Below are positions 1 to 64,000 of a DNA stretch of 64,000 nucleotides, one piece after another. A program made the position numbers and the translations under genes. This DNA is from Prosthecobacter sp. (GTDB lineage Bacteria; Verrucomicrobiota; Verrucomicrobiia; Verrucomicrobiales; Verrucomicrobiaceae), in assembly GCA_019186985.1 (NCBI GenBank), contig JABARQ010000023.1, positions 1 to 64,000 on the forward strand, given 5' to 3'. The stretch's first letter is position 1. Every line of letters starts with the position of its first letter. Below the pieces are notes generated by a model. It worked only from the letters and a program-made list of their open reading frames with translations, made no database searches and was not told where the DNA came from.

Positions 1-55
1 CGGCCTCTCGTAGCTTCTTGATGATCTCTTCATCTGTGTGTCTCTTGCGTTTCAT
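1..55 (-). CDS. IS3-family transposase OrfA, N-terminal fragment
   Basis: Starting at ATG 55 on the minus strand the reading is MKRKRHTDEEIIKKLREA, which then leaves the window. The pattern MKRKRx(T)xExII..LREA is the familiar start of IS3-family OrfA helix-turn-helix proteins, which bind the element ends. Only 18 residues are visible, so intactness cannot be judged. The identification rests on this short motif and the adjacent terminal repeat. Confidence 0.55.
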   Translation of the reverse strand, partial: MKRKRHTDEEIIKKLREA

Positions 56-126
56 GGTGTCTGGTGATGCGCTTCGCGCTCCTCAGACTATCATAGCACT
101 TGGCTCAACTCTTGGGGAGCAGACCA
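1..126 (-). mobile_element. End of an IS3-family insertion sequence, cut by the window edge
   Basis: The minus strand carries the first 18 codons of an IS3-type orfA, followed upstream by what looks like an IS terminus. Read on the minus strand the terminus begins TGGTCTGCTCCCC at 126. It resembles the end of the next element at 129, which suggests two related elements inserted nearly end to end with only two bases between them. The rest of the element is outside the window. Confidence 0.55.
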
Positions 127-168
127 CCTGTAATGCTCCCCTTATAGTTGGACAAGAGCCAGTGTTAT

Positions 169-1080
169 TCAGGCGGCTTGTTGTTGGGGTGGGTTGCATA
201 GGGTGAGGTAGGTTTGGCGCGGGGTGTTGTATTTCAGTGCGGAGTGGCTGCGTTGGGTGTTGTAGTGTTCGAGGTATCTGGCGACCGTCGCCCGTGCGGC
301 GGTGAGGTTCTCAAAGCGGTGCTGCCAGGCGCATTCCTCTTTGAAGGTGCGGATGAACCGCTCGCACAGCCCGTTTTGCTCGGGCGTGTACGGCGCGATG
401 TATTCCTGCGTGAGGCCGTAGTCGCGCACGAGGGCGCGGTAGGCTCGCGAGCCGAAGACCAGGCCGTTATCGTGGCGCAAGGTGAGGCCTGATGGAGCGC
501 CCCGGGTGGTGCCGAAGCGATGCAGCAGGGCCTCTTCCAGCGCACGCTCGGCCGTCTTGGCGCGGGCGGTGTGCGCCAGCTCCCAGCCGAGCACCTCACG
601 CGAGCAGCAGTCGATGACCGGCACGAAGGCGCACCAGCCGTCGCGACCGCAGTCCACGGTGGCGATGTCGGTGGCCCAGCGCTGGTTGGGAGCTGCGGCG
701 ATGGACTTGAGGTGCTGCACACGCGGTCGGCGTCCGGTGTGGCGCTGCCTGCATGTCCAGCGGTGCAGGCGCATGATGCGGTGGACCTTCTTGCGGTTGA
801 CGATCATGCCCTGGCCTTTGGTGAGGCGGGCATGAGTCATGCGCACGCCGTAGGTGGGATGAGCTTGGATCACCGTACGGATGGCCTCGACGCACACCGG
901 ATCGCATTGCGGCTCGAGGTGGCGTCCACGCGGCTGGTAGTAGGTGGTGGAGCGTGCCACGCCGAACAGACGGCACAGCACGCTCACGGGCACCTGAGGG
1001 GATCCCGATTGGAGGAGGATGTTTTGCATGGCTACCACGAGATCCCTTCCGGCAAGTCCTTGCCTTGATAGCGATGAGCT
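169..1080 (-). CDS. IS3-family transposase OrfB (DDE integrase domain)
   Basis: This is the catalytic half of the IS3 transposase, entered by a -1 frameshift at about 1080 or started separately at ATG 1029. From that ATG the protein is 286 aa. The order is an HTH_21-type segment (YGVRMTHARL), then the rve/DDE core. The probable catalytic residues are D in WATDIATVD, D in LRHDNG and E in EQNGLCERFIRTFKEE. The frame is open without internal stops and the C-terminus (YNTQRSHSALKYNTP) is normal for the family, so the enzyme looks intact. The slippage gives an OrfAB of about 410 aa. Confidence 0.8.
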   Translation of the reverse strand, partial: SSSLSRQGLAGRDLVVAMQNILLQSGSPQVPVSVLCRLFGVARSTTYYQPRGRHLEPQCDPVCVEAIRTVIQAHPTYGVRMTHARLTKGQGMIVNRKKVHRIMRLHRWTCRQRHTGRRPRVQHLKSIAAAPNQRWATDIATVDCGRDGWCAFVPVIDCCSREVLGWELAHTARAKTAERALEEALLHRFGTTRGAPSGLTLRHDNGLVFGSRAYRALVRDYGLTQEYIAPYTPEQNGLCERFIRTFKEECAWQHRFENLTAARATVARYLEHYNTQRSHSALKYNTPRQTYLTLCNPPQQQAA

Positions 1081-1400
1081 TTTTTTAAAATGTCCACATG
1101 CAGGGTGAGCTCTCCGACCTTGGCCAGCAGGGTCTTTTCGCGAGCCTCGAACTGCTGGGCGAGATCGCGCGGGTGGCTGCGGAGAGCCTCGGTGCCCTGG
1201 GTGATGAAGTCGTCCCTCCACTGCTCGACTTCGGCCAGGGTAAGCGCATGCTGTCGGGCAGCTTCTGCAGCGGTGGTCTTGCCCTGGAGGATGTCGATGA
1301 CGAGGGCGGCCTTGCGTTTGGCGGTCCAGCGCTGCGGACCATCGGCATCGGCGTCAATCTCAGCGGCAGGAGGCGTGGTGGGGGCTTTGGACTTACTCAT
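1032..1400 (-). CDS. IS3-family transposase OrfA
   Basis: This is a DNA-binding helix-turn-helix protein of 122 aa if it starts at ATG 1400 (MSKSKAPTT). The frame is open further upstream to 1490, but that part is low in similarity and covers a large hairpin. The core (WTAKRKAALVIDILQGKTT and EVEQWRDDFI) is typical of IS3-family OrfA, and the C-terminal helix (LTLHVDILKKA) resembles its leucine-zipper region. It overlaps the orfB frame. A run of seven A residues on the coding strand at 1086-1080 is a likely -1 slippage site producing an OrfAB fusion transposase. Confidence 0.75.
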   Translation of the reverse strand: MSKSKAPTTPPAAEIDADADGPQRWTAKRKAALVIDILQGKTTAAEAARQHALTLAEVEQWRDDFITQGTEALRSHPRDLAQQFEAREKTLLAKVGELTLHVDILKKAHRYQGKDLPEGISW

Positions 1401-1450
1401 GGCAGGAAACTCCGGGTTGAGGGTGAAGAATGGCAAGGGGGCGTGGGCGA

Positions 1451-1541
1451 CCGCGCAGAAGCTCTGTTTCGGCTTGGCTGTGGTCTCCACTCGCTACGCT
1501 CGCGGAGACCACAGCCAAGCCTTCACAGAGCATCTGCGCGG
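1451..1541. repeat. Long inverted repeat inside the IS, upstream of orfA
   Basis: Arms 1471-1488 and 1504-1521 are perfect 18-bp inverted repeats around a 15-nt loop. Pairing continues outward with a few mismatches to about 1451 and 1541. The structure sits between the right end of the IS and the orfA start. It could be a transcription block that limits read-through into the transposase, or an inserted small palindrome. Confidence 0.6.
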
Positions 1542-1641
1542 GGTGGATCTGTGCCTGATTATGGATCAGGTCGGTGAGCTTATCACATGTCCAATCCATG
1601 AGGGGGACGGAGCATGCCTTTAAAGACCTTTTGGTTGTGTT

Positions 1642-2028
1642 TTATTTTAACAACAACCACTCATCACCATTGCAATTGTACATTATTATACAATCGCTTA
1701 CACATGGTTTTATAATCGCTATTACATGCGGGTATGATTTTGACATTAATAAGCAATTCGTGACACAGTTTACATACTGGTATTCTTCAGCGTACTGAGC
1801 ACCAACCGCGTCCCTCAGTTTAACCGGAAACTCATTATTTGAAGCATGATAATATGTTAATTTGTCCCTCATAAAAACCATGTTACTGCTATCATGAGAA
1901 ACCTTTCCCCATTTAATTGCATGAGAATATATCGCATAACATAAATGACTGACTAATAACGCCAGAATAACAAGGAATAATCGCCAAAGGCGATTAGTGT
2001 TTGTCTTTGCAGCAGCGTGGGTCATCAT
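1642..2028 (-). CDS. Small membrane-anchored protein, candidate immunity protein for RHS tip 1
   Basis: This is a 128-aa protein if it starts at ATG 2028 (MMTHAAAKTN). That start overlaps the last 35 bases of the preceding RHS cassette, and no clear Shine-Dalgarno site is visible, so translational coupling is likely. It has one strong transmembrane segment near residues 15-32 (LWRLFLVILALLVSHL) and then a polar C-terminal domain of about 90 aa with several cysteines. I do not recognise the family. Its position directly after a variable RHS tip, its membrane segment and its low GC content are what one expects of a toxin-immunity gene. The function is inferred from context only. Confidence 0.5.
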   Translation of the reverse strand: MMTHAAAKTNTNRLWRLFLVILALLVSHLCYAIYSHAIKWGKVSHDSSNMVFMRDKLTYYHASNNEFPVKLRDAVGAQYAEEYQYVNCVTNCLLMSKSYPHVIAIIKPCVSDCIIMYNCNGDEWLLLK

Positions 2029-3298
2029 TGTTAATATCGAAATTTGATAAGCAGCACGTCGAAATTCGCTTAGCTTGCCATGCTGATAAACAAACACTGC
2101 TAAAGTCTGCTCCAACTGACCCGGCAGCTAAGCCTGCACGGTTACCATCACGGTCCGAATCACTATCGATGGCATCATTACTTCCATCATCACCACCAGC
2201 AAGTAGAGCTAAACCATAAACTAATGGCATAGCAATATTATTTGGGACAATGCCAATCTTTTTTCTCGCCATGCAGTTACTCATGCAGTGACGATAAAAA
2301 CCAGACATTTTTCCGCATTCTTCTCCTGGGGCTTGATTATCATTAAAACCTATTCCATTCGCTTCCAAATAGTCGCTGATTAGGTCATTAATATCCAACC
2401 CAAGATAATCTGATTGGTTTACTACATCATTGGCTAACATGGCAAAATGGTTTATACCACCCCGTTCAGCTATGGGATCCCTTGTCGTCCAGCGGCCATG
2501 AGTGGGATCGTAGAAACGGTAGCCGTAATAATAGAGTGCGCTGGTGTGCTCCACGGATTTGGTGCTGAAGCGGTAGCGGTTGGCGTCGGCGTAGATTCCG
2601 CTCTTTGCCAGCGTGCGGCCGAAGGCGTCGTAGCGATAGCTGGCGACCACGGCGGCTGAGACGTTTGTGATCTCCACAATGTTCCCATTGCCGTCGTAAT
2701 GGTAGTGATAGCTGCCTGCATTGCCTGGGGTGTAGTCCACCGCCTGAACCAGGCCGCCCACACCCCCGGCACCCTGAAGGCTGCCGCTGAGGTCCTCTCC
2801 CCACAGATATCGGCGCTGGAGCACATTCGCCGTTCCGACGCGGCGATATTCGGCGATGACGTTCCAGCCGTCATGAATGAAGAAGGTGGTTCCGGAGGCG
2901 TCCGTGCGGCTGATGCGCCGCTGCAACCCGTCATAAGTGAACGATTCCTTGACCGTGGTGCCAACCGCAACCTGGGTCGTGACGCTCAGGATTTCACTGC
3001 GGCCGCTCCAGGTGAAGGTGCGCGTGTATCCATCGTGAAGAAGATCGCCTTGGGGATTAGATCCAGTTCTGGAAAACGGGTACGCACACAGCGTCCGCAG
3101 GCTGACTTCATTGATGGTGAATTTCATGTTTCCGTGCTTTTGCAGTTGTTGAATAGCATGCTCAGCCAAGACCACGCACGATTGTGGACGCATGGTAATC
3201 TGGCCTTCAGTGCCCATATCCAAGAACGGCCAGAAAAACTGTTCGAAGCCTACATCATCTTCACTTTGATCCTCAACTCTGCTGCAAAGGGGATTCAT
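1994..3298 (-). CDS. Displaced RHS C-terminal cassette 1 (partial RHS core plus tip)
   Basis: This 434-aa ORF has three parts. Residues 1-82 are a leader shared only with cassette 2. Residues about 83-270 are almost identical to the end of the RHS core of the 1746-aa protein, including LYYYGYRFYDPTHGRWTTRD. The last part, about 135 aa after the junction NQSDYLGLD, is a unique tip. The tip has eight cysteines, among them YRHCMSNC and a closing CC, plus an Asp-rich stretch (DAIDSDSDRDGN). It lacks a signal peptide and most of the YD shell. It is probably a silent or recombination donor cassette rather than a complete effector, though the frame is intact and could be translated. Confidence 0.7.
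   Translation of the reverse strand: MNPLCSRVEDQSEDDVGFEQFFWPFLDMGTEGQITMRPQSCVVLAEHAIQQLQKHGNMKFTINEVSLRTLCAYPFSRTGSNPQGDLLHDGYTRTFTWSGRSEILSVTTQVAVGTTVKESFTYDGLQRRISRTDASGTTFFIHDGWNVIAEYRRVGTANVLQRRYLWGEDLSGSLQGAGGVGGLVQAVDYTPGNAGSYHYHYDGNGNIVEITNVSAAVVASYRYDAFGRTLAKSGIYADANRYRFSTKSVEHTSALYYYGYRFYDPTHGRWTTRDPIAERGGINHFAMLANDVVNQSDYLGLDINDLISDYLEANGIGFNDNQAPGEECGKMSGFYRHCMSNCMARKKIGIVPNNIAMPLVYGLALLAGGDDGSNDAIDSDSDRDGNRAGLAAGSVGADFSSVCLSAWQAKRISTCCLSNFDINNDDPRCCKDKH
2480..3050 (-). repeat. RHS core repeat, copy 1
   Basis: This ~570-bp block is nearly identical to 4182-4752 and 6075-6645. It encodes the end of the RHS core from GDLLHDGYTRTFTWSG to GRWTTRD. Similarity to copy 2 alone continues through the leader to about 3365. 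Direct repeats of this length can recombine and place a new tip on the full-length RHS gene. Confidence 0.85.
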
Positions 3299-3463
3299 TT
3301 ATGCTTCCGAATTAGCATCCTATTCCATTATTGCTCATTCAATGCCAAGCCAGGCTGTTCGTGTTTATGCACAAGTCAGCACTTCACTTTTTTGCTTTAT
3401 AATTTTATACATTAATCTAAAAATTTAGGACAACCAGTTGGTAGCAGTGTCAATTTAACTGAA
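3299..3463. other. AT-rich intergenic stretch upstream of RHS cassette 1
   Basis: No gene is seen. The first ~65 bp resemble 5001-5065 upstream of cassette 2, so the duplicated unit includes this 5' flank and perhaps a promoter. The rest is AT-rich and without obvious structure. Confidence 0.4.
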
Positions 3464-3787
3464 TCAAAATGATTGATTACCTTTAGAATCTCTCACAACC
3501 ACTCTTCCTAGCCAATTATGACCTAAGTCTTTGATATTTACCCCCTCTGCCTTGGCCCACTCGGTGTTAGAAAAGAAAACAAGATCACATTTAAGTTTCC
3601 ATCTTATCACTAAGAGGTGAACACAAATAATGATTGCTGGCAGAAGGTATGAACCATTCACAAATATTTTAGCTAATGGAATCCCCAACGTTAACGCCGT
3701 CCAAATCCCATAAAGAGAAGACCTTATGGTAAGATCCCCTCTTTCGCTTTTCGTTAGATGACATATTTGAAATTCTGTGCTTTTCAT
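3464..3787 (-). CDS. Small integral membrane protein, candidate immunity protein for RHS tip 2
   Basis: This is a 107-aa protein starting at ATG 3787, 13 bp after the stop of RHS cassette 2. The start is chosen because AAGAGGGG lies a few bases upstream, one of the better Shine-Dalgarno sites in the window. The frame is open further upstream to 4093, but that part overlaps the RHS tip. Two hydrophobic stretches (IWTALTLGIPLAKIF and YLLPAIIICVHLLVI) suggest a two-pass membrane protein with a polar C-terminus (WAKAEGVNIKDLGHNW). The family is not recognised. The immunity role is inferred from its tight coupling to the toxin tip and its AT-rich composition. Confidence 0.55.
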   Translation of the reverse strand: MKSTEFQICHLTKSERGDLTIRSSLYGIWTALTLGIPLAKIFVNGSYLLPAIIICVHLLVIRWKLKCDLVFFSNTEWAKAEGVNIKDLGHNWLGRVVVRDSKGNQSF

Positions 3788-3800
3788 GAAGCCCCTCTTG

Positions 3801-5000
3801 CTAGTTTTGCTTTTTGCATACACACGGGCAGTTTTCGATTGTGTCATCCCGCTCTGCCGCACAATCGTCAACATCCATGAAGTAAACCACGCTTGCAGTA
3901 GCCGTAATCGTTGCGACGCAAGTCGCAAAACAGGCTGGATAACCAATCGAACTTGCGATGCAGCCAGCTGCGCAACCAGAAACCCCCATCGAAAGATTAC
4001 TTCTAAATGACTTCCAAGCCCCTCTTTTACAAGACTCAAAAGCTTCATTGGCGGCATTGACGCATGCTTCATCTTTAACATGACCATTTTCACATCCCAG
4101 CAGACCTAACTTGTCGAAGCCGTTCAATAGTGAAATTGAAAAAGCATATCTATTAACCCCATCTTTCTCCCCAATCGGGTCCCTCGTGGTCCAGCGGCCA
4201 TGAGTGGGATCGTAGAAACGGTAGCCGTAATAATAGAGTGCGCTGGTGTGCTCCACGGGTTTGGTGCTGAAGCGGTAGCGGTTGGCGTCGGCGTAGATAC
4301 CGCTCTTTGCCAGCGTGCGGCCGAAGGCGTCGTAGCGATAGCTGGCGACCACGGCGGCTGAGACGTTTGTGATCTCCACAATGTTCCCATTGCCGTCGTA
4401 ATGGTAGTGATAGCTGCCTGCATTGCCTGGGGTGTAGTCCACCGCCTGAACCAGGCCGCCCACACCCCCGGCACCCTGAAGGCTGCCGCTGAGGTCCTCT
4501 CCCCACAGATATCGGCGCTGGAGCACATTCGCCGTTCCGACGCGGCGATATTCGGCGATGACGTTCCAGCCGTCATGAATGAAGAAGGTGGTTCCGGAGG
4601 CGTCCGTGCGGCTGATGCGCCGCTGCAACCCGTCATAAGTGAACGATTCCTTGACCGTGGTGCCAACCGCAACCTGGGTCGTGACGCTCAGGATTTCACT
4701 GCGGCCGCTCCAGGTGAAGGTGCGCGTGTATCCATCGTGAAGAAGATCGCCTTGGGCATTAGATGCAAATCTGGCTAAGTGGTGCGCGGGCAGCCTCCGC
4801 AGGCTGACCTTGTTGATGGTGAATTCCATGATTCTATGCTGCTGTAGTTTTTGAATAGCATGCTCAGCCAAGACCACGCACGATTGTGGACGCAAGGTAA
4901 TCCGGCCTTCAGCGCCCATATCCAAGAACGGCCAGAAAAACTGTGGAAAGCCTTCATCAGCTTCACTCTGATCCTCAACTCTGCTGCAAAGGGGATTCAT
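3801..5000 (-). CDS. Displaced RHS C-terminal cassette 2 (partial RHS core plus Cys-rich tip)
   Basis: This 399-aa ORF has the same layout as cassette 1. It has a leader of about 82 aa (MNPLCSRVEDQSEADEGF), the near-identical end of the RHS core, then a tip of about 100 aa after the junction GFDKLGLLG. The tip is unusual, with 11 cysteines in about 100 residues and a Gly/Ala-rich hydrophobic centre (GCAAGCIASSIGYPACFATC) that could form a membrane hairpin. It resembles a small disulfide-rich or membrane-active peptide more than a nuclease or deaminase. No signal peptide or YD shell is present, so it is probably a donor cassette for the main RHS gene. Confidence 0.7.
   Translation of the reverse strand: MNPLCSRVEDQSEADEGFPQFFWPFLDMGAEGRITLRPQSCVVLAEHAIQKLQQHRIMEFTINKVSLRRLPAHHLARFASNAQGDLLHDGYTRTFTWSGRSEILSVTTQVAVGTTVKESFTYDGLQRRISRTDASGTTFFIHDGWNVIAEYRRVGTANVLQRRYLWGEDLSGSLQGAGGVGGLVQAVDYTPGNAGSYHYHYDGNGNIVEITNVSAAVVASYRYDAFGRTLAKSGIYADANRYRFSTKPVEHTSALYYYGYRFYDPTHGRWTTRDPIGEKDGVNRYAFSISLLNGFDKLGLLGCENGHVKDEACVNAANEAFESCKRGAWKSFRSNLSMGVSGCAAGCIASSIGYPACFATCVATITATASVVYFMDVDDCAAERDDTIENCPCVCKKQN
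4182..4752 (-). repeat. RHS core repeat, copy 2
   Basis: This block is nearly identical to 2480-3050 (offset 1702 bp) and to 6075-6645. In cassettes 1 and 2 the homologous unit also includes the leader and about 65 bp of 5' flank, making a repeated unit of roughly 0.9 kb. Confidence 0.85.
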
Positions 5001-5117
5001 TTTTTAATGCCTCCTTAGAATCCTATTCTTTTGTTGCCTTCTCAATGACAAGCCAAGCTAATGCCGTTTTCATATTTCCTGCCTCGCTCCATATTTCCAT
5101 AACTTATTATTAACCAA
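5001..5117. other. AT-rich intergenic stretch upstream of RHS cassette 2
   Basis: No gene is seen. The part next to the cassette (to about 5065) matches the flank of cassette 1. It may hold a promoter, but I cannot point to convincing -35 and -10 boxes. Confidence 0.35.
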
Positions 5118-5325
5118 CTATTGACGCCAATCGCGCGTTATGATTTCACCTAGCGTGGCTAAGTTGATCGAGAATGCCATCATCGTATCGGAATTCCGAA
5201 AGGCATAATAACTCAAATAGATCATCACTGCCGCATACAAATAATGTAAAATTAATCTGGTTTGATTGTTCAAATTCACTATAACTTAAATTTAGATTCC
5301 ATAGACTGCGCTTTTTTCGTCCTGA
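5118..5325 (-). pseudogene. Possible decayed small ORF downstream of the tip-3 immunity gene
   Basis: Immediately after the TAG at 5328-5326 the same minus-strand frame stays open for about 55 codons (RSLWNLNLSYSEFEQSNQ, then a Leu/Phe-rich stretch) to a TGA near 5149. A one-base shift just before that stop would continue through LGEIITRDWRQ to a stop at 5118. No start codon is visible. The composition looks protein-like, so this may be the remnant of another immunity gene. The evidence is only the open frame and apparent frameshift. Confidence 0.3.
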
Positions 5326-5613
5326 CTAAATTGGCAACTTATCTAGGACTTCATTGATGGATCGATTTATCGTATAAGCTGGATATAAAATATGAAAAAT
5401 CGCCAAGGAGCCGAAAGAGATCGAAAACCATTTTCGCTTTTCGTATGGGACCAGACACGACAGTCCCACCATCAGAAGATTGGCATTTGCCAATATCCAC
5501 TGTGAAGTGATAAAGAGTTTTCGATCGACCAAGAAATGTGGCGAAGACAAAAGATAACTGACCATTGAAAAAAAGGTCAAGACTACGGCTAATACCTTGA
5601 ATGTTCTTATCAC
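5326..5613 (-). CDS. Small integral membrane protein, candidate immunity protein for RHS tip 3
   Basis: This is a 95-aa, mostly hydrophobic protein with about three transmembrane segments (VLAVVLTFFSMVSYLL, ILANANLLMVGLSCLV and FSISFGSLAIFHILY). It starts with GTG at 5613, whose last two bases lie in the TGA stop of the RHS gene (GTGA overlap), so its translation is probably coupled to the toxin. No Shine-Dalgarno site is visible. I do not recognise the family. Its position after the RHS tip and its membrane nature fit an immunity protein against a membrane-acting tip. The function is inferred. Confidence 0.55.
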   Translation of the reverse strand: MIRTFKVLAVVLTFFSMVSYLLSSPHFLVDRKLFITSQWILANANLLMVGLSCLVPYEKRKWFSISFGSLAIFHILYPAYTINRSINEVLDKLPI

Positions 5614-8600
5614 AGGTGGGAACTTATACAGTTATTATAGTCCTGAATCAGTCCATCCAAGTTGGATTGCATGTTCATCAGCATGTTATTCATAGCCTCC
5701 AGCTGATTAGCAGCACCTTCGTATATAGTGTATGATTGCACCGCAACAGTCGCAGCAATTCCAGCAGCAGTAGACAAGATGGCGCATGACGCCAACTGCT
5801 GAGGTGATTTTGCAAAATGACATGTGTTTATCGCCATTAGGGCTGCGCTTGCTGCAGCTGCACTTGTTCTCTTTACATCTGAAGAGTACATTTTCACCTG
5901 ACTTCGCCATCCATCAATGTCTCTTTTAAACTCTTGTATTAGACTTTTCATTTCTTGCACAGCCTGTAACTCTGCTTCGCAGCATTGAATCATTCCAAGC
6001 ATATCGAAAAAGTTACACGGATTGTTATTCATTAATGAATATAGGTTGGTTCCTCCCTGCTCCTTGATAATATCCCTTGTGGTCCACCGGCCATGAGTGG
6101 GATCGTAGTAGCGGTAGCCGTAATAATAGAGTCCGCTGGTGAGCTCCACGGGTTTGGTGCTGAAGCGGTAGCGGTTGGCGTCGGCGTAGATACCGCTCTT
6201 TGCCAGCGTGCGGCCGAAGGCGTCGTAGCGATAACTGGCGACCACGGCGGCTGAGACGTTTGTGATCTCCACAATGTTCCCATTGCCGTCGTAATGGTAG
6301 TGATAGCTGCCTGCATTGCCTGGGGTGTAGTCCACCGCCTGAACCAGGCCGCCCACACCCCCGGCACCCTGAAGGCTGCCGCTGAGGTCCTCTCCCCACA
6401 GATATCGGCGCTGGAGCACATTCGCCGTTCCGACGCGGCGATATTCGGCGATGACGTTCCAGCCGTCATGAATGAAGAAGGTGGTTCCGGAGGCGTCCGT
6501 GCGGCTGATGCGCCGCTGCAACCCGTCATAAGTGAACGATTCCTTGACCGTGGTGCCAACCGCAACCTGGGTCGTGACACTCAGGATTTCACTGCGGCCG
6601 CTCCAGGTGAAGGTACGCGTGTATCCATCGTGGAGAAGATCGCCGTTCCGGTTATGGCTGGGGGCCTTGCCATTGATCGAGGTGTACTGGTTCAGGGCGT
6701 TGGCCGTGTAGCTGATCACCTGCCCCGCTTCATTGACATTCGTGCGATTGCCAGCCTTGTCGTAAGCCCAGGTGCTGCCGGGTATCCAGCCGCCAGAACC
6801 TGCTTTTTGCGCGGCACCCGTGGTGGCATAGAGCGCAGCTTTCACCTGACTGGTCAGGTCGTAGGCGAACACATCCCCCCTGCCGTCGGCAAAGGTGCGG
6901 CTGGTGCGGCGACTGACGGTATCCAGGGTGTAGGATTCACCGCCAAAGAGCGCGCCTGTTGGCAGGCTGTGACCGACCCCGGTGAGGCGGGAGGCGGCAT
7001 CGTAAGCACGTGCGGTGGTCACGCCGTTGCGATGAGTGGTACCGGTGATCCGCCCATCAACGCGGCGGTTATAACTGAGCACCGGGATGCTGGCGCCATC
7101 GCTCAAGCTTTTGATTTCTCCACGCAGGTTGTAGGCATGGCTGACTGCGCTGCCATCGGGATAGGTGGTGGTTGCCAGCCATCCGTCGGCATCATAGCCA
7201 TAGGTGATGTTAAACACGCTGTCGCCGCAGGCGACGATCTTTTGGGACTCACCGGTCGGGCGCTCGGCGGCATCGTAAGTGCGGGTGATGACCGAGACAC
7301 CGGAGGTGGTGAGGGTAAGCAGATGGCCGGCTGCATCGTAGCTGTAGGTGCGCGCCGGGCTGGGCTGGCCGCCTGAGCTGGTGACACTGGTGACCCAACC
7401 GCGGCTGTTGTAGATCTGAGTGACGACCTCGCCTCCCGGGCGGGTGGTGGAAGTCAGCTGGCTGGCAAGGTCGTAGCTGTAGAGCTCCTGGCTGCCATCG
7501 GAGAAGATCTTGCTCTTCTGTCGACCCGTCAGGTCATAGGTCCAGCGGGTGTTGGAACCCCGTCCGTCGGTGAGAGACACGAGGTTGTTCATCACATCGT
7601 AGCCATAGGACAGGACCTGGCCGGCGGCGTCGGTGACCTTGACCAGACGATGAGCGGCATCATAGGCACGTCTTTCCACGGTTGAGTCAGGAGAGGTGGT
7701 CGTGAGCAGAAGTCCGTCCGCCGAATAAGAGTATGCTGTGACCAGGCCGAGGGGGGAGGTGGTGCTGATGCGGCGACCTCGGAGGTCGTAACCGTGTTTG
7801 GTCACCTGACCCAGGGCATCCGAGGTGGCGGTGAGGTTGCCGACAGCATCATAGGTGCTGCGGGTGGTTGATGCCTCCGCTGTGCCGGCGGCGAGAGCCA
7901 CGGCGACGGGTCGCCAGAGGGCGTCGTAAAGGACATCCTGCGTCCGGCCCGCTGGAGAGAGGGTGCGGGTGGCGGCTCCTGCGGCAGCAGATCCCGGGGT
8001 CGCATAAGTGTAGCGGGTGACGCGCCCGGTGGGATCTGTTTCCGAAAGCTTTTCATTCATCGCGCCATAGCTGCTGCTCCAGGTCTTCCCAAGTTCATTG
8101 GTGACGGAGAGGACATTGTCACGGCCATCGTAGGTCGTGGTGGTAAAGGCACCGTCAGCGAAGGCTGTCTTAACCCTGCGGTTGCGGGAGTCGTAGGCGA
8201 AATAGGTCGTGCGGGTCAGCGGGTCCCTGATCCGCGTGACGTTGCCCACCTTGTCATAGACGAACAAGGTGGTCGCGGCTTCGCTGGTGCCATAGGCCAC
8301 CGTGACGGCGGTGGTGCGCCATTCGACGTCATAGGTATTCTTGATCTTGCGGCCGTTGGGAAGCGTGACCAGGACGGGCTTGCCGCCGGAGTTGCAGGCG
8401 CCGCAGCCGCCGCTGGCAGGCCCGCCGCCGTAATCCGTGAGCGTGGTGCGGCCCAGTGGATCGGTGCTGGTGACTCGGCGGTTGAATTCATCATAGGTGT
8501 GGGACGTGATATGACCGGCCTCATCCGTCTCGCTGATGACATTGCCGTAGCCGTCATAGATCATGGACTTGAAGGTCCCGTCCGGATATGTGATCCGGGT

Positions 8601-10850
8601 AATCCGACCCTCGACATCACGAGTGAAGGTGGTGCTGCGGCCGAGGGCGTCCGTGCTGGAAACAAGCAGGCTGCGGGTGTCGTAAGCGGAGCGGGTGGTG
8701 GCTCCCACAACATCGGTATGTGAAAGCTCAAGTCCTGTGGGGCTATAGGTCCAGGACTCTGCGGCTCCATTGGGATGCAGGTGGGTGAGGGGCTGGCCGA
8801 AGCTGTTGTAAGTCCATGTCTCAAAGCTGCCATCAGGATGATTCCTGCGCAGGAGCAGGCTTCTGGAGTCATAGACAGAGCTGGTTGTCACGGACGTGCC
8901 GTCAGTCTGGGTGACGGTGAAGGAGGTGACATTGCCGCGTTCGTCGCGCTGCCAGGATTGCCTCGTGCCGTCCGGCAAGGTTTGGTCTGTCAAATTGCCG
9001 AGGGCATCCCGGGAGTATTGGACGAGCCGGTTCAATGGGTCCCTTTTGGCAGCCAGGAAGCCACCGCCGTTTTGGCCGTAGGTGAAGCTCATGACATTAC
9101 CCAGACCGTCGACTCGTCGAGTAAGGTTGGCGTTGGCCGCGCCATATTCCTGAACGACGCTTTTGCCATTCGGATAGTCGACAGCCACCGAATGGGCAGT
9201 CATGTTCCGGATTTCGGCAATCGTCTCACCCGTGGCGCCACTGAGTTCCCGACGCAGGTAGCCGATGCTTGTGCCAGGATCGAACTCGTAGGCGATGTGG
9301 GTGGCGTTTCCAGATTCCCGGGTGTCCATGGAATTGGAGAGGAGCGGCCTGGTGTAGTCGGCCATCTGGATGTAGTCATAGAGGGCGGTGGTCCCATCCG
9401 GATAATTGACGCTGGTCAGTGTCTGCCAGGAGAAGATGCCGCTTGCGTCCACAAAACTGCTGTAGTTGTAGATCACATTACGGCCATCATCAGCGAGCAC
9501 CTCCTTGACGGTCCAGGTCGTGGCCGGCTGGCTCGACAATCCAACGACCCTGGCCACCGAGGTGACAGGCACGATCCCGGCGGGGATAAAGATTCGCACC
9601 CGGGAGACGATCCTGGGCGACCCCGCATCGATACCAATGTAACTGTTCCGTCGGTAAGCATAGCGGTAGTAGGTGGAGGTGTCGCCGTCCAGCGCCTTGG
9701 CAGGCACATGTTCAAGGGGATCGGGAGCCATCGGATCATCCACAAAACAGGGGTCACTGCCGAAGGGAGTGCCTGAAATGCGTGCATTCCTTTCATCGTA
9801 GAACTCAATCTCAGCCAAAGGCAGGGATTCAGCGTTGTTATGGTCATTGGTCTGAGTGAGAACCAGGTAGCGGCTGGCAGACTGGCCGGTGACATTGACA
9901 GGAAGATCGACCCAGACCCCCATGGCGGTTCCGTAACTCACCTTGGCGAGTGTTCTTGAGGACTGTCCGAGGGCACCCAGATTTGAATAGAAGATCTTCA
10001 GCCAGCGGCCAGCCGGATCGGTAACCTTGCGGGGCAGTGAATCGGCGATGTCGTCATAGCCGATCGAGTAAACATTGCCGATGTCATCTGTAAAACTTTC
10101 CAGACGATAAAAGACGCCGCCGGCGCTTGAGGTGCGGCGAATAAACCGGCATTCGGCACCATCCTGGTAGATGTGGGTGAAGTTATTTCCTGTCTGTTTA
10201 AGATAGGCCGGCCTGTTTCCTGGGCCGAGCCAAACAGAAGGATCTGTGATGGATTGAACAAAGACCACATCTGACCCGTTGGGGTAGGCGAGCACCATGG
10301 TGGGCTTGCCATTGGCAGCGGCACCACCGTTCCTGAGGAACCACTGATAGCTGTGGGTCCAGACGGTATCCCTGCCAAAACGCCCATTGCTGGTGGACTG
10401 AGGAGACATGCGGCTATTGCTGTACCGCACAAACTGAAGCGGCAGATGACCGACAGAGCCGAACACGCTCAGGTCATTGATCTGACGGCTCACATTTCCC
10501 GTGTAAGGATCAAAGGGGTTGGAGCCCCCGCAATTGTTGAAGGGATTGTAGTTTTCGCTGCCCTCCGGATTTTCATTCGACTCTGATCCACCACCACCTC
10601 CTCCCCCGCCGCCTCCGCCGCCACCACAGGGGTCATTCTTTCCACCACCACCTCCTCCACCGCCGCCACCACCCCCACCACAGGGTTGACTCGGGCCACC
10701 GGGGCATTGGTTTCCACAGCTCTGCTTGCCTTCCGGAGGTGTCTGAGAAAATGCAGGCCGGGTGGACACATAGGCCGTGAGGCTCACCGCCATGGCAACC
10801 ATAAGCAGCAGCGGACCCGCGTTAGGCAGGGAGTATGCAGGTTTGTTCAT
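5610..10850 (-). CDS. Secreted RHS/YD-repeat polymorphic toxin protein
   Basis: This is a full-length RHS protein of 1746 aa. Residues 1-35 form a Sec-type signal peptide (GPLLLMVAMAVSLTAYV, then AFSQ). Next come two poly-Gly tracts of 13 residues and a DUF6531-like entry motif (NPFDPYTGNVSRQINDLSVF). An F5/8-type-C-like insert (residues about 330-450, AKALDGDTSTYYRYAY) is followed by many YD repeats. The RHS core ends at LYYYGYRYYDPTHGRWTTRD, and the tip of about 130 aa starts after NFFDMLGM. The tip is helical with an Ala-rich hydrophobic centre and five cysteines; its activity is unknown. There is no PAAR or VgrG part, so Sec export rather than type VI delivery is likely. An exported protein lies 54 bp upstream. 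Confidence 0.85.
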   Translation of the reverse strand: MNKPAYSLPNAGPLLLMVAMAVSLTAYVSTRPAFSQTPPEGKQSCGNQCPGGPSQPCGGGGGGGGGGGGGKNDPCGGGGGGGGGGGGGSESNENPEGSENYNPFNNCGGSNPFDPYTGNVSRQINDLSVFGSVGHLPLQFVRYSNSRMSPQSTSNGRFGRDTVWTHSYQWFLRNGGAAANGKPTMVLAYPNGSDVVFVQSITDPSVWLGPGNRPAYLKQTGNNFTHIYQDGAECRFIRRTSSAGGVFYRLESFTDDIGNVYSIGYDDIADSLPRKVTDPAGRWLKIFYSNLGALGQSSRTLAKVSYGTAMGVWVDLPVNVTGQSASRYLVLTQTNDHNNAESLPLAEIEFYDERNARISGTPFGSDPCFVDDPMAPDPLEHVPAKALDGDTSTYYRYAYRRNSYIGIDAGSPRIVSRVRIFIPAGIVPVTSVARVVGLSSQPATTWTVKEVLADDGRNVIYNYSSFVDASGIFSWQTLTSVNYPDGTTALYDYIQMADYTRPLLSNSMDTRESGNATHIAYEFDPGTSIGYLRRELSGATGETIAEIRNMTAHSVAVDYPNGKSVVQEYGAANANLTRRVDGLGNVMSFTYGQNGGGFLAAKRDPLNRLVQYSRDALGNLTDQTLPDGTRQSWQRDERGNVTSFTVTQTDGTSVTTSSVYDSRSLLLRRNHPDGSFETWTYNSFGQPLTHLHPNGAAESWTYSPTGLELSHTDVVGATTRSAYDTRSLLVSSTDALGRSTTFTRDVEGRITRITYPDGTFKSMIYDGYGNVISETDEAGHITSHTYDEFNRRVTSTDPLGRTTLTDYGGGPASGGCGACNSGGKPVLVTLPNGRKIKNTYDVEWRTTAVTVAYGTSEAATTLFVYDKVGNVTRIRDPLTRTTYFAYDSRNRRVKTAFADGAFTTTTYDGRDNVLSVTNELGKTWSSSYGAMNEKLSETDPTGRVTRYTYATPGSAAAGAATRTLSPAGRTQDVLYDALWRPVAVALAAGTAEASTTRSTYDAVGNLTATSDALGQVTKHGYDLRGRRISTTSPLGLVTAYSYSADGLLLTTTSPDSTVERRAYDAAHRLVKVTDAAGQVLSYGYDVMNNLVSLTDGRGSNTRWTYDLTGRQKSKIFSDGSQELYSYDLASQLTSTTRPGGEVVTQIYNSRGWVTSVTSSGGQPSPARTYSYDAAGHLLTLTTSGVSVITRTYDAAERPTGESQKIVACGDSVFNITYGYDADGWLATTTYPDGSAVSHAYNLRGEIKSLSDGASIPVLSYNRRVDGRITGTTHRNGVTTARAYDAASRLTGVGHSLPTGALFGGESYTLDTVSRRTSRTFADGRGDVFAYDLTSQVKAALYATTGAAQKAGSGGWIPGSTWAYDKAGNRTNVNEAGQVISYTANALNQYTSINGKAPSHNRNGDLLHDGYTRTFTWSGRSEILSVTTQVAVGTTVKESFTYDGLQRRISRTDASGTTFFIHDGWNVIAEYRRVGTANVLQRRYLWGEDLSGSLQGAGGVGGLVQAVDYTPGNAGSYHYHYDGNGNIVEITNVSAAVVASYRYDAFGRTLAKSGIYADANRYRFSTKPVELTSGLYYYGYRYYDPTHGRWTTRDIIKEQGGTNLYSLMNNNPCNFFDMLGMIQCCEAELQAVQEMKSLIQEFKRDIDGWRSQVKMYSSDVKRTSAAAASAALMAINTCHFAKSPQQLASCAILSTAAGIAATVAVQSYTIYEGAANQLEAMNNMLMNMQSNLDGLIQDYNNCISSHL
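6075..6645 (-). repeat. RHS core repeat, copy 3 (inside the full-length RHS gene)
   Basis: This is the parental copy of the block repeated at 2480-3050 and 4182-4752. The DNA identity looks close to complete, with scattered substitutions, while the flanking tips are unrelated. That is the usual sign of recent duplication or gene conversion. Confidence 0.85.
10588..10680 (-). repeat. Two GGN-rich microsatellite tracts coding poly-Gly in the RHS protein
   Basis: Tracts at about 10588-10626 and 10641-10682 are runs of GGN codons on the minus strand, each coding 13 glycines and separated by KNDPC. They lie just after the signal peptide. The G-rich coding strand could slip in replication or form quadruplex structures. 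The linker length may vary between strains. Confidence 0.75.
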
Positions 10851-10904
10851 CGTTCGGATGGGTGATTCTGAAAAGTTGGGTCGATTGATTCAGCGTGAAG
10901 GATG

Positions 10905-11579
10905 CTAGTGACGGGAGAGCAGGCTTGAATTCAGGGGGAGTTCCGGACCTGCCCAGAATTGCAAAGTCCGGGTGTCGCCATTGGCCGTGGTGAGAGAAAT
11001 GCGATGGATGCCTGGGTTGCCAGACACCAGGAAGCCCAGGGTGACCTGACGGTTTTCATCCAGTTTCAGGGCTGCTGCAGCGGCTCCTGTGTGCACAAAT
11101 CCTCCGTCCTGGGCGGACACGGCCAGAAAGCTCCCAGGAGAAGACTGGCTGAAGGTCAGCAGAACCTCCACCGCTTCGCCTGGCTCCGTCAAAACCCTGG
11201 GGTACTCGCCATTTTGATTCGGTGTAAGAGCCAGCCGACGATTGGATGAAGGCAGCAGAACATGGGCCATCACAGGTTCGCCCTCGTAGGCAAGCCGATC
11301 CTCCGGATAACGGACCGGTTGATAATCATTGAGGTCCTCAGCCAGAATGCGGGTGATGAAGGCCCCTGTCTTCCGTACCTTGAATGGCCAGCCTGCATCT
11401 TCAAACCGCGTTTGAGCAGTCGCGACAGGCTGCCGATTTTTGTCACCACTGCTTTTCGATGCACTTGGGGAAGATCGAGAAAGCGCCAGCCCTTGATTGC
11501 TGTCCGTCGCAAAAAAGTATCCGGCCAGGACTGCGACCATCAGCAGAAAAACCAGAATGAGGAAGTGCTGTGCTTTCAT
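10905..11579 (-). CDS. Exported protein of unknown function upstream of the RHS gene
   Basis: This is a 224-aa protein with an N-terminal hydrophobic segment (FLILVFLLMVAVLAGYFFA, residues 6-24) that is either a signal anchor or a signal peptide. A Ser-rich linker follows, then a probable beta-rich periplasmic domain (LLTFSQSSPGSFLAVSAQDG). I do not recognise the family. It is transcribed with the RHS gene 54 bp downstream, so it may assist export, anchoring or folding of the RHS shell. That role is inferred from the operon arrangement only. Confidence 0.6.
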   Translation of the reverse strand: MKAQHFLILVFLLMVAVLAGYFFATDSNQGLALSRSSPSASKSSGDKNRQPVATAQTRFEDAGWPFKVRKTGAFITRILAEDLNDYQPVRYPEDRLAYEGEPVMAHVLLPSSNRRLALTPNQNGEYPRVLTEPGEAVEVLLTFSQSSPGSFLAVSAQDGGFVHTGAAAAALKLDENRQVTLGFLVSGNPGIHRISLTTANGDTRTLQFWAGPELPLNSSLLSRH

Positions 11580-11686
11580 GCTTCGAAGCAGGATGAGCTT
11601 GCCGCCTGAAAAACCTCGGCGGTGGCTGGCCCAGGCACTGTTGACGATTTTGAAGACCGGCAGTGCGACACTTCAATCCGAGGCTT

Positions 11687-11714
11687 AAGATATTGACTTG
11701 TTTTCATGAACCAA
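11687..11714 (-). promoter_or_regulatory. Possible sigma70-type promoter for the RHS operon
   Basis: On the minus strand TTGGTT (11714-11709) and TATCTT (11692-11687) are separated by 16 bp, about 110 bp upstream of the first gene of the RHS operon. The boxes are only moderate matches to consensus. Confidence 0.3.
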
Positions 11715-12337
11715 TTGCTTGTTAAGTCGGGTTACTGTCAGGAACACGCCTTTGGGCGGACGTTTGAAACACCTCACCAGGAACTTGAAGCCTCCAGGCA
11801 ATGCATAACCCTATTATTTAAAATCAACTTTTTGAGTTCATCTAAACATTCATTCGAAGTAACTTATAATATTTCTTAGAAATAAGTTAAGCCGCGATTG
11901 ACAGAGCTCACTCAAAGCTTCGCAAATCGCCGTTTCGTGATGAAACGAAACCCTGTCTCGACGTCATGCTTCCTTGGCAAAGATGCTTTGAATCTCAGCC
12001 GACCGATTGAATTCCGGCTGGAGTCACCTCGTCTTTGTTCACCGCCAACATTCAACCTGCTTCAGCATGCTTCTGTTAGGTTGTATAATTTGAAGCTTTC
12101 TTTCTTTCCAGGCAACTCATCCGCACACTTCCGCTCAGCATCCCGTGAAAGTGTGAACGCCTTGTGGATGATACCGTTGGCATGTTGTTGCCAGTCCACG
12201 ATCGGCCGCGAGTTTCGCGACAAGATCCTCAGCCGAGGCAACAGCGAAAACCACGCTCTTCCGCGACTTGGTGGGGCGCGATACGGACCTGATGGCCCTG
12301 CTCGTGAGGGCGGGGCTGGCGTGACCGAGCCCTGAGC
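11715..12337. other. Long intergenic region between the RHS operon and the esterase pair
   Basis: The first part (to about 11900) is AT-rich and probably regulatory. A plus-strand frame is open at 11898-12335 but its composition is not convincing. A different plus-strand frame near 12255-12325 reads TLFRDLVGRDTDLMALLVR and then stops, which looks like the tail of a lost gene. No RNA gene was recognised. Confidence 0.35.
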
Positions 12338-13504
12338 TCAGCGGCGCGACTCCACCGGAATGGGTGTCGTGGTGATCTCCGCCGGGATGCCGCGCAGATG
12401 CAGATCGAGAAACTGCTTCACACGCTCCTCCAGCAGCGGGCTGCGGAAGCCGTGGCCGCCGCCGCTCATCACCTGGAGCAGGGATGAAACCCCCGCCTTC
12501 TTCAGGGCGGCGTGAATTTCCTCCGCCTGGGCAAAGGGCACCAGGGGATCCTCGGTGCCATGCGCGGTGAAAAACGGCGCGTCACCCTTCGACACATGCG
12601 TCACCGGCGAGGCCTCGCGCGCCGCCGCCTCACGCTCCGGCACGGGCCCGCCTAACAAAAGGGCTTCCGGATAATCACGGCCCTTCGTGCGGTCCACGCT
12701 GCTTGGCTGGCGGATCATGGTGAGGAAGTCCTCAGGCCCGAAGTAGTTCACCACGCAGGTCACCCCGCTGTCCTGGTCCAGATGAGCGCCCAGGGTGCCC
12801 TCAAGCTCCTTCACATCACCGCTGGTGCCGAGAAACGACACCAGGTGCCCGCCGGCCGAGCTTCCCCAAACGCCGATCTTCGTGGCATCGAGCCCATGCT
12901 CGGCCGCATGAGCCTTGATCCAGCGGATCGCGGCCTTGCAGTCATGGATCTGGGCGGGCCATTGCGCCTCCTGGGTGAGCCGGTAGCCCACGCTGACGCC
13001 CGCATAGTCCCCGCTCTCGACAAAGCGCGACAGGTTGCTGATGCCGCTGCTCTTGTCACCCGCACGCCAGCCGCCTCCGTGAATGAAGACAATGACCGGC
13101 AGCGGCTTGCCGGGCCTGCGGTTCTTCGGCAGATAAAGGTCGAGCTTCTGGCGTGGGTTGTCCGTGGCGGCATAGGGCAGGTCACGCAGGGCCTCAATCC
13201 CCGCTGGCAGGGGCCTTGCGGCAGGCGGCCGTTGCTGGAAGCTGCCGCCGCGCCCCGGCCTTCCCCGGCCCACGACGGCCAGATGCTCCTCGCGCGAGAT
13301 GAATCCGTCGCCATTGCCATCCACTCGCGCGAAGTTCTCACGCAGGCGCCCGGGAAGCTCCTCCCGGGAAAGCCGACCGTCCTTGTCCGCGTCCATCAGC
13401 TCAAACTGCCGGATCGGCCCCGCCGCCTCCTGCGGTAAAGTTTGTTGGGCCAGGACCGGCAGGCTGGCGAGGGCGACCAGGGAAAGAAGACGCGGCTTGT
13501 TCAT
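12338..13504 (-). CDS. Secreted EF-hand plus alpha/beta-hydrolase (carboxylesterase) fusion
   Basis: This 388-aa protein starts at ATG 13504 ([10 protein letters not shown]), chosen because a Sec signal peptide follows directly. Two EF-hand loops lie at residues 38-49 ([12 protein letters not shown]) and 62-73 ([12 protein letters not shown]). After a Gly/Pro-rich linker comes an alpha/beta-hydrolase domain of the BD-FAE/esterase-lipase type. It has the oxyanion motif HGGGW (142-146), nucleophile Ser216 in GSSAG, and probable Asp319 and His351. It likely hydrolyses ester groups on polysaccharides or other esters outside the cytoplasm. A second esterase is divergently transcribed 115 bp away. 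Confidence 0.8.
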
Positions 13505-13619
13505 GAGTGCGGCTGAAACCCCGCCGCCCATCCAAAAGTTTCGCAGCATCTCACCCCGGGCCGTGCGCCCGGCCTCCTCTCGTTCTTGCCTGCGGCCAAA
13601 CGCCGCCTACATGCGGCCC

Positions 13620-14471
13620 ATGATCCGACTTCTCGCCCTCGCCTCCCTGGCCTGCCTGCCCCTGCTTGCCGCCGATGACTACAAGCTCGGCCCGCTTTCC
13701 CAGGAGAACCCGGCCGCGCCCAAGGGCAGGGTCATCCAGATGCCCGAGCACGTCTCGAAGATCTTCCCCGGCACGAGACGCGACTGGTGGGTCTATGTGC
13801 CGGCTCAATACACGCCCGAAAAGCCGGCCAATCTCATGGTCTTTCAGGACGGTCATGACTACGTCGGCGTGAAGGGTGCCTGGCGCGTGCCGGTGGTGTT
13901 TGACAACCTCATCGCCGCCGGGGACATGCAGCCCACCCTCGCCGTCTTCCTCAACCCCGGCCACAGCGGCGGAAGCAAGCCCGCCAGCGCCTGGAAAAAC
14001 AACAACCGTGGCAGGGAGTACAACTCCCTTGGCGGCACCTACGCCCGTTTCCTTCTGGAGGAAATCCTGCCGCAGGTGCAGAAGGACTACCGCCTCACCG
14101 ACAACCCGGAAGGCTGGGCCATCGCCGGAGCCAGCAGCGGCGCCATCTGCGCCTTCACCGTGGCCTGGGAACGGCCCGACAAGTTCCGGAAGGTCTTCTC
14201 CACCATCGGCAGCTATGTCGACCTGGCGGGCGGTCATGTGTATCCCTCGCTGATCCGCATCACCGAGCGCAAACCCCTGCGCATCTACCTTCAGGACGGC
14301 AGCGGCGACCTTGACAATCCCTTTGGCAGCTGGCCCGTCGCCAACCGTCAGATGGCGGCGGCGCTGGCCTTCATGAAGTATGATTACACGTTCACGTTCG
14401 GCGACGGCGCGCACAACTCGAAGCATGGGGCGAGCCTCTTCCCCGAGGCCATGAAGTGGCTCTGGAGGTAG
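13620..14471 (+). CDS. Secreted esterase of the enterochelin-esterase-like family
   Basis: This is a 283-aa protein. The start at ATG 13620 gives a clean signal peptide ([20 protein letters not shown]); an in-frame ATG at 13611 is possible. The body matches the putative esterase family (PF00756-like), with FQDGHDY near residue 75, GASSG with nucleophile Ser172 (170-174), and a late DGAHNSKHG likely supplying the catalytic His. The family hydrolyses ester bonds, for example on siderophores, feruloyl groups or other esters; the substrate here is unknown. It is divergent from the EF-hand esterase. Confidence 0.75.
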
Positions 14472-14483
14472 TCGACCGCAGCC

Positions 14484-14930
14484 TCAGGCCGCACGCCGCA
14501 CTTCCCAGGTGTGGATCGCCGGGTTGCAGATGTCGCGAACAAAAGGTGCGTCAGGGGCGTTGTCACCAAAGACATAGATGCGCTTGCGCAGGGTGAGCCG
14601 GGTGATGGTGAAGCCCGGGTTTTGCAGCGACCTGAAATAACCGAGGATGGTCTCCTTTTCCAGGTCCAGCGCGCCACCCTTCATGCCGTAGTCGAGAACG
14701 AAGGCCGCCTTCTCAAAAGCGGGTGTCGTGGCGTCCCGGATCTCCTGGCTGATCGGATCGAGAAGCACCTGGCGCACAAAGGCCTCCAGAGCCTGGGTGT
14801 CGCCCTCATAGTCCACCCGATAAACATTGCCCTCACGGAAGGTCAGCTTCTGCGCCAGGGGGGCGTAAAGCAGCTTCTGGCAGTCGCTTTCGTGATCAAA
14901 TTTGCCGAGGATTTCGAAGGCTTGGGTCAT
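14484..14930 (-). CDS. PurS-like domain protein (possible FGAM synthase accessory)
   Basis: This is a 148-aa cytoplasmic protein starting at ATG 14930. Two segments recall the N-terminal PurS-like part of clade II PurL proteins. The first is VYRVDYEGDTQALEAFV followed by LLDPISQEI. The second is FVLDYGMKGGALDLEKETIL followed by a hydrophobic beta strand. PurS holds glutaminase and synthetase parts of phosphoribosylformylglycinamidine synthase together in purine synthesis. I see no PurL or PurQ nearby, so the role is uncertain. It is divergent from purine nucleoside phosphorylase, which fits a purine theme. The identification is from remembered family patterns and needs a profile search. Confidence 0.45.
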   Translation of the reverse strand: MTQAFEILGKFDHESDCQKLLYAPLAQKLTFREGNVYRVDYEGDTQALEAFVRQVLLDPISQEIRDATTPAFEKAAFVLDYGMKGGALDLEKETILGYFRSLQNPGFTITRLTLRKRIYVFGDNAPDAPFVRDICNPAIHTWEVRRAA

Positions 14931-15020
14931 GGTCCGGCCTTGCCTAGCGAGGAGACGGGCGGCTGCAACGAGGGATTCGCGGCGGGTTGCACCACGGCAA
15001 TCCCGGGGGATGATCCGCCC

Positions 15021-15785
15021 ATGAGCCTCGACCTGATCTCCGCAGCCCGACCGGACACCGCCATCATCCTGGGATCGGGCCTGGGCAGCGTGGCCGGGGC
15101 CTTGGGGGTGGAGGCCGAAGTGCCGTTTGCCGAGGTGCCCGGCCTGGGCGCCTCCACCGTGCCGGGTCACGCCGGCCGCCTGGTGCTCTGCCGACTCACC
15201 GGCCGGGCTGTGCTCGTCGCCCAGGGCAGGCGGCATTTGTATGAAGGCCTGAGCGCCTATGAAGCCGCCGCCGGCATCCGGTTCATGCACGGCCTGGGCG
15301 TCCGCCGGGTGGTGCTGACCAACGCCGCCGGGGCCATCAACGCCGGGTTTGAAGTCGGCGGCCTCATGCTGATCACCGATCATCTCAACCTTCAGGGCAC
15401 CTCCCCGCTGCTGGGCGGGCCGCATTTTCATGACATGAGCGAGGTGTATTCCAGATCCTGGCGCGAACGCTTCCAGCAAGCCGCCAGCGGGCTCGGCCTG
15501 AAGCTGCATGAAGGCGTGTACGCCGCCTTGTTAGGCCCGCAGTATGAAACCCCGGCGGAAATCCGCATGCTGCGAACTCTCGGGGCGGATGCGGTCGGCA
15601 TGTCCACGGTGCCGGAGGCCATCCAGGCCAGGGCGCTTGGGATGGAGGTGGCCGGCCTTTCCATGCTCACCAACTGGGCCGCCGGGCTGAAGCCTCAGAC
15701 GCTCGATCATCGTGAAGTCGTGGCCGTGGGCAGGCAGGCCTCCCAGGATCTTGCCCGGCTGCTGAAGACTGCCCTGGCCTCCTGA
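15021..15785 (+). CDS. punA: Purine nucleoside phosphorylase (trimeric PNP family)
   Basis: This 254-aa protein starts at ATG 15021 (MSLDLISAARPD). It is a cytoplasmic enzyme that splits purine nucleosides with phosphate into base and ribose-1-phosphate. Family motifs are present: GSGLG near the N-terminus, GHAGRL, GRRHLYEG, TNAAGAIN, HLNLQG, GPQYETPAEIR and GADAVGMSTVPE. The Glu and Asn used for base recognition appear to be retained (YETPAE and LTNWAAG). The length is normal for the trimeric PNP class. The YicC gene follows 49 bp downstream on the same strand. Confidence 0.88.
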   Translation: MSLDLISAARPDTAIILGSGLGSVAGALGVEAEVPFAEVPGLGASTVPGHAGRLVLCRLTGRAVLVAQGRRHLYEGLSAYEAAAGIRFMHGLGVRRVVLTNAAGAINAGFEVGGLMLITDHLNLQGTSPLLGGPHFHDMSEVYSRSWRERFQQAASGLGLKLHEGVYAALLGPQYETPAEIRMLRTLGADAVGMSTVPEAIQARALGMEVAGLSMLTNWAAGLKPQTLDHREVVAVGRQASQDLARLLKTALAS

Positions 15786-15834
15786 GTGCAAGCCGGGCTT
15801 GCCTCGCCAAACACCAGGGCTTAGGTCGCCCGCC

Positions 15835-16716
15835 ATGAAAAGCATGACAGGATTTGGCCGCGGCGAGGCCCGGCAGGAAAGCACCAGCACCACCTGGGTG
15901 GTCGAGTGCGCCAGCGTCAACCGCAAGCAGCTCGAGGTCAGCGTCAGCCTGCCCCGTGAAATCGGCGACCTGGAGACGCAGGTGCGCAACCAGGTTTCCG
16001 CCCTCTGCTCGCGCGGCCGTATCAACGTCCATGTCCGCTCCAGCCAGGGCGGCGCCATCGGCACGATGCCGCGCATCGACGAAGCACTCGCCGCCTCCTA
16101 CGTCGAAAAGCTGCGTGACATGGCCCAGCGTCTGGGGATCGCGCCCGACCTGTCCCTGAGCGAAGTGGTGCGCCTGCCGGGCGTGCTGGTCAGCGAAGCC
16201 GCCGGGGCGCCGCCGGAGGAGGTCTGGCCCTTTCTGCAAACCGCCCTCGCCGCCGCCCTGGAACAGCTCGTGGTCATGCGCTCGGCGGAAGGCGTCAACC
16301 TGCGCGCTGACATCGAATCGCGCCTGAACAACATTGAGAACCTGGCCGCACGCATTGCGGAGCTGGCCCCCACCGTGCCGGAGCACCAGCGCCAGGTCCT
16401 GCACCAGCGTCTTCAGCAGGCCGGGCTGCCGATTCCCCTGGAGGACGAGCGCCTGGTCAAGGAGATCGCCCTCTTTGCCGACCGCACCGACATCTCCGAG
16501 GAGATCTCCCGCGCCTCCAGCCACCTCAAGCAGTTCCGCAGCTACCTGGCCTCCGCAGAGCCGGTGGGCCGCAGCCTCGACTTCCTGGTGCAGGAGTTCT
16601 TCCGTGAGTTCAACACCATGGGCTCCAAGTGCAACCACGCCGCCATCGCCCACCACGTCGTCGCCGCCAAGACCGAGCTGGAGAAGATCCGCGAGCAGGT
16701 GCAGAACGTCGAGTGA
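15835..16716 (+). CDS. yicC: YicC family endoribonuclease
   Basis: This 293-aa protein starts at ATG 15835 with MKSMTGFGRGEA, the signature start of YicC proteins. The C-terminal DUF1732-like part (RELNTMGSK-type motif, here FREFNTMGSKCNHA, then KTELEKIREQVQNVE) is complete. YicC proteins are reported endoribonucleases that affect small-RNA turnover and stationary-phase survival. In many bacteria the gene lies beside guanylate kinase; here it follows a PNP gene with a 49-bp gap. Confidence 0.88.
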   Translation: MKSMTGFGRGEARQESTSTTWVVECASVNRKQLEVSVSLPREIGDLETQVRNQVSALCSRGRINVHVRSSQGGAIGTMPRIDEALAASYVEKLRDMAQRLGIAPDLSLSEVVRLPGVLVSEAAGAPPEEVWPFLQTALAAALEQLVVMRSAEGVNLRADIESRLNNIENLAARIAELAPTVPEHQRQVLHQRLQQAGLPIPLEDERLVKEIALFADRTDISEEISRASSHLKQFRSYLASAEPVGRSLDFLVQEFFREFNTMGSKCNHAAIAHHVVAAKTELEKIREQVQNVE

Positions 16717-16782
16717 CCGACAAAACGACGTCGGTTGCCGCCGGGTTGTTATACCCATCCCTCCAGCCCCGTATGTCCTTCC

Positions 16783-18285
16783 ATGGACCGTCGTGACTTT
16801 CTCAAGACCAGCGCCGCCGCAGGCATGGCGCAGGCCCTCCTGCCAGCCAGGGCCGCCGCAGCGCGCCAGCCTGACTTGATCCGGACGGAAAACGCCCGGC
16901 CCGGCGCCAGCTTCCAGCTCACCCGGGTGATGCCGGACAACGCGAAGTCCTACCGCACCTCACTCATTGAAGGCTACTGCTCCAGGCAGTCCGTGAAGGC
17001 CGGCGAACAGCTCGACATCTTCGTCAGCACCCAGCCTGCCGCACGCTTTCAGATCGAGCTCTTCCGCATGGGCTACTATGGCGGTGAAGGCGCCCGCCTC
17101 ATGACCACGCTCGGCCCGTTTGACGGCAAACCGCAGCCGGTTCCCGAAATGGGCGAAAACCGCCTGCGCGAATGCCGCTGGCAGGCCTCGGCCAGCCTCA
17201 CCATTCCCGAGGACTGGCCCAGCGGCGTCTACCTCGGCCGGCTCAGCACGATCACCGCCGACCCCGACAAGCCCTACTGGCAGAGCTACGTCGTCTTCAT
17301 CGTCAAGGACGACCGCCCGGCCGACATCCTCTTCCAGTGCAGTGACAACACCTGGCAGGCCTACAACCGCTGGCCCGTCAATGAATCGCTCTACACCGAT
17401 CCTCGCGCCGCCCATGCCCCCGGCGTCAGCGTCAGCTTCGACCGGCCCTACGGCAAGTATGTCCAGATCTTCGAAAACCCGCTCAGCATCGGCAGCGGCG
17501 AGTTCCTCCTCTGGGAATACCCGCTCTGCTACTGGCTGGAGAAGGAGGGCTATGACGTCACCTACTGCTCCAATGTCGACAACCTCGACCCCGCCAACCT
17601 GGCGCGGGCAAAGACGATGATCAGCGCCGGCCATGACGAGTACTGGGACCTGCGCCAGTTCCACAACGTCAGGAAGGCGATCAACGACGGGCTCAGCGTC
17701 CTCTGGCTCTCCGCCAACGACGTCTACATGGTCACGCCCTTCACGCCCAGCGCCCAGGGCGCACCGAACCGCCGCCTCACCCGTGAAACCTGCTACGGCG
17801 AGTTCCGCGAGGAGGAGAAGGAGGCCTACTCCAAAGTGCTCGGCCCCTTTGAAAACCCCGGCCCGGACGAGCGAGAGATCATCGGCGCACGCACCATCGT
17901 GCCCTTCAACGGCGGCGGCGACTGGACCTGTGCAAAGCCGGACCACTGGCTCTTTGAAGGCACCGGCATGAAGAAGGGCGACAGCGTCCCCGGGCTCGTC
18001 GGCTGGGAGTTTCATGGCGACCCAGACACCGCACGCCAGGGTCTTGACGTGGTCGCCGAAGGCAACGTCTGGGCGGGCGGAACCCGGCTCGGCAGGTATG
18101 CCGCCACCGTCCTTGAAGGGCCGAAAAACAACATCGTCTTCAACGCCAGCACCATCTTCTGGTCCCAGGGCCTCGCCGATCCCCCGGGGCACATGATCCC
18201 CTGGAGCCATTATTCACGGCCGCACGGTCCGGACGCCCGGGTCCAGCAGATCACCCGCAACGCCCTGAAGCGCGCCCTGGCCTAG
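16783..18285 (+). CDS. Tat-exported N,N-dimethylformamidase beta-subunit-like protein
   Basis: This is a 500-aa protein starting at ATG 16783 (MDRRDFLKTSAAAGMAQALL), a clear Tat signal with RRDFLK. The mature part has a beta-rich N-terminal domain (RMGYYGGEGARLM) and then a domain like the large subunit of dimethylformamidase, with DILFQCSDNTWQAYNRWP, MISAGHDEYWD and GANDVY-type motifs. Such proteins are widespread in Actinobacteria and the PVC group, and most have no known substrate. The motif AGHDEYW is likely in the active-site region. No alpha subunit gene is nearby. The name describes similarity, not a proven activity. Confidence 0.7.
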   Translation: MDRRDFLKTSAAAGMAQALLPARAAAARQPDLIRTENARPGASFQLTRVMPDNAKSYRTSLIEGYCSRQSVKAGEQLDIFVSTQPAARFQIELFRMGYYGGEGARLMTTLGPFDGKPQPVPEMGENRLRECRWQASASLTIPEDWPSGVYLGRLSTITADPDKPYWQSYVVFIVKDDRPADILFQCSDNTWQAYNRWPVNESLYTDPRAAHAPGVSVSFDRPYGKYVQIFENPLSIGSGEFLLWEYPLCYWLEKEGYDVTYCSNVDNLDPANLARAKTMISAGHDEYWDLRQFHNVRKAINDGLSVLWLSANDVYMVTPFTPSAQGAPNRRLTRETCYGEFREEEKEAYSKVLGPFENPGPDEREIIGARTIVPFNGGGDWTCAKPDHWLFEGTGMKKGDSVPGLVGWEFHGDPDTARQGLDVVAEGNVWAGGTRLGRYAATVLEGPKNNIVFNASTIFWSQGLADPPGHMIPWSHYSRPHGPDARVQQITRNALKRALA

Positions 18286-18582
18286 ACCGGCTCTCAAAAT
18301 GTCTGCCTGATTCCCGTCGGCGGGGCAGCCTCATTGGCGGCGTCATTCGCTCGTCAGCTATTGTCCCAATAGCTTCCACGCTCTTTCCTTGCCACTGAAG
18401 CCTCCGCGTTCGCCGGTCATTTCAGACATTCTTTTTGAGAATCGGCCTAACCAAAGACGCGGAATCCGGCCGCACCATGTGCTGATCTTGTCGTTGGTTG
18501 GGCAGCCCTTGGCAAAGCCCGGCGCACCTGACATGACGGGCACGGGGGATCGTTGGTTTTCACGAACCCAACGCCGCCCGTG
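18286..18582. other. Intergenic region upstream of a DUF1501 gene
   Basis: Nothing gene-like is seen. The sequence is of mixed composition with no strong hairpin. It probably carries the promoter of the DUF1501 gene. Confidence 0.35.
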
Positions 18583-19899
18583 ATGAACACCCGCACCTCC
18601 CCCTTCCTCCGCCACGAACTCGACCGCCGCCGCTTCATGGCCGGCACCGCCCGTTCCCTCCTGGGCGTCGGCCTGCTGCCCGTCGGCGAGCACCTTTTTT
18701 CCGGCAAAGCCCTCGCCGCCGGTGAAGGCGCGGCCACCGCCAAGCAGGTGCCCACCGCCAAAAACGTCATCTTCCTCTACATGACCGGCGGCCAGAGCCA
18801 CCTCGACACCTGGGATCCCAAGCCTGGCAACACCGAGGTCATGGGCCCGACGAAGGCCATCAAGACCAGCGCCGACGGCGTCCAGGTGGGTGAATACCTG
18901 CCGCGCATGGCGAAGCAGATGCACCACGCCTGCGTGCTGAACGCCGTGGCGACCAACACGGCGGCCCATGAGCAGGCCAACTACTTCATGCACACCAGCT
19001 TCGGCCTGCGCAGCACCATCAAGCACCCCGGCATGGGCGCCTGGCTGAGCTTCTTCCAGGGCCCCGGCAACCCCGCCCTGCCACCCTATGTCTACATCGG
19101 CAATGACAGCCGCCACCCCGGCGCCGGTTTCTTCGCCAAAAAACACGGCCCGCTGATGGTCAACAACCCCGAGGCCGGCCTGCAGAACGTCCGAATTCCC
19201 AAGGGCATGACCGAGGACCGCTTCGCCGCCCGCCGTGATCTCGCAGACGTGCTCGACGCCGAATTCCAGGCCGAATGGGACACCCGGAGCGTCAAGGCCT
19301 ACAGCGACATGTATGACGACGCCGTGCGCCTGATGAAGAGCGAGGATCTCGTCGCCTTCGACCTCACCCAGGAGTCTGACGCCACCCGCCAGGGCTACGG
19401 CAAGGACACCTTCGGCCAGGGCTGCCTGCTCGCACGCCGTCTCGTCGAGCACGGCGTCCGCTTTGTCGAGGTCTCCTTCGGCAGCTGGGACACCCACACC
19501 GCCAACTTCATCAACACCCCGCGCCTCTGCGACACCTTCGACACCGCCGTCAGCGCCCTCGTCCAGGATCTGGAGGCACGCGGCCTGCTCAGCAGCACGA
19601 TGATCGTCGTCACCTCCGAGTTCGGCCGCACGCCGAAGATCAACCAGAACCAGGGCCGCGACCACTACCCGGTGTTCAGCTCCGTGCTCATCGGCGGCGG
19701 CATCAAGGGCGGCATGAAGTGGGGCTCCACGGACAAGAGCGGCGCCGCCCCCGTTGACGGCAAGGTCTCGCCCCCGGACATCAACGCAACGATTGGTTAT
19801 GCCCTCGGCCTGCCGCTGGACCAGGTGATCTACTCGCCGAGCAAGCGCCCCTTCACCGTCGCCGACAAGGGCCAGCCGCTGACCCATCTGTTCGCCTGA
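18583..19899 (+). CDS. DUF1501 domain protein, Tat-exported
   Basis: This is a 438-aa protein starting at ATG 18583 (MNTRTSPFLRHELDRRRFM). The RRRFMAG Tat motif is followed by a hydrophobic stretch, so export of the folded protein is expected. DUF1501 proteins belong to the alkaline-phosphatase/sulfatase-like fold. Visible motifs are FLYMTGGQSHLDTWDPKPG, a central GVRFVEV and WDTH segment, and EFGRTPKINQNQGRDHYPV, which contain the probable metal-binding Asp and His. The family is abundant in Planctomycetes and Verrucomicrobia, usually paired with DUF1549/DUF1553 or PVC cytochrome genes. No such partner is adjacent here. Confidence 0.82.
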   Translation: MNTRTSPFLRHELDRRRFMAGTARSLLGVGLLPVGEHLFSGKALAAGEGAATAKQVPTAKNVIFLYMTGGQSHLDTWDPKPGNTEVMGPTKAIKTSADGVQVGEYLPRMAKQMHHACVLNAVATNTAAHEQANYFMHTSFGLRSTIKHPGMGAWLSFFQGPGNPALPPYVYIGNDSRHPGAGFFAKKHGPLMVNNPEAGLQNVRIPKGMTEDRFAARRDLADVLDAEFQAEWDTRSVKAYSDMYDDAVRLMKSEDLVAFDLTQESDATRQGYGKDTFGQGCLLARRLVEHGVRFVEVSFGSWDTHTANFINTPRLCDTFDTAVSALVQDLEARGLLSSTMIVVTSEFGRTPKINQNQGRDHYPVFSSVLIGGGIKGGMKWGSTDKSGAAPVDGKVSPPDINATIGYALGLPLDQVIYSPSKRPFTVADKGQPLTHLFA

Positions 19900-20059
19900 A
19901 AGCCGGGTCCGGCCGCCGCTTCGCCACCAGACGGTTCATCGCCAGGATGAAGCCAATTCATCCAGCCAGGCACGGCCCCTGCGCATCCTGGGTTGCCAGC
20001 CCGGCGGGAGCGGGTAGTCTACGCGCCGCTCCAGTCCGGGCGGGCGTAATCCCCTCGAC

Positions 20060-21604
20060 ATGTCTGACCTGGTCAATCCCTTTCAAGAAACCCTCCTGTC
20101 GCGCCACCGCGCCGAGCCCTGCACCGTGGTCATTTTCGGCGCCACCGGCGACCTGACAAACCGCAAGCTCATCCCGGCCCTCTACAACGTGGCCGCCTGC
20201 GGCGACCTGCCGCCCCAGTTCAAGGTGGTCGGCTTCGCCCGCCGCGACAAGACGGACGAAATCTTCCGCAGCGAACTCGAAACCGGCAACCGCAAGAACT
20301 CCCGCCAGGGCCACAACGACGAGCTCTGGGACAGCTTCAGCCAGACCGTACACTACCACCGCAGCGAGTTCGAGGACCCGGCCGGCTACATCGGCCTGAA
20401 GATGCTGCTCGACAAGTTCGACAAGGAGCGCGGCGCCCCCGCCAACCGCCTGTTTTACCTCGCCTCCGCGCCCGAGGCCTTCAAGCCGATCCTGGAAATG
20501 CTCAAGGCCACCGGCCTCAACCAGGGCGTCGGCGGCAAGTGGGCCCGAGTGGTCTGTGAAAAACCCTTCGGCAAGGACCTCGCCACAGCCCGCGCCCTCA
20601 ACGAAACCGTCGCCGCCACCTTCGACGAAAAGGACACCTACCGCATTGACCACTACCTGGGCAAGGAGACCGCCCAGAACATCATGGTCCTGCGCTTTGC
20701 CAACGCCCTCTTCGAACCCACCTGGAACAGCCGCTACATCGACAACGTCCAGATCACCTGCGCCGAAAACCTCGGCATGGAAGGCGGCCGCGGCGGCTAC
20801 TACGACACCGCCGGCGCCCTGCGGGACATGGTCCAGAACCATCTCTTCCAGCTCCTCAGCCTCGTCGCCATGGAGCCTCCCACCGACCTCAGCGCCGACG
20901 CCGTCCGCGATGAAAAGGTGAAGGTCATCCGCGCCCTGCGTCCGCTCGTTGGCCCCGAGGCCGTCGGGGCCAACGTCATCCGCGCCCAGTACACCGCCGG
21001 CAGTGTCGACGGCGTTTCCAGGGTCGGCTACCGCCAGGAGGACCGAGTGAACCCCGAGTCGAAGACCGAGGCCTACGTCGCCCTGCGGCTCTACATCGAC
21101 ACCTGGCGCTGGCAGGGCGTGCCCTTTTACATCCGCGTCGGCAAGCAGCTGCCCAAGAAGGCCACCGAGATCAGCATCCATTTCAAAAAGCCGCCGCAGG
21201 TGCCCTTTGCCACCCAGAAAATGCTCGGTTCCAGCAGCGAAAACACCCTCGTCATCCGCATCCAGCCCGACGAAGGCGTCGCCCTGCGCTTCCTCTGCAA
21301 GCAGCCTGGCCAGGCCATGAACATGCAGCAGGTGAAGATGGACTTCCGCTACTCCTCCAGCTTCGGCAAGGCCAGCCCCGAGGCCTACGAGCGCCTCCTG
21401 CTCGACGCCATGGCCGGCGACGCCACCCTCTTCGCCCGCCGCGACGAAGTGGAGACCGCCTGGAAGTTCATCGACGAGCTCGAGCACGCCTGGCACAAGT
21501 CCGCCACTCCGCCGCCCATGTGCGAATATCCCGCCGGCAGCTGGGGCCCGAAGGAGGCCGACGACCTCCTCCGCGAAAACGGCCACGAATGGCGGCTGCT
21601 GTAA
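20060..21604 (+). CDS. zwf: Glucose-6-phosphate 1-dehydrogenase
   Basis: This 514-aa enzyme starts at ATG 20060. It oxidises glucose-6-phosphate to 6-phosphogluconolactone and makes NADPH in the oxidative pentose phosphate pathway. The NADP-binding motif is GATGDLTNRKL near residue 28. The substrate and active-site motif YRIDHYLGKE starts at about residue 194. FEPTWNSRYID and GRGGYYD also match. The length is normal. The assembly-factor gene opcA lies about 10 kb away rather than adjacent. No Shine-Dalgarno site is obvious. Confidence 0.95.
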   Translation: MSDLVNPFQETLLSRHRAEPCTVVIFGATGDLTNRKLIPALYNVAACGDLPPQFKVVGFARRDKTDEIFRSELETGNRKNSRQGHNDELWDSFSQTVHYHRSEFEDPAGYIGLKMLLDKFDKERGAPANRLFYLASAPEAFKPILEMLKATGLNQGVGGKWARVVCEKPFGKDLATARALNETVAATFDEKDTYRIDHYLGKETAQNIMVLRFANALFEPTWNSRYIDNVQITCAENLGMEGGRGGYYDTAGALRDMVQNHLFQLLSLVAMEPPTDLSADAVRDEKVKVIRALRPLVGPEAVGANVIRAQYTAGSVDGVSRVGYRQEDRVNPESKTEAYVALRLYIDTWRWQGVPFYIRVGKQLPKKATEISIHFKKPPQVPFATQKMLGSSSENTLVIRIQPDEGVALRFLCKQPGQAMNMQQVKMDFRYSSSFGKASPEAYERLLLDAMAGDATLFARRDEVETAWKFIDELEHAWHKSATPPPMCEYPAGSWGPKEADDLLRENGHEWRLL

Positions 21605-21785
21605 GGTCAAGCATGCTGTCTCTGCGCAACAGGCCATCCAGCCTACGAAGCCGCTCCGCACCACCCCTGCCCGCCAACAAAGCGGACGCGACGCAGCGCG
21701 TCCCTACCACCCGGCAGAGCCGACCTGCGTTTCGACCAAAAATGTCCGGGGCACGAAGGTGCAGGGAGGCGGGCGATTTGGATGC
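21605..21785. other. Intergenic region with a small inverted repeat
   Basis: Arms 21684-21690 and 21697-21703 (GGACGCG and CGCGTCC) form a small hairpin just downstream of zwf. GC-rich palindromes of this kind recur between genes in related genomes, and it may serve as a weak terminator. No gene is seen. Confidence 0.4.
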
Positions 21786-23693
21786 TCAGCCTTTCAAATA
21801 CACCCGGGAGCCTTCGACTTGAGCCATCCTGTCAGCCTGCCGCTTCAGCTCTTTTTCGCGGGTGAACACAATGCACGATCCTTCGATCTCAAGCTTGGCC
21901 AGCACACGTTGCACAAGCCTGCCATTCGCACCGTCCAGGCGGAGCTTCCACCATGGGACCTTGATGCGCAGGGCGATCAGATGCATCGGAACATGCTTCA
22001 GATGCTTCGTGACCTTGCGGACACACCAAGCCTCCGCCACGGCCTTTTCAGCCTCCAGGATCCTCCTGAGCTGCATGATGCAAGCCTCTCCAAGCTGATG
22101 GTGCTCATAGACATCCGTCAGCAGGAGCAGGTCCCGCTCGCCTTGGGCCTCCGCCATCCTTCCTTCATAAGCCTCCCAGCGCCGACGAAGGACCTCAAGC
22201 TGCTCCTTGTTGCCATGTCGATGGTGATAGCCCCCGATCAGCTGCAGGGCCGACTCCTCCCAGCTTCCGTCGATGGACAGCGCCTTTTCAAGGTCCTCCA
22301 GCCCCCCTGACTCATCCTGGCTGACACGATGGGCCCCGCGGGCAAACAATGCGCCGGCATGAGCAGGATCCAAGGCCAGGATCTCGTGAATCAAGGGCTG
22401 TGCGGCGGCGGACCCCTCAAGGCCGGCCGTGGCATCGGCACGTTTCCAGAGCACCGCAACCTGGTCAACGGCCTTGCCTGCCTCCGAGTCAGCCGAAGGC
22501 GCTTCAATCACTGCGGCAAGCTTCTCCGCCTCCGCATGCCGTTCCTTCCATCGTTCACATGCTTCCACGGCCCATTCGCGCCCCAGCGAGGCGGACAAGA
22601 CCTCCTCCTGTGCCCCCAGATAGTACGCGGCGGCAGTCTCCCCTGAAAGCTTCGGCATCATCCCACGCTGCTCCTCGGAAGGGAGTTCGCCAAGCGCATC
22701 AAGCCGTTCACGCAGACAGGGATGCGTGTCCGCCGTCGTCGTGTTCATCAGGTAGGACTGGCGCATCCATTTCTCAGCCTTCTCTGGATCCGGCCCACGA
22801 CGCAGATGATCAGGAAGTTCGCTGTAGATGTTTGCCGGTGGCTCGGCTTCCCGGGCGGCGCGCATGTAGACATCATGCCAGAAGGACTCGTCCAGATGCC
22901 TGCTGTAGACTGAAATCCGCTTGAGGGCCGAAGCCATGTTGGTTTTGCCCGCCACTCGTGCCGCAAGAGCATCCGCAGCGTATTCATTGGCACGGGAGAG
23001 CACAAAGGCACGGGCATTGAAACGCGGCCAGAACCAGCCGATGAAAACGGTGAGTATCTTCACGCCGCCCGTCTGCTGCCTGGCCAGCTGCTCAAAAAGG
23101 CGCTCCCAGGACTGACGCAGCCGGTAAAGCCAGTTTCCAAAACGCCCGTGCCCGCCGGCCAGATGGGCGAATTCATGGGCAAGCACGGCTTCAAACTCTG
23201 CCGGGGTCATGCTGTGCATCAAAGGCAGGCCGATGATGAGGAAGTTCTTATGCCAGCCAAACATCCCCAGCCTGGGATGCTGGACCACCGCCGCATTATA
23301 CTCCCCCGTCAGAAGAACCTTGTGAAAACGGGTCGAACCAATCCTCTTCCTGAGCTGCTCAATCAAGGACATCAGCCCGGGTGCGTTGGAACGGCGGAGC
23401 TCAAGTCCTTCCGGCGCCCGCAGACGAACACAAAGCGCACGCAGGATTGCCAGGGACAAGCCTCCAAATAGCAGCCCAAAAACCAAGGCCAGCTTGATGG
23501 TTGCGGCGTTGGGATGCGTGATCACCAGCCCCGCAAGCCCGAAGGTCAATGCCAGTGAACAAAGAAACACGGCAAGCAAATAGGCAAATCCCAGGCAGGC
23601 CAGCAGGCCCGTGCCCCAGACAAACCAGTTGGGATGCTTTTTCTCAGCCGCTTCCAGTCGGCGCACATGTTCTTCAAATCGTTCCGAGGTCAT
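21786..23693 (-). CDS. M48 family membrane metallopeptidase with TPR-like C-terminus
   Basis: This 635-aa protein starts at ATG 23693 (MTSERFEEHV). Two or three transmembrane segments lie near residues 25-100 (LLACLGFAYLLAVFLCSLAL and LALVFGLLFGGLSLAIL). The peptidase domain has the zinc motif HEFAHLAGGH, with the further Glu ligand likely in RANEYAADALAAR, both typical of the M48/HtpX fold. The remaining ~250 aa are helical with repeat-like segments (HAGALFARGAHRVSQDE) that resemble TPRs. It probably acts on membrane or envelope proteins. The substrate is unknown. Confidence 0.8.
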   Translation of the reverse strand: MTSERFEEHVRRLEAAEKKHPNWFVWGTGLLACLGFAYLLAVFLCSLALTFGLAGLVITHPNAATIKLALVFGLLFGGLSLAILRALCVRLRAPEGLELRRSNAPGLMSLIEQLRKRIGSTRFHKVLLTGEYNAAVVQHPRLGMFGWHKNFLIIGLPLMHSMTPAEFEAVLAHEFAHLAGGHGRFGNWLYRLRQSWERLFEQLARQQTGGVKILTVFIGWFWPRFNARAFVLSRANEYAADALAARVAGKTNMASALKRISVYSRHLDESFWHDVYMRAAREAEPPANIYSELPDHLRRGPDPEKAEKWMRQSYLMNTTTADTHPCLRERLDALGELPSEEQRGMMPKLSGETAAAYYLGAQEEVLSASLGREWAVEACERWKERHAEAEKLAAVIEAPSADSEAGKAVDQVAVLWKRADATAGLEGSAAAQPLIHEILALDPAHAGALFARGAHRVSQDESGGLEDLEKALSIDGSWEESALQLIGGYHHRHGNKEQLEVLRRRWEAYEGRMAEAQGERDLLLLTDVYEHHQLGEACIMQLRRILEAEKAVAEAWCVRKVTKHLKHVPMHLIALRIKVPWWKLRLDGANGRLVQRVLAKLEIEGSCIVFTREKELKRQADRMAQVEGSRVYLKG

Positions 23694-23862
23694 TCGGCAG
23701 GCCAATACCGGCAACCCCGCCAGACGTCAGCAAAATAATCAGCAGTTCGCCTAAGCCCTTAAATCAACGGACAGTCCACAAGGGAAATGACACGGTCCTT
23801 CATGCCGTAAAAGGCCCGTCGCCGCTTGTCTCGTTTCGAGTCCAACACGACAAGGATGCCCC

Positions 23863-25314
23863 TCACGCCTCCGGCAGCTCGAAGCCGGCGGCGTATTCTT
23901 CTTCGCAAAGTTTGTTGGCCTCGGCGGCAAAGGGGCCGGTGAAACGGTTCGCCGCAGGGTCATAGTCGAGCCAGGGGCCGGCGATGATCGGCTGGGCCGT
24001 CGGGTCGATGCCGTTGGCGGCGAGGTTTCTGAGAAACTCCTCAAACAGGTCCTGCCCCATCCTGTCACCCTGCAGACGCTCCTGGATTTCAGCAGGCTTC
24101 ATCGACCGGCCAAGCCGGTAGGAGATGTTGGCCAGGTGCGACAGGCAGGCGGCGTGATGCCCGTGCCGGATGTGCAGCACGTCCTTCGTGTACTTTCCAG
24201 CCCGCACGCTCTCGATGAAGTTCTTCATGTGGTCCGGGCCGTTCTGGAAGTTGTCGAACTTGGTGATGGCCTTGCCCTCCTTGTCGTAGGCTTTCGACTC
24301 CGCCACATAACCGCCTTCACAATGGATGATGTTGCCGGTGCGGATGCCCTTGTAAGGCGGCTCGCCGCTCTTTGGATCCAGGTTCTTCGCAGGCAGGCCG
24401 AACTTGTCCATGATCAGCGGCACGGGCTCATACGGATGGAAGGCGATCTGGCAGTTGGCGCTCTGGCCGTCATCAACGTAGCCCCAGCGGTTGCCAAAAC
24501 TCATGACACGGGAGGGCAGCGTGTCCGGATCCCCCAGCGCCCAGCGTGCCACGTCATACTGGTGCGGCCCCTGGTTGCCGATGTCGCCACCTCCGTAAGG
24601 CCACTGCCAGTGCCAGTCATAATGGAACTGCTTGCGCAGGATGGGCAGCTCGGGACGTGGGGCGGACCAAAGCTTGTAATCCACGCTGGCCGGGGGCTGC
24701 TGCGGACCATCCACCTTGTCGATGCTTGGGCGCAGGCCGTGCACAAGCGCATGGGAAAGCTTCGGCCTGCCGATGTGGCCCTCCTTCACCCACTGCATCG
24801 CCGCCGCCCAGCCCAGGTCAGAGCGGCGCTGCATGCCGTGCTGGACGACCAGCCCCTTCGCTGCAGCACGCCCCGCCGCCGCCATGAGCTTCGCGCTTTC
24901 GATCAGGTTATGGCTCACCGGTTTCTCCACATAGACATGCTTGCCGTGCTGCAGAGCCGTCAGGGCGATGAGCACATGGCTGTGGTTCGGCGTGGCGATG
25001 GTTACCGCGTCCACCTCCTTGTCCGCACAGCATTCACGGAAGTCGCGGTAGGTCCGCGGCTTGATGCCCTGCTTCGCCAGCTCGCCCAGCTGCTTGTCGA
25101 TCACCTCCTGATCCACATCGCACAGGGCCACGAGCCGCACGCCCTTCTGTGCCAGCAGCTCCTTGATATGACCACGGCCACGGCCACGGAAGCCGATCAC
25201 GGCGACCCGGACATCCCCGTTCGCGCCCAGCGGCGCCGCCCAGGCGGGCAGCACGCCGGCTCCGGCAAGGGACGTGGCAAGGAAACGACGACGCGAGGTG
25301 GTGGCGGTGTTCAT
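23863..25314 (-). CDS. Tat-exported Gfo/Idh/MocA family oxidoreductase
   Basis: This 483-aa protein starts at ATG 25314 (MNTATTSRRRFLATSLAGAG) with a Tat motif (SRRRFLA). The nucleotide-binding fold begins with VRVAVIGFRGRGRGHIKELL, followed by LVALCDVDQEV and the family motif HVYVEKPVSHN, which carries the catalytic-region EKP. Exported members are common in Verrucomicrobia and Planctomycetes and are thought to act on sugars or sugar acids. The substrate cannot be read from the sequence. A 3' convergent partner is absent. Confidence 0.83.
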   Translation of the reverse strand: MNTATTSRRRFLATSLAGAGVLPAWAAPLGANGDVRVAVIGFRGRGRGHIKELLAQKGVRLVALCDVDQEVIDKQLGELAKQGIKPRTYRDFRECCADKEVDAVTIATPNHSHVLIALTALQHGKHVYVEKPVSHNLIESAKLMAAAGRAAAKGLVVQHGMQRRSDLGWAAAMQWVKEGHIGRPKLSHALVHGLRPSIDKVDGPQQPPASVDYKLWSAPRPELPILRKQFHYDWHWQWPYGGGDIGNQGPHQYDVARWALGDPDTLPSRVMSFGNRWGYVDDGQSANCQIAFHPYEPVPLIMDKFGLPAKNLDPKSGEPPYKGIRTGNIIHCEGGYVAESKAYDKEGKAITKFDNFQNGPDHMKNFIESVRAGKYTKDVLHIRHGHHAACLSHLANISYRLGRSMKPAEIQERLQGDRMGQDLFEEFLRNLAANGIDPTAQPIIAGPWLDYDPAANRFTGPFAAEANKLCEEEYAAGFELPEA

Positions 25315-25445
25315 GGCGCAGGGAATACGCCGCCGCCCGCCCGTTTCCTCCGCACCACCTAACAAAAAGCGATCCAAGCGGCGGACGCCCCGGGCGCTTC
25401 GGCCGGCATGCAGGCCGGCCCAGCCGGGTGGAATGCGCCCATGCC

Positions 25446-25482
25446 AGAAAAAAAGCACGACCCCGTTCGAGGTCGTGCTTCA
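25446..25482 (-). terminator. Rho-independent terminator of the RRM protein gene
   Basis: On the minus strand a 10-bp perfect stem (25480-25471 with 25462-25453, AAGCACGACC and GGTCGTGCTT) with an 8-nt loop is followed by a run of T residues. It lies about 40 bp after the RRM gene stop. Confidence 0.85.
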
Positions 25483-25517
25483 CAATTTCAAGGCTGCCAG
25501 AAACTGGCGGGCCGGGA

Positions 25518-25901
25518 TTACCAGCGGTCGTTGCCGCCGTCGCGGCCGCGGCCACCGCCGCCGCCGCCATAACCACCGCGGCCACCACCACCACCGCCGC
25601 CGTAGCCACCACGGCCGCCGCCGCCGCCACCACCACCGTAGGGGGCGCGTTCTTCCTTGGGACGGGCTTCATTGATCGCGAGGCGACGGCCCATGAATTC
25701 CTTGTCGTTCAGGCCCTTGATGGCCTCTTCCATGGCGGTGACGGAGTCCATGGTGACGAAGGCAAAGCCGCGCGGGCGGCCGGTGACACGGTCCATGGGA
25801 AGGAACAGGTCGGTCACGGAGCCATACTGCGAAAAGAGGTCGCGAAGGTCGGATTCAAGGGCGGCGAAGGGCAGGTTGCCCACATACATTTTGGTGTTCA
25901 T
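25518..25901 (-). CDS. Glycine-rich RRM RNA-binding protein
   Basis: This 127-aa protein has one RRM domain at residues 4-80 with RNP2 MYVGNL (5-10) and RNP1 RGFAFVTM (44-51). Residues 88-127 form an RGG-like glycine-rich tail ([12 protein letters not shown] repeats). Such small RRM proteins bind single-stranded RNA and in bacteria and cyanobacteria are often cold-inducible or regulate mRNA stability. The gene is monocistronic with its own strong terminator, which suggests high expression. It has a 300-bp upstream region that could be a regulatory leader. Confidence 0.88.
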
Positions 25902-26216
25902 AACTTAATCTAGCTTGGGTATCGACAACCCGTACGGGCAGAAAAGCTCCAGTCGCGGATTTCAGAACACCAAAGAATCCGGAGAGTCACCTGATGAACG
26001 GCTTTGTCTGGCCTGCAGCAGGTTGACCGGTATTACATGGCCCTGTTTGGGCCTCTTCACAAGTGTTGTTTTTGTCACGCAGGGCCGCCCGGCCACGGAA
26101 ACGTCCGTCTTCATCTGTCCAGAGGGACGCCTGGCAGGGGCGGCGCCGGTGTGTTCAGCAGGCTTGGCGGACGCTGAACCGGAAGGGCCGGCGCGCCAGA
26201 AAAAGAACCGCACTGC
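25902..26216. other. Intergenic region upstream of the RRM gene
   Basis: No gene is seen in this 315-bp stretch. The part next to the RRM gene probably holds its promoter and a 5' leader. I did not recognise a named RNA thermometer or riboswitch. Confidence 0.35.
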
Positions 26217-27017
26217 TCACGGTCTCGCGGCCTTTTTCACGGCATCCCAGGCGGCATCCATCTCCTCCAGGCTGAGGCCCGGATCCCCCAGCCTGCGCTC
26301 CCCGGCGTTCAGGCGCTCCTCCATGGCGTGGAAACGCTGAACAAACTTTTCGTTCGCCGCAGCCAGGGCCGGCTCGGACTCCACGCCCAGCTTGCGGGCC
26401 AGGTTGACGACGCTGAAGAGCAGGTCGCCCAGCTCCTCCTCCACCGCCTTCGGGCTGCCCTGTGCCAGGGCCTCCTCAAGTTCAGCGACCTCCTCCCGCA
26501 GCTTGCCAAAAACGGGAGCCACGTCCGGCCAGTCGAACCCAACCCGTGCCGCCTTTTTCTGCAGCTTCTGCGCCCGCATGAGGGCCGGCAGCCCTGCGCC
26601 AACCCCGTGCAGGTGCCCCTCCTTATGCGTGCCTTTTTCCTGCCGCTTGATGGCGTCCCACTGGGTGAGCACGGCTTCCGAATTGTCAGCGCTGGCCTCG
26701 CCAAAGACATGCGGATGACGGCGGATCAGCTTCTCGGACAGTCCATGCGCCATCCTGTCGATGTCAAAGGTGCCGGTCTCGCTGGCGATCTCCGCATGCA
26801 GGACCGGCTGAAGCAGCAGGTCGCCCAGCTCCTCGCAGATCAGGGCGGGATCGCCGCTCTTGATGGCGTCCACCACCTCATAGGCCTCCTCCAGCACATG
26901 GGGGATCAGGGATTCATGGGTCTGCTCACGGTCCCAGGGACAGCCGCCCGGGGCGCGCAGACGGTGCACGATGTAACGGAGACGGGTCAGGCCGTCGGGG
27001 TGGTCAAGGCTGCTCAT
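26217..27017 (-). CDS. mazG: Nucleoside triphosphate pyrophosphohydrolase MazG
   Basis: This is a 266-aa protein starting at ATG 27017 (MSSLDHPDGLTRLRYIVHRL). It hydrolyses nucleoside triphosphates to monophosphates and pyrophosphate, which cleans the nucleotide pool and affects ppGpp levels. Two MazG domains are present. The N-terminal one has CPWDREQTHESLIPHVLEEA and EELGDLLLQ, giving the EExxE-type metal site. The C-terminal one has VEEELGDLLFSVVNLAR. The length matches classical MazG. It is divergent from trxA, with 134 bp between the starts. Confidence 0.92.
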   Translation of the reverse strand: MSSLDHPDGLTRLRYIVHRLRAPGGCPWDREQTHESLIPHVLEEAYEVVDAIKSGDPALICEELGDLLLQPVLHAEIASETGTFDIDRMAHGLSEKLIRRHPHVFGEASADNSEAVLTQWDAIKRQEKGTHKEGHLHGVGAGLPALMRAQKLQKKAARVGFDWPDVAPVFGKLREEVAELEEALAQGSPKAVEEELGDLLFSVVNLARKLGVESEPALAAANEKFVQRFHAMEERLNAGERRLGDPGLSLEEMDAAWDAVKKAARP

Positions 27018-27151
27018 GGCCCCTGCGCTAGCGCGAAAAACCGGGGCTGGCATGGAAAAAGTTTGCGCCGCCCGCCGCCGTGCCTACCGACTCCCCTGCC
27101 TCCTTTTCCGCCGCATCTGCGTAATCCATTCATCCATCCACCCACACCTCC

Positions 27152-27481
27152 ATGGCCTCCGACCTTGTCCTGAACCTGAACGAATCCAACTTTGACGCCG
27201 AAATCTCCGCCGCCACCGTCCCCGTGATCGTGGATTTCTGGGCGGAATGGTGCGGTCCCTGCCGCATGCTCGGCCCCGTGCTCGACCAGCTGGCCGAGGA
27301 AAAGGCCGGCGCCGTGAAGGTCGCCAAGGTCAACGTCGATGAAAATCCCGGCCTGGCCCAGAAGTTCAACGTCCGCTCCATCCCCATGCTGCTCTTCATC
27401 AAGGGCGGCGAGGTCCGCGAGACCGTGGTGGGCGTGCAGTCCAAGGGGGCGCTGGCCGCCAAGCTCGACGCCCTGGCCTGA
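27152..27481 (+). CDS. trxA: Thioredoxin
   Basis: This 109-aa protein has the redox motif WCGPC at residues 33-37, the buried Asp in VDFWAEWCG, and the cis-Pro in SIPML. It is a general cytoplasmic disulfide reductase with normal length and no signal peptide. The start at ATG 27152 lacks a clear Shine-Dalgarno site, as for many genes here. A strong terminator follows. Confidence 0.95.
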   Translation: MASDLVLNLNESNFDAEISAATVPVIVDFWAEWCGPCRMLGPVLDQLAEEKAGAVKVAKVNVDENPGLAQKFNVRSIPMLLFIKGGEVRETVVGVQSKGALAAKLDALA

Positions 27482-27504
27482 TCCACTGCATTCACCTCAT
27501 CCTC

Positions 27505-27540
27505 CAAGGGTGGTCCGGAGCCTCCGGATCACCCTTTTTG
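27505..27540 (+). terminator. Rho-independent terminator after trxA
   Basis: A 14-bp stem (27506-27519 with 27523-27536, one G-T pair) with a 3-nt loop runs into a short T tract, 24 bp after the trxA stop. It also lies just before the convergent antiporter gene end. Confidence 0.8.
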
Positions 27541-27551
27541 TTGGGCACCGG

Positions 27552-29243
27552 TCAGCCCTGCATCACCAGCGCCTGTTCGACGATGGACCGGCCGGCCTCC
27601 AGCTCGTCATTGACCACGGCCGTGGCGCCCAGGCGCTTCAGACGTTCGACATCGGAGGCGAAGCGGGCGCGGGCCAGGATGGCGATGTCCTGGCGCAGGT
27701 GCCGGACGATGGCGATGCCCTCGGCGATGACCGGCGCGTCCGGAAAGGTGAAGGCCACCAGGCGTGCCTCGCGCAGGCGGGAAAGCTCCCAGGTCTCCTC
27801 ATGCGCGGCATCGGCGAAGAGCACCGGCTGGCCCTGGCGTTTCAAGGTGCGCACGGTGTCCGCGTTCAGGTCGATGACCAGCGTGGCGATGCCCTGGTCC
27901 TGGAGCGACTTGTTCAGCTTTTCGCCCACCGGCCCGTGTCCGACGATGATGGCATGGTCCGACATGCCCTTGATGCGCTGGCTGAGGATGCCCGCATCAG
28001 GCAGCCTCGGCCGACGCCTGCCCCAGCCGCGCCTTTCCAGCCAGCCGCCCAGGGGCTCCCCGGCGCGCATCAAGGCCGGCAGCAGGCCCATGCTCAGGGC
28101 CGACGCGGCAATCAGCACCTGCTGGACGTCCGCACCCCACAGTTCCCCCGAGCCCGCCTTCTGGAGCAGCACCAGCGAGAACTCGCCCGCGCTGCTCAGG
28201 CCCAGGCCCGCCATCAACGCCTGACGGTGAACCAGCCCCATCCGGCGCGCGATGAAGGTGATCAGAAAGGACTTCACGATCATCAGCGAAACCGTCAGCA
28301 GCAGCACCGAAGGCCAGTGCAGGAAAGCCATGCGTACATCGACCATCAGGCCGACGGACACAAAGAAGAGCGTCAGGAACAGGTCCTTGATCGGCATGAC
28401 GTCGGCCAGGATGCGCGGCTTGTAGATGGACTCGCTGACCGCCAGCCCGGCCACGAAGGCCCCCAGCGCCAGCCCCAGGTGCAGCATGCCGCCGAGGAAG
28501 GCCAGGCCGATGCAGCAGCCGACCACGCTCAGCGTGAAAAGCTCACGGTTGCGGGTGCGGGTGACGGCGTAGAGCAGCGCCGGAATCACCCAGCGGGCGC
28601 AGACGCCGGCCAGCAGCACAAACAGGCCGCCGCGCCAGGCCAGTGAACCAACGCGGGCCAGCATCGACACCTTTTCATCCCCCGGCTGGGGCAGCAGCAG
28701 CGGCAGCACGAGGAAGAACACGATGATGAACAGGTCCTGGAAAATGGCCACCGCCAGGGCCATGCGCGCCCCGGGGCTGCCTTCCTGCCCCAGGTCCTGG
28801 AACGACTTCAGGCTGACCGCCGTGGAGCTCATCGCCATCGCCACCGCCACCAGCACCACCGCCGTGCCGGACAGGCCCGCCGCCAGGGCCCCGGCAGCCG
28901 CCGCGCCCATGCAGCCCGCCATCTGCCAGCCACCGCCCACAAAGGCCAGGCGCCGGACATATTTCAGGTCGCTCAACGAGAACTCCAGCCCCAGCGTAAA
29001 CATCAGCAGCATGACGCCGAACTCCGACATCTGCGCGATGCCCGAGTGCATGGAGCCGCCGCCCAGCAGCTCAATCACCCCGCTGTTGGCAATCACCACG
29101 CCACAGAGGAAATAACCGGCGAGCAGCGACTGCTGAAGCCGCAGCAGCAGCAGGGAGATCAGCACCACGCCCACCAGCATCAGCGCCAGCAGGATGAACA
29201 GGGGTGGCAGATCGGCGGCGGCAAGCATCATCCCATCCGCCAT
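27552..29243 (-). CDS. CPA2-family cation:proton antiporter with TrkA-N domain (KefB-like)
   Basis: About 563 aa, starting at one of several in-frame Met codons (29282, 29243 or 29231). ATG 29243 is chosen because the membrane domain follows soon after. The N-terminal ~390 aa form a Na+/H+ exchanger domain with about 12 hydrophobic segments and the motif GVMLLMFTLGLEFSLSDL. The C-terminal domain (HAIIVGHGPVGEKLNKSL) is a TrkA-N nucleotide-binding fold with GHGPVG. Such proteins move K+ or Na+ against H+ in osmotic or electrophile stress. It is divergent from a sulfatase gene. Confidence 0.85.
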   Translation of the reverse strand: MADGMMLAAADLPPLFILLALMLVGVVLISLLLLRLQQSLLAGYFLCGVVIANSGVIELLGGGSMHSGIAQMSEFGVMLLMFTLGLEFSLSDLKYVRRLAFVGGGWQMAGCMGAAAAGALAAGLSGTAVVLVAVAMAMSSTAVSLKSFQDLGQEGSPGARMALAVAIFQDLFIIVFFLVLPLLLPQPGDEKVSMLARVGSLAWRGGLFVLLAGVCARWVIPALLYAVTRTRNRELFTLSVVGCCIGLAFLGGMLHLGLALGAFVAGLAVSESIYKPRILADVMPIKDLFLTLFFVSVGLMVDVRMAFLHWPSVLLLTVSLMIVKSFLITFIARRMGLVHRQALMAGLGLSSAGEFSLVLLQKAGSGELWGADVQQVLIAASALSMGLLPALMRAGEPLGGWLERRGWGRRRPRLPDAGILSQRIKGMSDHAIIVGHGPVGEKLNKSLQDQGIATLVIDLNADTVRTLKRQGQPVLFADAAHEETWELSRLREARLVAFTFPDAPVIAEGIAIVRHLRQDIAILARARFASDVERLKRLGATAVVNDELEAGRSIVEQALVMQG

Positions 29244-29347
29244 AAATGCTCGATGACGCATGTGCAATCCCGGTGTTGGCACGAAGGCCGCGCCAGTTCG
29301 AAATGAGAAAAAAGACCCGGCCTGAAGCAGCCGTTCCAGAAGGCATC

Positions 29348-30676
29348 ATGCGCCATTTCCTTTTCGGCACCTTCCTCCTCGGCCTGCTCAGCCCCGCCTC
29401 TGCCAAGGCCCCGAACTTCCTCCTCATCCTCGCCGACGACCATGGCTATGGCGACGTCTCGGCTTATCACGAATCCGATGTCAGGACGCCGAACATCGAC
29501 GGCATCGGCAGGAACGGCCTGCTCTTCACCTCCATGCGCGCCAACTGCACGGTCTGCTCACCCTCACGCGCGGCGCTGCTGACCGGACGCTATCCGGACC
29601 GGGTCGGCGTGCCCGGAGTGATCCGCACCCAGCCGGAAAATTCCTGGGGCTGGTTCGCGCCGGGCGTTCCGACGCTTGCCGACGAACTCAGAAAAGGCGG
29701 CTACCACACCGGCATCGTCGGCAAATGGCACCTGGGCCTCGAATCCCCCAACACGCCTAACGAAAGGGGCTTCGATCATTTCCACGGCTTCCTGGGCGAC
29801 ATGATGGACAGCTACACGACCCACCTCCGCCATGGTCAGAACTACATGCGGCTTAACCGGGAGCCCGTCACGCCCGAGGGCCATGCCACGGAGATCTTCA
29901 CCACCTGGGCCTCGGACTATGTCAAGGAACGCGCCCAGGCCGGGCGGCCCTTCTTTCTCTACCTGGCCTACAACGCCCCGCATTTCCCCATCGAACCTCC
30001 GGCTGAATGGCTGGCGAAGGTGAATGCCCGGCGGCCTGACCTGGAGGAAAAGCGCGCCATGAACGTGGCCTTCGTCGAACATCTTGACCACTGCATCGGC
30101 CAGGTGCTCGCCACGCTGAAGGAGACCGGTTTGGAAAAGGACACCCTGGTCGTCTTCAGCGCCGACAACGGCGGCTCACTGCCCCATGCCCAGAACAACG
30201 ATCCCTGGCGCGGCGGCAAGCAGGACCACTATGACGGCGGTCTGCGCGTGCCCTTCCTGATGCGCTGGCCGGCCGTGATCAAGCCCGGCGGGCGCAGCAA
30301 TTACCAGGGACTGAACTTCGACCTCATGCCCACCTTTCTCGAACTCGCCGGCCTCAGCCCCTCGCCTGAGCTGGATGCCGTCAGCCTCGCTCCCATCCTC
30401 AGGGGCGGTGAAGTCACCACGCCGCGCGACCTCTATTTTGTCAGGCGTGAAGGCGGACCCGCCCATGGCGGCAAAAGCTATGAAGCCGTCATCCGCAGCG
30501 ACTGGAAGCTCATGCAGAACGACCCCTACAGCCCGCTCGAGCTCTACAACCTGAAACACGATCCACAGGAAAGGACCAACCTGGCAGGCAAGGCTCCGAA
30601 GATCTTCAACGAGCTGTCCACAGCACTGCGCCATCATGTCCAGCAGGGAGGCCGGACACCCTGGCAGAAGCCCTGA
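29348..30676 (+). CDS. Secreted sulfatase
   Basis: This 442-aa protein starts at ATG 29348 with a signal peptide (MRHFLFGTFLLGLLSPASA). The metal site appears in LLILADDHGYGD. The formylglycine signature CSPSRAALLTGRYP carries the Cys of CxPxR, which is converted to formylglycine and is the catalytic residue. The later motifs GKWHLG, the KQ-like part of GKQDHYDGGLRVP and FSADNGG are typical of type I sulfatases. It would release sulfate from polysaccharides or other sulfate esters. Sulfatases are abundant in Verrucomicrobia that degrade sulfated glycans. Confidence 0.92.
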   Translation: MRHFLFGTFLLGLLSPASAKAPNFLLILADDHGYGDVSAYHESDVRTPNIDGIGRNGLLFTSMRANCTVCSPSRAALLTGRYPDRVGVPGVIRTQPENSWGWFAPGVPTLADELRKGGYHTGIVGKWHLGLESPNTPNERGFDHFHGFLGDMMDSYTTHLRHGQNYMRLNREPVTPEGHATEIFTTWASDYVKERAQAGRPFFLYLAYNAPHFPIEPPAEWLAKVNARRPDLEEKRAMNVAFVEHLDHCIGQVLATLKETGLEKDTLVVFSADNGGSLPHAQNNDPWRGGKQDHYDGGLRVPFLMRWPAVIKPGGRSNYQGLNFDLMPTFLELAGLSPSPELDAVSLAPILRGGEVTTPRDLYFVRREGGPAHGGKSYEAVIRSDWKLMQNDPYSPLELYNLKHDPQERTNLAGKAPKIFNELSTALRHHVQQGGRTPWQKP

Positions 30677-30687
30677 CGCCAGGGCTT
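30668..30687. terminator. Hairpin between convergent genes
   Basis: Perfect 8-bp arms (30668-30675 and 30680-30687, AAGCCCTG and CAGGGCTT) overlap the stop codons of the sulfatase gene and the convergent next gene. There is no clear T tract. It may act as a bidirectional terminator. Confidence 0.4.
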
Positions 30688-31360
30688 AGCGGAAAAGCTC
30701 GCGAAAGAAGCCCTTTGTCTCCGTGCGGGCTCGGTCAGTCCAGTTCCAGGCCTTGCGCGCCGCCTTCTTCACCGCCTTGGCGGCACGTTCGCCCTCGCCT
30801 TCCGCCGCAGGCGGCACCGTGCCGGTGAAACGCGGTGTCCAGTCCTGGAAGATCAGCGCCCCGGACTCTCCGGAAACCACGCAGAAACCGCACTCGTGAC
30901 CGGTTTCATCCTTGAGGGCCAGCCCCCACTCAGGAGCGCCGGTGACGGCGTTTGCGGCGAGCTGATAGTCCACGCTGACAAAGGTGACCTGAGCCAGCGC
31001 CGCCGCACGGGCCGCAGCCTGACGGGCTTCGGCACTTCGCACCTGCAGCCTGGCAAACTCCAGGCTGCGCGGCGGCGCGGGGGAAAGGATGCGCTCACCC
31101 GCCCCTGCCGCCAGCGCCTTCCACTGCCCGCCCTCCATCTTCACGGAGATGCGCAGCTGTGCCTCCGCACGGAAGGCATCGCGGGCATACACCGACCACT
31201 CCACAGGCTCCGCCGTGGTGCCTGTGCCCTTCAGCAGCAGCACCTCCCGGGCCACGGCCTGGCCAAAGCTGGCGGACACCGCCTGTGAGATTTCAGGATT
31301 GGCGTGAAGCAGGGAGGCAAGTCCAAGCACAGGCAGCAGAAGCAGGAGGCGCGTCTTCAT
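30686..31360 (-). CDS. Secreted protein of unknown function
   Basis: This is a 224-aa protein with an N-terminal signal peptide (MKTRLLLLLPVLGLASLLHA). The mature part contains a beta-rich segment (VTFVSVDYQLAANAV, then GHECGFCVVSGESGALIFQD) that could be a small PepSY-like or similar periplasmic fold. The last ~45 residues are basic and helical (AAKAVKKAARKAWNWTDRA). I do not recognise the family. It stands alone, convergent with the sulfatase. Confidence 0.55.
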   Translation of the reverse strand: MKTRLLLLLPVLGLASLLHANPEISQAVSASFGQAVAREVLLLKGTGTTAEPVEWSVYARDAFRAEAQLRISVKMEGGQWKALAAGAGERILSPAPPRSLEFARLQVRSAEARQAAARAAALAQVTFVSVDYQLAANAVTGAPEWGLALKDETGHECGFCVVSGESGALIFQDWTPRFTGTVPPAAEGEGERAAKAVKKAARKAWNWTDRARTETKGFFRELFR

Positions 31361-31493
31361 AGGGGGATGGCCTCATGATGGAAAAGCGACGCCATGCTGG
31401 CAAGAAGGCTTTTCGACACCGTCGCACCGCCCGACGGCTTGATGAATCAATCCAGGGTTGTGCGGCATGTCCTGTGCTGCATGATGAACCGCC

Positions 31494-32543
31494 ATGCCTC
31501 CTTCAGAAGCCACCCTCTCCCTCCTCGGCAGCGAAGTCGCCCTTCCCAGGATCGACCGCGCCCTCCAGGAAATCTGGTCGGCTGACGAGGCCAAGACCCG
31601 GGCCTCGCTCATCAACTTCGCCATCTATTCCGAAGACCCGGACGGCATCGCCAGCAACAACGAACACCTCGCCAGGATCACCTCCGACCACTCCTGCCGT
31701 GCCCTGCTCATCACCTGCGTGCCGGATTCCAGCCCGCAGCGTGCCCGGGCCTGGATCAACGCCCTCTGCCGCCCCTACCAGGGAAAGCAGGTCGTCTGCA
31801 GCGAGCAGATCAGCTTCCTGCTGGAAGGCGGCGGCTCCGCCCAGGTTCAGAACGTCGTCTTCGGCCACCTCGACTCCGACCTGCCCCTCTTCATCTGGTG
31901 GCAGGGGGCGCTGACCCGGAATTTCGAGGAACGACTCTACTCACGCATCCACACCCTCATCGTCGACAGCAGCGCCTGGAAGAATCCACAGGACGAGCTG
32001 GCGGGGCTGCTCGCCGCACGCAACGCCGCCGCCTTCGACGTGCGCGACCTGAGCTGGACACGCAGCCACTTTTTGCGCACGGCCCTTGCCAGCGCCTTCC
32101 AGGATGCCAAGGCCCTCGAACATCTGCCCCAGCTCTCCCTGGTCGAGATCACGCACGCGCCGGGCCAGCGCTGCTCCGCGCTGCTTCTGGCGGGCTGGAT
32201 CTCCCAGCGTCTCGGCACCGCTCTCGATGAAGCCGTCGCAGGCCTGGTCTTCCGCAAGCAGGACGGCTCCACGATCCGCTTCCTCCTGAACGAATCCTCC
32301 TCCGCATGCGCCCTCTCCCGCCTGCGCCTCAGCGCCCCGTGCCTGGAGCTGATCGTCAGGCGCGAAGGCGGCTCGGCCTATGTCCACACCAGCGTCGTCT
32401 GCGAAGGCCACAGCCATGAGGAGATGCTGCCTGCGGACGTGGTCAGCGATGCCGAGCTGATCAGCGAGCAGCTCGGCCGTGCCGGAGGCAACACGCACTT
32501 CCGCGCCGCCCTGCCCCTGCTCGGCAGGATGCTCGGCCGCTGA
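31494..32543 (+). CDS. opcA: OpcA family glucose-6-phosphate dehydrogenase assembly protein
   Basis: This 349-aa protein starts at ATG 31494. It matches OpcA-type proteins, with RASLINFAIYS near residue 37, SDHSCRALLI, LPLFIWWQG, HTLIVDSSAW and DLSWTRSHFLR, which resemble conserved blocks of the family. In cyanobacteria and actinobacteria OpcA binds Zwf and promotes its assembly and activity. The zwf gene is at 20060-21604 in this window, so the pair is present but unlinked by about 10 kb. Convergent with the PVC cytochrome gene. Confidence 0.75.
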   Translation: MPPSEATLSLLGSEVALPRIDRALQEIWSADEAKTRASLINFAIYSEDPDGIASNNEHLARITSDHSCRALLITCVPDSSPQRARAWINALCRPYQGKQVVCSEQISFLLEGGGSAQVQNVVFGHLDSDLPLFIWWQGALTRNFEERLYSRIHTLIVDSSAWKNPQDELAGLLAARNAAAFDVRDLSWTRSHFLRTALASAFQDAKALEHLPQLSLVEITHAPGQRCSALLLAGWISQRLGTALDEAVAGLVFRKQDGSTIRFLLNESSSACALSRLRLSAPCLELIVRREGGSAYVHTSVVCEGHSHEEMLPADVVSDAELISEQLGRAGGNTHFRAALPLLGRMLGR

Positions 32544-32559
32544 ACGACGGGCCGCCGCC

Positions 32560-34860
32560 TCACGGGGGCGAGCGCAGAAACGCGATGATGTCCGCCACCT
32601 GCTCCGGCCTGAGCGCATCGCCAAGGCCCGCCGGCATCAGCGAGACATTGCGCACCGTCCGGATGTCGGCGCGCTTTCGCAGCAAAGTTCGTTCGGCACC
32701 GCCCGGCAGCCTCAGGGTGATGCTGGCGGGCGAGTCGGAGGCCGTGATTCCAAGCAGCGTCTCGCCGCGCCGCGTCCTCGCCATCATCGTCTCAAACCCG
32801 GGCCTTGCCGCCTCGCTCGGAAACAGGATGTCACGCAGGATGACCTCCGGGGCGCGCTGAAACTCGGCGTCCAGGTCCGGCCCCACGGCATAACCCACGT
32901 CATGACTGCGGTGGCAGCTCCCGCACACGGCGGTGAAAAGGGCGCGGCCCTGCACAGGGTCAGGCTTCTTTTTCAGGGCCTCGATGAACGCAGGCAGCTT
33001 TTTCTCCCAGGCGGCCAGCTGTCCGGCGCTGGGGGCTGTTGGAACGGACGCCTCCACAACCTTCTCCAGCGGCCTGCCCTCCTCGAGCCCGAGCCTGAGT
33101 ATGTCCTGCACCTTCCCGGCCGGAACCATCGCCAAACACCCGGAAATTTCATGCGCATCACCCCGCGCCGCCAGGATGCCCGCGAGGTTGGCCATGACGG
33201 GCCCTGCCTGCCCCGGATCGGCAGCAAGCGCGATCAGCAGCCCCTTCTCAAGCCCGCGCGCCGAGCAGGCAATGGCGGCGTCCATCCACTTCAGGCCGCC
33301 AAAGCGACGCGCCAGCAGCAGCAGGCTGTCCCTGTCCGGCCCCAGGCTCAGGGCCAGCTGAAGGGCAAGCTGCGGCTCCAGCTTCACGGCGGCATCCAGC
33401 CTGACCTGACGCGCCAGGGCGTCATCCTGACGCAGCCTGAGCACCAGCGCGTCCGCCTCACCTAACGGAGGTTGCTTCCACGGATCCCGGGCCTCGAGGA
33501 TCCAGATCCGCCCCCGGTCGTGTCCGTTCACCAGGCCGTACTGCTGCTGCAGGTGCCGCGGGATGGCGGAGTAGTCCTCGATGATCTCACGGTAGAAGTC
33601 GACGACCGCCATGTGCCCCTCCGGCGTCTGCGCCAGGGAGATCGGGTGAAACCAGGGGTCGCCGGAGGCGAGGAACTCGCGCTGCTCCTCGCCCCTGACT
33701 CGGCGGAGACGAAGCTGGGTGCCATCACGTACGATGTCCGCGCGGTGAACGAGGTTCTGCGCCGGTTCGCAGACGAAGTATTGTCCGCGCCAGACCAGCG
33801 GGCTGCAGGCGCTGGTGAAGTAGCCCGATGCCGCAGCGTCACTGAGGCTGATCTTGCGGTAGAAGGCGAAGTATTCGGCGTGCTGCTCGCGCTTCGTCCG
33901 CCAGGGATGCGGAGGCGCGATGGGATAAACGCGGGTGTCGTCGCTGGCAGGCGCATCCAGCACCGGCGCAGCGGCATCGGGATTGCGTTCGAGATACTTC
34001 CAGGGGATCGGCGTGACAAAGAGCCCGGGATGCGTGGTCGTGGCCACAAACCGTCCGCCCCCGGGGGTGAACGCCATCCCTGTCGTCCTGGTGCTGCCGC
34101 TGACCGGCTCGATGACCGTGCCGTCGGCGCGGATGCGGAAGTCGGTGGGCGGCAGCGTGACGGGTTTCGCCAGGTGCGGGCCGGTGATCGTGCCGCCCGT
34201 GCTGCCACGTCCGAAATACAGCCAGCCGTCCGGCCCCCAGGTCGGGGAATTGATCCGACGCTCCAGGATCGGCGAACCAAATCCGCTGAACAAGTTTTCC
34301 TGCACGTCAGCCCTGTCATCCCCGTCGCTGTCCTTGAGAAACACGATGTGCGGCGAGCAGGCGACAAGCACGCCGCCATTGCCCGCCGCGATGCCATGGC
34401 AGGGCGGCAGGCGGTCAGCCCACACCACGGCCTTGTCCATGACGCCGTCGCCATCGGTGTCGCGCAGCAGCTTCACCGTGCCGTAGGTCTGCTCCTCCGC
34501 CCGCCTCCTTGCCTCCTCTCCTGCCTGGATGCGCCGCACCTCGAGGTCGAGCCGGCCCGTCTTGTTCAGCTCATCGATGTCATACTGGCCCTCGAGGTTG
34601 TAACCATGCAGCTCACAGACAAAGCAGCGCCCCTTCTCATCCCAGCAGATGCCCGAGGGTTCGGTGATCAACGGCTCGGAGGCAAGCAGGCGGATTCGAT
34701 GACCCGCAGGCACCTGGAACTTCGCCGCGCTCTCCGCCGGGGGCAGCGGCTTCGGCGCATCGTCAGGGCGCGGAATCTCAGCGCACGCGGAGGCGGCCCA
34801 CAGGGCGAGGATCGGGACTCTCATGCCGAGAATACACCCGGCCTGACAAAGCTGTTTCAT
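32560..34860 (-). CDS. PVC-type heme-binding (cytochrome c) dehydrogenase-like protein
   Basis: About 766 aa, starting at ATG 34860 or 34824. The second start gives a compact signal peptide (MRVPILALWAASAC). The N-terminal half is a six-bladed quinoprotein glucose-dehydrogenase-like propeller (LLASEPLITEPSGICWDEKG, then LLRDTDGDGVMDKAVVW and GIAAGNGGVLVACSPHI). A HEAT-like middle region follows. The C-terminal ~130 aa form a PVC-type cytochrome c with CGSCH heme ligation in TAVCGSCHRSHDVG. It probably oxidises an unknown sugar or alcohol and feeds electrons to the respiratory chain. It is divergent from a DUF1501 gene, a common pairing. Confidence 0.85.
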   Translation of the reverse strand: MKQLCQAGCILGMRVPILALWAASACAEIPRPDDAPKPLPPAESAAKFQVPAGHRIRLLASEPLITEPSGICWDEKGRCFVCELHGYNLEGQYDIDELNKTGRLDLEVRRIQAGEEARRRAEEQTYGTVKLLRDTDGDGVMDKAVVWADRLPPCHGIAAGNGGVLVACSPHIVFLKDSDGDDRADVQENLFSGFGSPILERRINSPTWGPDGWLYFGRGSTGGTITGPHLAKPVTLPPTDFRIRADGTVIEPVSGSTRTTGMAFTPGGGRFVATTTHPGLFVTPIPWKYLERNPDAAAPVLDAPASDDTRVYPIAPPHPWRTKREQHAEYFAFYRKISLSDAAASGYFTSACSPLVWRGQYFVCEPAQNLVHRADIVRDGTQLRLRRVRGEEQREFLASGDPWFHPISLAQTPEGHMAVVDFYREIIEDYSAIPRHLQQQYGLVNGHDRGRIWILEARDPWKQPPLGEADALVLRLRQDDALARQVRLDAAVKLEPQLALQLALSLGPDRDSLLLLARRFGGLKWMDAAIACSARGLEKGLLIALAADPGQAGPVMANLAGILAARGDAHEISGCLAMVPAGKVQDILRLGLEEGRPLEKVVEASVPTAPSAGQLAAWEKKLPAFIEALKKKPDPVQGRALFTAVCGSCHRSHDVGYAVGPDLDAEFQRAPEVILRDILFPSEAARPGFETMMARTRRGETLLGITASDSPASITLRLPGGAERTLLRKRADIRTVRNVSLMPAGLGDALRPEQVADIIAFLRSPP

Positions 34861-34879
34861 TTTCCCCGTATCAGTGCCC

Positions 34880-36262
34880 ATGCCCGGTCACGCCCACGGC
34901 CATGCCTTCACCTTCATGAACCCGCGGCTGCGGGACGGGGTGGTCGTGCATGGACGCCGCTCCGTGCTGAAGACCAGCCTCGCTGGCCTCGGGGCGCTGA
35001 CCCTGCCCGGGCTGCTGAAGCTGCGCGCGGAGGGCGTCGCCAGGCATAACCAAAAATCCGTCATCCTTCTCTGGATGACGGGCGGCCCCTCGCACATCGA
35101 CACCTGGGACCCCAAGCCCGACCGCCCCATTGAAAACCGCGGCCCCTTCAAGACCATCCCCACGCGCCTGCCCGGCGTCCGCATCTGCGAGTTCCTGCCT
35201 AGGCAGGCCGCCATGCTCGACAGGTTCACGATCATCCGCTCGGTCGACTGCCGCTTCAGCAACCATGAGCCGAACATGGTGATGCAGACGGCGAACCTCG
35301 CCAACGAGCCGCGCACCAACCCGAGGGCGAGGTTTTATCCTTCGTTCGGCAGCATCGTGGCGAAGCACCACGGCGCCAACCATCCCGCCATGCCGCCCTA
35401 TGTGGTGCTGAACATGAAGTCGCGTTCCCATGTGGCCTGGGGCGGCTACCTCGGCACCCAGTACGACCCCTTCGACGGCAACAACGCCGCCCGCCTCTTC
35501 CAGCTTCCGGCCGGCCTCAGCATGGACCGCCTGACCGCCCGCCAGTCCCTCAGCCGCCAGATGGACGGCCTGCGTGCGGAGATCGACGCCACCGGGATGA
35601 TGGGCGCCATGGACGCCTTCGGCCAGAAGGCCTTCGACATCATCGCAGGCGGCCGCGCCCAGGAGGCCTTTGACCTCGAAAAGGAGCCGAAGCAGATGCG
35701 CGACCGCTACGGTGATCACGACTGGGCGAAGCAGGCGCTGCTGGCACGCCGGCTGGTCGAACGCGGCTCCTCCTTCGTCACCATCGATCTCAGCAACCAC
35801 GGCGCCTCCGGTACCTGGGACAACCATGGCGACAACATCCCGCCCTACGGCGGCATCTGGAACGGCCTGCGCCCGCTGCTTCCGGTCTTCGACCATGTCA
35901 TCACCACGCTGGTCGGCGACCTGGAGGAACGCGGCATGCTCGACGACACGCTCGTCATCGCCATGGGCGAGTTCGGCCGCACCCCGAACCTCGGCACCCA
36001 GGGCAGCACCGACGGACGCAACCACTGGCCTGTCGTGATGAGCATGTGCCTGGCGGGCGGCGGATTCCGTCACGGCCAGGTCATCGGCGCCAGCAGCAAG
36101 GACGGAGGCGAAATTGCCGAGCGTCCCGTCACGCCGGGCGACCTCGCCGCAACCATCTACCATCACATGGGCGTGCCGCTGGACACGACCTACACCGACC
36201 ACCAGGGCAGGCCCCATTTCATCGTGGAACAGGGCAGGCCCATCACCGAGCTGACCGGCTGA
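34880..36262 (+). CDS. DUF1501 domain protein, exported
   Basis: This 460-aa protein uses ATG 34880 (MPGHAHGHAFTF); ATG 34916 (MNPRLRDGVV) is also possible. The exported-protein signal is GRRSVLKTSLAGLGALTLPG, a Tat motif with a twin Arg. The domain body has SVILLWMTGGPSHIDTWDPK, FVTIDLSNHG, MGEFGRTPNL and GRNHWPVV, matching the DUF1501/alkaline-phosphatase-like fold with its Asp and His ligands. The PVC cytochrome gene is divergent, its start nearly touching this one, so both probably share a regulatory region. A phosphatase gene follows 59 bp downstream. Confidence 0.82.
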   Translation: MPGHAHGHAFTFMNPRLRDGVVVHGRRSVLKTSLAGLGALTLPGLLKLRAEGVARHNQKSVILLWMTGGPSHIDTWDPKPDRPIENRGPFKTIPTRLPGVRICEFLPRQAAMLDRFTIIRSVDCRFSNHEPNMVMQTANLANEPRTNPRARFYPSFGSIVAKHHGANHPAMPPYVVLNMKSRSHVAWGGYLGTQYDPFDGNNAARLFQLPAGLSMDRLTARQSLSRQMDGLRAEIDATGMMGAMDAFGQKAFDIIAGGRAQEAFDLEKEPKQMRDRYGDHDWAKQALLARRLVERGSSFVTIDLSNHGASGTWDNHGDNIPPYGGIWNGLRPLLPVFDHVITTLVGDLEERGMLDDTLVIAMGEFGRTPNLGTQGSTDGRNHWPVVMSMCLAGGGFRHGQVIGASSKDGGEIAERPVTPGDLAATIYHHMGVPLDTTYTDHQGRPHFIVEQGRPITELTG

Positions 36263-36321
36263 CCCGAGGAATCCGAATGTTCGTGCTTGAAGCGGCGGAC
36301 GGCGTTCGACAAAGGGAGGCC

Positions 36322-36975
36322 ATGCCCTCCCTCAAAGCCTTCCTTTTCGACCTCGACGGAACCCTCATCGACTCCCTCGCGGACCTTGCCGCCGCCGTGA
36401 ACCGCATGCTCGTCGAGCATGGTTATCCGGAACGCGAGCTGGCGGTCTTCCCCAAATACATCGGCGACGGCGTGCGCCAGCTTGTCGGACGCGCCCTGCC
36501 GGAGCACGCGCGCAGCGAGGAGAACATCGAAGCCTGCCTGCGTGACTACCAGAGGCACTATGCCGAAGGCTGGCATGACAGGACCGTCGTCTATGAAGGC
36601 ATTCAGGACGTCCTCAAGGAACTGAAGGCGCGCAGCTTCAAGGTCGGCTGCATCTCCAACAAGCCGCACCGCTTCACCAGGCTCTGCTGCGACCACTTCT
36701 TTCCGGCGGGCACCTTTGATGCCGTGCTCGGCCAGCGTGATGAAGTGCCGCGCAAGCCTGATCCTGCCGGCGCCCAGGAGGCCGCGGCGCTGCTCGGCGT
36801 GGACGTGGCTGAATGCGCCTACGTCGGCGACTCCGGAATCGACATGAGCTTCGCCAGGAACAGCGGCATGATGGGCATCGGCGTCAGCTGGGGATTCCGG
36901 TCCGTGGAGGAGCTGAGGGAAAATGGAGCGGCGATGATCGTCGATCACCCCCGCGAAATCCTGGCCCGGGCCTGA
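36322..36975 (+). CDS. gph: Phosphoglycolate phosphatase (HAD family)
   Basis: This 217-aa protein starts at ATG 36322, preceded by AGGGAGG, one of the few strong Shine-Dalgarno sites here. HAD motifs are DLDGTLIDS (nucleophile Asp10 and Asp12), SNKPHRFT with motif II Ser/Asn, KPDPAGAQEAA with the Lys of motif III, and YVGDSGIDM with the motif IV Asp. It probably dephosphorylates 2-phosphoglycolate from DNA repair or oxygenase activity. Related HAD phosphatases have other substrates. It follows the DUF1501 gene on the same strand. Confidence 0.85.
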   Translation: MPSLKAFLFDLDGTLIDSLADLAAAVNRMLVEHGYPERELAVFPKYIGDGVRQLVGRALPEHARSEENIEACLRDYQRHYAEGWHDRTVVYEGIQDVLKELKARSFKVGCISNKPHRFTRLCCDHFFPAGTFDAVLGQRDEVPRKPDPAGAQEAAALLGVDVAECAYVGDSGIDMSFARNSGMMGIGVSWGFRSVEELRENGAAMIVDHPREILARA

Positions 36976-37054
36976 CGCCCTTGACGCAGGGCTTACGCAT
37001 CCAGTTGACCCATGATGGGTTCCCATGGCCTCAGTGACAGGATTGACGCGATTC

Positions 37055-37092
37055 GCAGGATGAACAGGATTTGTCAGACCTGTTCATCCTGC
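37055..37092. repeat. Inverted repeat of the AACAGGAT type
   Basis: Arms 37055-37068 and 37079-37092 (GCAGGATGAACAGG and CCTGTTCATCCTGC) are perfect 14-bp inverted repeats with a 10-nt loop. The GGATGAACAGGAT word recurs as an intergenic repeat in many bacteria. It follows the gph gene and may stop transcription. Confidence 0.7.
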
Positions 37093-37557
37093 CCATCTTG
37101 TGGATCCTGCCGCAGGAACCCCTTTCTCACCTGGACGCGCAAGCCCTGCCCTTGACGGCCGAACAGGCACAAAGTCCTTGCATTCCCGCGGAAGCGTATA
37201 ACCTATTATTGTCATGAACTCCGTGTCACGCCACGACGGAAAGACGGCCGCAACGGCCGGTCCGCGCGTGACCGCGCCCGCCTGCCACAGGCTTTGCGCC
37301 AGCCGGGCTTGAGCGGACAGCCCCCGCACGTTCACGGGCTGTCCGCATACCTTCCAGGATCACGCATCCTGGAGCACCAACCGCCCAGACGCGCCCGTTG
37401 ACCGGGCCGTCCGGAACTGCGTCCGCCGCCATCCGGCCGTGCGTGTGATGACACGCATCCGGGCATGGACGGACGCTTCATGCCGCCGCCCGGAACCCCT
37501 GGGCGCACCATCGTCAGAAAGACACCATCCGTTCAAATCATCACACCCTCAAACATC
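37093..37557. other. Structured intergenic region, possible non-coding RNA
   Basis: The stretch has several hairpins. The strongest is an 11-bp perfect stem at 37313-37323 with 37336-37346. Another is 37354-37360 with 37366-37372. A TATTAT box lies near 37204. No convincing ORF covers the GC-rich part. It could be a small RNA or a long 5' leader of the 82-aa gene, but no named RNA family was recognised. Confidence 0.35.
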
Positions 37558-37806
37558 ATGAAAATCATCCAGGAACTCCTCAGCAGAAAACCCCTCCGCA
37601 TGGAACGCCCCACTTGGCTCGTCACCTGCTCGCTGAAAAGGCGCGAGTCCTTCGGGACCGTGTCCAGCACCGCCCGCTATGAGCTGGCGGCCACCAGCGA
37701 GGACGAGGCGCGCTGCGCCGTGCGCGAATTCGTGCAGCAGGCCCATCCCAGGTGCTCCATCGAATCCATGCAGGTCAGCCGGCAGGCATGGGCGCACAGC
37801 AACTGA
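37558..37806 (+). CDS. Small basic protein of unknown function
   Basis: This is an 82-aa protein starting at ATG 37558 (MKIIQELLSRKPLRMERPTW). It is basic and helical with conserved-looking blocks (WLVTCSLKRRES, then ARCAVREFVQQAHP). I do not recognise the family. It precedes a stand-alone Gre-like domain protein 91 bp downstream and may be in the same transcript. Codon composition is like that of the neighbours, so it looks real. Confidence 0.5.
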   Translation: MKIIQELLSRKPLRMERPTWLVTCSLKRRESFGTVSSTARYELAATSEDEARCAVREFVQQAHPRCSIESMQVSRQAWAHSN

Positions 37807-37897
37807 GAAAACGGCATCATCCATCCGCACGGACGGCGCCTCCCCGCAGGGAGGTGCCGTCACCGGCTGCCCAGAAACCACCCTTTCCAGAACCGAA

Positions 37898-38179
37898 ATG
37901 ACCCCTTCCAGCATCACCTATCACGATGAAGTCATCCTTCGCCCCCTCAATGTCCTTGGCGCCCTCCACGAGCCGGACCTGGTCATCCAGGTCGTGCCCG
38001 GCCACGAGGCGGATGCCGAGGCCGGCCGCATCTCCTCGGAGGCACCGCTCGGCCGGGCCCTGCTGCGCAGGCACTGCGGAGACACCATCACCATTCAAGT
38101 GGGAGGTCACAGCGTCTCCATGCGAGTCCTGGCCGTGAAAAAGCCTGCGGCGGAGGCTGTTCTCGACACGACGGACTGA
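37898..38179 (+). CDS. Stand-alone GreA/GreB C-terminal domain-like protein
   Basis: This is a 93-aa protein starting at ATG 37898. The stretch VVPGHEADAEAGRISSEAPL followed by GRALLRRHCGDTITIQV matches the FKBP-like C-terminal domain of GreA/GreB and Rnk proteins, which bind RNA polymerase near its secondary channel. The N-terminal coiled coil of GreA, which carries the acidic tip needed for transcript cleavage, is absent. It may act as a competing or regulatory factor like Rnk. The identification rests on the motif only. Confidence 0.6.
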   Translation: MTPSSITYHDEVILRPLNVLGALHEPDLVIQVVPGHEADAEAGRISSEAPLGRALLRRHCGDTITIQVGGHSVSMRVLAVKKPAAEAVLDTTD

Positions 38180-38194
38180 GGGTCTGCGAAAGGA

Positions 38195-38217
38195 GGGGGA
38201 CGCCGTGCGCGTCCCCC
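38195..38217. terminator. GC-rich hairpin between convergent genes
   Basis: A perfect 9-bp stem (38195-38203 with 38209-38217, GGGGGACGC and GCGTCCCCC) with a 5-nt loop lies between the Gre-like gene and the end of guaA. There is no T tract, so it is a terminator candidate only. Confidence 0.5.
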
Positions 38218-38240
38218 GTCCATGGATGATGAGCCTGCCG

Positions 38241-39761
38241 TCACTCCCACTCGATGCTTGCAGGCGGCTTGGTGCTGATGTCGTAAAGCACCCGGTTCAC
38301 TCCCTTGACGCCGTTGAGTATCTTGTTGGAGGCGTTGCGCAGCACGCTGTAGGGCAGCTCCACCCAGTCGGCCGTCATGGCGTCCTCGCTGATGACGGCG
38401 CGCAGGCTGACCGCCTGTTCGTAGCTGCGCTCATCACCCTTGACGCCCACGGTCTTCACGGGCAGCAGCGCCGCGTAGGCCTGCCAGGTCTGCTCGTACC
38501 AGCCGCTGCGGCGCAGTTCACCAATGAAGATGGCGTCGGCCTGCTGCGTGATGGCGACACGCTCCGGCGTGATCTCTCCCGGAATGCGCACGGCCAGGCC
38601 AGGCCCTGGGAACGGATGCCGCCAGAGCGCGCGATGAGGAATGCCCAGGCTGGCACCCAGCGCGCGAACCTCGTCCTTGAAGAGCTCGGCCAGGGGCTCC
38701 AGCACCTTGCCCTGCTCCTTGAGCTCCATGATGCGGTCCACGCGGTTGTGATGCGTCTTGATCTTGCTGGCGATGCTGCCGCTGGTGGCGCTTTCGATCA
38801 CGTCAGGATAAAGCGTGCCCTGGGCGAGCAGCTCGACGTTGTCCGCCACCTTCCAGAACTCCTCGACAAACAGGGTGCCGATGATGCGGCGCTTCTGCTC
38901 GGGATCCGTGACGCCCTTGAGCGCTCCGAGGAAGGTTGCGCTGGCGTCAATCTGCTCGATCGGCACGCCAACCTCGGCGAAGAGCTCCTTCACCTCCTTC
39001 GACTCATTCAGGCGCATGAGACCGGTGTCGATGAAGATGCAGCGCACCTTCACGCCCGCCTTGTGCAGCAGCACGGCCAGCACGGTGCTGTCGACGCCGC
39101 CGGAGACGCCGCAGATGACCTCGCGGCTGCCCACCTCCGCCCGGATGCTGTCGAGCATCTGCGCCTTGAAGGCGTTGATGTCGAACGCGGCGAGGGTGGC
39201 GCCGCTTTTGGTCAGGAAGTTCTTCAGGATCTCCGTCCCCTCGTGACTGTGCGTGACTTCGGGGTGGAACTGGATGCCCCAGCAGCGGTCCGACCACTTG
39301 AGCGCCACAGGCACGGCGTCCTCGTTGGTGGCGATGACCTTGGTCGTGCCTGAAAGGTTCGCGCAGGTGTCGCTGTGGCTCATCCAGACCTGGGATTCGT
39401 GCGAGATGCCGCTGAAGAGGTCCTCATGGTCGGTGACGACAAGCTTGGCGGGGCCGTATTCACGGGTCACGCCCGGCTTCACCGTGCCGCCATGCTTGAT
39501 GTTCAGAAGCTGCATGCCGTAGCAAACGCCAAGCACCGGCACCCCGAAGGCCATGAGCCTGTCGAAATCCACGTCAGGCGCATCCTTTTCTGACGTGCTG
39601 CGCGGACCGCCGGAAAGGATGATGGCGCCGGGGTTCTTCAGGTTCGCCAGCTCGGCCGGCGGATACAGGTGCGAGGCAAAGCCGAGCTCTCGGACACGGC
39701 GGACGATGAGCTGGGAATACTGGGAGCCGTAATCAAGGACGGCGACTTCTTGGGCGGTCAT
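38241..39761 (-). CDS. guaA: GMP synthase (glutamine-hydrolysing)
   Basis: This is a 506-aa enzyme starting at ATG 39761 (MTAQEVAVLDYGSQYSQLI). It amidates XMP to GMP with ATP and glutamine. Residues 1-190 form the class I glutaminase with Cys80 in GVCYGMQ and a later His/Glu pair (FHPEVTHS). The synthetase part has the PP-loop SGGVDSTV, and the C-terminal dimerisation domain ends in VLYDISTKPPASIEWE, the usual GuaA end. It lies 43 bp downstream of guaB, so the two form an operon for GMP synthesis. Confidence 0.96.
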   Translation of the reverse strand: MTAQEVAVLDYGSQYSQLIVRRVRELGFASHLYPPAELANLKNPGAIILSGGPRSTSEKDAPDVDFDRLMAFGVPVLGVCYGMQLLNIKHGGTVKPGVTREYGPAKLVVTDHEDLFSGISHESQVWMSHSDTCANLSGTTKVIATNEDAVPVALKWSDRCWGIQFHPEVTHSHEGTEILKNFLTKSGATLAAFDINAFKAQMLDSIRAEVGSREVICGVSGGVDSTVLAVLLHKAGVKVRCIFIDTGLMRLNESKEVKELFAEVGVPIEQIDASATFLGALKGVTDPEQKRRIIGTLFVEEFWKVADNVELLAQGTLYPDVIESATSGSIASKIKTHHNRVDRIMELKEQGKVLEPLAELFKDEVRALGASLGIPHRALWRHPFPGPGLAVRIPGEITPERVAITQQADAIFIGELRRSGWYEQTWQAYAALLPVKTVGVKGDERSYEQAVSLRAVISEDAMTADWVELPYSVLRNASNKILNGVKGVNRVLYDISTKPPASIEWE

Positions 39762-39804
39762 GAGAGAATGGGGCGGACGAACAAAAAACAGGGAGGCCGC
39801 CGCA

Positions 39805-41265
39805 TCAATGCGGCTCGTAGTTGACGGGCTCCTCGGTGATGACGACATCATGCGGGTGGCTTTCCTTGAGGCCGCCGGCGGTGATGCGGACGAACCGGGC
39901 CTTGGCGCGGAGTTCCTCAAGGTTGCCTGCGCCCACGTAGCCCATGCCGCTGCGCAGCCCTCCCATGAGTTGGAACACGACGTCCGCCAGAGGCCCCTTG
40001 AAGGGCACGCGGGCCTCGACGCCCTCGGGCACCAGCTTGCCGGAGCTGTTCTGGCCGTAGCGGTCGCCAGCGCCCTTGCGCATGGCCTTCAGGCTGCCCA
40101 TGCCACGGTATTCCTTGAAGGTGCGGCCCTGCCATTTGACCATGTTTCCCGGGCTTTCCGCCGTGCCAGCCAGGAGGGATCCGAGCATGACGCAGTCCGC
40201 GCCGCCGGCGATCGCCTTGACGATGTCCCCCGAGTAACGGATGCCACCGTCGGCGATGACGGTGATGCCGCGCTCGCGGCAGACGGAGGCGGTCTCCTGC
40301 ACGGCGGTGAACTGGGCCATGCCGACGCCGGAGATGACCCGCGTGGTGCAGATGGAGCCCGGCCCGACGCCGACCTTGATGGCGGAGGCTCCGGCCTTGA
40401 TCAGGTGCAGGGCTCCGTCCGCCGTGACCACGTTGCCGGCCACGACCGGAACGCCCGAACCAACTTTGTCACGAAGCCTTTCAATGACCGAGGCGACGCG
40501 CGTGGTGTGCCCGGTGGCGGCGTCGATGAAAAGGGCGTCCGCACCTGCGGCAACGAGCGCGGCGCCGCGGTCGGCGCAGTCCTCGCCCACGCCGACGGCG
40601 GCGCCGACGCGAAGCTGGCCGTTCCGGTCCTTGGCGGCATGGGTGAAGGTGTTGCGCTTGGTGACGTCCTGCTTGGTGATGAGGCCGGCCAGGCGACCCT
40701 GCTCATCAACCAGCGGCAGCTTCTCGATGCGGTGGGTGTAGAGGATCTTGAGGGCCTCCTCAAAGGAGGTGTTGGCCGTGCCCGTGGCCAGGCGCTCACG
40801 GGGCGTCATGATGGCCGACACGGGGGTGGCAGTGTCCTCAATGTACCACATGTCACGGCTGGTGACCATGCCGACGAGCTTGTTGTCCGGGTCGACGACC
40901 GGGAAGCCGCTGACACCCTTGGTCTGCATGAGCCACTGAAGCTCGCCCAGGGTTGTTTCAGGGCGGACGGAGTGGGGGTTCTGGATGACGGTGTTTTCAG
41001 AGCGCTTCACCCTGGCCACCTGCTCGGCCTGGTAGTCGATCGGGCAGTTGCGGTGGATGACCCCCAGGCCGCCTTCACGCGCCAGCGCAATGGCCAGCTC
41101 GGATTCCGTCACCGTGTCCATGGCGGAGGAGAGGACCGGTACGTTGAGGCGGATGGACCCGCCAAAGGTCGTGCTGATGTCCACGTCACCAGGGAGCACT
41201 TCGCTCAGCCCGGGCAGGAGCAACACATCATCAAAACTGAGTGCAAGAGAAGGTAGATCGCCCAT
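39805..41265 (-). CDS. guaB: Inosine-5'-monophosphate dehydrogenase
   Basis: This is a 486-aa enzyme starting at ATG 41265 ([20 protein letters not shown]). It oxidises IMP to XMP with NAD+, the first step to GMP. The catalytic loop is GPGSICTTR with the nucleophilic Cys. Two CBS domains (residues about 95-205) are inserted in the barrel, as is usual. The flap contains [10 protein letters not shown] and the end has the Arg/Tyr pair [11 protein letters not shown]. guaA follows in the same operon. Confidence 0.96.
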
Positions 41266-41316
41266 AGGCCATCTAATCAGCACTCACGCCCCTGTCACGC
41301 GGAAAATCACAGCCGC

Positions 41317-42045
41317 TCAGGGGCGGTAGATGCGCGCCTTGCCGGTGTAGGCGTCGATCTGGATGCAATAGTAGTTCGGGGGGGGCATGGTCGGGGAGTC
41401 CACGTTTTGAGACTCGACGAGGGTCATGAAGCTTTCGTTCAGGGGAGGGATGGTGTAGGCGGTCGCCTGGGCGGCGGCGGTGTTGCCAGGCTGGCCCCTG
41501 GTCAGCAGACGGCAGCTGCCGTCGGGGTAGAAACGAAGCGCTGAATAGTTGACGGAATCCCCCCCCGCACCCGTGCCCGGCTGAAAGACAAAGGTCCCGG
41601 AGATGGGCCCCTTGGTCTGGTTGGCCGTGGTCTGCAGCAGGGGTGACAGCTGTGACTGGGGTGACAGGACGATGCCTGAGTCAAAGTAATAGGGTTCTGA
41701 GATGGCGACAGGATCCGTGCCTGAAGGCGTCTCCACCACCTGATAGGCATAAAAAAGCTCGGCGGTCGGCCGGTCTGAGTCAGGATTGACGTAACGATAG
41801 AACCGCATCTCGACCTCCCGGCTGCGGGCAATGGCCTCCTGCTGGGCCAGGCTGAGACGATTGAGGAGGCTGTCCCCGGCCGAACTCAGGCGGGTTGAAC
41901 GGATCACATCCACCAGCGTGGGCGTGGCCAGGGCGACCAGAAGCGCGATGATGCCGACCACCGTCAGCATTTCGACGAGGGTGAAACCCGGGGTGGCGAG
42001 ACGCGTGCGGCTTCGGGCGATGGGGGCGTGCAGGTGCATGACCAT
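41317..42045 (-). CDS. Verru_Chthon cassette protein D (pilin-like)
   Basis: About 242 aa, starting at ATG 42045 (MVMHLHAPIARSR). The type IV pilin-like N-terminal methylation motif is TPGFTLVEMLTVVGIIALLV, with G before FTLVE and a long hydrophobic helix. The rest is a globular domain with GSCRLLTRG near the end. The pattern matches the family I know as Verru_Chthon cassette protein D. The cassette proteins are thought to be pseudopilin-like parts of an envelope or secretion system, with the function not shown. It is the last gene of the block, 21 bp after cassette C. It contains two 8-base G/C tracts. Confidence 0.8.
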   Translation of the reverse strand: MVMHLHAPIARSRTRLATPGFTLVEMLTVVGIIALLVALATPTLVDVIRSTRLSSAGDSLLNRLSLAQQEAIARSREVEMRFYRYVNPDSDRPTAELFYAYQVVETPSGTDPVAISEPYYFDSGIVLSPQSQLSPLLQTTANQTKGPISGTFVFQPGTGAGGDSVNYSALRFYPDGSCRLLTRGQPGNTAAAQATAYTIPPLNESFMTLVESQNVDSPTMPPPNYYCIQIDAYTGKARIYRP

Positions 42046-42065
42046 GACAGGGCGGAAAGGTTGGG

Positions 42066-43193
42066 TTAGATGCTCCACTTGGAACCGCGGAGCTGGATCG
42101 TGGCGGAAAACACCCGGTAGTTCACCTTGCGCTGCTGAAGCATGGTGGTGATTTCATTCACCTCGGACTCCAGGTTGTGCGCCTGGGTGAGCTTGGTGCC
42201 GATCTCAGAGCCAAGCGGCGGAGTCCCCCCTCCTCCCGCCTGCTGGTCGAGCATGTCTGCGGAGCGTTCATCAATGGCGACCAAGACAACACGCACCATG
42301 GGAGGCAGGAGGTGCTGGGTTCCCTGCGGCGAATCGTTGGTGGGATTGACGATGGCGCTGGAGTCATAGGTGTAGGCCGGTGCAATCTGGGTCGGACCAC
42401 TGGTGGACTCGGGCTCGTTGGCCACCAGAGGCTCACGGCGGGGGGAGATGATGAGGGCCACGATGTTGTCGGCCACGGGACGCGTGAGGAGCGTCGAAGC
42501 CTGCTGGTTGCCGCCGCGGCCTCCGCCATTCGCCGACTGTCCAGCCTTTTCAAACCAGGTCCTGGGAATCGGCGCCTTGGGGTTGGACGCCACCGTGGCG
42601 GACGCTGCATACATGGTGTTGAGCTCCGTCGGCGGGCTGAACTCCATGAGGCGGTAGCGGAACTTGCTCTGCCTGTTTTGAATGAACTGGGGCGCCCAGG
42701 ATTCATCGGAGGAGAACTGAACGAAATAGCCCCTGGCGCACAGCAGCTTGTCGAGCCCCACATAGGCGGGGGTGTTGGAGACACCCAGCGGAGCCTGGAA
42801 AAACACCGCATGGCCCGGCAGCATCGTGTCCCCCCCGGCAACGAGGTCGGAGGCTCTTCCGCAGACAAAGTGCAGGTCCGAACGCCGGACATAGGTGGTG
42901 GGCGCCGCAGTGGTGGCCGCCGCGTCGGCGCTGGCGAGATAGTTGGCGTCGTAATCGATGTAGGTGTTGAGCGTCGCCTGGCCCAGGTTGCGGGTCAGGA
43001 TGTCGAAGGCCGTCCTGGCCTCGCGGAACTGGCTGACGCGTGCATTGGAGGCGGACCAGGTGGACTGCACCTGGCCGATGACCTGGGCGCTGATCAGCAG
43101 CAGGATGGTGAGCACGGCGAGCGACACCATGATTTCAACCAGGGTGAATCCCGTCCGCAGCTGGCGTTGCGCGATGAAGGGTTTAGCATTCAT
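42066..43193 (-). CDS. Verru_Chthon cassette protein C (pilin-like)
   Basis: This 375-aa protein starts at ATG 43193 (MNAKPFIAQRQLRTGFTLVE). It carries the type IV pilin methylation motif RTGFTLVEIMVSLAVLTILL, then a long helix (residues 40-75) and a globular domain. It matches the pattern of Verru_Chthon cassette protein C. It probably passes through a prepilin peptidase and joins a pseudopilus-like assembly. It lies 32 bp after cassette A and before D. Cassette B, which I would expect with A, C and D, is not found between A and C. Confidence 0.8.
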   Translation of the reverse strand: MNAKPFIAQRQLRTGFTLVEIMVSLAVLTILLLISAQVIGQVQSTWSASNARVSQFREARTAFDILTRNLGQATLNTYIDYDANYLASADAAATTAAPTTYVRRSDLHFVCGRASDLVAGGDTMLPGHAVFFQAPLGVSNTPAYVGLDKLLCARGYFVQFSSDESWAPQFIQNRQSKFRYRLMEFSPPTELNTMYAASATVASNPKAPIPRTWFEKAGQSANGGGRGGNQQASTLLTRPVADNIVALIISPRREPLVANEPESTSGPTQIAPAYTYDSSAIVNPTNDSPQGTQHLLPPMVRVVLVAIDERSADMLDQQAGGGGTPPLGSEIGTKLTQAHNLESEVNEITTMLQQRKVNYRVFSATIQLRGSKWSI

Positions 43194-43225
43194 GGTGAAG
43201 TGAAGGGATGTTTCGTTCAGGATGA

Positions 43226-46200
43226 TCAGGGGGCGAAGCGCTTGGATTCGATCACACGGAAGCGGTAATAGCTGTCCAGGGGCGGATGAGCGGTTTCGTC
43301 CAGGGGGTCGCCGGTGGTGAAATCAGCCGCCGTGCCGGCCCTGGCGAGGTCCGTCATGTCCACATAGCGTTCGAGCAGGAACGAACCGCGGTACTCACCG
43401 GTGACCTCATCAATTCCAGGCGTGAACTTGTCCACCGCCCAGCCATCACTCTCGGAGCCGCGCAAGGCCTTCTTCAGGGTCTGCACCCTCACATGCACGC
43501 GGAAGGTGTTCGAACGGGTGGTCAGCTTGGCATAAAGGTTGGAATAAGGCGCTTCACGCGTGTTGTCCCCCGTGGAGAGATGATTGTTCCAGAAGTTCGC
43601 CATGGCATCCTCCCGTCCCCGGATACTGTCGAGTTGATCCTGACTGACGTTTTCCCTTGATGGTTCATTGGCACCAGCGACAACGATAGCGGGGTCAGAG
43701 GCTGGGATGCCTGGTATAGGGGTTGCGGGGCGATTTCCTGAGGTTGAAATCCTCGAAGGGATCAGATGCAGCTCACAAATCTGGGAGGCACTGCGGAACA
43801 ACCCGGACCTGAAGGCGCTCGGCATGCCATCGTTGGCAGTGTCACCTCCACTCACCCCGGAAGGCCCGTGCCCTTTTTCTGTCACCCCAAAATTGAAGCG
43901 CTCCTCAAACTGGCGGAGGGTACCCACAACCCGCCTGCTGGCAGCCTTGTAGGTCCACCAGGGGCTGTCGGCACTACCATTTTCATTGTTGAACCTGTCC
44001 ACCACAATCGAGCGGTGCCAGCGGGCTGCCGGGCGCTGTTCGGCTGAAGGGATGTCACCGCGCACGGCTTCGTACCTGAAGAGGGGAGCGGTCTGTCCAA
44101 ACGGACCAAACCCAATGCTATTGCTCCTTGCATATGCATGATCCACGTTAGGCAGCGCGGCAAAGACCTCCGCCTTCATGACGGCATGAAGGGCTGTCGC
44201 CCTTCGGATATGGGTGAATGGGAGCATCTGGTAGTTCATGTTCACCTTGCCAGCCGTGGAGAGGGGTTCGCTGATGGCATAAGGCTCAACCACAGGCATC
44301 CAGAAGAGATCCAGGAGGTAATGATCCGGTGGGGTGGCCTGGCCTGGGTGCCGCGGAAGACCGCCGTTCATCAGCACATGCGGCCGGAACAACAAGTTGG
44401 TCCAGGCGCCATGGCCACCGGAAGAAGCATCCGCACCATTGGGGTTGGAAAAGTACACTCGGCTGGGAAGCGAGCCCATCACGACAGGTGAACTGATCAC
44501 CCGGTTCGGAGTAAAGAAGGAGCGCCCTGCGGCACCAAACCTGGCACCAACCGATGGGGGACGGAAATAGGAAAAGCGGTATTCAACATCTTTTGTCCAG
44601 CCGCTGCCCCGGTAAAAACCTACAGCCATGTTGCCTTCATCTGGCTTGTTGATGAAGGAGCCGACTCGCCCACCTGGGTCGGATTCATCAAAGTCAAAGT
44701 ATCGTTGTGCAAGCCTCGCTGGCGGCAGACTGTTTGTTACTGGATGTGCCAGATCTGCGTTCGTGCCGGCGAATGGTGCGTCAGGCATCAGCCCCTCACC
44801 AACCCTGACGGTGGTTGGCAGCAGGGCCTTGTCATAATCGACTTTTCCCATGAGTTGCTTCACAACATTGCCGGAACGATCAAAACCAGGCTCGGAGCCT
44901 GCTCCATACGAGGAGAAATTGTGGGCCATGAACGCATTAGGCTCATCATAGAGGGGATGGCGGGACCAGTCCTCAGCCTGAACGATAGCCTTGGCAAAGA
45001 GAAGGCGTGCATCTCCATGCCCCGGCAGCAACGAACGGACCACATCTGTTCCCGAATGCAGCGCCATGCTGTTATAGGCCTTCCCCTCCGGATCTGGACC
45101 ATAACTGATGCGCGCCATGCGCACATTATCCCGATTATCCCTAACTTCGTAAAGTTTGACACCTTTATAATTGTCGTTGTATTCATAGCCGTAAATCAGA
45201 GCACGACTGCCGGGGTATCTCTGACTTCTCCCACCAGCGCCAGGCGCCTCATACTTGGCTGAGTCACCGTTCACTGTGATCCTTCCCGCAGGTTCGGTAA
45301 GCCGACCGGGAAAAATTGTTTGTGACTGACCAGTTCGATTAAAGCGTCCGAGCGCCCCCCCCCGGTGGAAAGCCCACCAGCGTGGAGCCTGCAATGTAGG
45401 ATGGGCGAACCTTACCTGATCCGATGAACGAACCCAGCCAAACCTCATGCTGGGTTGAGTCACCAAGTCCGGACTTGGCATATTGCCAGTGGGAAAGTTG
45501 AAAAAGATGGTTTGGACCCTGTTTCTCTGATCATGCCCATCATAAATATCCAATCGTAGAGGCGATGTAGACCTAAATTGTAGGGGCACATCACTTTGGA
45601 CTTTAAAAAAGTTAGACACCAGGTCCATATTCACCAACCCTGAATGGACCCTGCTCGTGACCGAGTCACTGTAGTTGGAATCAGGTGGCATCTGCCCTAT
45701 TCCAGGGAGGTTTCTATTGAATGCCAGGCGCCTGAAACTAGCATAACCACCCACTTCAGGAGCGCTATCAAGGGTAAAAATGGAATCCGCACTCTTGAGG
45801 ATAACATCTTCTGACTTGCTAAAGACAGACCTAAACCCTGTCCCGCCATTAACTTCTAACTTCTGAAGTTCCTGGGCACGCAGCACAACGGTAAACTCGG
45901 GAAAAATGGTGGTATATCCAACAGAGGGGCAGAAAAACTCGAGGTGAAACATCGCCTGAACTTGTTTTTCATCGGGAGATAAGGGTGGCTCATCCGCTGG
46001 CAGAGTGTAGTTCCAGTTCTCTTCCTTGAGTCCTGGGTGATAGTCGGCGTGCCTGCCACGGTTTTCATCAGTCACCGGACCGCTTTCAGTGCCATAGTAT
46101 AAAGCTCCATAAGCATTCTTGTTTCTGGTAATTGGGGGGAAGTTTGAGTAAAAACGCATCTTGATGGCATTGGTTTGAAGACCAGCGTCCTGCCAACAGA

Positions 46201-48622
46201 TGTTGTCACCTCCTCCTGGACCAAGGTTTTGAATCTCCACAGGACCATCACCAAAACCCTCTGGAGCAAGGTGATCAACAAAGTAAAAGTTGGCATCGTC
46301 CTTGAGTCGCAGGGCAGTCCTGCCACCGGAAACCTTGCCCTCCCTGGCCCAACCCTCCAACACCGACATGTTAACCTGAGGCGGAATTTTACCTGGATTA
46401 TCCCGATCACTAAGGTCGGGCTGCACCCAGCCCGGGTTCAGGAACTTGTATTGTTTCACCCCCGGTTTATCGGGATTATTAGGGGCCAGCTCAAGATGAC
46501 GCCAGCTGTACATGTCTGGCTGGCCATCGGCCGTACAGATGAACTGAAGGCCAATTTCACTGATGGAAACGGACCTGCCAAAACCCCGATAATTTTGTCC
46601 GCCGACATTCCAAACGGAAGGCGTGACCTGTCCATGGCCGGGAAAAACACGGTCTTCCAAAGGGTTTTGCTGGTTAGCTGCACCCAAATTTCGGTGAGCC
46701 CCAGGGGTGAACGTCCTGAAGGTGTCCAACAAATTATCACGCTCGTCATAGAGGTTTTTGATCTCGTTCGTGTAGTTGACTGCCAGCCTAGGCCAGTCTT
46801 CCCGACTCCCTGATAAATAGCTGTCATGCAGATTGGTGGAGCGAATATAATCGAACATCTCCACGATGACCTGACGGTAATTGTCATAGCCACCAGCGCT
46901 ACGCATTTTGGTTTTGAAGGTGTTTCCCGCCCCTCCCACTGCGGTCTCAGCTGGAAAAATCGCCGTCGACAGGATTTTGTCGAGCATGTTGAGCAGGGCC
47001 TTGTTGCGCGGCAGGTTGATGTCCGTGGTCGGGCTTCGAGCCAGTTCACGTTGGAAATAATAAAGGTTGGTCGAATTGCGGGCACCCAGGCGCGAGCAAA
47101 ACATGATCAGGTTGTCAAATCCCGTCCGTTTATCGCTCTGTGTATTGATCGGCCACATGGCGATTCGAGGCAGCCCCAGCATGCTGATTTCGCTTGCCCG
47201 GCTGTGCGCGGTCAGGAAGGCGGAGGCTCGTTCCAGAGTCTGTTTGGTGAACAATTCCCCCCCCTGAATGGAGGTCTCATTCAACGTCCGCGTCGTGCCG
47301 CCCAGGGCGGAGAAAAGCAACTCATCCACGCTTGCGTAAAGCCTCTCCGTCAGTGCGTTCCTCATCTCCACTGCATTCGCCAAACCACCTCTGCCCTGGT
47401 CATAGGTATCTGCGGCAAACAAACTGGTCCCCGCATTGCTTCCGCCCGAGTGAATCCTTGGGATAAGGTTGTAAATCCGGTTCTTGACGGATAGCGCTGC
47501 CTCAAAGGCGGCGGATCCTGCGGTACGTGGAGTGTATCCAATTGGGTAAACCTCCAGAACCCGGTTCAAGTCCAGCATTGGATTGGGATAGAGCACACTG
47601 CTCAGGGCCACGGTGGCGGGATGACCAGGAAAACGTTGGTACTCATTGCGGGCCGCAGAATAATCGGCCCAGCGATGATCACGTTCATGATAGTAGATGG
47701 GACGCCCCTGGAAGGTGGGTTCCGAGGCGGTGTTGATGTTGATCTTGCAGGTTTCGTCATCCGTCCAGAAGGCCAGGCGGGCCACAATCGGATTGCGCGC
47801 ACTTGCATCCTGCGTGCCGACAAACTTCAGGCTGTCGTTCAATGTTCCAAGCGTGCCGTCCTTGAGCATGTACAGCCACTGCACCGGCATCGCCAGCCTG
47901 AGCGAATCAATGCCTCCGCCGGAGGCGGGCGGCTGGACAATCGTCTGCTGCCCTGTCTTCGGGTCTACATTGGCAATGTTCCTGCCTGTAATCGCCGTGC
48001 TGGTTGAATACTGGAAGCCCTCCACTGGAATCGACGTCCCGGCACCCGGGTTCATGCTGTAGGCCGCACGAGGGTCAATGATTGGAAAGTAGGTCTGAGT
48101 GGAGGCCACGGCTCCATCCGTCGAAACCACGCCTTTGACGACGGGTTCGTTCAAGTCCACATAGCGTGCGACATTGTTTTGTTCATTCCACTTCGCAGGT
48201 GGCTCAGACTCGCGAACAAAGTTGTACTCCTCTCCGACGCTGGTGGCGCCGGCGGAGGCTCCCGACCCCTGATAGATCATGGAGGCATCGGAAAACAGCT
48301 TGTAACCGGCCAGGAAGGCGCCGCTGGCCGTGTATTTCCGCACCGCACCGGGCTGGGTGGCGTGAATCTCACGACCACTGACACCAGTGTCCTGATCCGA
48401 CCCCGCTCGAATCTGGCCAACCACAATGTTCACCGCCGTGTCGGCGAGGCGCCGGGCCGACTGTGACGAGGAGTAGGTCATCGTGCCCTTGTGCTCGGTG
48501 TCCGCCACGCTGAGGAAGGCAAGCATGACAATCGTCGCCAGCGCAATCATCGAAAGAACGATGATGAGAGCCAGACCACGACTTCTCCTGGCGTCCTTGA
48601 GGAAGGTTCGAATGGTTTTCAT
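43226..48622 (-). CDS. Verru_Chthon cassette protein A (large pilin-like protein)
   Basis: This 1798-aa protein uses ATG 48622; a TTG at 48634 is possible. Residues 14-40 (SRGLALIIVLSMIALATIVM) are a pilin/PilX-like transmembrane segment, followed by the family pattern SSSQSARRLADTAVNIVVGQ. The long remainder has no named domain I recognise, with motifs such as RLAFWTDDETCKININTAS. It matches Verru_Chthon cassette protein A. A stretch near 44.6-46.9 kb is visibly less GC-rich than the ends. Poly-C tracts of 9 and 8 bases are present. It lies downstream of the giant protein gene and upstream of C and D. Confidence 0.8.
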   Translation of the reverse strand: MKTIRTFLKDARRSRGLALIIVLSMIALATIVMLAFLSVADTEHKGTMTYSSSQSARRLADTAVNIVVGQIRAGSDQDTGVSGREIHATQPGAVRKYTASGAFLAGYKLFSDASMIYQGSGASAGATSVGEEYNFVRESEPPAKWNEQNNVARYVDLNEPVVKGVVSTDGAVASTQTYFPIIDPRAAYSMNPGAGTSIPVEGFQYSTSTAITGRNIANVDPKTGQQTIVQPPASGGGIDSLRLAMPVQWLYMLKDGTLGTLNDSLKFVGTQDASARNPIVARLAFWTDDETCKININTASEPTFQGRPIYYHERDHRWADYSAARNEYQRFPGHPATVALSSVLYPNPMLDLNRVLEVYPIGYTPRTAGSAAFEAALSVKNRIYNLIPRIHSGGSNAGTSLFAADTYDQGRGGLANAVEMRNALTERLYASVDELLFSALGGTTRTLNETSIQGGELFTKQTLERASAFLTAHSRASEISMLGLPRIAMWPINTQSDKRTGFDNLIMFCSRLGARNSTNLYYFQRELARSPTTDINLPRNKALLNMLDKILSTAIFPAETAVGGAGNTFKTKMRSAGGYDNYRQVIVEMFDYIRSTNLHDSYLSGSREDWPRLAVNYTNEIKNLYDERDNLLDTFRTFTPGAHRNLGAANQQNPLEDRVFPGHGQVTPSVWNVGGQNYRGFGRSVSISEIGLQFICTADGQPDMYSWRHLELAPNNPDKPGVKQYKFLNPGWVQPDLSDRDNPGKIPPQVNMSVLEGWAREGKVSGGRTALRLKDDANFYFVDHLAPEGFGDGPVEIQNLGPGGGDNICWQDAGLQTNAIKMRFYSNFPPITRNKNAYGALYYGTESGPVTDENRGRHADYHPGLKEENWNYTLPADEPPLSPDEKQVQAMFHLEFFCPSVGYTTIFPEFTVVLRAQELQKLEVNGGTGFRSVFSKSEDVILKSADSIFTLDSAPEVGGYASFRRLAFNRNLPGIGQMPPDSNYSDSVTSRVHSGLVNMDLVSNFFKVQSDVPLQFRSTSPLRLDIYDGHDQRNRVQTIFFNFPTGNMPSPDLVTQPSMRFGWVRSSDQVRFAHPTLQAPRWWAFHRGGALGRFNRTGQSQTIFPGRLTEPAGRITVNGDSAKYEAPGAGGRSQRYPGSRALIYGYEYNDNYKGVKLYEVRDNRDNVRMARISYGPDPEGKAYNSMALHSGTDVVRSLLPGHGDARLLFAKAIVQAEDWSRHPLYDEPNAFMAHNFSSYGAGSEPGFDRSGNVVKQLMGKVDYDKALLPTTVRVGEGLMPDAPFAGTNADLAHPVTNSLPPARLAQRYFDFDESDPGGRVGSFINKPDEGNMAVGFYRGSGWTKDVEYRFSYFRPPSVGARFGAAGRSFFTPNRVISSPVVMGSLPSRVYFSNPNGADASSGGHGAWTNLLFRPHVLMNGGLPRHPGQATPPDHYLLDLFWMPVVEPYAISEPLSTAGKVNMNYQMLPFTHIRRATALHAVMKAEVFAALPNVDHAYARSNSIGFGPFGQTAPLFRYEAVRGDIPSAEQRPAARWHRSIVVDRFNNENGSADSPWWTYKAASRRVVGTLRQFEERFNFGVTEKGHGPSGVSGGDTANDGMPSAFRSGLFRSASQICELHLIPSRISTSGNRPATPIPGIPASDPAIVVAGANEPSRENVSQDQLDSIRGREDAMANFWNNHLSTGDNTREAPYSNLYAKLTTRSNTFRVHVRVQTLKKALRGSESDGWAVDKFTPGIDEVTGEYRGSFLLERYVDMTDLARAGTAADFTTGDPLDETAHPPLDSYYRFRVIESKRFAP

Positions 48623-48774
48623 GGGGGGAGGCAATTTCGGGATTTATGTCAATTAAATCGAAATCGGAGAAAAATTTCAAGCCATGAAGTCAATGCACAG
48701 TATTTACTTGGTTAATACAAAGGCGGACCAGCGTAGCGCCATCCATGACTCGTCTGGCAGAAATCACCGTTTTT
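48623..48774. other. Intergenic region between the giant protein gene and cassette A
   Basis: 152 bp of mixed composition, AT-rich near cassette A. Words such as TTGACT and TTGACA are present on the minus strand, but no paired -10 is convincing. Cassette A has no clear Shine-Dalgarno site in this leader. Confidence 0.3.
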
Positions 48775-51700
48775 TCAGCGGTCCTGGAAAATAAAGATTC
48801 CTGACTGCTGGGGGCTGGTGGTCGGTTTCTCCAAACCAACAGGTTTTTGGTCGATGATGAAATAACCCACACCCATGACATCTGTATCGCGTGTGGGAGC
48901 CCCCGGAGCGCTCAGAAGCCTGCGAACTGCCAGGCCCTGGAAGGAAACCGAACGTTTAAGGGCGCCGTCCACCAGTTTGAAGCTGCCGCTGAGGCCGCCC
49001 GTCTTGGTGGCCGCGATCTTGGTGAGCGCCGTGATGAAGGGGATGTCCAGCTTGTTGCCTGCTCTCACCGTGATGGGAGTGCCCCCGTTCAGGTTGGGAT
49101 TGGTGAGCGTGTCCACATCTCCACCAGTGGGGATGGAGTCATCAAACGTACCGTCCTCGCTGAAAAGAAGGTCGGCCAGAATATCCACGGGACCGGGATT
49201 AAGGGGATCCAGGTCAAAGAGAGTGCCCGTGGCGACGGTGGGGGAATAGAAGCCGCCATACACCTCCAGCACGACTGGCGTGGGCACGGTCATGCCGGCA
49301 AGCCCGAAGCCATTCTTGTAAAGGCGGGACTTGGGATTGGCCGGGCGGACCCAGTCAAACCCGCCGCTGATGTCATTGTCACGAGGCACGGCACCCTTCA
49401 GGATTTCAAAGGAGCCGAGGACGGAGCCCTTGGGCTTGGTGGTGTAAAGGGTCTGGAAGACAAAGCACTGGCCTTCGGGTCCGACCCAGGCGGCACCGGT
49501 GAGCTTTTCATTGTCAGCCGTCCTGCCAGCCAGGGTGTAGGCACCATTGCTGCCGACAGTGAAGGAGGCAAAGCCGGATCCCTGGGGCACGGCATCGTTT
49601 CCAATCAAGGAGTCTCCCTCCTCCAGGCCAAAGGCCAGGTTGTAAAGACCGATGAACTCGGTGGCGGGCCTGGCAACACCGGCCACCACGGATTTGCCAA
49701 AGTTGTTGCGCCAGGCCTCAAAGGCCACGGATCCCGTCTTGGCGGTGATGGTCGGCGTGGACAACACCGTGACCGGGGGATCGGCCAGGTTCGACGGGGC
49801 GGTGATGTCGAGGCCAAACGCGATGGTGAGGGCAGGCGCGGTTTTGGTGGCGGCGATGAAGATTTCAGCCTCAGGCGCCGCCGTGAGGGCGCCGGTGTTG
49901 TCGAACTGGAGGTTGAAGGCGCCGGCGAAGGAACGGCTGGCATCACCGCCCATGGTGAGCTTGCCGGAAAGGGTGCCGGTGGAGGTGACGGTCATGTCGA
50001 AGCGGCCGCCCAGATTTTGGTTCAAATCACTGCGCTCAACCGGTCCGGCGTAGGTGCCGGCGATTCCGGCAGGCAGGGGCCTGATGTTGATGACCGTGTC
50101 CCATTTGGCGGCGGCAACGGCCTCCGGAGTGGTCAGCTTCACGGCATTGGACACCTGGATGGTGACCGGGTAGCCGGAGGGAGACTTGCTCACTGCGGTT
50201 GGCCGGCCCGTGATCCAGCCTGTCGTGGCGTCCACCTTCAGCCCCGGGGGCAGGCCCTTCACCTCGTATTTTTGAGGTGTGACGAGGCCTGGTTCGGGGA
50301 GTTCCGTCGTGGGTGCCTGGTCACTGGTGACCGGAATCTTCCAGGCATAGGCGGCGCCGATCATGCCGACGTCAGGCGGCGTCGTTTTCACCAGCGCCGG
50401 ACCCTGGTTGTAAACATTCAGGTGGGTGGTGCCGCCGACAACCGGTGTCGTGCCGGCCGCACCACTGACCTCGCAGGTGTAAACGTCCGCGTCCGTCAGT
50501 TCCAGCTTGTCGATGGAAAGGGTTTTGGTGGTGACGCCCTTGAACCGGCCGCCAAAGCCATTCTCAGCGATTTCAATGCCGTTCTTCCTCCAGCGGAACT
50601 GAGGCTTGACCTTGGAGGGAGCGCCCACGTTGACCGTGAGCTTCACCGACTTGCCGACCTGGGCGGGAACAACCCGCCCGGCGTTTTCCACCACGACGAC
50701 AAAGGCGGGAGCACTGGTTGCATTGGCGGCCTTGCCCGTCGTCAGGTTCACGTTGTCCACGCGGAAGGTGTATTCACCCGCCTGGGCGAGCGTGATGTCA
50801 GGCACGTTCAGGGTGTCCGAATCCTCGCCAAAAAGCTGGGTGCTGCCACGACGCCACTGGAGCACGCGCCGGTTGTTGTCACCGCCGGCCTGGGCGGTGA
50901 GCACCACGTCATCACCCGCCAGAACCGTCTGCGAACCCGGCGGGTCCAGGACCACTGCATTGCCCAGGGAGATGCTGAATGCACAGGCCTGGCTCAGGAG
51001 GCCGGGGGCAGGATTGAACGGCCCGATCACCTTCACCTGATAAGTGCCGGTGTCGGCGTTCTGCACGCTGCTGATGGTGTAAGTCGGGCCGGTTTCACCC
51101 GGGATGGGATCACTGCCCTTGAACCACTGGTAGGAGATCGGCGCCTCGCCGTTCATGGTCACGCGGAAGGTGACCGGGTCGCCCAGGGATCCCATCTTGG
51201 TGGCGGGCAGGTTCACGGCGAAGGACAGGGGCCAGTCAACCTGAAGGGTCGCGGGATTGCTGATGGCGCCCGTGGGATTGACGGGGTTCATCACACGGAC
51301 CTTGTAAACCCCCTCATGATCCTGCCTGGCATTGGGAATGCTGTAGGTCGCGGAGGTGGCTCCAGGAATGTCGGCGTCATTGCGCATCCACTGGATGGAA
51401 ACAGGGCCCGTGCCCGTGTAAGTCACGGTGAAGCTCACCGGCTCACCCTGCTGAACCGTTCTTGACAGGGGGTGCCCCGTCACCTGGGTCGGCTCGGAAT
51501 CCTCCATGGCGATGATCTTGCCTTCCGTCATGAACTTGCTGGTGTCCCAGACCTTCTCGACGGGCAGCAGCAGCAGGTTCAGCAGGTTGGAGACACCGCC
51601 GAAGAGGTTGATGCCGCCGGAGATGTCCAGGATGTCAAACTCCTTGCCCTGCTCGGGCAGGTAGCCGGGGGCAAGCTGCACGAGGATGTTGGAGCTGCTG

Positions 51701-54700
51701 GTGCTGAGGCTGAGGCTGTTGCCGGCCAGCCTGGTCAGGTTGGTGGCGCCCACCGTGAATTCCACGACGGAATGAGCGCCCACCGTGAGCGGCTGGTTGA
51801 TGGTGAGCAGTTCCGCGGAGGCACTGCTGGATGTCGGATCCCCGGGACGGAGGATGGCCTTGTTGCCAACAGCACCGGCCAGGGTGACCGCACCGCCGAT
51901 GGTTCCGGTGCCACCAAGCACGGCCCCGGCGTTGACCTGGACCGCACCCGAACCGGTGCCTGAACTTGTGGGAGCCGACGGCGTGTTCATCACCAGGAGC
52001 GTGCCCTGGTTGATGGTGATGCCGCCGGTGAAGGTGTTGTTGCCTGCCAGGGTCGCAACACCCGTCCCCTCCTTGATCAGGGTGAGCCTGTCCTTGGTTG
52101 CCCCCGTGCCGCCGTCGGCCTCAGAAATGACCCCGCTAAGACGCACGCCAAAGCCGGTGCTTGTCGAGGAGGTGAGATGCAGGTTCTGCAGCTCCTGGCC
52201 CGCCTGCACCAGGTTTTGCAAGGTCAGCACCCCTGTGTAGTCAACCACCCCGGAGGTCACCGAGGAAGCCGCACCCAGCGTCAGCTTCACCCCGCCGCCC
52301 TGGGTGTTGATGTCAATGCCATTGCCCAGGGTGACATCATCGTCACTGGCGAGAAGCGAGATATCGACATTCATGGCGTCCTCCACCCAATGGACGGCGG
52401 ACAGGTTCAGAGTCTGCGGTGTTCCCGTCACAAAGAAGGTCTTGCCGGCGGAACTGCCCGCCTGGACATGAACACGGGACCCGGAGATCATCTCCGCCAC
52501 GCTGTCCATGCTGGAATCACGGGCCAGGTTGATCCGGTTTTCGGAGCGGTCCAGGGTGTCCGTGGTGATCACGACGCGGTAGATGCCGTTGCGTTCAGGG
52601 TGCTCAGCTTCGTCCTTGACCAGAATCCTGGAGGAGAGTTTCGAGGCCTCCATGTAAAACACATCCTGGCCGGCAGCTTCGATGTTTACAGCCGTGCCGT
52701 TCAAAGTGGCGGAAACCCTGAAATTGGTGCCGGTGCTGTCCCTGACGAAATAGGGAACACCACCCTGGATGGGGTTGGGATTGATCGAGAAGTAGAAGAT
52801 GATTTCCGTGCCGTTCGCCAGATTGCCGGTGAAGCGGTTTGAGATGCTGTCGGCCGTTGTCGCCGTCAGCCCGTAATGCCTGCCGTCTATGGTGGCGTTC
52901 ACCCCCAGGAAAGCCCCGGGGCCGTTGGCAGTGACGTTTTCACCATCATGTTCAGGATCGAAGGAGCCCCCAAGCCGCGTGATCGATATCGCGGTCGCCC
53001 GGTCTACCGTCACCTCGCGGGGAACGGCATCGCCTAGCTCCACCGTTCCCAGGCCAAGCGCACCGCTCGCCCCGGCAAGCAGGGTGCCTGAACGCATGAT
53101 CACGGAGCCATTGACAGCCGCCCCGGGACCGTTGGTGACACCGGGCTGCGCCAGCGATGACCCAAAGGTGTTGGCGGCGTGCAGAAGACTGAGCACCCCT
53201 TGACCGACGAGACGGAAGCCGGCGTCACCGCTGACCAGCCCGCTGAGCTGCACCGTGGCCCCAGCCGCCGGCGAAAGGATCGTCGTTCCACCGAGCTGCA
53301 CCGCACCCCCGAGTGTGGTGTCGGCCGTGAACGCGATGCGCGAATAACCGCTGGCCTTGCTCATGACCACGAAGTCAATGTCACCAGCCGTGACATTGTA
53401 GTAGGCCACCGCTGGCAGGCCGTCGGTCATCATCAGGTTGGTGGCCCTGCCCACATCCTGAAGGGAAACCAGGGTTGCAGGGCTGCTCCAGGTGCTGCCG
53501 GCGGTGTCGGCGGCCGCTGCAAATTTCAGGTCGCCATTGGCGGCGTCGTAGTAACTGACCGCAGGCAGGGCGGCCCCGGAGCCTGTCAGCCCCGTCACGA
53601 TGGCGAGCGAGGGGAAGGCCCCCACATTCGCAGAGGGGTCAATGATGACGGGGGCCGACCAGGCTGGAGTAAGCACCAGCTCGCTGACCTTGATGTTGGT
53701 GAAGAGTTCGAAGGTGTCAGGATCACGCAGGTTGTGGCTGAAGCCCGCGACATTCGAGGCCCGCACATACTTCAGGTTCTGGCTGACCTTGTCCTGATAG
53801 GCGATCGCCGGAATGCCCTGCACGATGCCGAAGCTCAGGTGATCGTCCACCCTGCCAGCGGTGCCAGGGACCACGATGGAGGGGAACCAGTTTGTGAGAG
53901 GGGCGGTGAGGGCGTTGGCATTCACGTTCAGGGCCAGGCTGTAACGGATCGAGGAGGTGGTCGCGTCCGTGAACACAATCGCCGGCGTGCCGATGTTGGC
54001 GACGTTGGCGACATTGCCGGTGCCTGTGACAAAGACGGTGTCATCCCCGGTGTCCTGGTTGCCCTGGTCGTTCTTGGAGAAAAGGTCACCGCCGATGTTG
54101 GACATGCCCAGGGAGATGGCGGCCCCCAGGTCACCGCCGGCCTCGACAAGCTCTGGGTTCGGCCAGTTCACGCCGTTGGCGTCGGTTGAGCGCACATAAT
54201 AGACATCCTTGTTTGCCACATCCTGGAAGGCGATGGCCGGTGCGCCATTGATGAAGGCAAGGGAGGATGCACGGCCCCAGTCAATGGCCCTGCGGGCGTT
54301 GAACCCCGAGTCTGCGGTGCCCGAAGCCTGGAGTCTTCCGACCATCTGGTGCCCCTGGCCGCCGACCTGGGTGAAAAGGCCTCCAATGACGATCTTGCCG
54401 TCGGCCAGGGTCGTCATGTCCCGCACTTCATAATCGGGGTCTGGATTGAACGACGCATCCACCTCGCCATCGGGCTGCAGCCTTGCTGAAAAGTTGCGCT
54501 GGTAGTCGCCAACCTGGGTGAACACACCGGCCAGCAGCACGGAACCATCCGTCTGCAGGTACATGTCGCGCACCTCGTTGTTGACCTCCTGGGCAAAGGT
54601 CTCATCCACAGTGCCGTCATTGTTCAGACGTGCCAGGCGAGTGCGGGCAATGTTTCCACCCGAGAGGGCCGTGAAGGCGCCGCCAACAAGGAACTTGCCG

Positions 54701-57700
54701 CTGGAAAGGCCGATGATGTCATAGACGACGTTGTTGGCGTCCGGATTGAAGGCGAGAACTGAAGAGCCGTTTGCGGCGATACGGGCCAGACGGTTGCGGT
54801 TTCCATCCCCTCTCACGCTGGTGAAGGATCCCCCGATGACGTAGCTGCTGACGACACCGCCGACCTCCTCCGGAAGTATGGCCCTGACCTCGTTGTTGCG
54901 GATGTCCGGGCTGACAAAACTGGTGTCCAGCACACCGTTTGAATTGAGGCGGGCGAGGCGGGTGCGCCCAACGCCGGAAATCGCCGTGAAGCTGCCGCCC
55001 ACCATGATTTTGCCGTCGCTCTGTTTGAGCAGCACACGGACATCACCGTTGGCATTCGGGTCCAGGGCCAGGTCCAGTGAACCATCGGCATTCAGGCGGG
55101 CGAGACGGTTGCGGGTGGTGTTCGTGTTGTTTTCATCCGCCGTCTTGTTCTGACGGAGGGTGGTGAAGGTGCCGCCGATGAGAATCTTGTCATCCGGCAG
55201 CACCAGGATGCTGCGCACTTCGCCGTTCATGATGTAGGCCTTGAAGGTGGTGTCCACCGATCCGTCCTGGTTCAGACGCACAAGGCGGCTGCGCACATGA
55301 TACTCCGGATTGTTCGGATCATAGCCGGCATCGGTCGCTTTGGGGGCGGGCTTGGTGGGCTGTCCGTCAAAACGGGTGAACGAACCACCCACAAGCACCT
55401 TGCCATCCGGCTGGACGGCGACGGCCAGGACGGGAACGGAGGTGCCGAGCAAGGCGACCGGTGTGCCCCAGGAAACCCCCTGGGCATCGTTGCAACGGCT
55501 GTAGAGCAGCATGCCCGCCGTCTCGTCATAGAAGGTGACGGCAGGGTTGCCGTTGATGATGGAAAGGGACGGATGGCGTCCCGTCACTCCGCGGCTTGCC
55601 ACCGTCACAGGAACCCCCCAGGCCGTGCCGCGGGCATCCAGGGCACGAACGAACTTGAGATCCTGGGTGGTGGCATCGTAGTAGGCCACCGCAGGATAGC
55701 CGCTGACAACTACAGCGGACATTTCCTGCCCGACATCCGTCGTCGTCTGGCTGCTCTCCACCTTGCCACCCTTTTTCCAGGGCCCCGCAGATGCGTTGAC
55801 CGAACCCACCTGGATGCTGTTGCCGATCGTGCCTCCTTCGACAATCAGGTCAATCCCCGCCTCGGGGGAGGTGTTGGTGAGACTGGTGCCAAGCAGCACG
55901 CTTCCGACAGCCTGACCGAAAACATTCGGAACGTTTGCGGCGACAAGCAGTCCTTCGGCGATCTCGATGCCTCCGGCGTGGTCGTTGGACACCCCAAGCC
56001 TGAGGGTGCCGAGGCCGAACTTGATCAGCCGTCCCAGGCCTGAAAGCGCCCCACCCAGCTCCGCTTCGACAGCAATCGGACTGTCCTGAACACGCACCGC
56101 CTGACTGAAGGAGCCGAGGTCGATGGGGTTGGCGAACGTCAGCTTGTGAGTGGCGTCATGACTGCCGAGGATAAGCGAGGCTCCATCCGGAACAAAGCCG
56201 TTGTTGCCAAAGCGCAGCGGTTCGGAAACCGGCGCACCACCAATGTTGACAACCCGGTCAGCTCCATAGGCCGCGAAGCCGCCGCTGCCCGTGAACTGAA
56301 TCTGATGAACACCTGTGCCCAGGCTGCGCTGGAAGTCCGACAGGCCCAGTCCTATGACACCTCCGTTGACAATGAGCGAACTCGTTCCGCCGGAGGCACC
56401 GATGCCACCCGGAACTGCATTGGCCGAATCCAGCCTCAGCACGCCGCCGTGGACATACGTGTTGCCAGAATAGGTGTTGGTGCCGGACAGGACCGTGGTT
56501 CCAATGCCTGTCTGGATGAAGTTAACCACATCCTTGAAGGTGTAGACCTGGTTCGTCTGGTTGCTCAAGGCGGGCTGGCTCAGGATGAGCCGACTATAAA
56601 CAATTTCAACCGAGGTCACCGTCGTCCCAGGCTGGATGCCCGGACCCGAAACCTCCATGCCGGGACGAACCATCAGGAAAAAGTCCAGGTCTACGCCGCC
56701 GGCCACCTTCATGTCCACTTCACCTGCCTTCAGGCTGCCTTTACCGGCGGTTGGATTCGAGCTGGGTGCGGCTAGGATCTGCCGGTCCACAATGCCAGCA
56801 CCAATGGTGAACGGCGCAGAAGTGTTGTAGTTGTGAAGGATAAGGTCGCTGTTGACGGCGTTCTGAGCCCCGCCGGTTAGGCTGCCAGGCCCGATGATGC
56901 TCTTGATTGCATCCTGGACAGCGCTGGTCACGAGGATCGCACCGTCTACCAGTTCCACCGTCTGTCCGGCGTTAATCGAGACACTGCCATCCACCCGCGA
57001 TGCATAACGAAGGACATTGACGTAACGGTTGCCGGTAACTGTGCCATTGAAGCTAAGGTCAAACTGCTCACTGGGGCTGGTGTTCCTGGCACTGCTGCGT
57101 GCAGTCTTCCAGTCGTCTGGATTCGATAGATAAGAGTCCGGATTATAGCGCGCTTCGGCAGAGATAATCGCCCCCGTCAACGAGTTGACCGTCGCAAAAT
57201 GATTGACTCCTTCAGTCAGGCTGTTGGTCGCCTGATAGGTGGCCCAGGGAAGGATGCGCTGACGGAGGAAAGTATCGAGCATTAGGAAGATATTGGCCGC
57301 ACCCCCGCCCTCCTCAGGGTTCTCAACAAAGTGGACGGTACCGCCTGCATAGCGAAGCACGTCCGTCAGCTCCTCCTGTCCCATGAGATTCAGGGTCATG
57401 CTGCGGGCGGGTGTGAGGTCGACCAGATTGTTGGGATCATAGCCGGCCACGCTCGTGGCGATGACCTTGGAGGCTCCAGCCTCGACCACCATCTGGGTGC
57501 CAAGAGTCTGGGTGACGTTGCCTTCAGGCGCTCCCCTGGCCTCCAGGACACCGCCTGAGAGAACCAGCTGGGTGAGGCTGCCCGTGGCAAAGTTACTGGG
57601 GGAGAAGGTGGCCGGAGCAGGGTTGGAATCGACGGCCTGCAGAAGCAGCTTGCCCTGCATGACACGAATGGCCGCCAGGTTGGCGTTGCCATTGAGGATA

Positions 57701-60700
57701 AGCGTGCCAGGGCCGTCCTTCTCCAGCCGGTCCTGGCCGGAGGCAATGGCACCCGAGAAGGTGACCTCGGTCTTTTCATGCCCGATGTTCAGCCTGGCAA
57801 AATCCGCCACAGTGAAGCCGCGGTTGGTCTGGTTGCTGTCCCCCACATACTGCAGGGTTCCACCGTTGAAAACCAGGTTTGCAGAGGCCGCCGAGGAGGC
57901 TCCAAGACTGCCGACAACACTGCCGTCGGTCAGCTTCCCGGCACGGATGGTTCCGTCGGCGATGAAAGTCACACCCGTATAATCGCTTACCCCGTTGAGG
58001 GCGACCACCCCGGAGCCGAGCTTCTCAAGCCCGATGCTTGGGGTGAATGTCACCGTCCTCTTGTCTCCGGTGTAGAAATGGTTGGTACTGACCTCAATGT
58101 CACTCTCGTTGTAGATGAAGGTGATGGTCGAGCCAAAAGGGATGCCAGGTCCGCGAACCGGCATGCCGATGTAAAGGTCTGTCGTGGTGACCATGCTCAC
58201 GGGGTTGCCCCCTCCGGAGGGCTTGACCATGCCGATGACCCGGCGGCGATAGGTGTCCGTGGTGCTGGCGCGACGTGTGGTGCTGCCAGCTCCGAGAGTT
58301 CCACCGCTGAAGGTGTAATCCGCCCTGCGATAGTTGCCGTCGTGATCACGGCTGAGCCTGATGGCGTGACCGTCAAGAATTTCCTCAATGGTGGTCGGAT
58401 TGACCACTCCGGCTCCAGTCACCGTCATGCCCACCTCCAGCCCGGCGGTGCCGGTCGCGTTGGTCGCGGAAAGATTGCTGATGCCCGCGATGATCCTTCG
58501 GCCTGGATTGCTATAGACGCCCTGGCGGACAATAGTCTGGCTGCTGTCAGGGCTGGTAAAGGTGTAGTTGATGGCGCCGCGGTAGGTGTTGTCCGTGTTG
58601 CGGTCCAGGATGATCTTGCCACCGGCAGCATCCACCTGGTCAATCACGGAGCCGGAGGTGATGCCGGTTCCGGAAACCGTCCATCCAGGCTGCAGGTCCG
58701 AAAGGTCGGTGAGGTAGATGTACCTGCGAAGGTCCGCCGTCAGATAGCCCGAACGCTGGAAGGCCGCCCGATCCGTGATGCTGTTGTTGATGACCAGGGA
58801 CCCAAACTTGTTATGCTGCTGAAGGATGAAGTTCTGAAGGTTGCCCTGGTTCTCCGTGGTCAGGCGTCCTGTGCCTGTGATGGTGGAGTCATTGCCTCCG
58901 ACGGTGGGTGAAACCAGGATGCCGCCGCTGCGGATGGAATGAACACCGTTGAACAGCAGCGAGACAGTGGCATCGATCTGGCTGGCAAACCTCACTGAGA
59001 AGGTGTTGCGCTGGGCGGCCAAGTTCAGGTCCCCGACGATGTTGCTGTTGATGTTGGAATCCCATCCCGTGCCATAGCTGTCGTAAGGCATGATGAAGCC
59101 GTCATTGAGGGTGGTGGAGTTGCCGGGCAGACCGGCGTTCTTCGCCCAGCCAAGATCCTGGCGTCCGTCGTCGAAGGTGCCGTTGGCCAGGGCGGTGGGG
59201 GCCCCGTAGCTTCCATTGTCGGCGATGCGGGTGTAGTCCGGATAAAGGGTGCCGCTGGGCAGCGAGGGCGAGAGCTGGGCCTTGAGGATGTCGGATACCG
59301 GAAGCCCCCCGACGTTGTCCCCGCTGACGAAGGCGACGAGGTCATTGGTGGTGTTGAAGTCGTTGGTGGTGAAAACGGTGTAGATGTAAGGATCACCGAG
59401 GGTGCCCTGCCCTGTCAGCGTCGAGGTGATCGGCCCTGTTGTGTTGCCATGCTGGACGGCAACCCGGACGCGGTCATTGCCGTCGGAACCCGGGAAGAAG
59501 TCCTGGTTGACGCTGAAGGTGAGTGCAGCGGGTCCGGCACGACGTTCCGCCCCCTGGGTATGGATGACGTGGGCGCCGCTGCCATTGGTGGTGATGTTCA
59601 CCGGCTGTCCGTTGGGAGCCGTGCTCAGGCGGAAGCCAAGGCTTTCAGCACGCACCACATAATAGTCCGTGTCCGGCAGCAGCCCCTGGGGGAGGATGCC
59701 ATAGGACTTGACCCTCACCCTCACCCCGTTGGCCAGGCCATTGCCTTCAGCCGTGGTGAAGAGATCCTGGGCGGCGTTGGCCTGGAAGCCTTGTTCAACC
59801 GCCATGGTGATCGTACCGCTGCCAGCGGAGGTCAGGTCGACCCTGGGAGAGCCGGCGCTCATGCTTGTCGCAAGCAGGAGCCGTCGGTTGGCGCCGTTGC
59901 AGTCCACCGCAAAATAAGGCGTGTCTGGCATCAGCCCGCCTGGAAGGTCGCCCGTGGAACTGAAACGAACGACGCTGCCCCTTGTCACGACATGATTGAC
60001 GGCGGTGAGCACCTGGTTCGTGACAGGGTCCACCGTCACATCATAGCTGCGCTCGGTGGAACCAGGGATGACCCAGTAGGCGTTGACGATCGCATCACGA
60101 ATGATCGCCCAGGCCCCCAGGATGCCGGCCGAGCCGAGGATGCCGTTGCTGTTGTTGGCCTGGTCAACCTTCGCAATCCTGCCGCCGTCGACATAAAGCG
60201 TGCTGCCCGTGCTGCGGATGAGGTTGTTGAGCCGGATGGTGCCCGCCCCTGATTCACGAAAGATCTTGCTAGCCCCAGCCTCAAGCACGGTCTGTGCGAC
60301 TACCTCCTCATGAGAGCCTCCCCTGAGGATCAGGGTGCCCCCGCGACGGGAGCCGCCCAGGCGAAGGTTGGCGGTGTCCGACAGTTTCGAGGAGTTGTTC
60401 AGCCCATAGTCAAGGATGAGGGTGCCGGCGCGCACGGCCCACTCACGGTTGTTGCTGGCCACCGTGCTGGGGGTGAGCATCTCCCCGCTGAAGATGAGGG
60501 TGCCCTCACCCTCCTGGTTCAGGCCGTGATAACCCAGCAGGTTGCCACCCAGGTTCAGGACGCCGTTGGCACCGACGGTGATTCTCGCTGGCGCGTTGGT
60601 GAACAGGTCGCCCGCCCAGGAGGATGTGGCATTGGCTGGCACGGACACAAAGCCTCCTTCAAAAAGGATGTCCTCCGTCGCCAGGTACTTCACATTGTTA

Positions 60701-63700
60701 AGCTCAAGCGTGCCGGAGACCAGGTTCACACCCGCACCGCTGTTGCCGCGGGCGTCGGTCACATAATATAGCGTGTCCGGCGTCCCTTCAGAGATCGGCG
60801 TGACCAGGTTCGTACCTTCCGGATCCGTGGCGATTTGAAAGGTGCCTCCGCTGGAGTTGACCACATAGTAAGTGGTGTTTGTCAGGAGGCCTCCCGGCAG
60901 CACGGGAGTCACCCCCGGAATGGACTTCGTGTTGAAGGTGACCTTCGATCCGTTGGGAAGCAGTCCGGTGAAGCGGTTGCCTGAGGAGCTGTAGCTGGTG
61001 GACCGGTAATTGTCGATCTTCGCCGCCACCTTCACATTGACCCCGACGCTGGTGAGCGTGATGGCGGTGCCGCCAGGCGTGGCAGCCACCTTGAACGTGC
61101 TGCCCGTGGACTCCACCACATAGTATTGCGTGTCCGGACGAAGACCGGCAGGAAGGGTGGTGGCGGCAAAAAGCGGAAAGCTGACGGGGGTTCCATCCGG
61201 ATAGTTGCCCGTAAAGGTTGAGCCGGACACTGTCGTGGCCGCCCCGACGGTTCCCAGCGCATCGTTCTTGGTGATGGCCAGGGTGCCGTTCTGGACGGTT
61301 GTCAGACCGGAATACGGGGCCGCCTTGGAAAGCAGCCAGCGACCCGTGCCCGCCTTGAAGATGCTCGAGGGCTCGGAGGGCGACTTGTCACCCAGCTCGA
61401 TCTGGAAACGGTTGTCCCCAACGCCAGTTCCGGAAAGGGTCAGCGTGCGGGGACCTGAATCCTTGAAGGCGATCGGGGTCGTGATGGAGGATGTTCCGGC
61501 TACAATGTCCCTGAACTCGGTGCCGAGGGTCACGGTGGCGGCACGGATCGTTCCGTTGGCGGCAACCGTCGCACCGTTGGGACCGGTTCCCATGGTGAAA
61601 GAGCGGTTGGTCGACTGTGCCACCGACGGTGCAACAATCAGCGTTCCCTTATCAATGAGCAGAAGTGACGGATCATCTGCTTCAACCCTTCCGAGCACAG
61701 AGCTCGTTTCAAAAACACGCCCCAGGGAAGCCACCTCCACCGCCCCCGCCTGGATTTCCAGGCCGCCGCTGAAGGTGCTGCTGGAATTGTTCAGCCGAAG
61801 CGTTCCCGGACCTTGCTTGACCAGCTTCAGGGCAGCCAGATTGCCGCCGACGGTGAACCCATCATTGAGAACTCCGTTATAAACCTGATTGATATCCAGG
61901 TTGAAGAACACGGATGTCGCGCCGCTGATGGAGTCAGGTGCATCCGTGTTGCTGATGACCGAGCCTTGGACGCTGTTGATTCTCCTGATGGTCTGGCTGA
62001 TGCCCATGAGATTGACGGAGGTGCCGCCAATGTCCAGGATCAACCCGCCTGTCCCCCATGCCTGGGCCGAAGCAAGCCTGAGGGTGCCAGAATTCATGAC
62101 CAGCGGCTCAGTGAAGTTGGAGTCACCACGCCAGGTGTTGCTTCCCAGGATGGTGATGTCTCCAATGAGCGCCCGGATGGGGGCCGTGAAGTCATTGTTG
62201 CCCTCCAGGACGAACCTGCCCCCCTCGCTGAAGATGCCGCCGATGCTGTTGTTACCGCGAACCACCATCAGGCCTTCGAAACTGCCCTCCGTCTTGATGC
62301 CGGCACGGTAGGTGTTGGTGCTGGACGGCGTGCCCAGGATGATGCTGTTGGTCTGCCTTGGATTGAGCCCGGTGTTGGCAAGAACCGCCAGTTCAAGCAC
62401 GCCGATGGCGTTGATCGGGTTGGCGATGGTGAAGTTGATCTGCGGCACGGAAGCCCCGCCGTCATTGTTGTTGTTAGGAATGGCGGTGCCGATCTCGATG
62501 CGCCCGCCGCCCGCCCCGATGGTCAGCCCCGTCTTGCCGTCATTGAGGCTCAGGTTATAATCCTCAACCGGCGGTGTGCCTGTGGTGACATGCGTGATCC
62601 GCAGCGTGCCTCCGTTAATCTGGATCTTGTCCGGAACAAAGGCTTCTGGCTCCTGGCCCAGCGAACTCAGGATGGACAGCTGCACGATGCCGTTGTTGAT
62701 GTAGGTCTTGCCGGTGTAGTTGTTGGTACCGCCCATGATCAGCAGGCCAGCGCCCGATTTCGCAAGGCTGACCGAACCTCCGGAAAAGCGCAGCTGGGAG
62801 CTGGTGGGCAGCGCGCCGACAAGCGGAACGCTGATAGTGACCTGGTTGTTGTTGGTGTTGATGCCCAGGATCCTGGTTCCTTGGGCGACACTTGGCGCAG
62901 CAGCCCCGAGGCCGGTAATTTCCATGCCCACGGTCAGGCCGATAACGTTGTTCATGGTCACGACACTTGAACCCGCCGACACAGCGCCGTTGGTTACGAT
63001 GTCCGCGAGGAAATCAGTGACCACGGTGCCCAGGGTAAGCTGGGTGGAGTTGATGATGTTCAGCACCGCTGAATCATTCTTACCCGCCCCGACGGTCAGC
63101 GCCCCACCGCCTGAGATGGTTGCCGTACCGGTGTGAACAAGCAATCCGCCGGACTCAATGCTCAGACGCCTGCCGCTCATGTTCAGCGTCTGCCCCTGCA
63201 TGTTCAACGAGTTGATGACACGGTTGTCTGACAGCGTCCTGGCCGCCTGCATCTTGACGTTGTTGCTGGTGCCCCAGCCCGTCTGGTCTCCTGTGTTGTA
63301 ACCGCTGGCAGCCAGGCGCTTAACGCCGTCCTGGCCGTCAGCGACATTGGTATCATAGGTGGCCCACTCATTGTCAATGGTCGCCCACCCTCCCAGGATG
63401 CCATCATCAAGCACCGGGGTCTGGCTGAAGAGAATGCGGTTGCGGTTGATCGCGGCGGTGCTGCCGCCCTCACCAATCGAATTAACCACTGTGGTAATGG
63501 ATCCACCGTCGTTCTGCCGGCCCAGGAAGTCGATGGTTGCCCCAGGTTCAACCTTCAGGGAGTCGAAGGTCAGCGTGCTGGTGCCCGAAGTGCCGGCTCG
63601 ATAGGTCTGCAGCTGGAGCTGACCCTGGCTGAGCAGCAGCTGTCCCACGGTCTCCGCGAAGGTGCTGTTGACCATGTTGTTGTGGAAGGTGAAAAGCCCT

Positions 63701-64000
63701 CCGTTGGACTCCAGCGTCACCGTGTTGCCGATGCGGTTGGAGTTGTTGCGGTTGACCAGCGGGCCATTGGCCGGATCAGTCGTGGCGGAGGTCGTCACCT
63801 CGTTGCGCAGCTCAATGCCACCCCCCCCCCCGACGCGACCCGCGATGCTCAACGTCGTCTTTGTTCCGCTGAAGGTATCGTTGACGGAGGTCGACCAGCT
63901 AGCGGCATCGGTGGTGGCCAGCCCGCCGTTGCCGAGGGCGAGCGTGCGCCCCCCTGCCGTGATCAGGCTGCGGATGGTGTCTATGCTTCGGATGTCATTC
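48775..64000 (-). CDS. Giant multidomain surface or secreted protein (beta-strand repeats, delta-60 repeats, Ig-like), N-terminus outside window
   Basis: About 5074 codons are visible with no stop. The frame is open to the window edge; TTG 63852 is only the first possible start inside, and upstream codons read NDIRSIDTIRSLITAGG, so the true start lies beyond. The upstream part (to ~55.8 kb) has autotransporter-associated beta-strand repeats such as GSGVVALNGVSDYTGVTFIA. Next come propeller-like repeats (PAVAYYDATTQDLKFVRA) around seven delta-60 repeats (54.3-55.4 kb, AVQPDGKVLVGGSFTRFDG). More beta-strand repeats (52.0-53.3 kb), Ig-like domains (50.4-51.5 kb) and an Ig/PIG-like LPPGLKVDATTGWITGRPT segment follow. 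No autotransporter barrel or PEP-CTERM tail is seen. Probably an adhesin or surface layer component. Confidence 0.8.
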   Translation of the reverse strand, partial: NDIRSIDTIRSLITAGGRTLALGNGGLATTDAASWSTSVNDTFSGTKTTLSIAGRVGGGGGIELRNEVTTSATTDPANGPLVNRNNSNRIGNTVTLESNGGLFTFHNNMVNSTFAETVGQLLLSQGQLQLQTYRAGTSGTSTLTFDSLKVEPGATIDFLGRQNDGGSITTVVNSIGEGGSTAAINRNRILFSQTPVLDDGILGGWATIDNEWATYDTNVADGQDGVKRLAASGYNTGDQTGWGTSNNVKMQAARTLSDNRVINSLNMQGQTLNMSGRRLSIESGGLLVHTGTATISGGGALTVGAGKNDSAVLNIINSTQLTLGTVVTDFLADIVTNGAVSAGSSVVTMNNVIGLTVGMEITGLGAAAPSVAQGTRILGINTNNNQVTISVPLVGALPTSSQLRFSGGSVSLAKSGAGLLIMGGTNNYTGKTYINNGIVQLSILSSLGQEPEAFVPDKIQINGGTLRITHVTTGTPPVEDYNLSLNDGKTGLTIGAGGGRIEIGTAIPNNNNDGGASVPQINFTIANPINAIGVLELAVLANTGLNPRQTNSIILGTPSSTNTYRAGIKTEGSFEGLMVVRGNNSIGGIFSEGGRFVLEGNNDFTAPIRALIGDITILGSNTWRGDSNFTEPLVMNSGTLRLASAQAWGTGGLILDIGGTSVNLMGISQTIRRINSVQGSVISNTDAPDSISGATSVFFNLDINQVYNGVLNDGFTVGGNLAALKLVKQGPGTLRLNNSSSTFSGGLEIQAGAVEVASLGRVFETSSVLGRVEADDPSLLLIDKGTLIVAPSVAQSTNRSFTMGTGPNGATVAANGTIRAATVTLGTEFRDIVAGTSSITTPIAFKDSGPRTLTLSGTGVGDNRFQIELGDKSPSEPSSIFKAGTGRWLLSKAAPYSGLTTVQNGTLAITKNDALGTVGAATTVSGSTFTGNYPDGTPVSFPLFAATTLPAGLRPDTQYYVVESTGSTFKVAATPGGTAITLTSVGVNVKVAAKIDNYRSTSYSSSGNRFTGLLPNGSKVTFNTKSIPGVTPVLPGGLLTNTTYYVVNSSGGTFQIATDPEGTNLVTPISEGTPDTLYYVTDARGNSGAGVNLVSGTLELNNVKYLATEDILFEGGFVSVPANATSSWAGDLFTNAPARITVGANGVLNLGGNLLGYHGLNQEGEGTLIFSGEMLTPSTVASNNREWAVRAGTLILDYGLNNSSKLSDTANLRLGGSRRGGTLILRGGSHEEVVAQTVLEAGASKIFRESGAGTIRLNNLIRSTGSTLYVDGGRIAKVDQANNSNGILGSAGILGAWAIIRDAIVNAYWVIPGSTERSYDVTVDPVTNQVLTAVNHVVTRGSVVRFSSTGDLPGGLMPDTPYFAVDCNGANRRLLLATSMSAGSPRVDLTSAGSGTITMAVEQGFQANAAQDLFTTAEGNGLANGVRVRVKSYGILPQGLLPDTDYYVVRAESLGFRLSTAPNGQPVNITTNGSGAHVIHTQGAERRAGPAALTFSVNQDFFPGSDGNDRVRVAVQHGNTTGPITSTLTGQGTLGDPYIYTVFTTNDFNTTNDLVAFVSGDNVGGLPVSDILKAQLSPSLPSGTLYPDYTRIADNGSYGAPTALANGTFDDGRQDLGWAKNAGLPGNSTTLNDGFIMPYDSYGTGWDSNINSNIVGDLNLAAQRNTFSVRFASQIDATVSLLFNGVHSIRSGGILVSPTVGGNDSTITGTGRLTTENQGNLQNFILQQHNKFGSLVINNSITDRAAFQRSGYLTADLRRYIYLTDLSDLQPGWTVSGTGITSGSVIDQVDAAGGKIILDRNTDNTYRGAINYTFTSPDSSQTIVRQGVYSNPGRRIIAGISNLSATNATGTAGLEVGMTVTGAGVVNPTTIEEILDGHAIRLSRDHDGNYRRADYTFSGGTLGAGSTTRRASTTDTYRRRVIGMVKPSGGGNPVSMVTTTDLYIGMPVRGPGIPFGSTITFIYNESDIEVSTNHFYTGDKRTVTFTPSIGLEKLGSGVVALNGVSDYTGVTFIADGTIRAGKLTDGSVVGSLGASSAASANLVFNGGTLQYVGDSNQTNRGFTVADFARLNIGHEKTEVTFSGAIASGQDRLEKDGPGTLILNGNANLAAIRVMQGKLLLQAVDSNPAPATFSPSNFATGSLTQLVLSGGVLEARGAPEGNVTQTLGTQMVVEAGASKVIATSVAGYDPNNLVDLTPARSMTLNLMGQEELTDVLRYAGGTVHFVENPEEGGGAANIFLMLDTFLRQRILPWATYQATNSLTEGVNHFATVNSLTGAIISAEARYNPDSYLSNPDDWKTARSSARNTSPSEQFDLSFNGTVTGNRYVNVLRYASRVDGSVSINAGQTVELVDGAILVTSAVQDAIKSIIGPGSLTGGAQNAVNSDLILHNYNTSAPFTIGAGIVDRQILAAPSSNPTAGKGSLKAGEVDMKVAGGVDLDFFLMVRPGMEVSGPGIQPGTTVTSVEIVYSRLILSQPALSNQTNQVYTFKDVVNFIQTGIGTTVLSGTNTYSGNTYVHGGVLRLDSANAVPGGIGASGGTSSLIVNGGVIGLGLSDFQRSLGTGVHQIQFTGSGGFAAYGADRVVNIGGAPVSEPLRFGNNGFVPDGASLILGSHDATHKLTFANPIDLGSFSQAVRVQDSPIAVEAELGGALSGLGRLIKFGLGTLRLGVSNDHAGGIEIAEGLLVAANVPNVFGQAVGSVLLGTSLTNTSPEAGIDLIVEGGTIGNSIQVGSVNASAGPWKKGGKVESSQTTTDVGQEMSAVVVSGYPAVAYYDATTQDLKFVRALDARGTAWGVPVTVASRGVTGRHPSLSIINGNPAVTFYDETAGMLLYSRCNDAQGVSWGTPVALLGTSVPVLAVAVQPDGKVLVGGSFTRFDGQPTKPAPKATDAGYDPNNPEYHVRSRLVRLNQDGSVDTTFKAYIMNGEVRSILVLPDDKILIGGTFTTLRQNKTADENNTNTTRNRLARLNADGSLDLALDPNANGDVRVLLKQSDGKIMVGGSFTAISGVGRTRLARLNSNGVLDTSFVSPDIRNNEVRAILPEEVGGVVSSYVIGGSFTSVRGDGNRNRLARIAANGSSVLAFNPDANNVVYDIIGLSSGKFLVGGAFTALSGGNIARTRLARLNNDGTVDETFAQEVNNEVRDMYLQTDGSVLLAGVFTQVGDYQRNFSARLQPDGEVDASFNPDPDYEVRDMTTLADGKIVIGGLFTQVGGQGHQMVGRLQASGTADSGFNARRAIDWGRASSLAFINGAPAIAFQDVANKDVYYVRSTDANGVNWPNPELVEAGGDLGAAISLGMSNIGGDLFSKNDQGNQDTGDDTVFVTGTGNVANVANIGTPAIVFTDATTSSIRYSLALNVNANALTAPLTNWFPSIVVPGTAGRVDDHLSFGIVQGIPAIAYQDKVSQNLKYVRASNVAGFSHNLRDPDTFELFTNIKVSELVLTPAWSAPVIIDPSANVGAFPSLAIVTGLTGSGAALPAVSYYDAANGDLKFAAAADTAGSTWSSPATLVSLQDVGRATNLMMTDGLPAVAYYNVTAGDIDFVVMSKASGYSRIAFTADTTLGGAVQLGGTTILSPAAGATVQLSGLVSGDAGFRLVGQGVLSLLHAANTFGSSLAQPGVTNGPGAAVNGSVIMRSGTLLAGASGALGLGTVELGDAVPREVTVDRATAISITRLGGSFDPEHDGENVTANGPGAFLGVNATIDGRHYGLTATTADSISNRFTGNLANGTEIIFYFSINPNPIQGGVPYFVRDSTGTNFRVSATLNGTAVNIEAAGQDVFYMEASKLSSRILVKDEAEHPERNGIYRVVITTDTLDRSENRINLARDSSMDSVAEMISGSRVHVQAGSSAGKTFFVTGTPQTLNLSAVHWVEDAMNVDISLLASDDDVTLGNGIDINTQGGGVKLTLGAASSVTSGVVDYTGVLTLQNLVQAGQELQNLHLTSSTSTGFGVRLSGVISEADGGTGATKDRLTLIKEGTGVATLAGNNTFTGGITINQGTLLVMNTPSAPTSSGTGSGAVQVNAGAVLGGTGTIGGAVTLAGAVGNKAILRPGDPTSSSASAELLTINQPLTVGAHSVVEFTVGATNLTRLAGNSLSLSTSSSNILVQLAPGYLPEQGKEFDILDISGGINLFGGVSNLLNLLLLPVEKVWDTSKFMTEGKIIAMEDSEPTQVTGHPLSRTVQQGEPVSFTVTYTGTGPVSIQWMRNDADIPGATSATYSIPNARQDHEGVYKVRVMNPVNPTGAISNPATLQVDWPLSFAVNLPATKMGSLGDPVTFRVTMNGEAPISYQWFKGSDPIPGETGPTYTISSVQNADTGTYQVKVIGPFNPAPGLLSQACAFSISLGNAVVLDPPGSQTVLAGDDVVLTAQAGGDNNRRVLQWRRGSTQLFGEDSDTLNVPDITLAQAGEYTFRVDNVNLTTGKAANATSAPAFVVVVENAGRVVPAQVGKSVKLTVNVGAPSKVKPQFRWRKNGIEIAENGFGGRFKGVTTKTLSIDKLELTDADVYTCEVSGAAGTTPVVGGTTHLNVYNQGPALVKTTPPDVGMIGAAYAWKIPVTSDQAPTTELPEPGLVTPQKYEVKGLPPGLKVDATTGWITGRPTAVSKSPSGYPVTIQVSNAVKLTTPEAVAAAKWDTVINIRPLPAGIAGTYAGPVERSDLNQNLGGRFDMTVTSTGTLSGKLTMGGDASRSFAGAFNLQFDNTGALTAAPEAEIFIAATKTAPALTIAFGLDITAPSNLADPPVTVLSTPTITAKTGSVAFEAWRNNFGKSVVAGVARPATEFIGLYNLAFGLEEGDSLIGNDAVPQGSGFASFTVGSNGAYTLAGRTADNEKLTGAAWVGPEGQCFVFQTLYTTKPKGSVLGSFEILKGAVPRDNDISGGFDWVRPANPKSRLYKNGFGLAGMTVPTPVVLEVYGGFYSPTVATGTLFDLDPLNPGPVDILADLLFSEDGTFDDSIPTGGDVDTLTNPNLNGGTPITVRAGNKLDIPFITALTKIAATKTGGLSGSFKLVDGALKRSVSFQGLAVRRLLSAPGAPTRDTDVMGVGYFIIDQKPVGLEKPTTSPQQSGIFIFQDR
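63821..63831 (-). repeat. Poly-C (11 bp; poly-G on the coding strand) tract in the giant protein gene
   Basis: Eleven identical bases code part of a Gly run (GRVGGGGGIEL) in an otherwise open frame. A one-base change here would shift the frame and stop the protein. This is the longest G/C homopolymer I noticed in the window. Confidence 0.8.

Follow-up and report, generated by a model that had tools for sequence, protein, structure and literature searches.

A giant repeat protein gene within a Verru_Chthon cassette of Prosthecobacter: a candidate minor pseudopilin tip set and its possible cargo

The locus and its genes

Prosthecobacter sp. carries a Verru_Chthon cassette in which the gene of a giant repeat protein stands between the cassette genes. 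We describe this locus from a window of 64,000 nucleotides, bases 1-64000 of an 84,547-base contig (C29) in a genome of 5.9 Mb. The locus is a five-gene operon-like series, B-giant-A-C-D, and all four Verru_Chthon families (A, B, C, and D) exceed their curated cut-offs in this one same-strand block. Three of the cassette genes lie on the minus strand of the window: A (43226..48634, with a likely ATG start at 48622), which encodes a long putative tip pseudopilin of the GspK type of ~1,800 aa (TIGR02600, 878.3 bits; cut-off 332.3); C (42066..43193), which encodes a GspJ-like putative minor pseudopilin of 375 aa (TIGR02599, 360.2 bits; cut-off 256.5); and D (41317..42078), which encodes a GspH-like putative minor pseudopilin of 253 aa (TIGR02596, 111.9 bits; cut-off 70). 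The 3' part of the giant gene occupies 48775..64000 on the minus strand, runs off the window end, and continues to contig position 70350; it carries TIGR02601 and TIGR02608 (delta-60) repeats.

An earlier note on this DNA had described the A, C, and D genes, the gap of 32 bp between A and C, and the giant repeat frame, all of which hold. It had also reported that B was missing, and had supposed it replaced, lost, or located elsewhere. This absence was apparent, because the window edge cuts the series before B. A search of the genome for B, which the note had proposed, finds it on the same contig and the same strand as the giant, A, C, and D (contig 70394-70999), 6.4 kb past the window end and a short way upstream of where the giant begins (70350). 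Its TIGR02598 match (contig 70403-70867; 95.8 bits in the genome search, 95.6 in the protein scan; cut-off 51.4) rules out loss or replacement: B opens the series, and the giant gene separates it from A. The junctions read B-(43 bp)-giant-(140 bp)-A-(32 bp)-C-(overlap of 13 bp)-D.

Beyond D lie guaB, for IMP dehydrogenase (39805..41283, minus strand; Pfam IMPDH, 1.8e-149), and after it guaA, for GMP synthase (about 38241-39920; GMP_synt_C, 4.9e-39). These genes were considered as further members of the system and rejected once identified; they are a housekeeping flank and a synteny anchor, outside the system. A scan for promoters and terminators across 41200-49000 gave results at chance level. 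The next gene upstream of B, read from the same strand, encodes a PAS-domain histidine kinase, a possible regulator (G000:C29:71118-74042, or L005:9118-12042, minus). The middle of gene A has a lower G+C content (0.54 in window 44001-48000) than the adjoining 2 kb blocks (0.62 and 0.59).

Conservation of the locus and neighbors of the cassette

We surveyed 288 genomes of the phylum, with only the two best candidates per genome scored for A. The A family exceeds its cut-off in 8 of the 288: four genomes of the genus (this one included), three more of the family, and one of the class. Some A match at E 0.001 or better occurs in 156 of 288, and the weak ones among the matches listed mostly cover the first ~60 positions. 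All four genus genomes hold one cassette with B 17-22 kb upstream of A, the giant between them, and C right after A. The whole order B-giant-A-C-D occurs in 8 genomes, with giants of 5,620-7,756 aa, and in these 8 whole loci the B-giant, giant-A, and A-C junctions are all under 180 bp. Among named relatives, Brevifollis gellanilyticus NBRC 108608 has this order, as do a MAG of Prosthecobacter debontii and two further MAGs of the Verrucomicrobiaceae; in a ninth genome, B and then the giant stand at the end of the sequence read. An assembly error as the source of the A-C-D order was rejected, because all four genomes of the genus and these named relatives share it.

A FastTree tree was built from 125 A proteins, with A frames under 850 aa and the loci L112, L117, L154, and L147 left out. 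On it, the A proteins of the B-giant-A-C-D loci fall within a single 14-row clade (support 100). The 18 rows of a related clade, also with support 100, have the order A-B-C-D; this clade belongs to a larger group in which the inner branching is not resolved. In 16 of the 18 loci of this second clade, a PEP-CTERM-tailed repeat gene lies directly upstream; four of its giants, read further, extend over 8,316-9,961 aa and start beyond the sequence read. The guaB gene adjoins 9 of the 14 loci of the first clade (the window and 8 of 13 others) and 13 of the 18 of the second; the homologs at related loci are 81-93% identical, and none was found at the other cassette loci examined. Both clades therefore occupy largely the same chromosomal place, and the simplest reading would be that B shifted its position with respect to the giant just once.

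The pattern has exceptions. At L103 and L123, A stands without a giant upstream and a gene of another type takes its place; L103 does have C, and its genome, a 3.5 Mb MAG, yielded no B. The genome of L107 has a B match only below the cut-off. The present genome holds a second cassette, on contig C16, in the contiguous order A-B-C-D, with A, B, and C over their cut-offs, a pilin-like gene in the place of D, and no repeat gene directly beside it.

The earlier note had also proposed a survey of how often cassettes and giant repeat proteins occur together, and the survey does find them together. We compared 52 cassette regions from 8 genomes with 40 random 20 kb control regions, drawn from cassette-bearing contigs in 7 of these genomes (the window's own excluded). 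By a repeat HMM whose 16 seed repeats came from cassette regions, which could slightly favor those regions, 26 of the 52 cassette regions hold a TIGR02601-like repeat gene, as against 4 of the 40 controls (one-sided Fisher test, p 3.4e-5). PEP-CTERM tails were called by custom patterns; the first wrongly scored one control tail (L087), and with the second the counts are 25 of 52 cassette regions and 8 of 40 controls (p 0.005). Taken together, a repeat or PEP-CTERM-like gene is found in 35 of 52 cassette regions versus 9 of 40 controls, and 17 of 52 cassette regions hold neither. Where such genes lie within 1.5 kb of a cassette, 28 of 31 are co-directional with it, and several gaps measure 20-31 bp; L026 and L030, in which no A frame was placed, count among the 52 and are absent from this strand count.

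The arrangement itself varies: with R for the repeat gene, we find R-A-B-C-D, B-R-A-C-D, B-C-A-R, and A-B-C-D-R. Across 76 named loci (80 less four that repeat G217 or G234 records: L112, L117, L154, and L147), 36 have a same-strand repeat or PEP-CTERM-like neighbor, 3 have one on the opposite strand only, and 37 have none, although some contigs end too soon to show one. Mapped on the A tree, the neighbor state requires at least 19 changes over the 107 scored of 125 rows, a count made without a shuffled control; the pairing thus arose or was lost repeatedly. From these data, the association is recurrent rather than one inherited locus, yet a large share of cassettes stand without such a neighbor. 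In one genome (G217), 21 A genes exceed the cut-off, many beside different repeat or PEP-CTERM-like proteins. Two further arrangements were seen in the sample. A PEP-CTERM repeat protein and cassette A share one frame of 2,074 aa with no stop between (L032:8457-14681, G066:C8), through true fusion or through loss of a stop codon; and a tandem A-A-repeat gene-A-B-C-D holds three A genes in a single cluster (L051 and L052, G217:C38).

Features of the cassette proteins and the giant

NCBIfam describes the Verru_Chthon families by cassette name and gives no function. Other NCBIfam models that match in the window belong to minor pseudopilins of the type II secretion system (T2SS): GspH is the next best for D (2e-8), GspJ is the next best for C (2.8e-7), and A matches the GspK N-terminus (5.8e-6); against Pfam GspH, D reaches 0.015, below the cut-off of that family. 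All four proteins stay under the T2SS equivalog cut-offs (A/GspK 26.1 of 130; C/GspJ 30.5 of 64.85; D/GspH 34.4 of 80; B/GspI 15.9 of 44.35). Across the families, GspK matches 11 of 13 A members; GspJ and ComGF match 16 and 17 of 22 C members; GspH and ComGD each match 20 of 21 D members; and PilV, XpsI, and GspI match 14, 10, and 9 of 19 B members. Competence and type IV pilus models thus match B, C, and D as often as T2SS models do. In hhalign comparisons with the E. coli K-12 pseudopilins, A pairs best with GspK (52%; others at most 5.5%), C with GspJ (89%) and then GspG (83%), B with GspJ (78%) and then GspI (69%), and D with GspG (96%) and GspH (95%); the resemblances of B, C, and D fall mainly within the common N-terminal pilin helix. 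Among PDB sequences, the A profile had no match, the B profile retrieved unrelated chains only, the C profile gave weak pilin matches only, and the D profile matched pilin N-termini broadly. By sequence, then, C resembles GspJ, D resembles GspH, and B resembles GspI or PilV.

For A, structure adds to this picture. We modeled the A of a relative (L167) with AlphaFold2 from 41 sequences, the window's A included (pLDDT 73.7, pTM 0.81). Foldseek alone returned nothing under E 0.001 for this model. A second-look aligner, run on Foldseek's candidates for this relative's A rather than the window's, matches it to GspK in the GspK-GspI-GspJ complex (3ci0_K; Z 10.8, rmsd 3.7, 256 of 280 residues, spread over model residues 20 to 1200), and the next chain after GspK reaches Z 4.3. 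On the strength of this fold match, we read A as a GspK with inserts, which amount to some 900 residues in L167 and to about 1,470 in the protein of the window; the E. coli GspK has 327 aa, and the window's A reaches about 5.5 times that length. Glu at position +5 is absent from all 108 readable A proteins (of 125), as it is from E. coli GspK, and is invariant in the alignments of B (19 sequences), C (22), and D (21).

The engine genes of such a system lie elsewhere in the genome. There are seven GspE/PilB-type ATPases with more than 280 bits and seven secretin matches; the ATPases all stay below the GspE equivalog cut-off, and the secretins all stay below that for GspD. Contig C29 has no GspE or GspD match; all are on other contigs, and so the cassettes look like tip sets without their own engine. 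GspE-GspF modules occur on C3, C16, and C18, some with pilin-like genes, and shorter GspK-like frames of 354, 327, and 446 aa (on C10, C3, and C16) lie within about 5 kb of GspE/GspF, all below the cut-off. The reading that fits the cassette best is a K-I-J-H minor pseudopilin tip set lacking an engine.

The full giant has 7,191 aa and a signal-peptide-like start. Its delta-60 score (TIGR02608, 76.4) falls just below the cut-off of 76.5, and Pfam places Ig and DUF5122 domains in it. The earlier note had described the giant as free of a barrel, and no C-terminal outer-membrane barrel of the autotransporter type appears in the whole protein among Pfam matches up to E 0.1. Its further remark, that there was no recognized sorting tail, holds where PEP-CTERM is concerned: the C-terminus, read directly, lacks the PEP motif, hydrophobic stretch, and basic end. 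It fails in another respect, in that the last ~430 aa, which match no Pfam family at E 0.1, form a domain with 60 matches in this genome. The profile of this domain was built from 12 sequences, the window's giant included, and its counts are of matches, of which one protein can give two: besides the 60 here, there are 33, 38, and 32 in the other genus genomes, 48 in G234, and zero in G066, G217, and G078. A count by eye puts 11 of the listed matches no more than 10 kb from a cassette A; these include the four genus giants and two genes upstream of orphan A genes in G190 and G199. Few of the listed matches being so placed, proteins of this kind do not all require a cassette in cis. The orphan A genes (L016 and L021; G190:C9 and G199:C3) have no recognized B, C, or D beside them and are preceded by two genes, of ~1,040 and 1,207 aa, with the giant's C-terminal domain.

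A model of the giant's C-terminal region (48778..50277, minus strand; ~430-500 aa) is all-beta (pLDDT 75.5). We read its strand list as three 8-stranded meander barrels in tandem, of which the third has low confidence. Foldseek returned nothing under E 0.001 for this model. Among the 50 matches listed, barrel 1 aligns with the barrels of fHbp, TbpB, and streptavidin at Z 7.7-9.2; we claim no kinship, because small barrels without any relationship can come close to such values. The modeled region is a candidate sorting or anchor domain. Since PEP-CTERM-tailed neighbors occur at other cassettes, the data suggest that two kinds of C-terminal tags, the barrel domain and PEP-CTERM, serve proteins beside cassettes.

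A possible export role and its alternatives

Large surface-type proteins often stand beside the cassettes of relatives, and each set may therefore be a made-to-measure exporter for its neighbor. We lean, somewhat beyond even chances, towards reading B-giant-A-C-D as an operon in which an engine-less tip set of the GspK/I/J/H type exports the giant encoded beside it through a shared engine. In this scheme, the giant would enter the periplasm through its signal peptide, and a prepilin peptidase would process A-D, which may then assemble into a tip. The tip would sit on a filament that a T2SS or type IV pilus engine from elsewhere in the genome builds; the oversized A, with its partners, might recognize the neighbor-encoded giant, and the filament might push it through the secretin to the surface. 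There, the C-terminal barrel domain would handle surface retention, as the PEP-CTERM tail may do in relatives. By analogy with known systems, a shared engine would mount each Verru_Chthon set as a tip, and the set would handle the protein encoded next to it. The earlier note's proposal of a pseudopilus-type cassette dedicated to the giant draws support from the recurrent, co-directional linkage and from the GspK fold of a relative's A; its step of export or display is one that we infer. The cassette is probably dedicated to exporting or displaying its neighbor.

Several known systems offer points of comparison. In the T2SS, four minor pseudopilins make up a tip complex, which PMC6211770 describes as critical for substrate recognition. 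The GspK-GspI-GspJ-GspH tip (XcpX, V, W, U) shares with the cassette the GspK fold, as modeled for a relative's A, the lack of Glu5 in A, and the sequence likeness of C, D, and B to J, H, and I; the cassette departs from it in the length of A, in the absence of engine genes found in cis, and in scores that all fall below the equivalog cut-offs. Unlike a complete T2SS locus, it has neither GspD nor GspE on its contig. Compared with the Verru_Chthon cassette as named, all four members are present here, but in the order B-giant-A-C-D instead of a contiguous A-B-C-D or B-C-A. The giants of the A-B-C-D clade resemble the PEP-CTERM/exosortase substrates of Verrucomicrobia in their PEP-CTERM-like tails, whereas the window's giant has the ~430 aa C-terminal domain instead.

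A rival account, which we hold to be unlikely, makes the cassette a type IV pilus tip: A-D would be equivalents of FimU, PilV, PilW, and PilX, and the giant would be a PilY1-like adhesin that stays on the filament. PilY1 and its minor pilins do form clusters of four such proteins with one large protein, as PMC7541494 relates, and several such clusters per genome are found there as here; PilV matches among the B proteins (14 of 19) and the GspE/PilB/PilT-type ATPases in the genome fit this account as well. However, the giants, at 5,620-7,756 aa in 8 genomes, set the locus apart from PilY1 clusters, and the window's giant has no PilY1-type domain among Pfam matches up to E 0.1. The partners in many relatives end in PEP-CTERM-like tails, which fit membrane sorting better, and the relative's A model fits GspK among Foldseek's candidates, to which no PilX-type structure was expressly added. 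A pilus tip of this kind and the export of the giant by the tip set differ mainly in where the giant would finally reside.

It is more doubtful that the cassette does not handle the giant at all, with both being abundant secreted-type genes gathered at favored expression sites and the tips serving general secretion. Large repeat proteins are indeed common in these genomes, few of the listed C-terminal-domain matches adjoin cassettes, the C16 cassette has no repeat gene directly beside it, and other gene types precede A in L103 and L123. Mere proximity accounts poorly, however, for the shared direction of 28 in 31 close neighbors, with gaps often of 20-31 bp, for the excess over controls (26 of 52 versus 4 of 40), for at least 19 changes of neighbor state on the A tree (without a shuffled control), and for a giant inside the cassette in 8 genomes. 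PATR/TIGR02601 repeats are typical of autotransporter passengers, a link also present in the Pfam family name, and their presence in the giant raises the idea that it exports itself in the manner of an autotransporter (type V), the cassette being unrelated to export. This we regard as very improbable: the giant has no Pfam match to a C-terminal autotransporter barrel, and its C-terminal model is read as small 8-stranded meander barrels rather than one large membrane barrel.

Export of the giant by a tip set on a shared engine may be one case of a wider arrangement. As a tentative generalization, to which we give less than even chances, Verrucomicrobiota would use exchangeable, cargo-dedicated K-I-J-H tips, with an oversized GspK as receptor, on a few shared engines, and a tandem-barrel C-terminal domain as an alternative to PEP-CTERM. 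For type IV pili, PMC7541494 has several minor-pilin/PilY1 clusters able to use one machine, as suggested for the three clusters of M. xanthus, and PMC12075869 reports alternative tips for the M. xanthus Tad-type pilus.

The families themselves are already named; what is new here is a putative tip set of minor pseudopilins whose operon encloses a giant gene and whose GspK is oversized. A literature search for Verru_Chthon and for TIGR02596, TIGR02598, TIGR02599, and TIGR02600 returned no paper on the cassette, and a broader search, judged by title and the start of the abstract, showed none either. To our knowledge, the manner in which the T2SS chooses its cargo is still an open question. The proposed reading would give a concrete function, that of a duplicated tip complex of the T2SS/T4P type, to four families that have so far had a cassette name only, and would show one way in which some very large bacterial proteins may be exported. 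The genome of G217, with its many A genes and varied neighbors, would let the pairing of tip and cargo be read from sequence.

The window holds other frames at a distance from the cassette, all on the minus strand. Two adjoining frames (window 1994-3298 and 3801-5000) have near-identical starts (MNPLCSRVEDQSE...) and lie in a stretch of low G+C content (0.48), and a frame of 1,746 aa (window 5610-10850) has a signal-like start.
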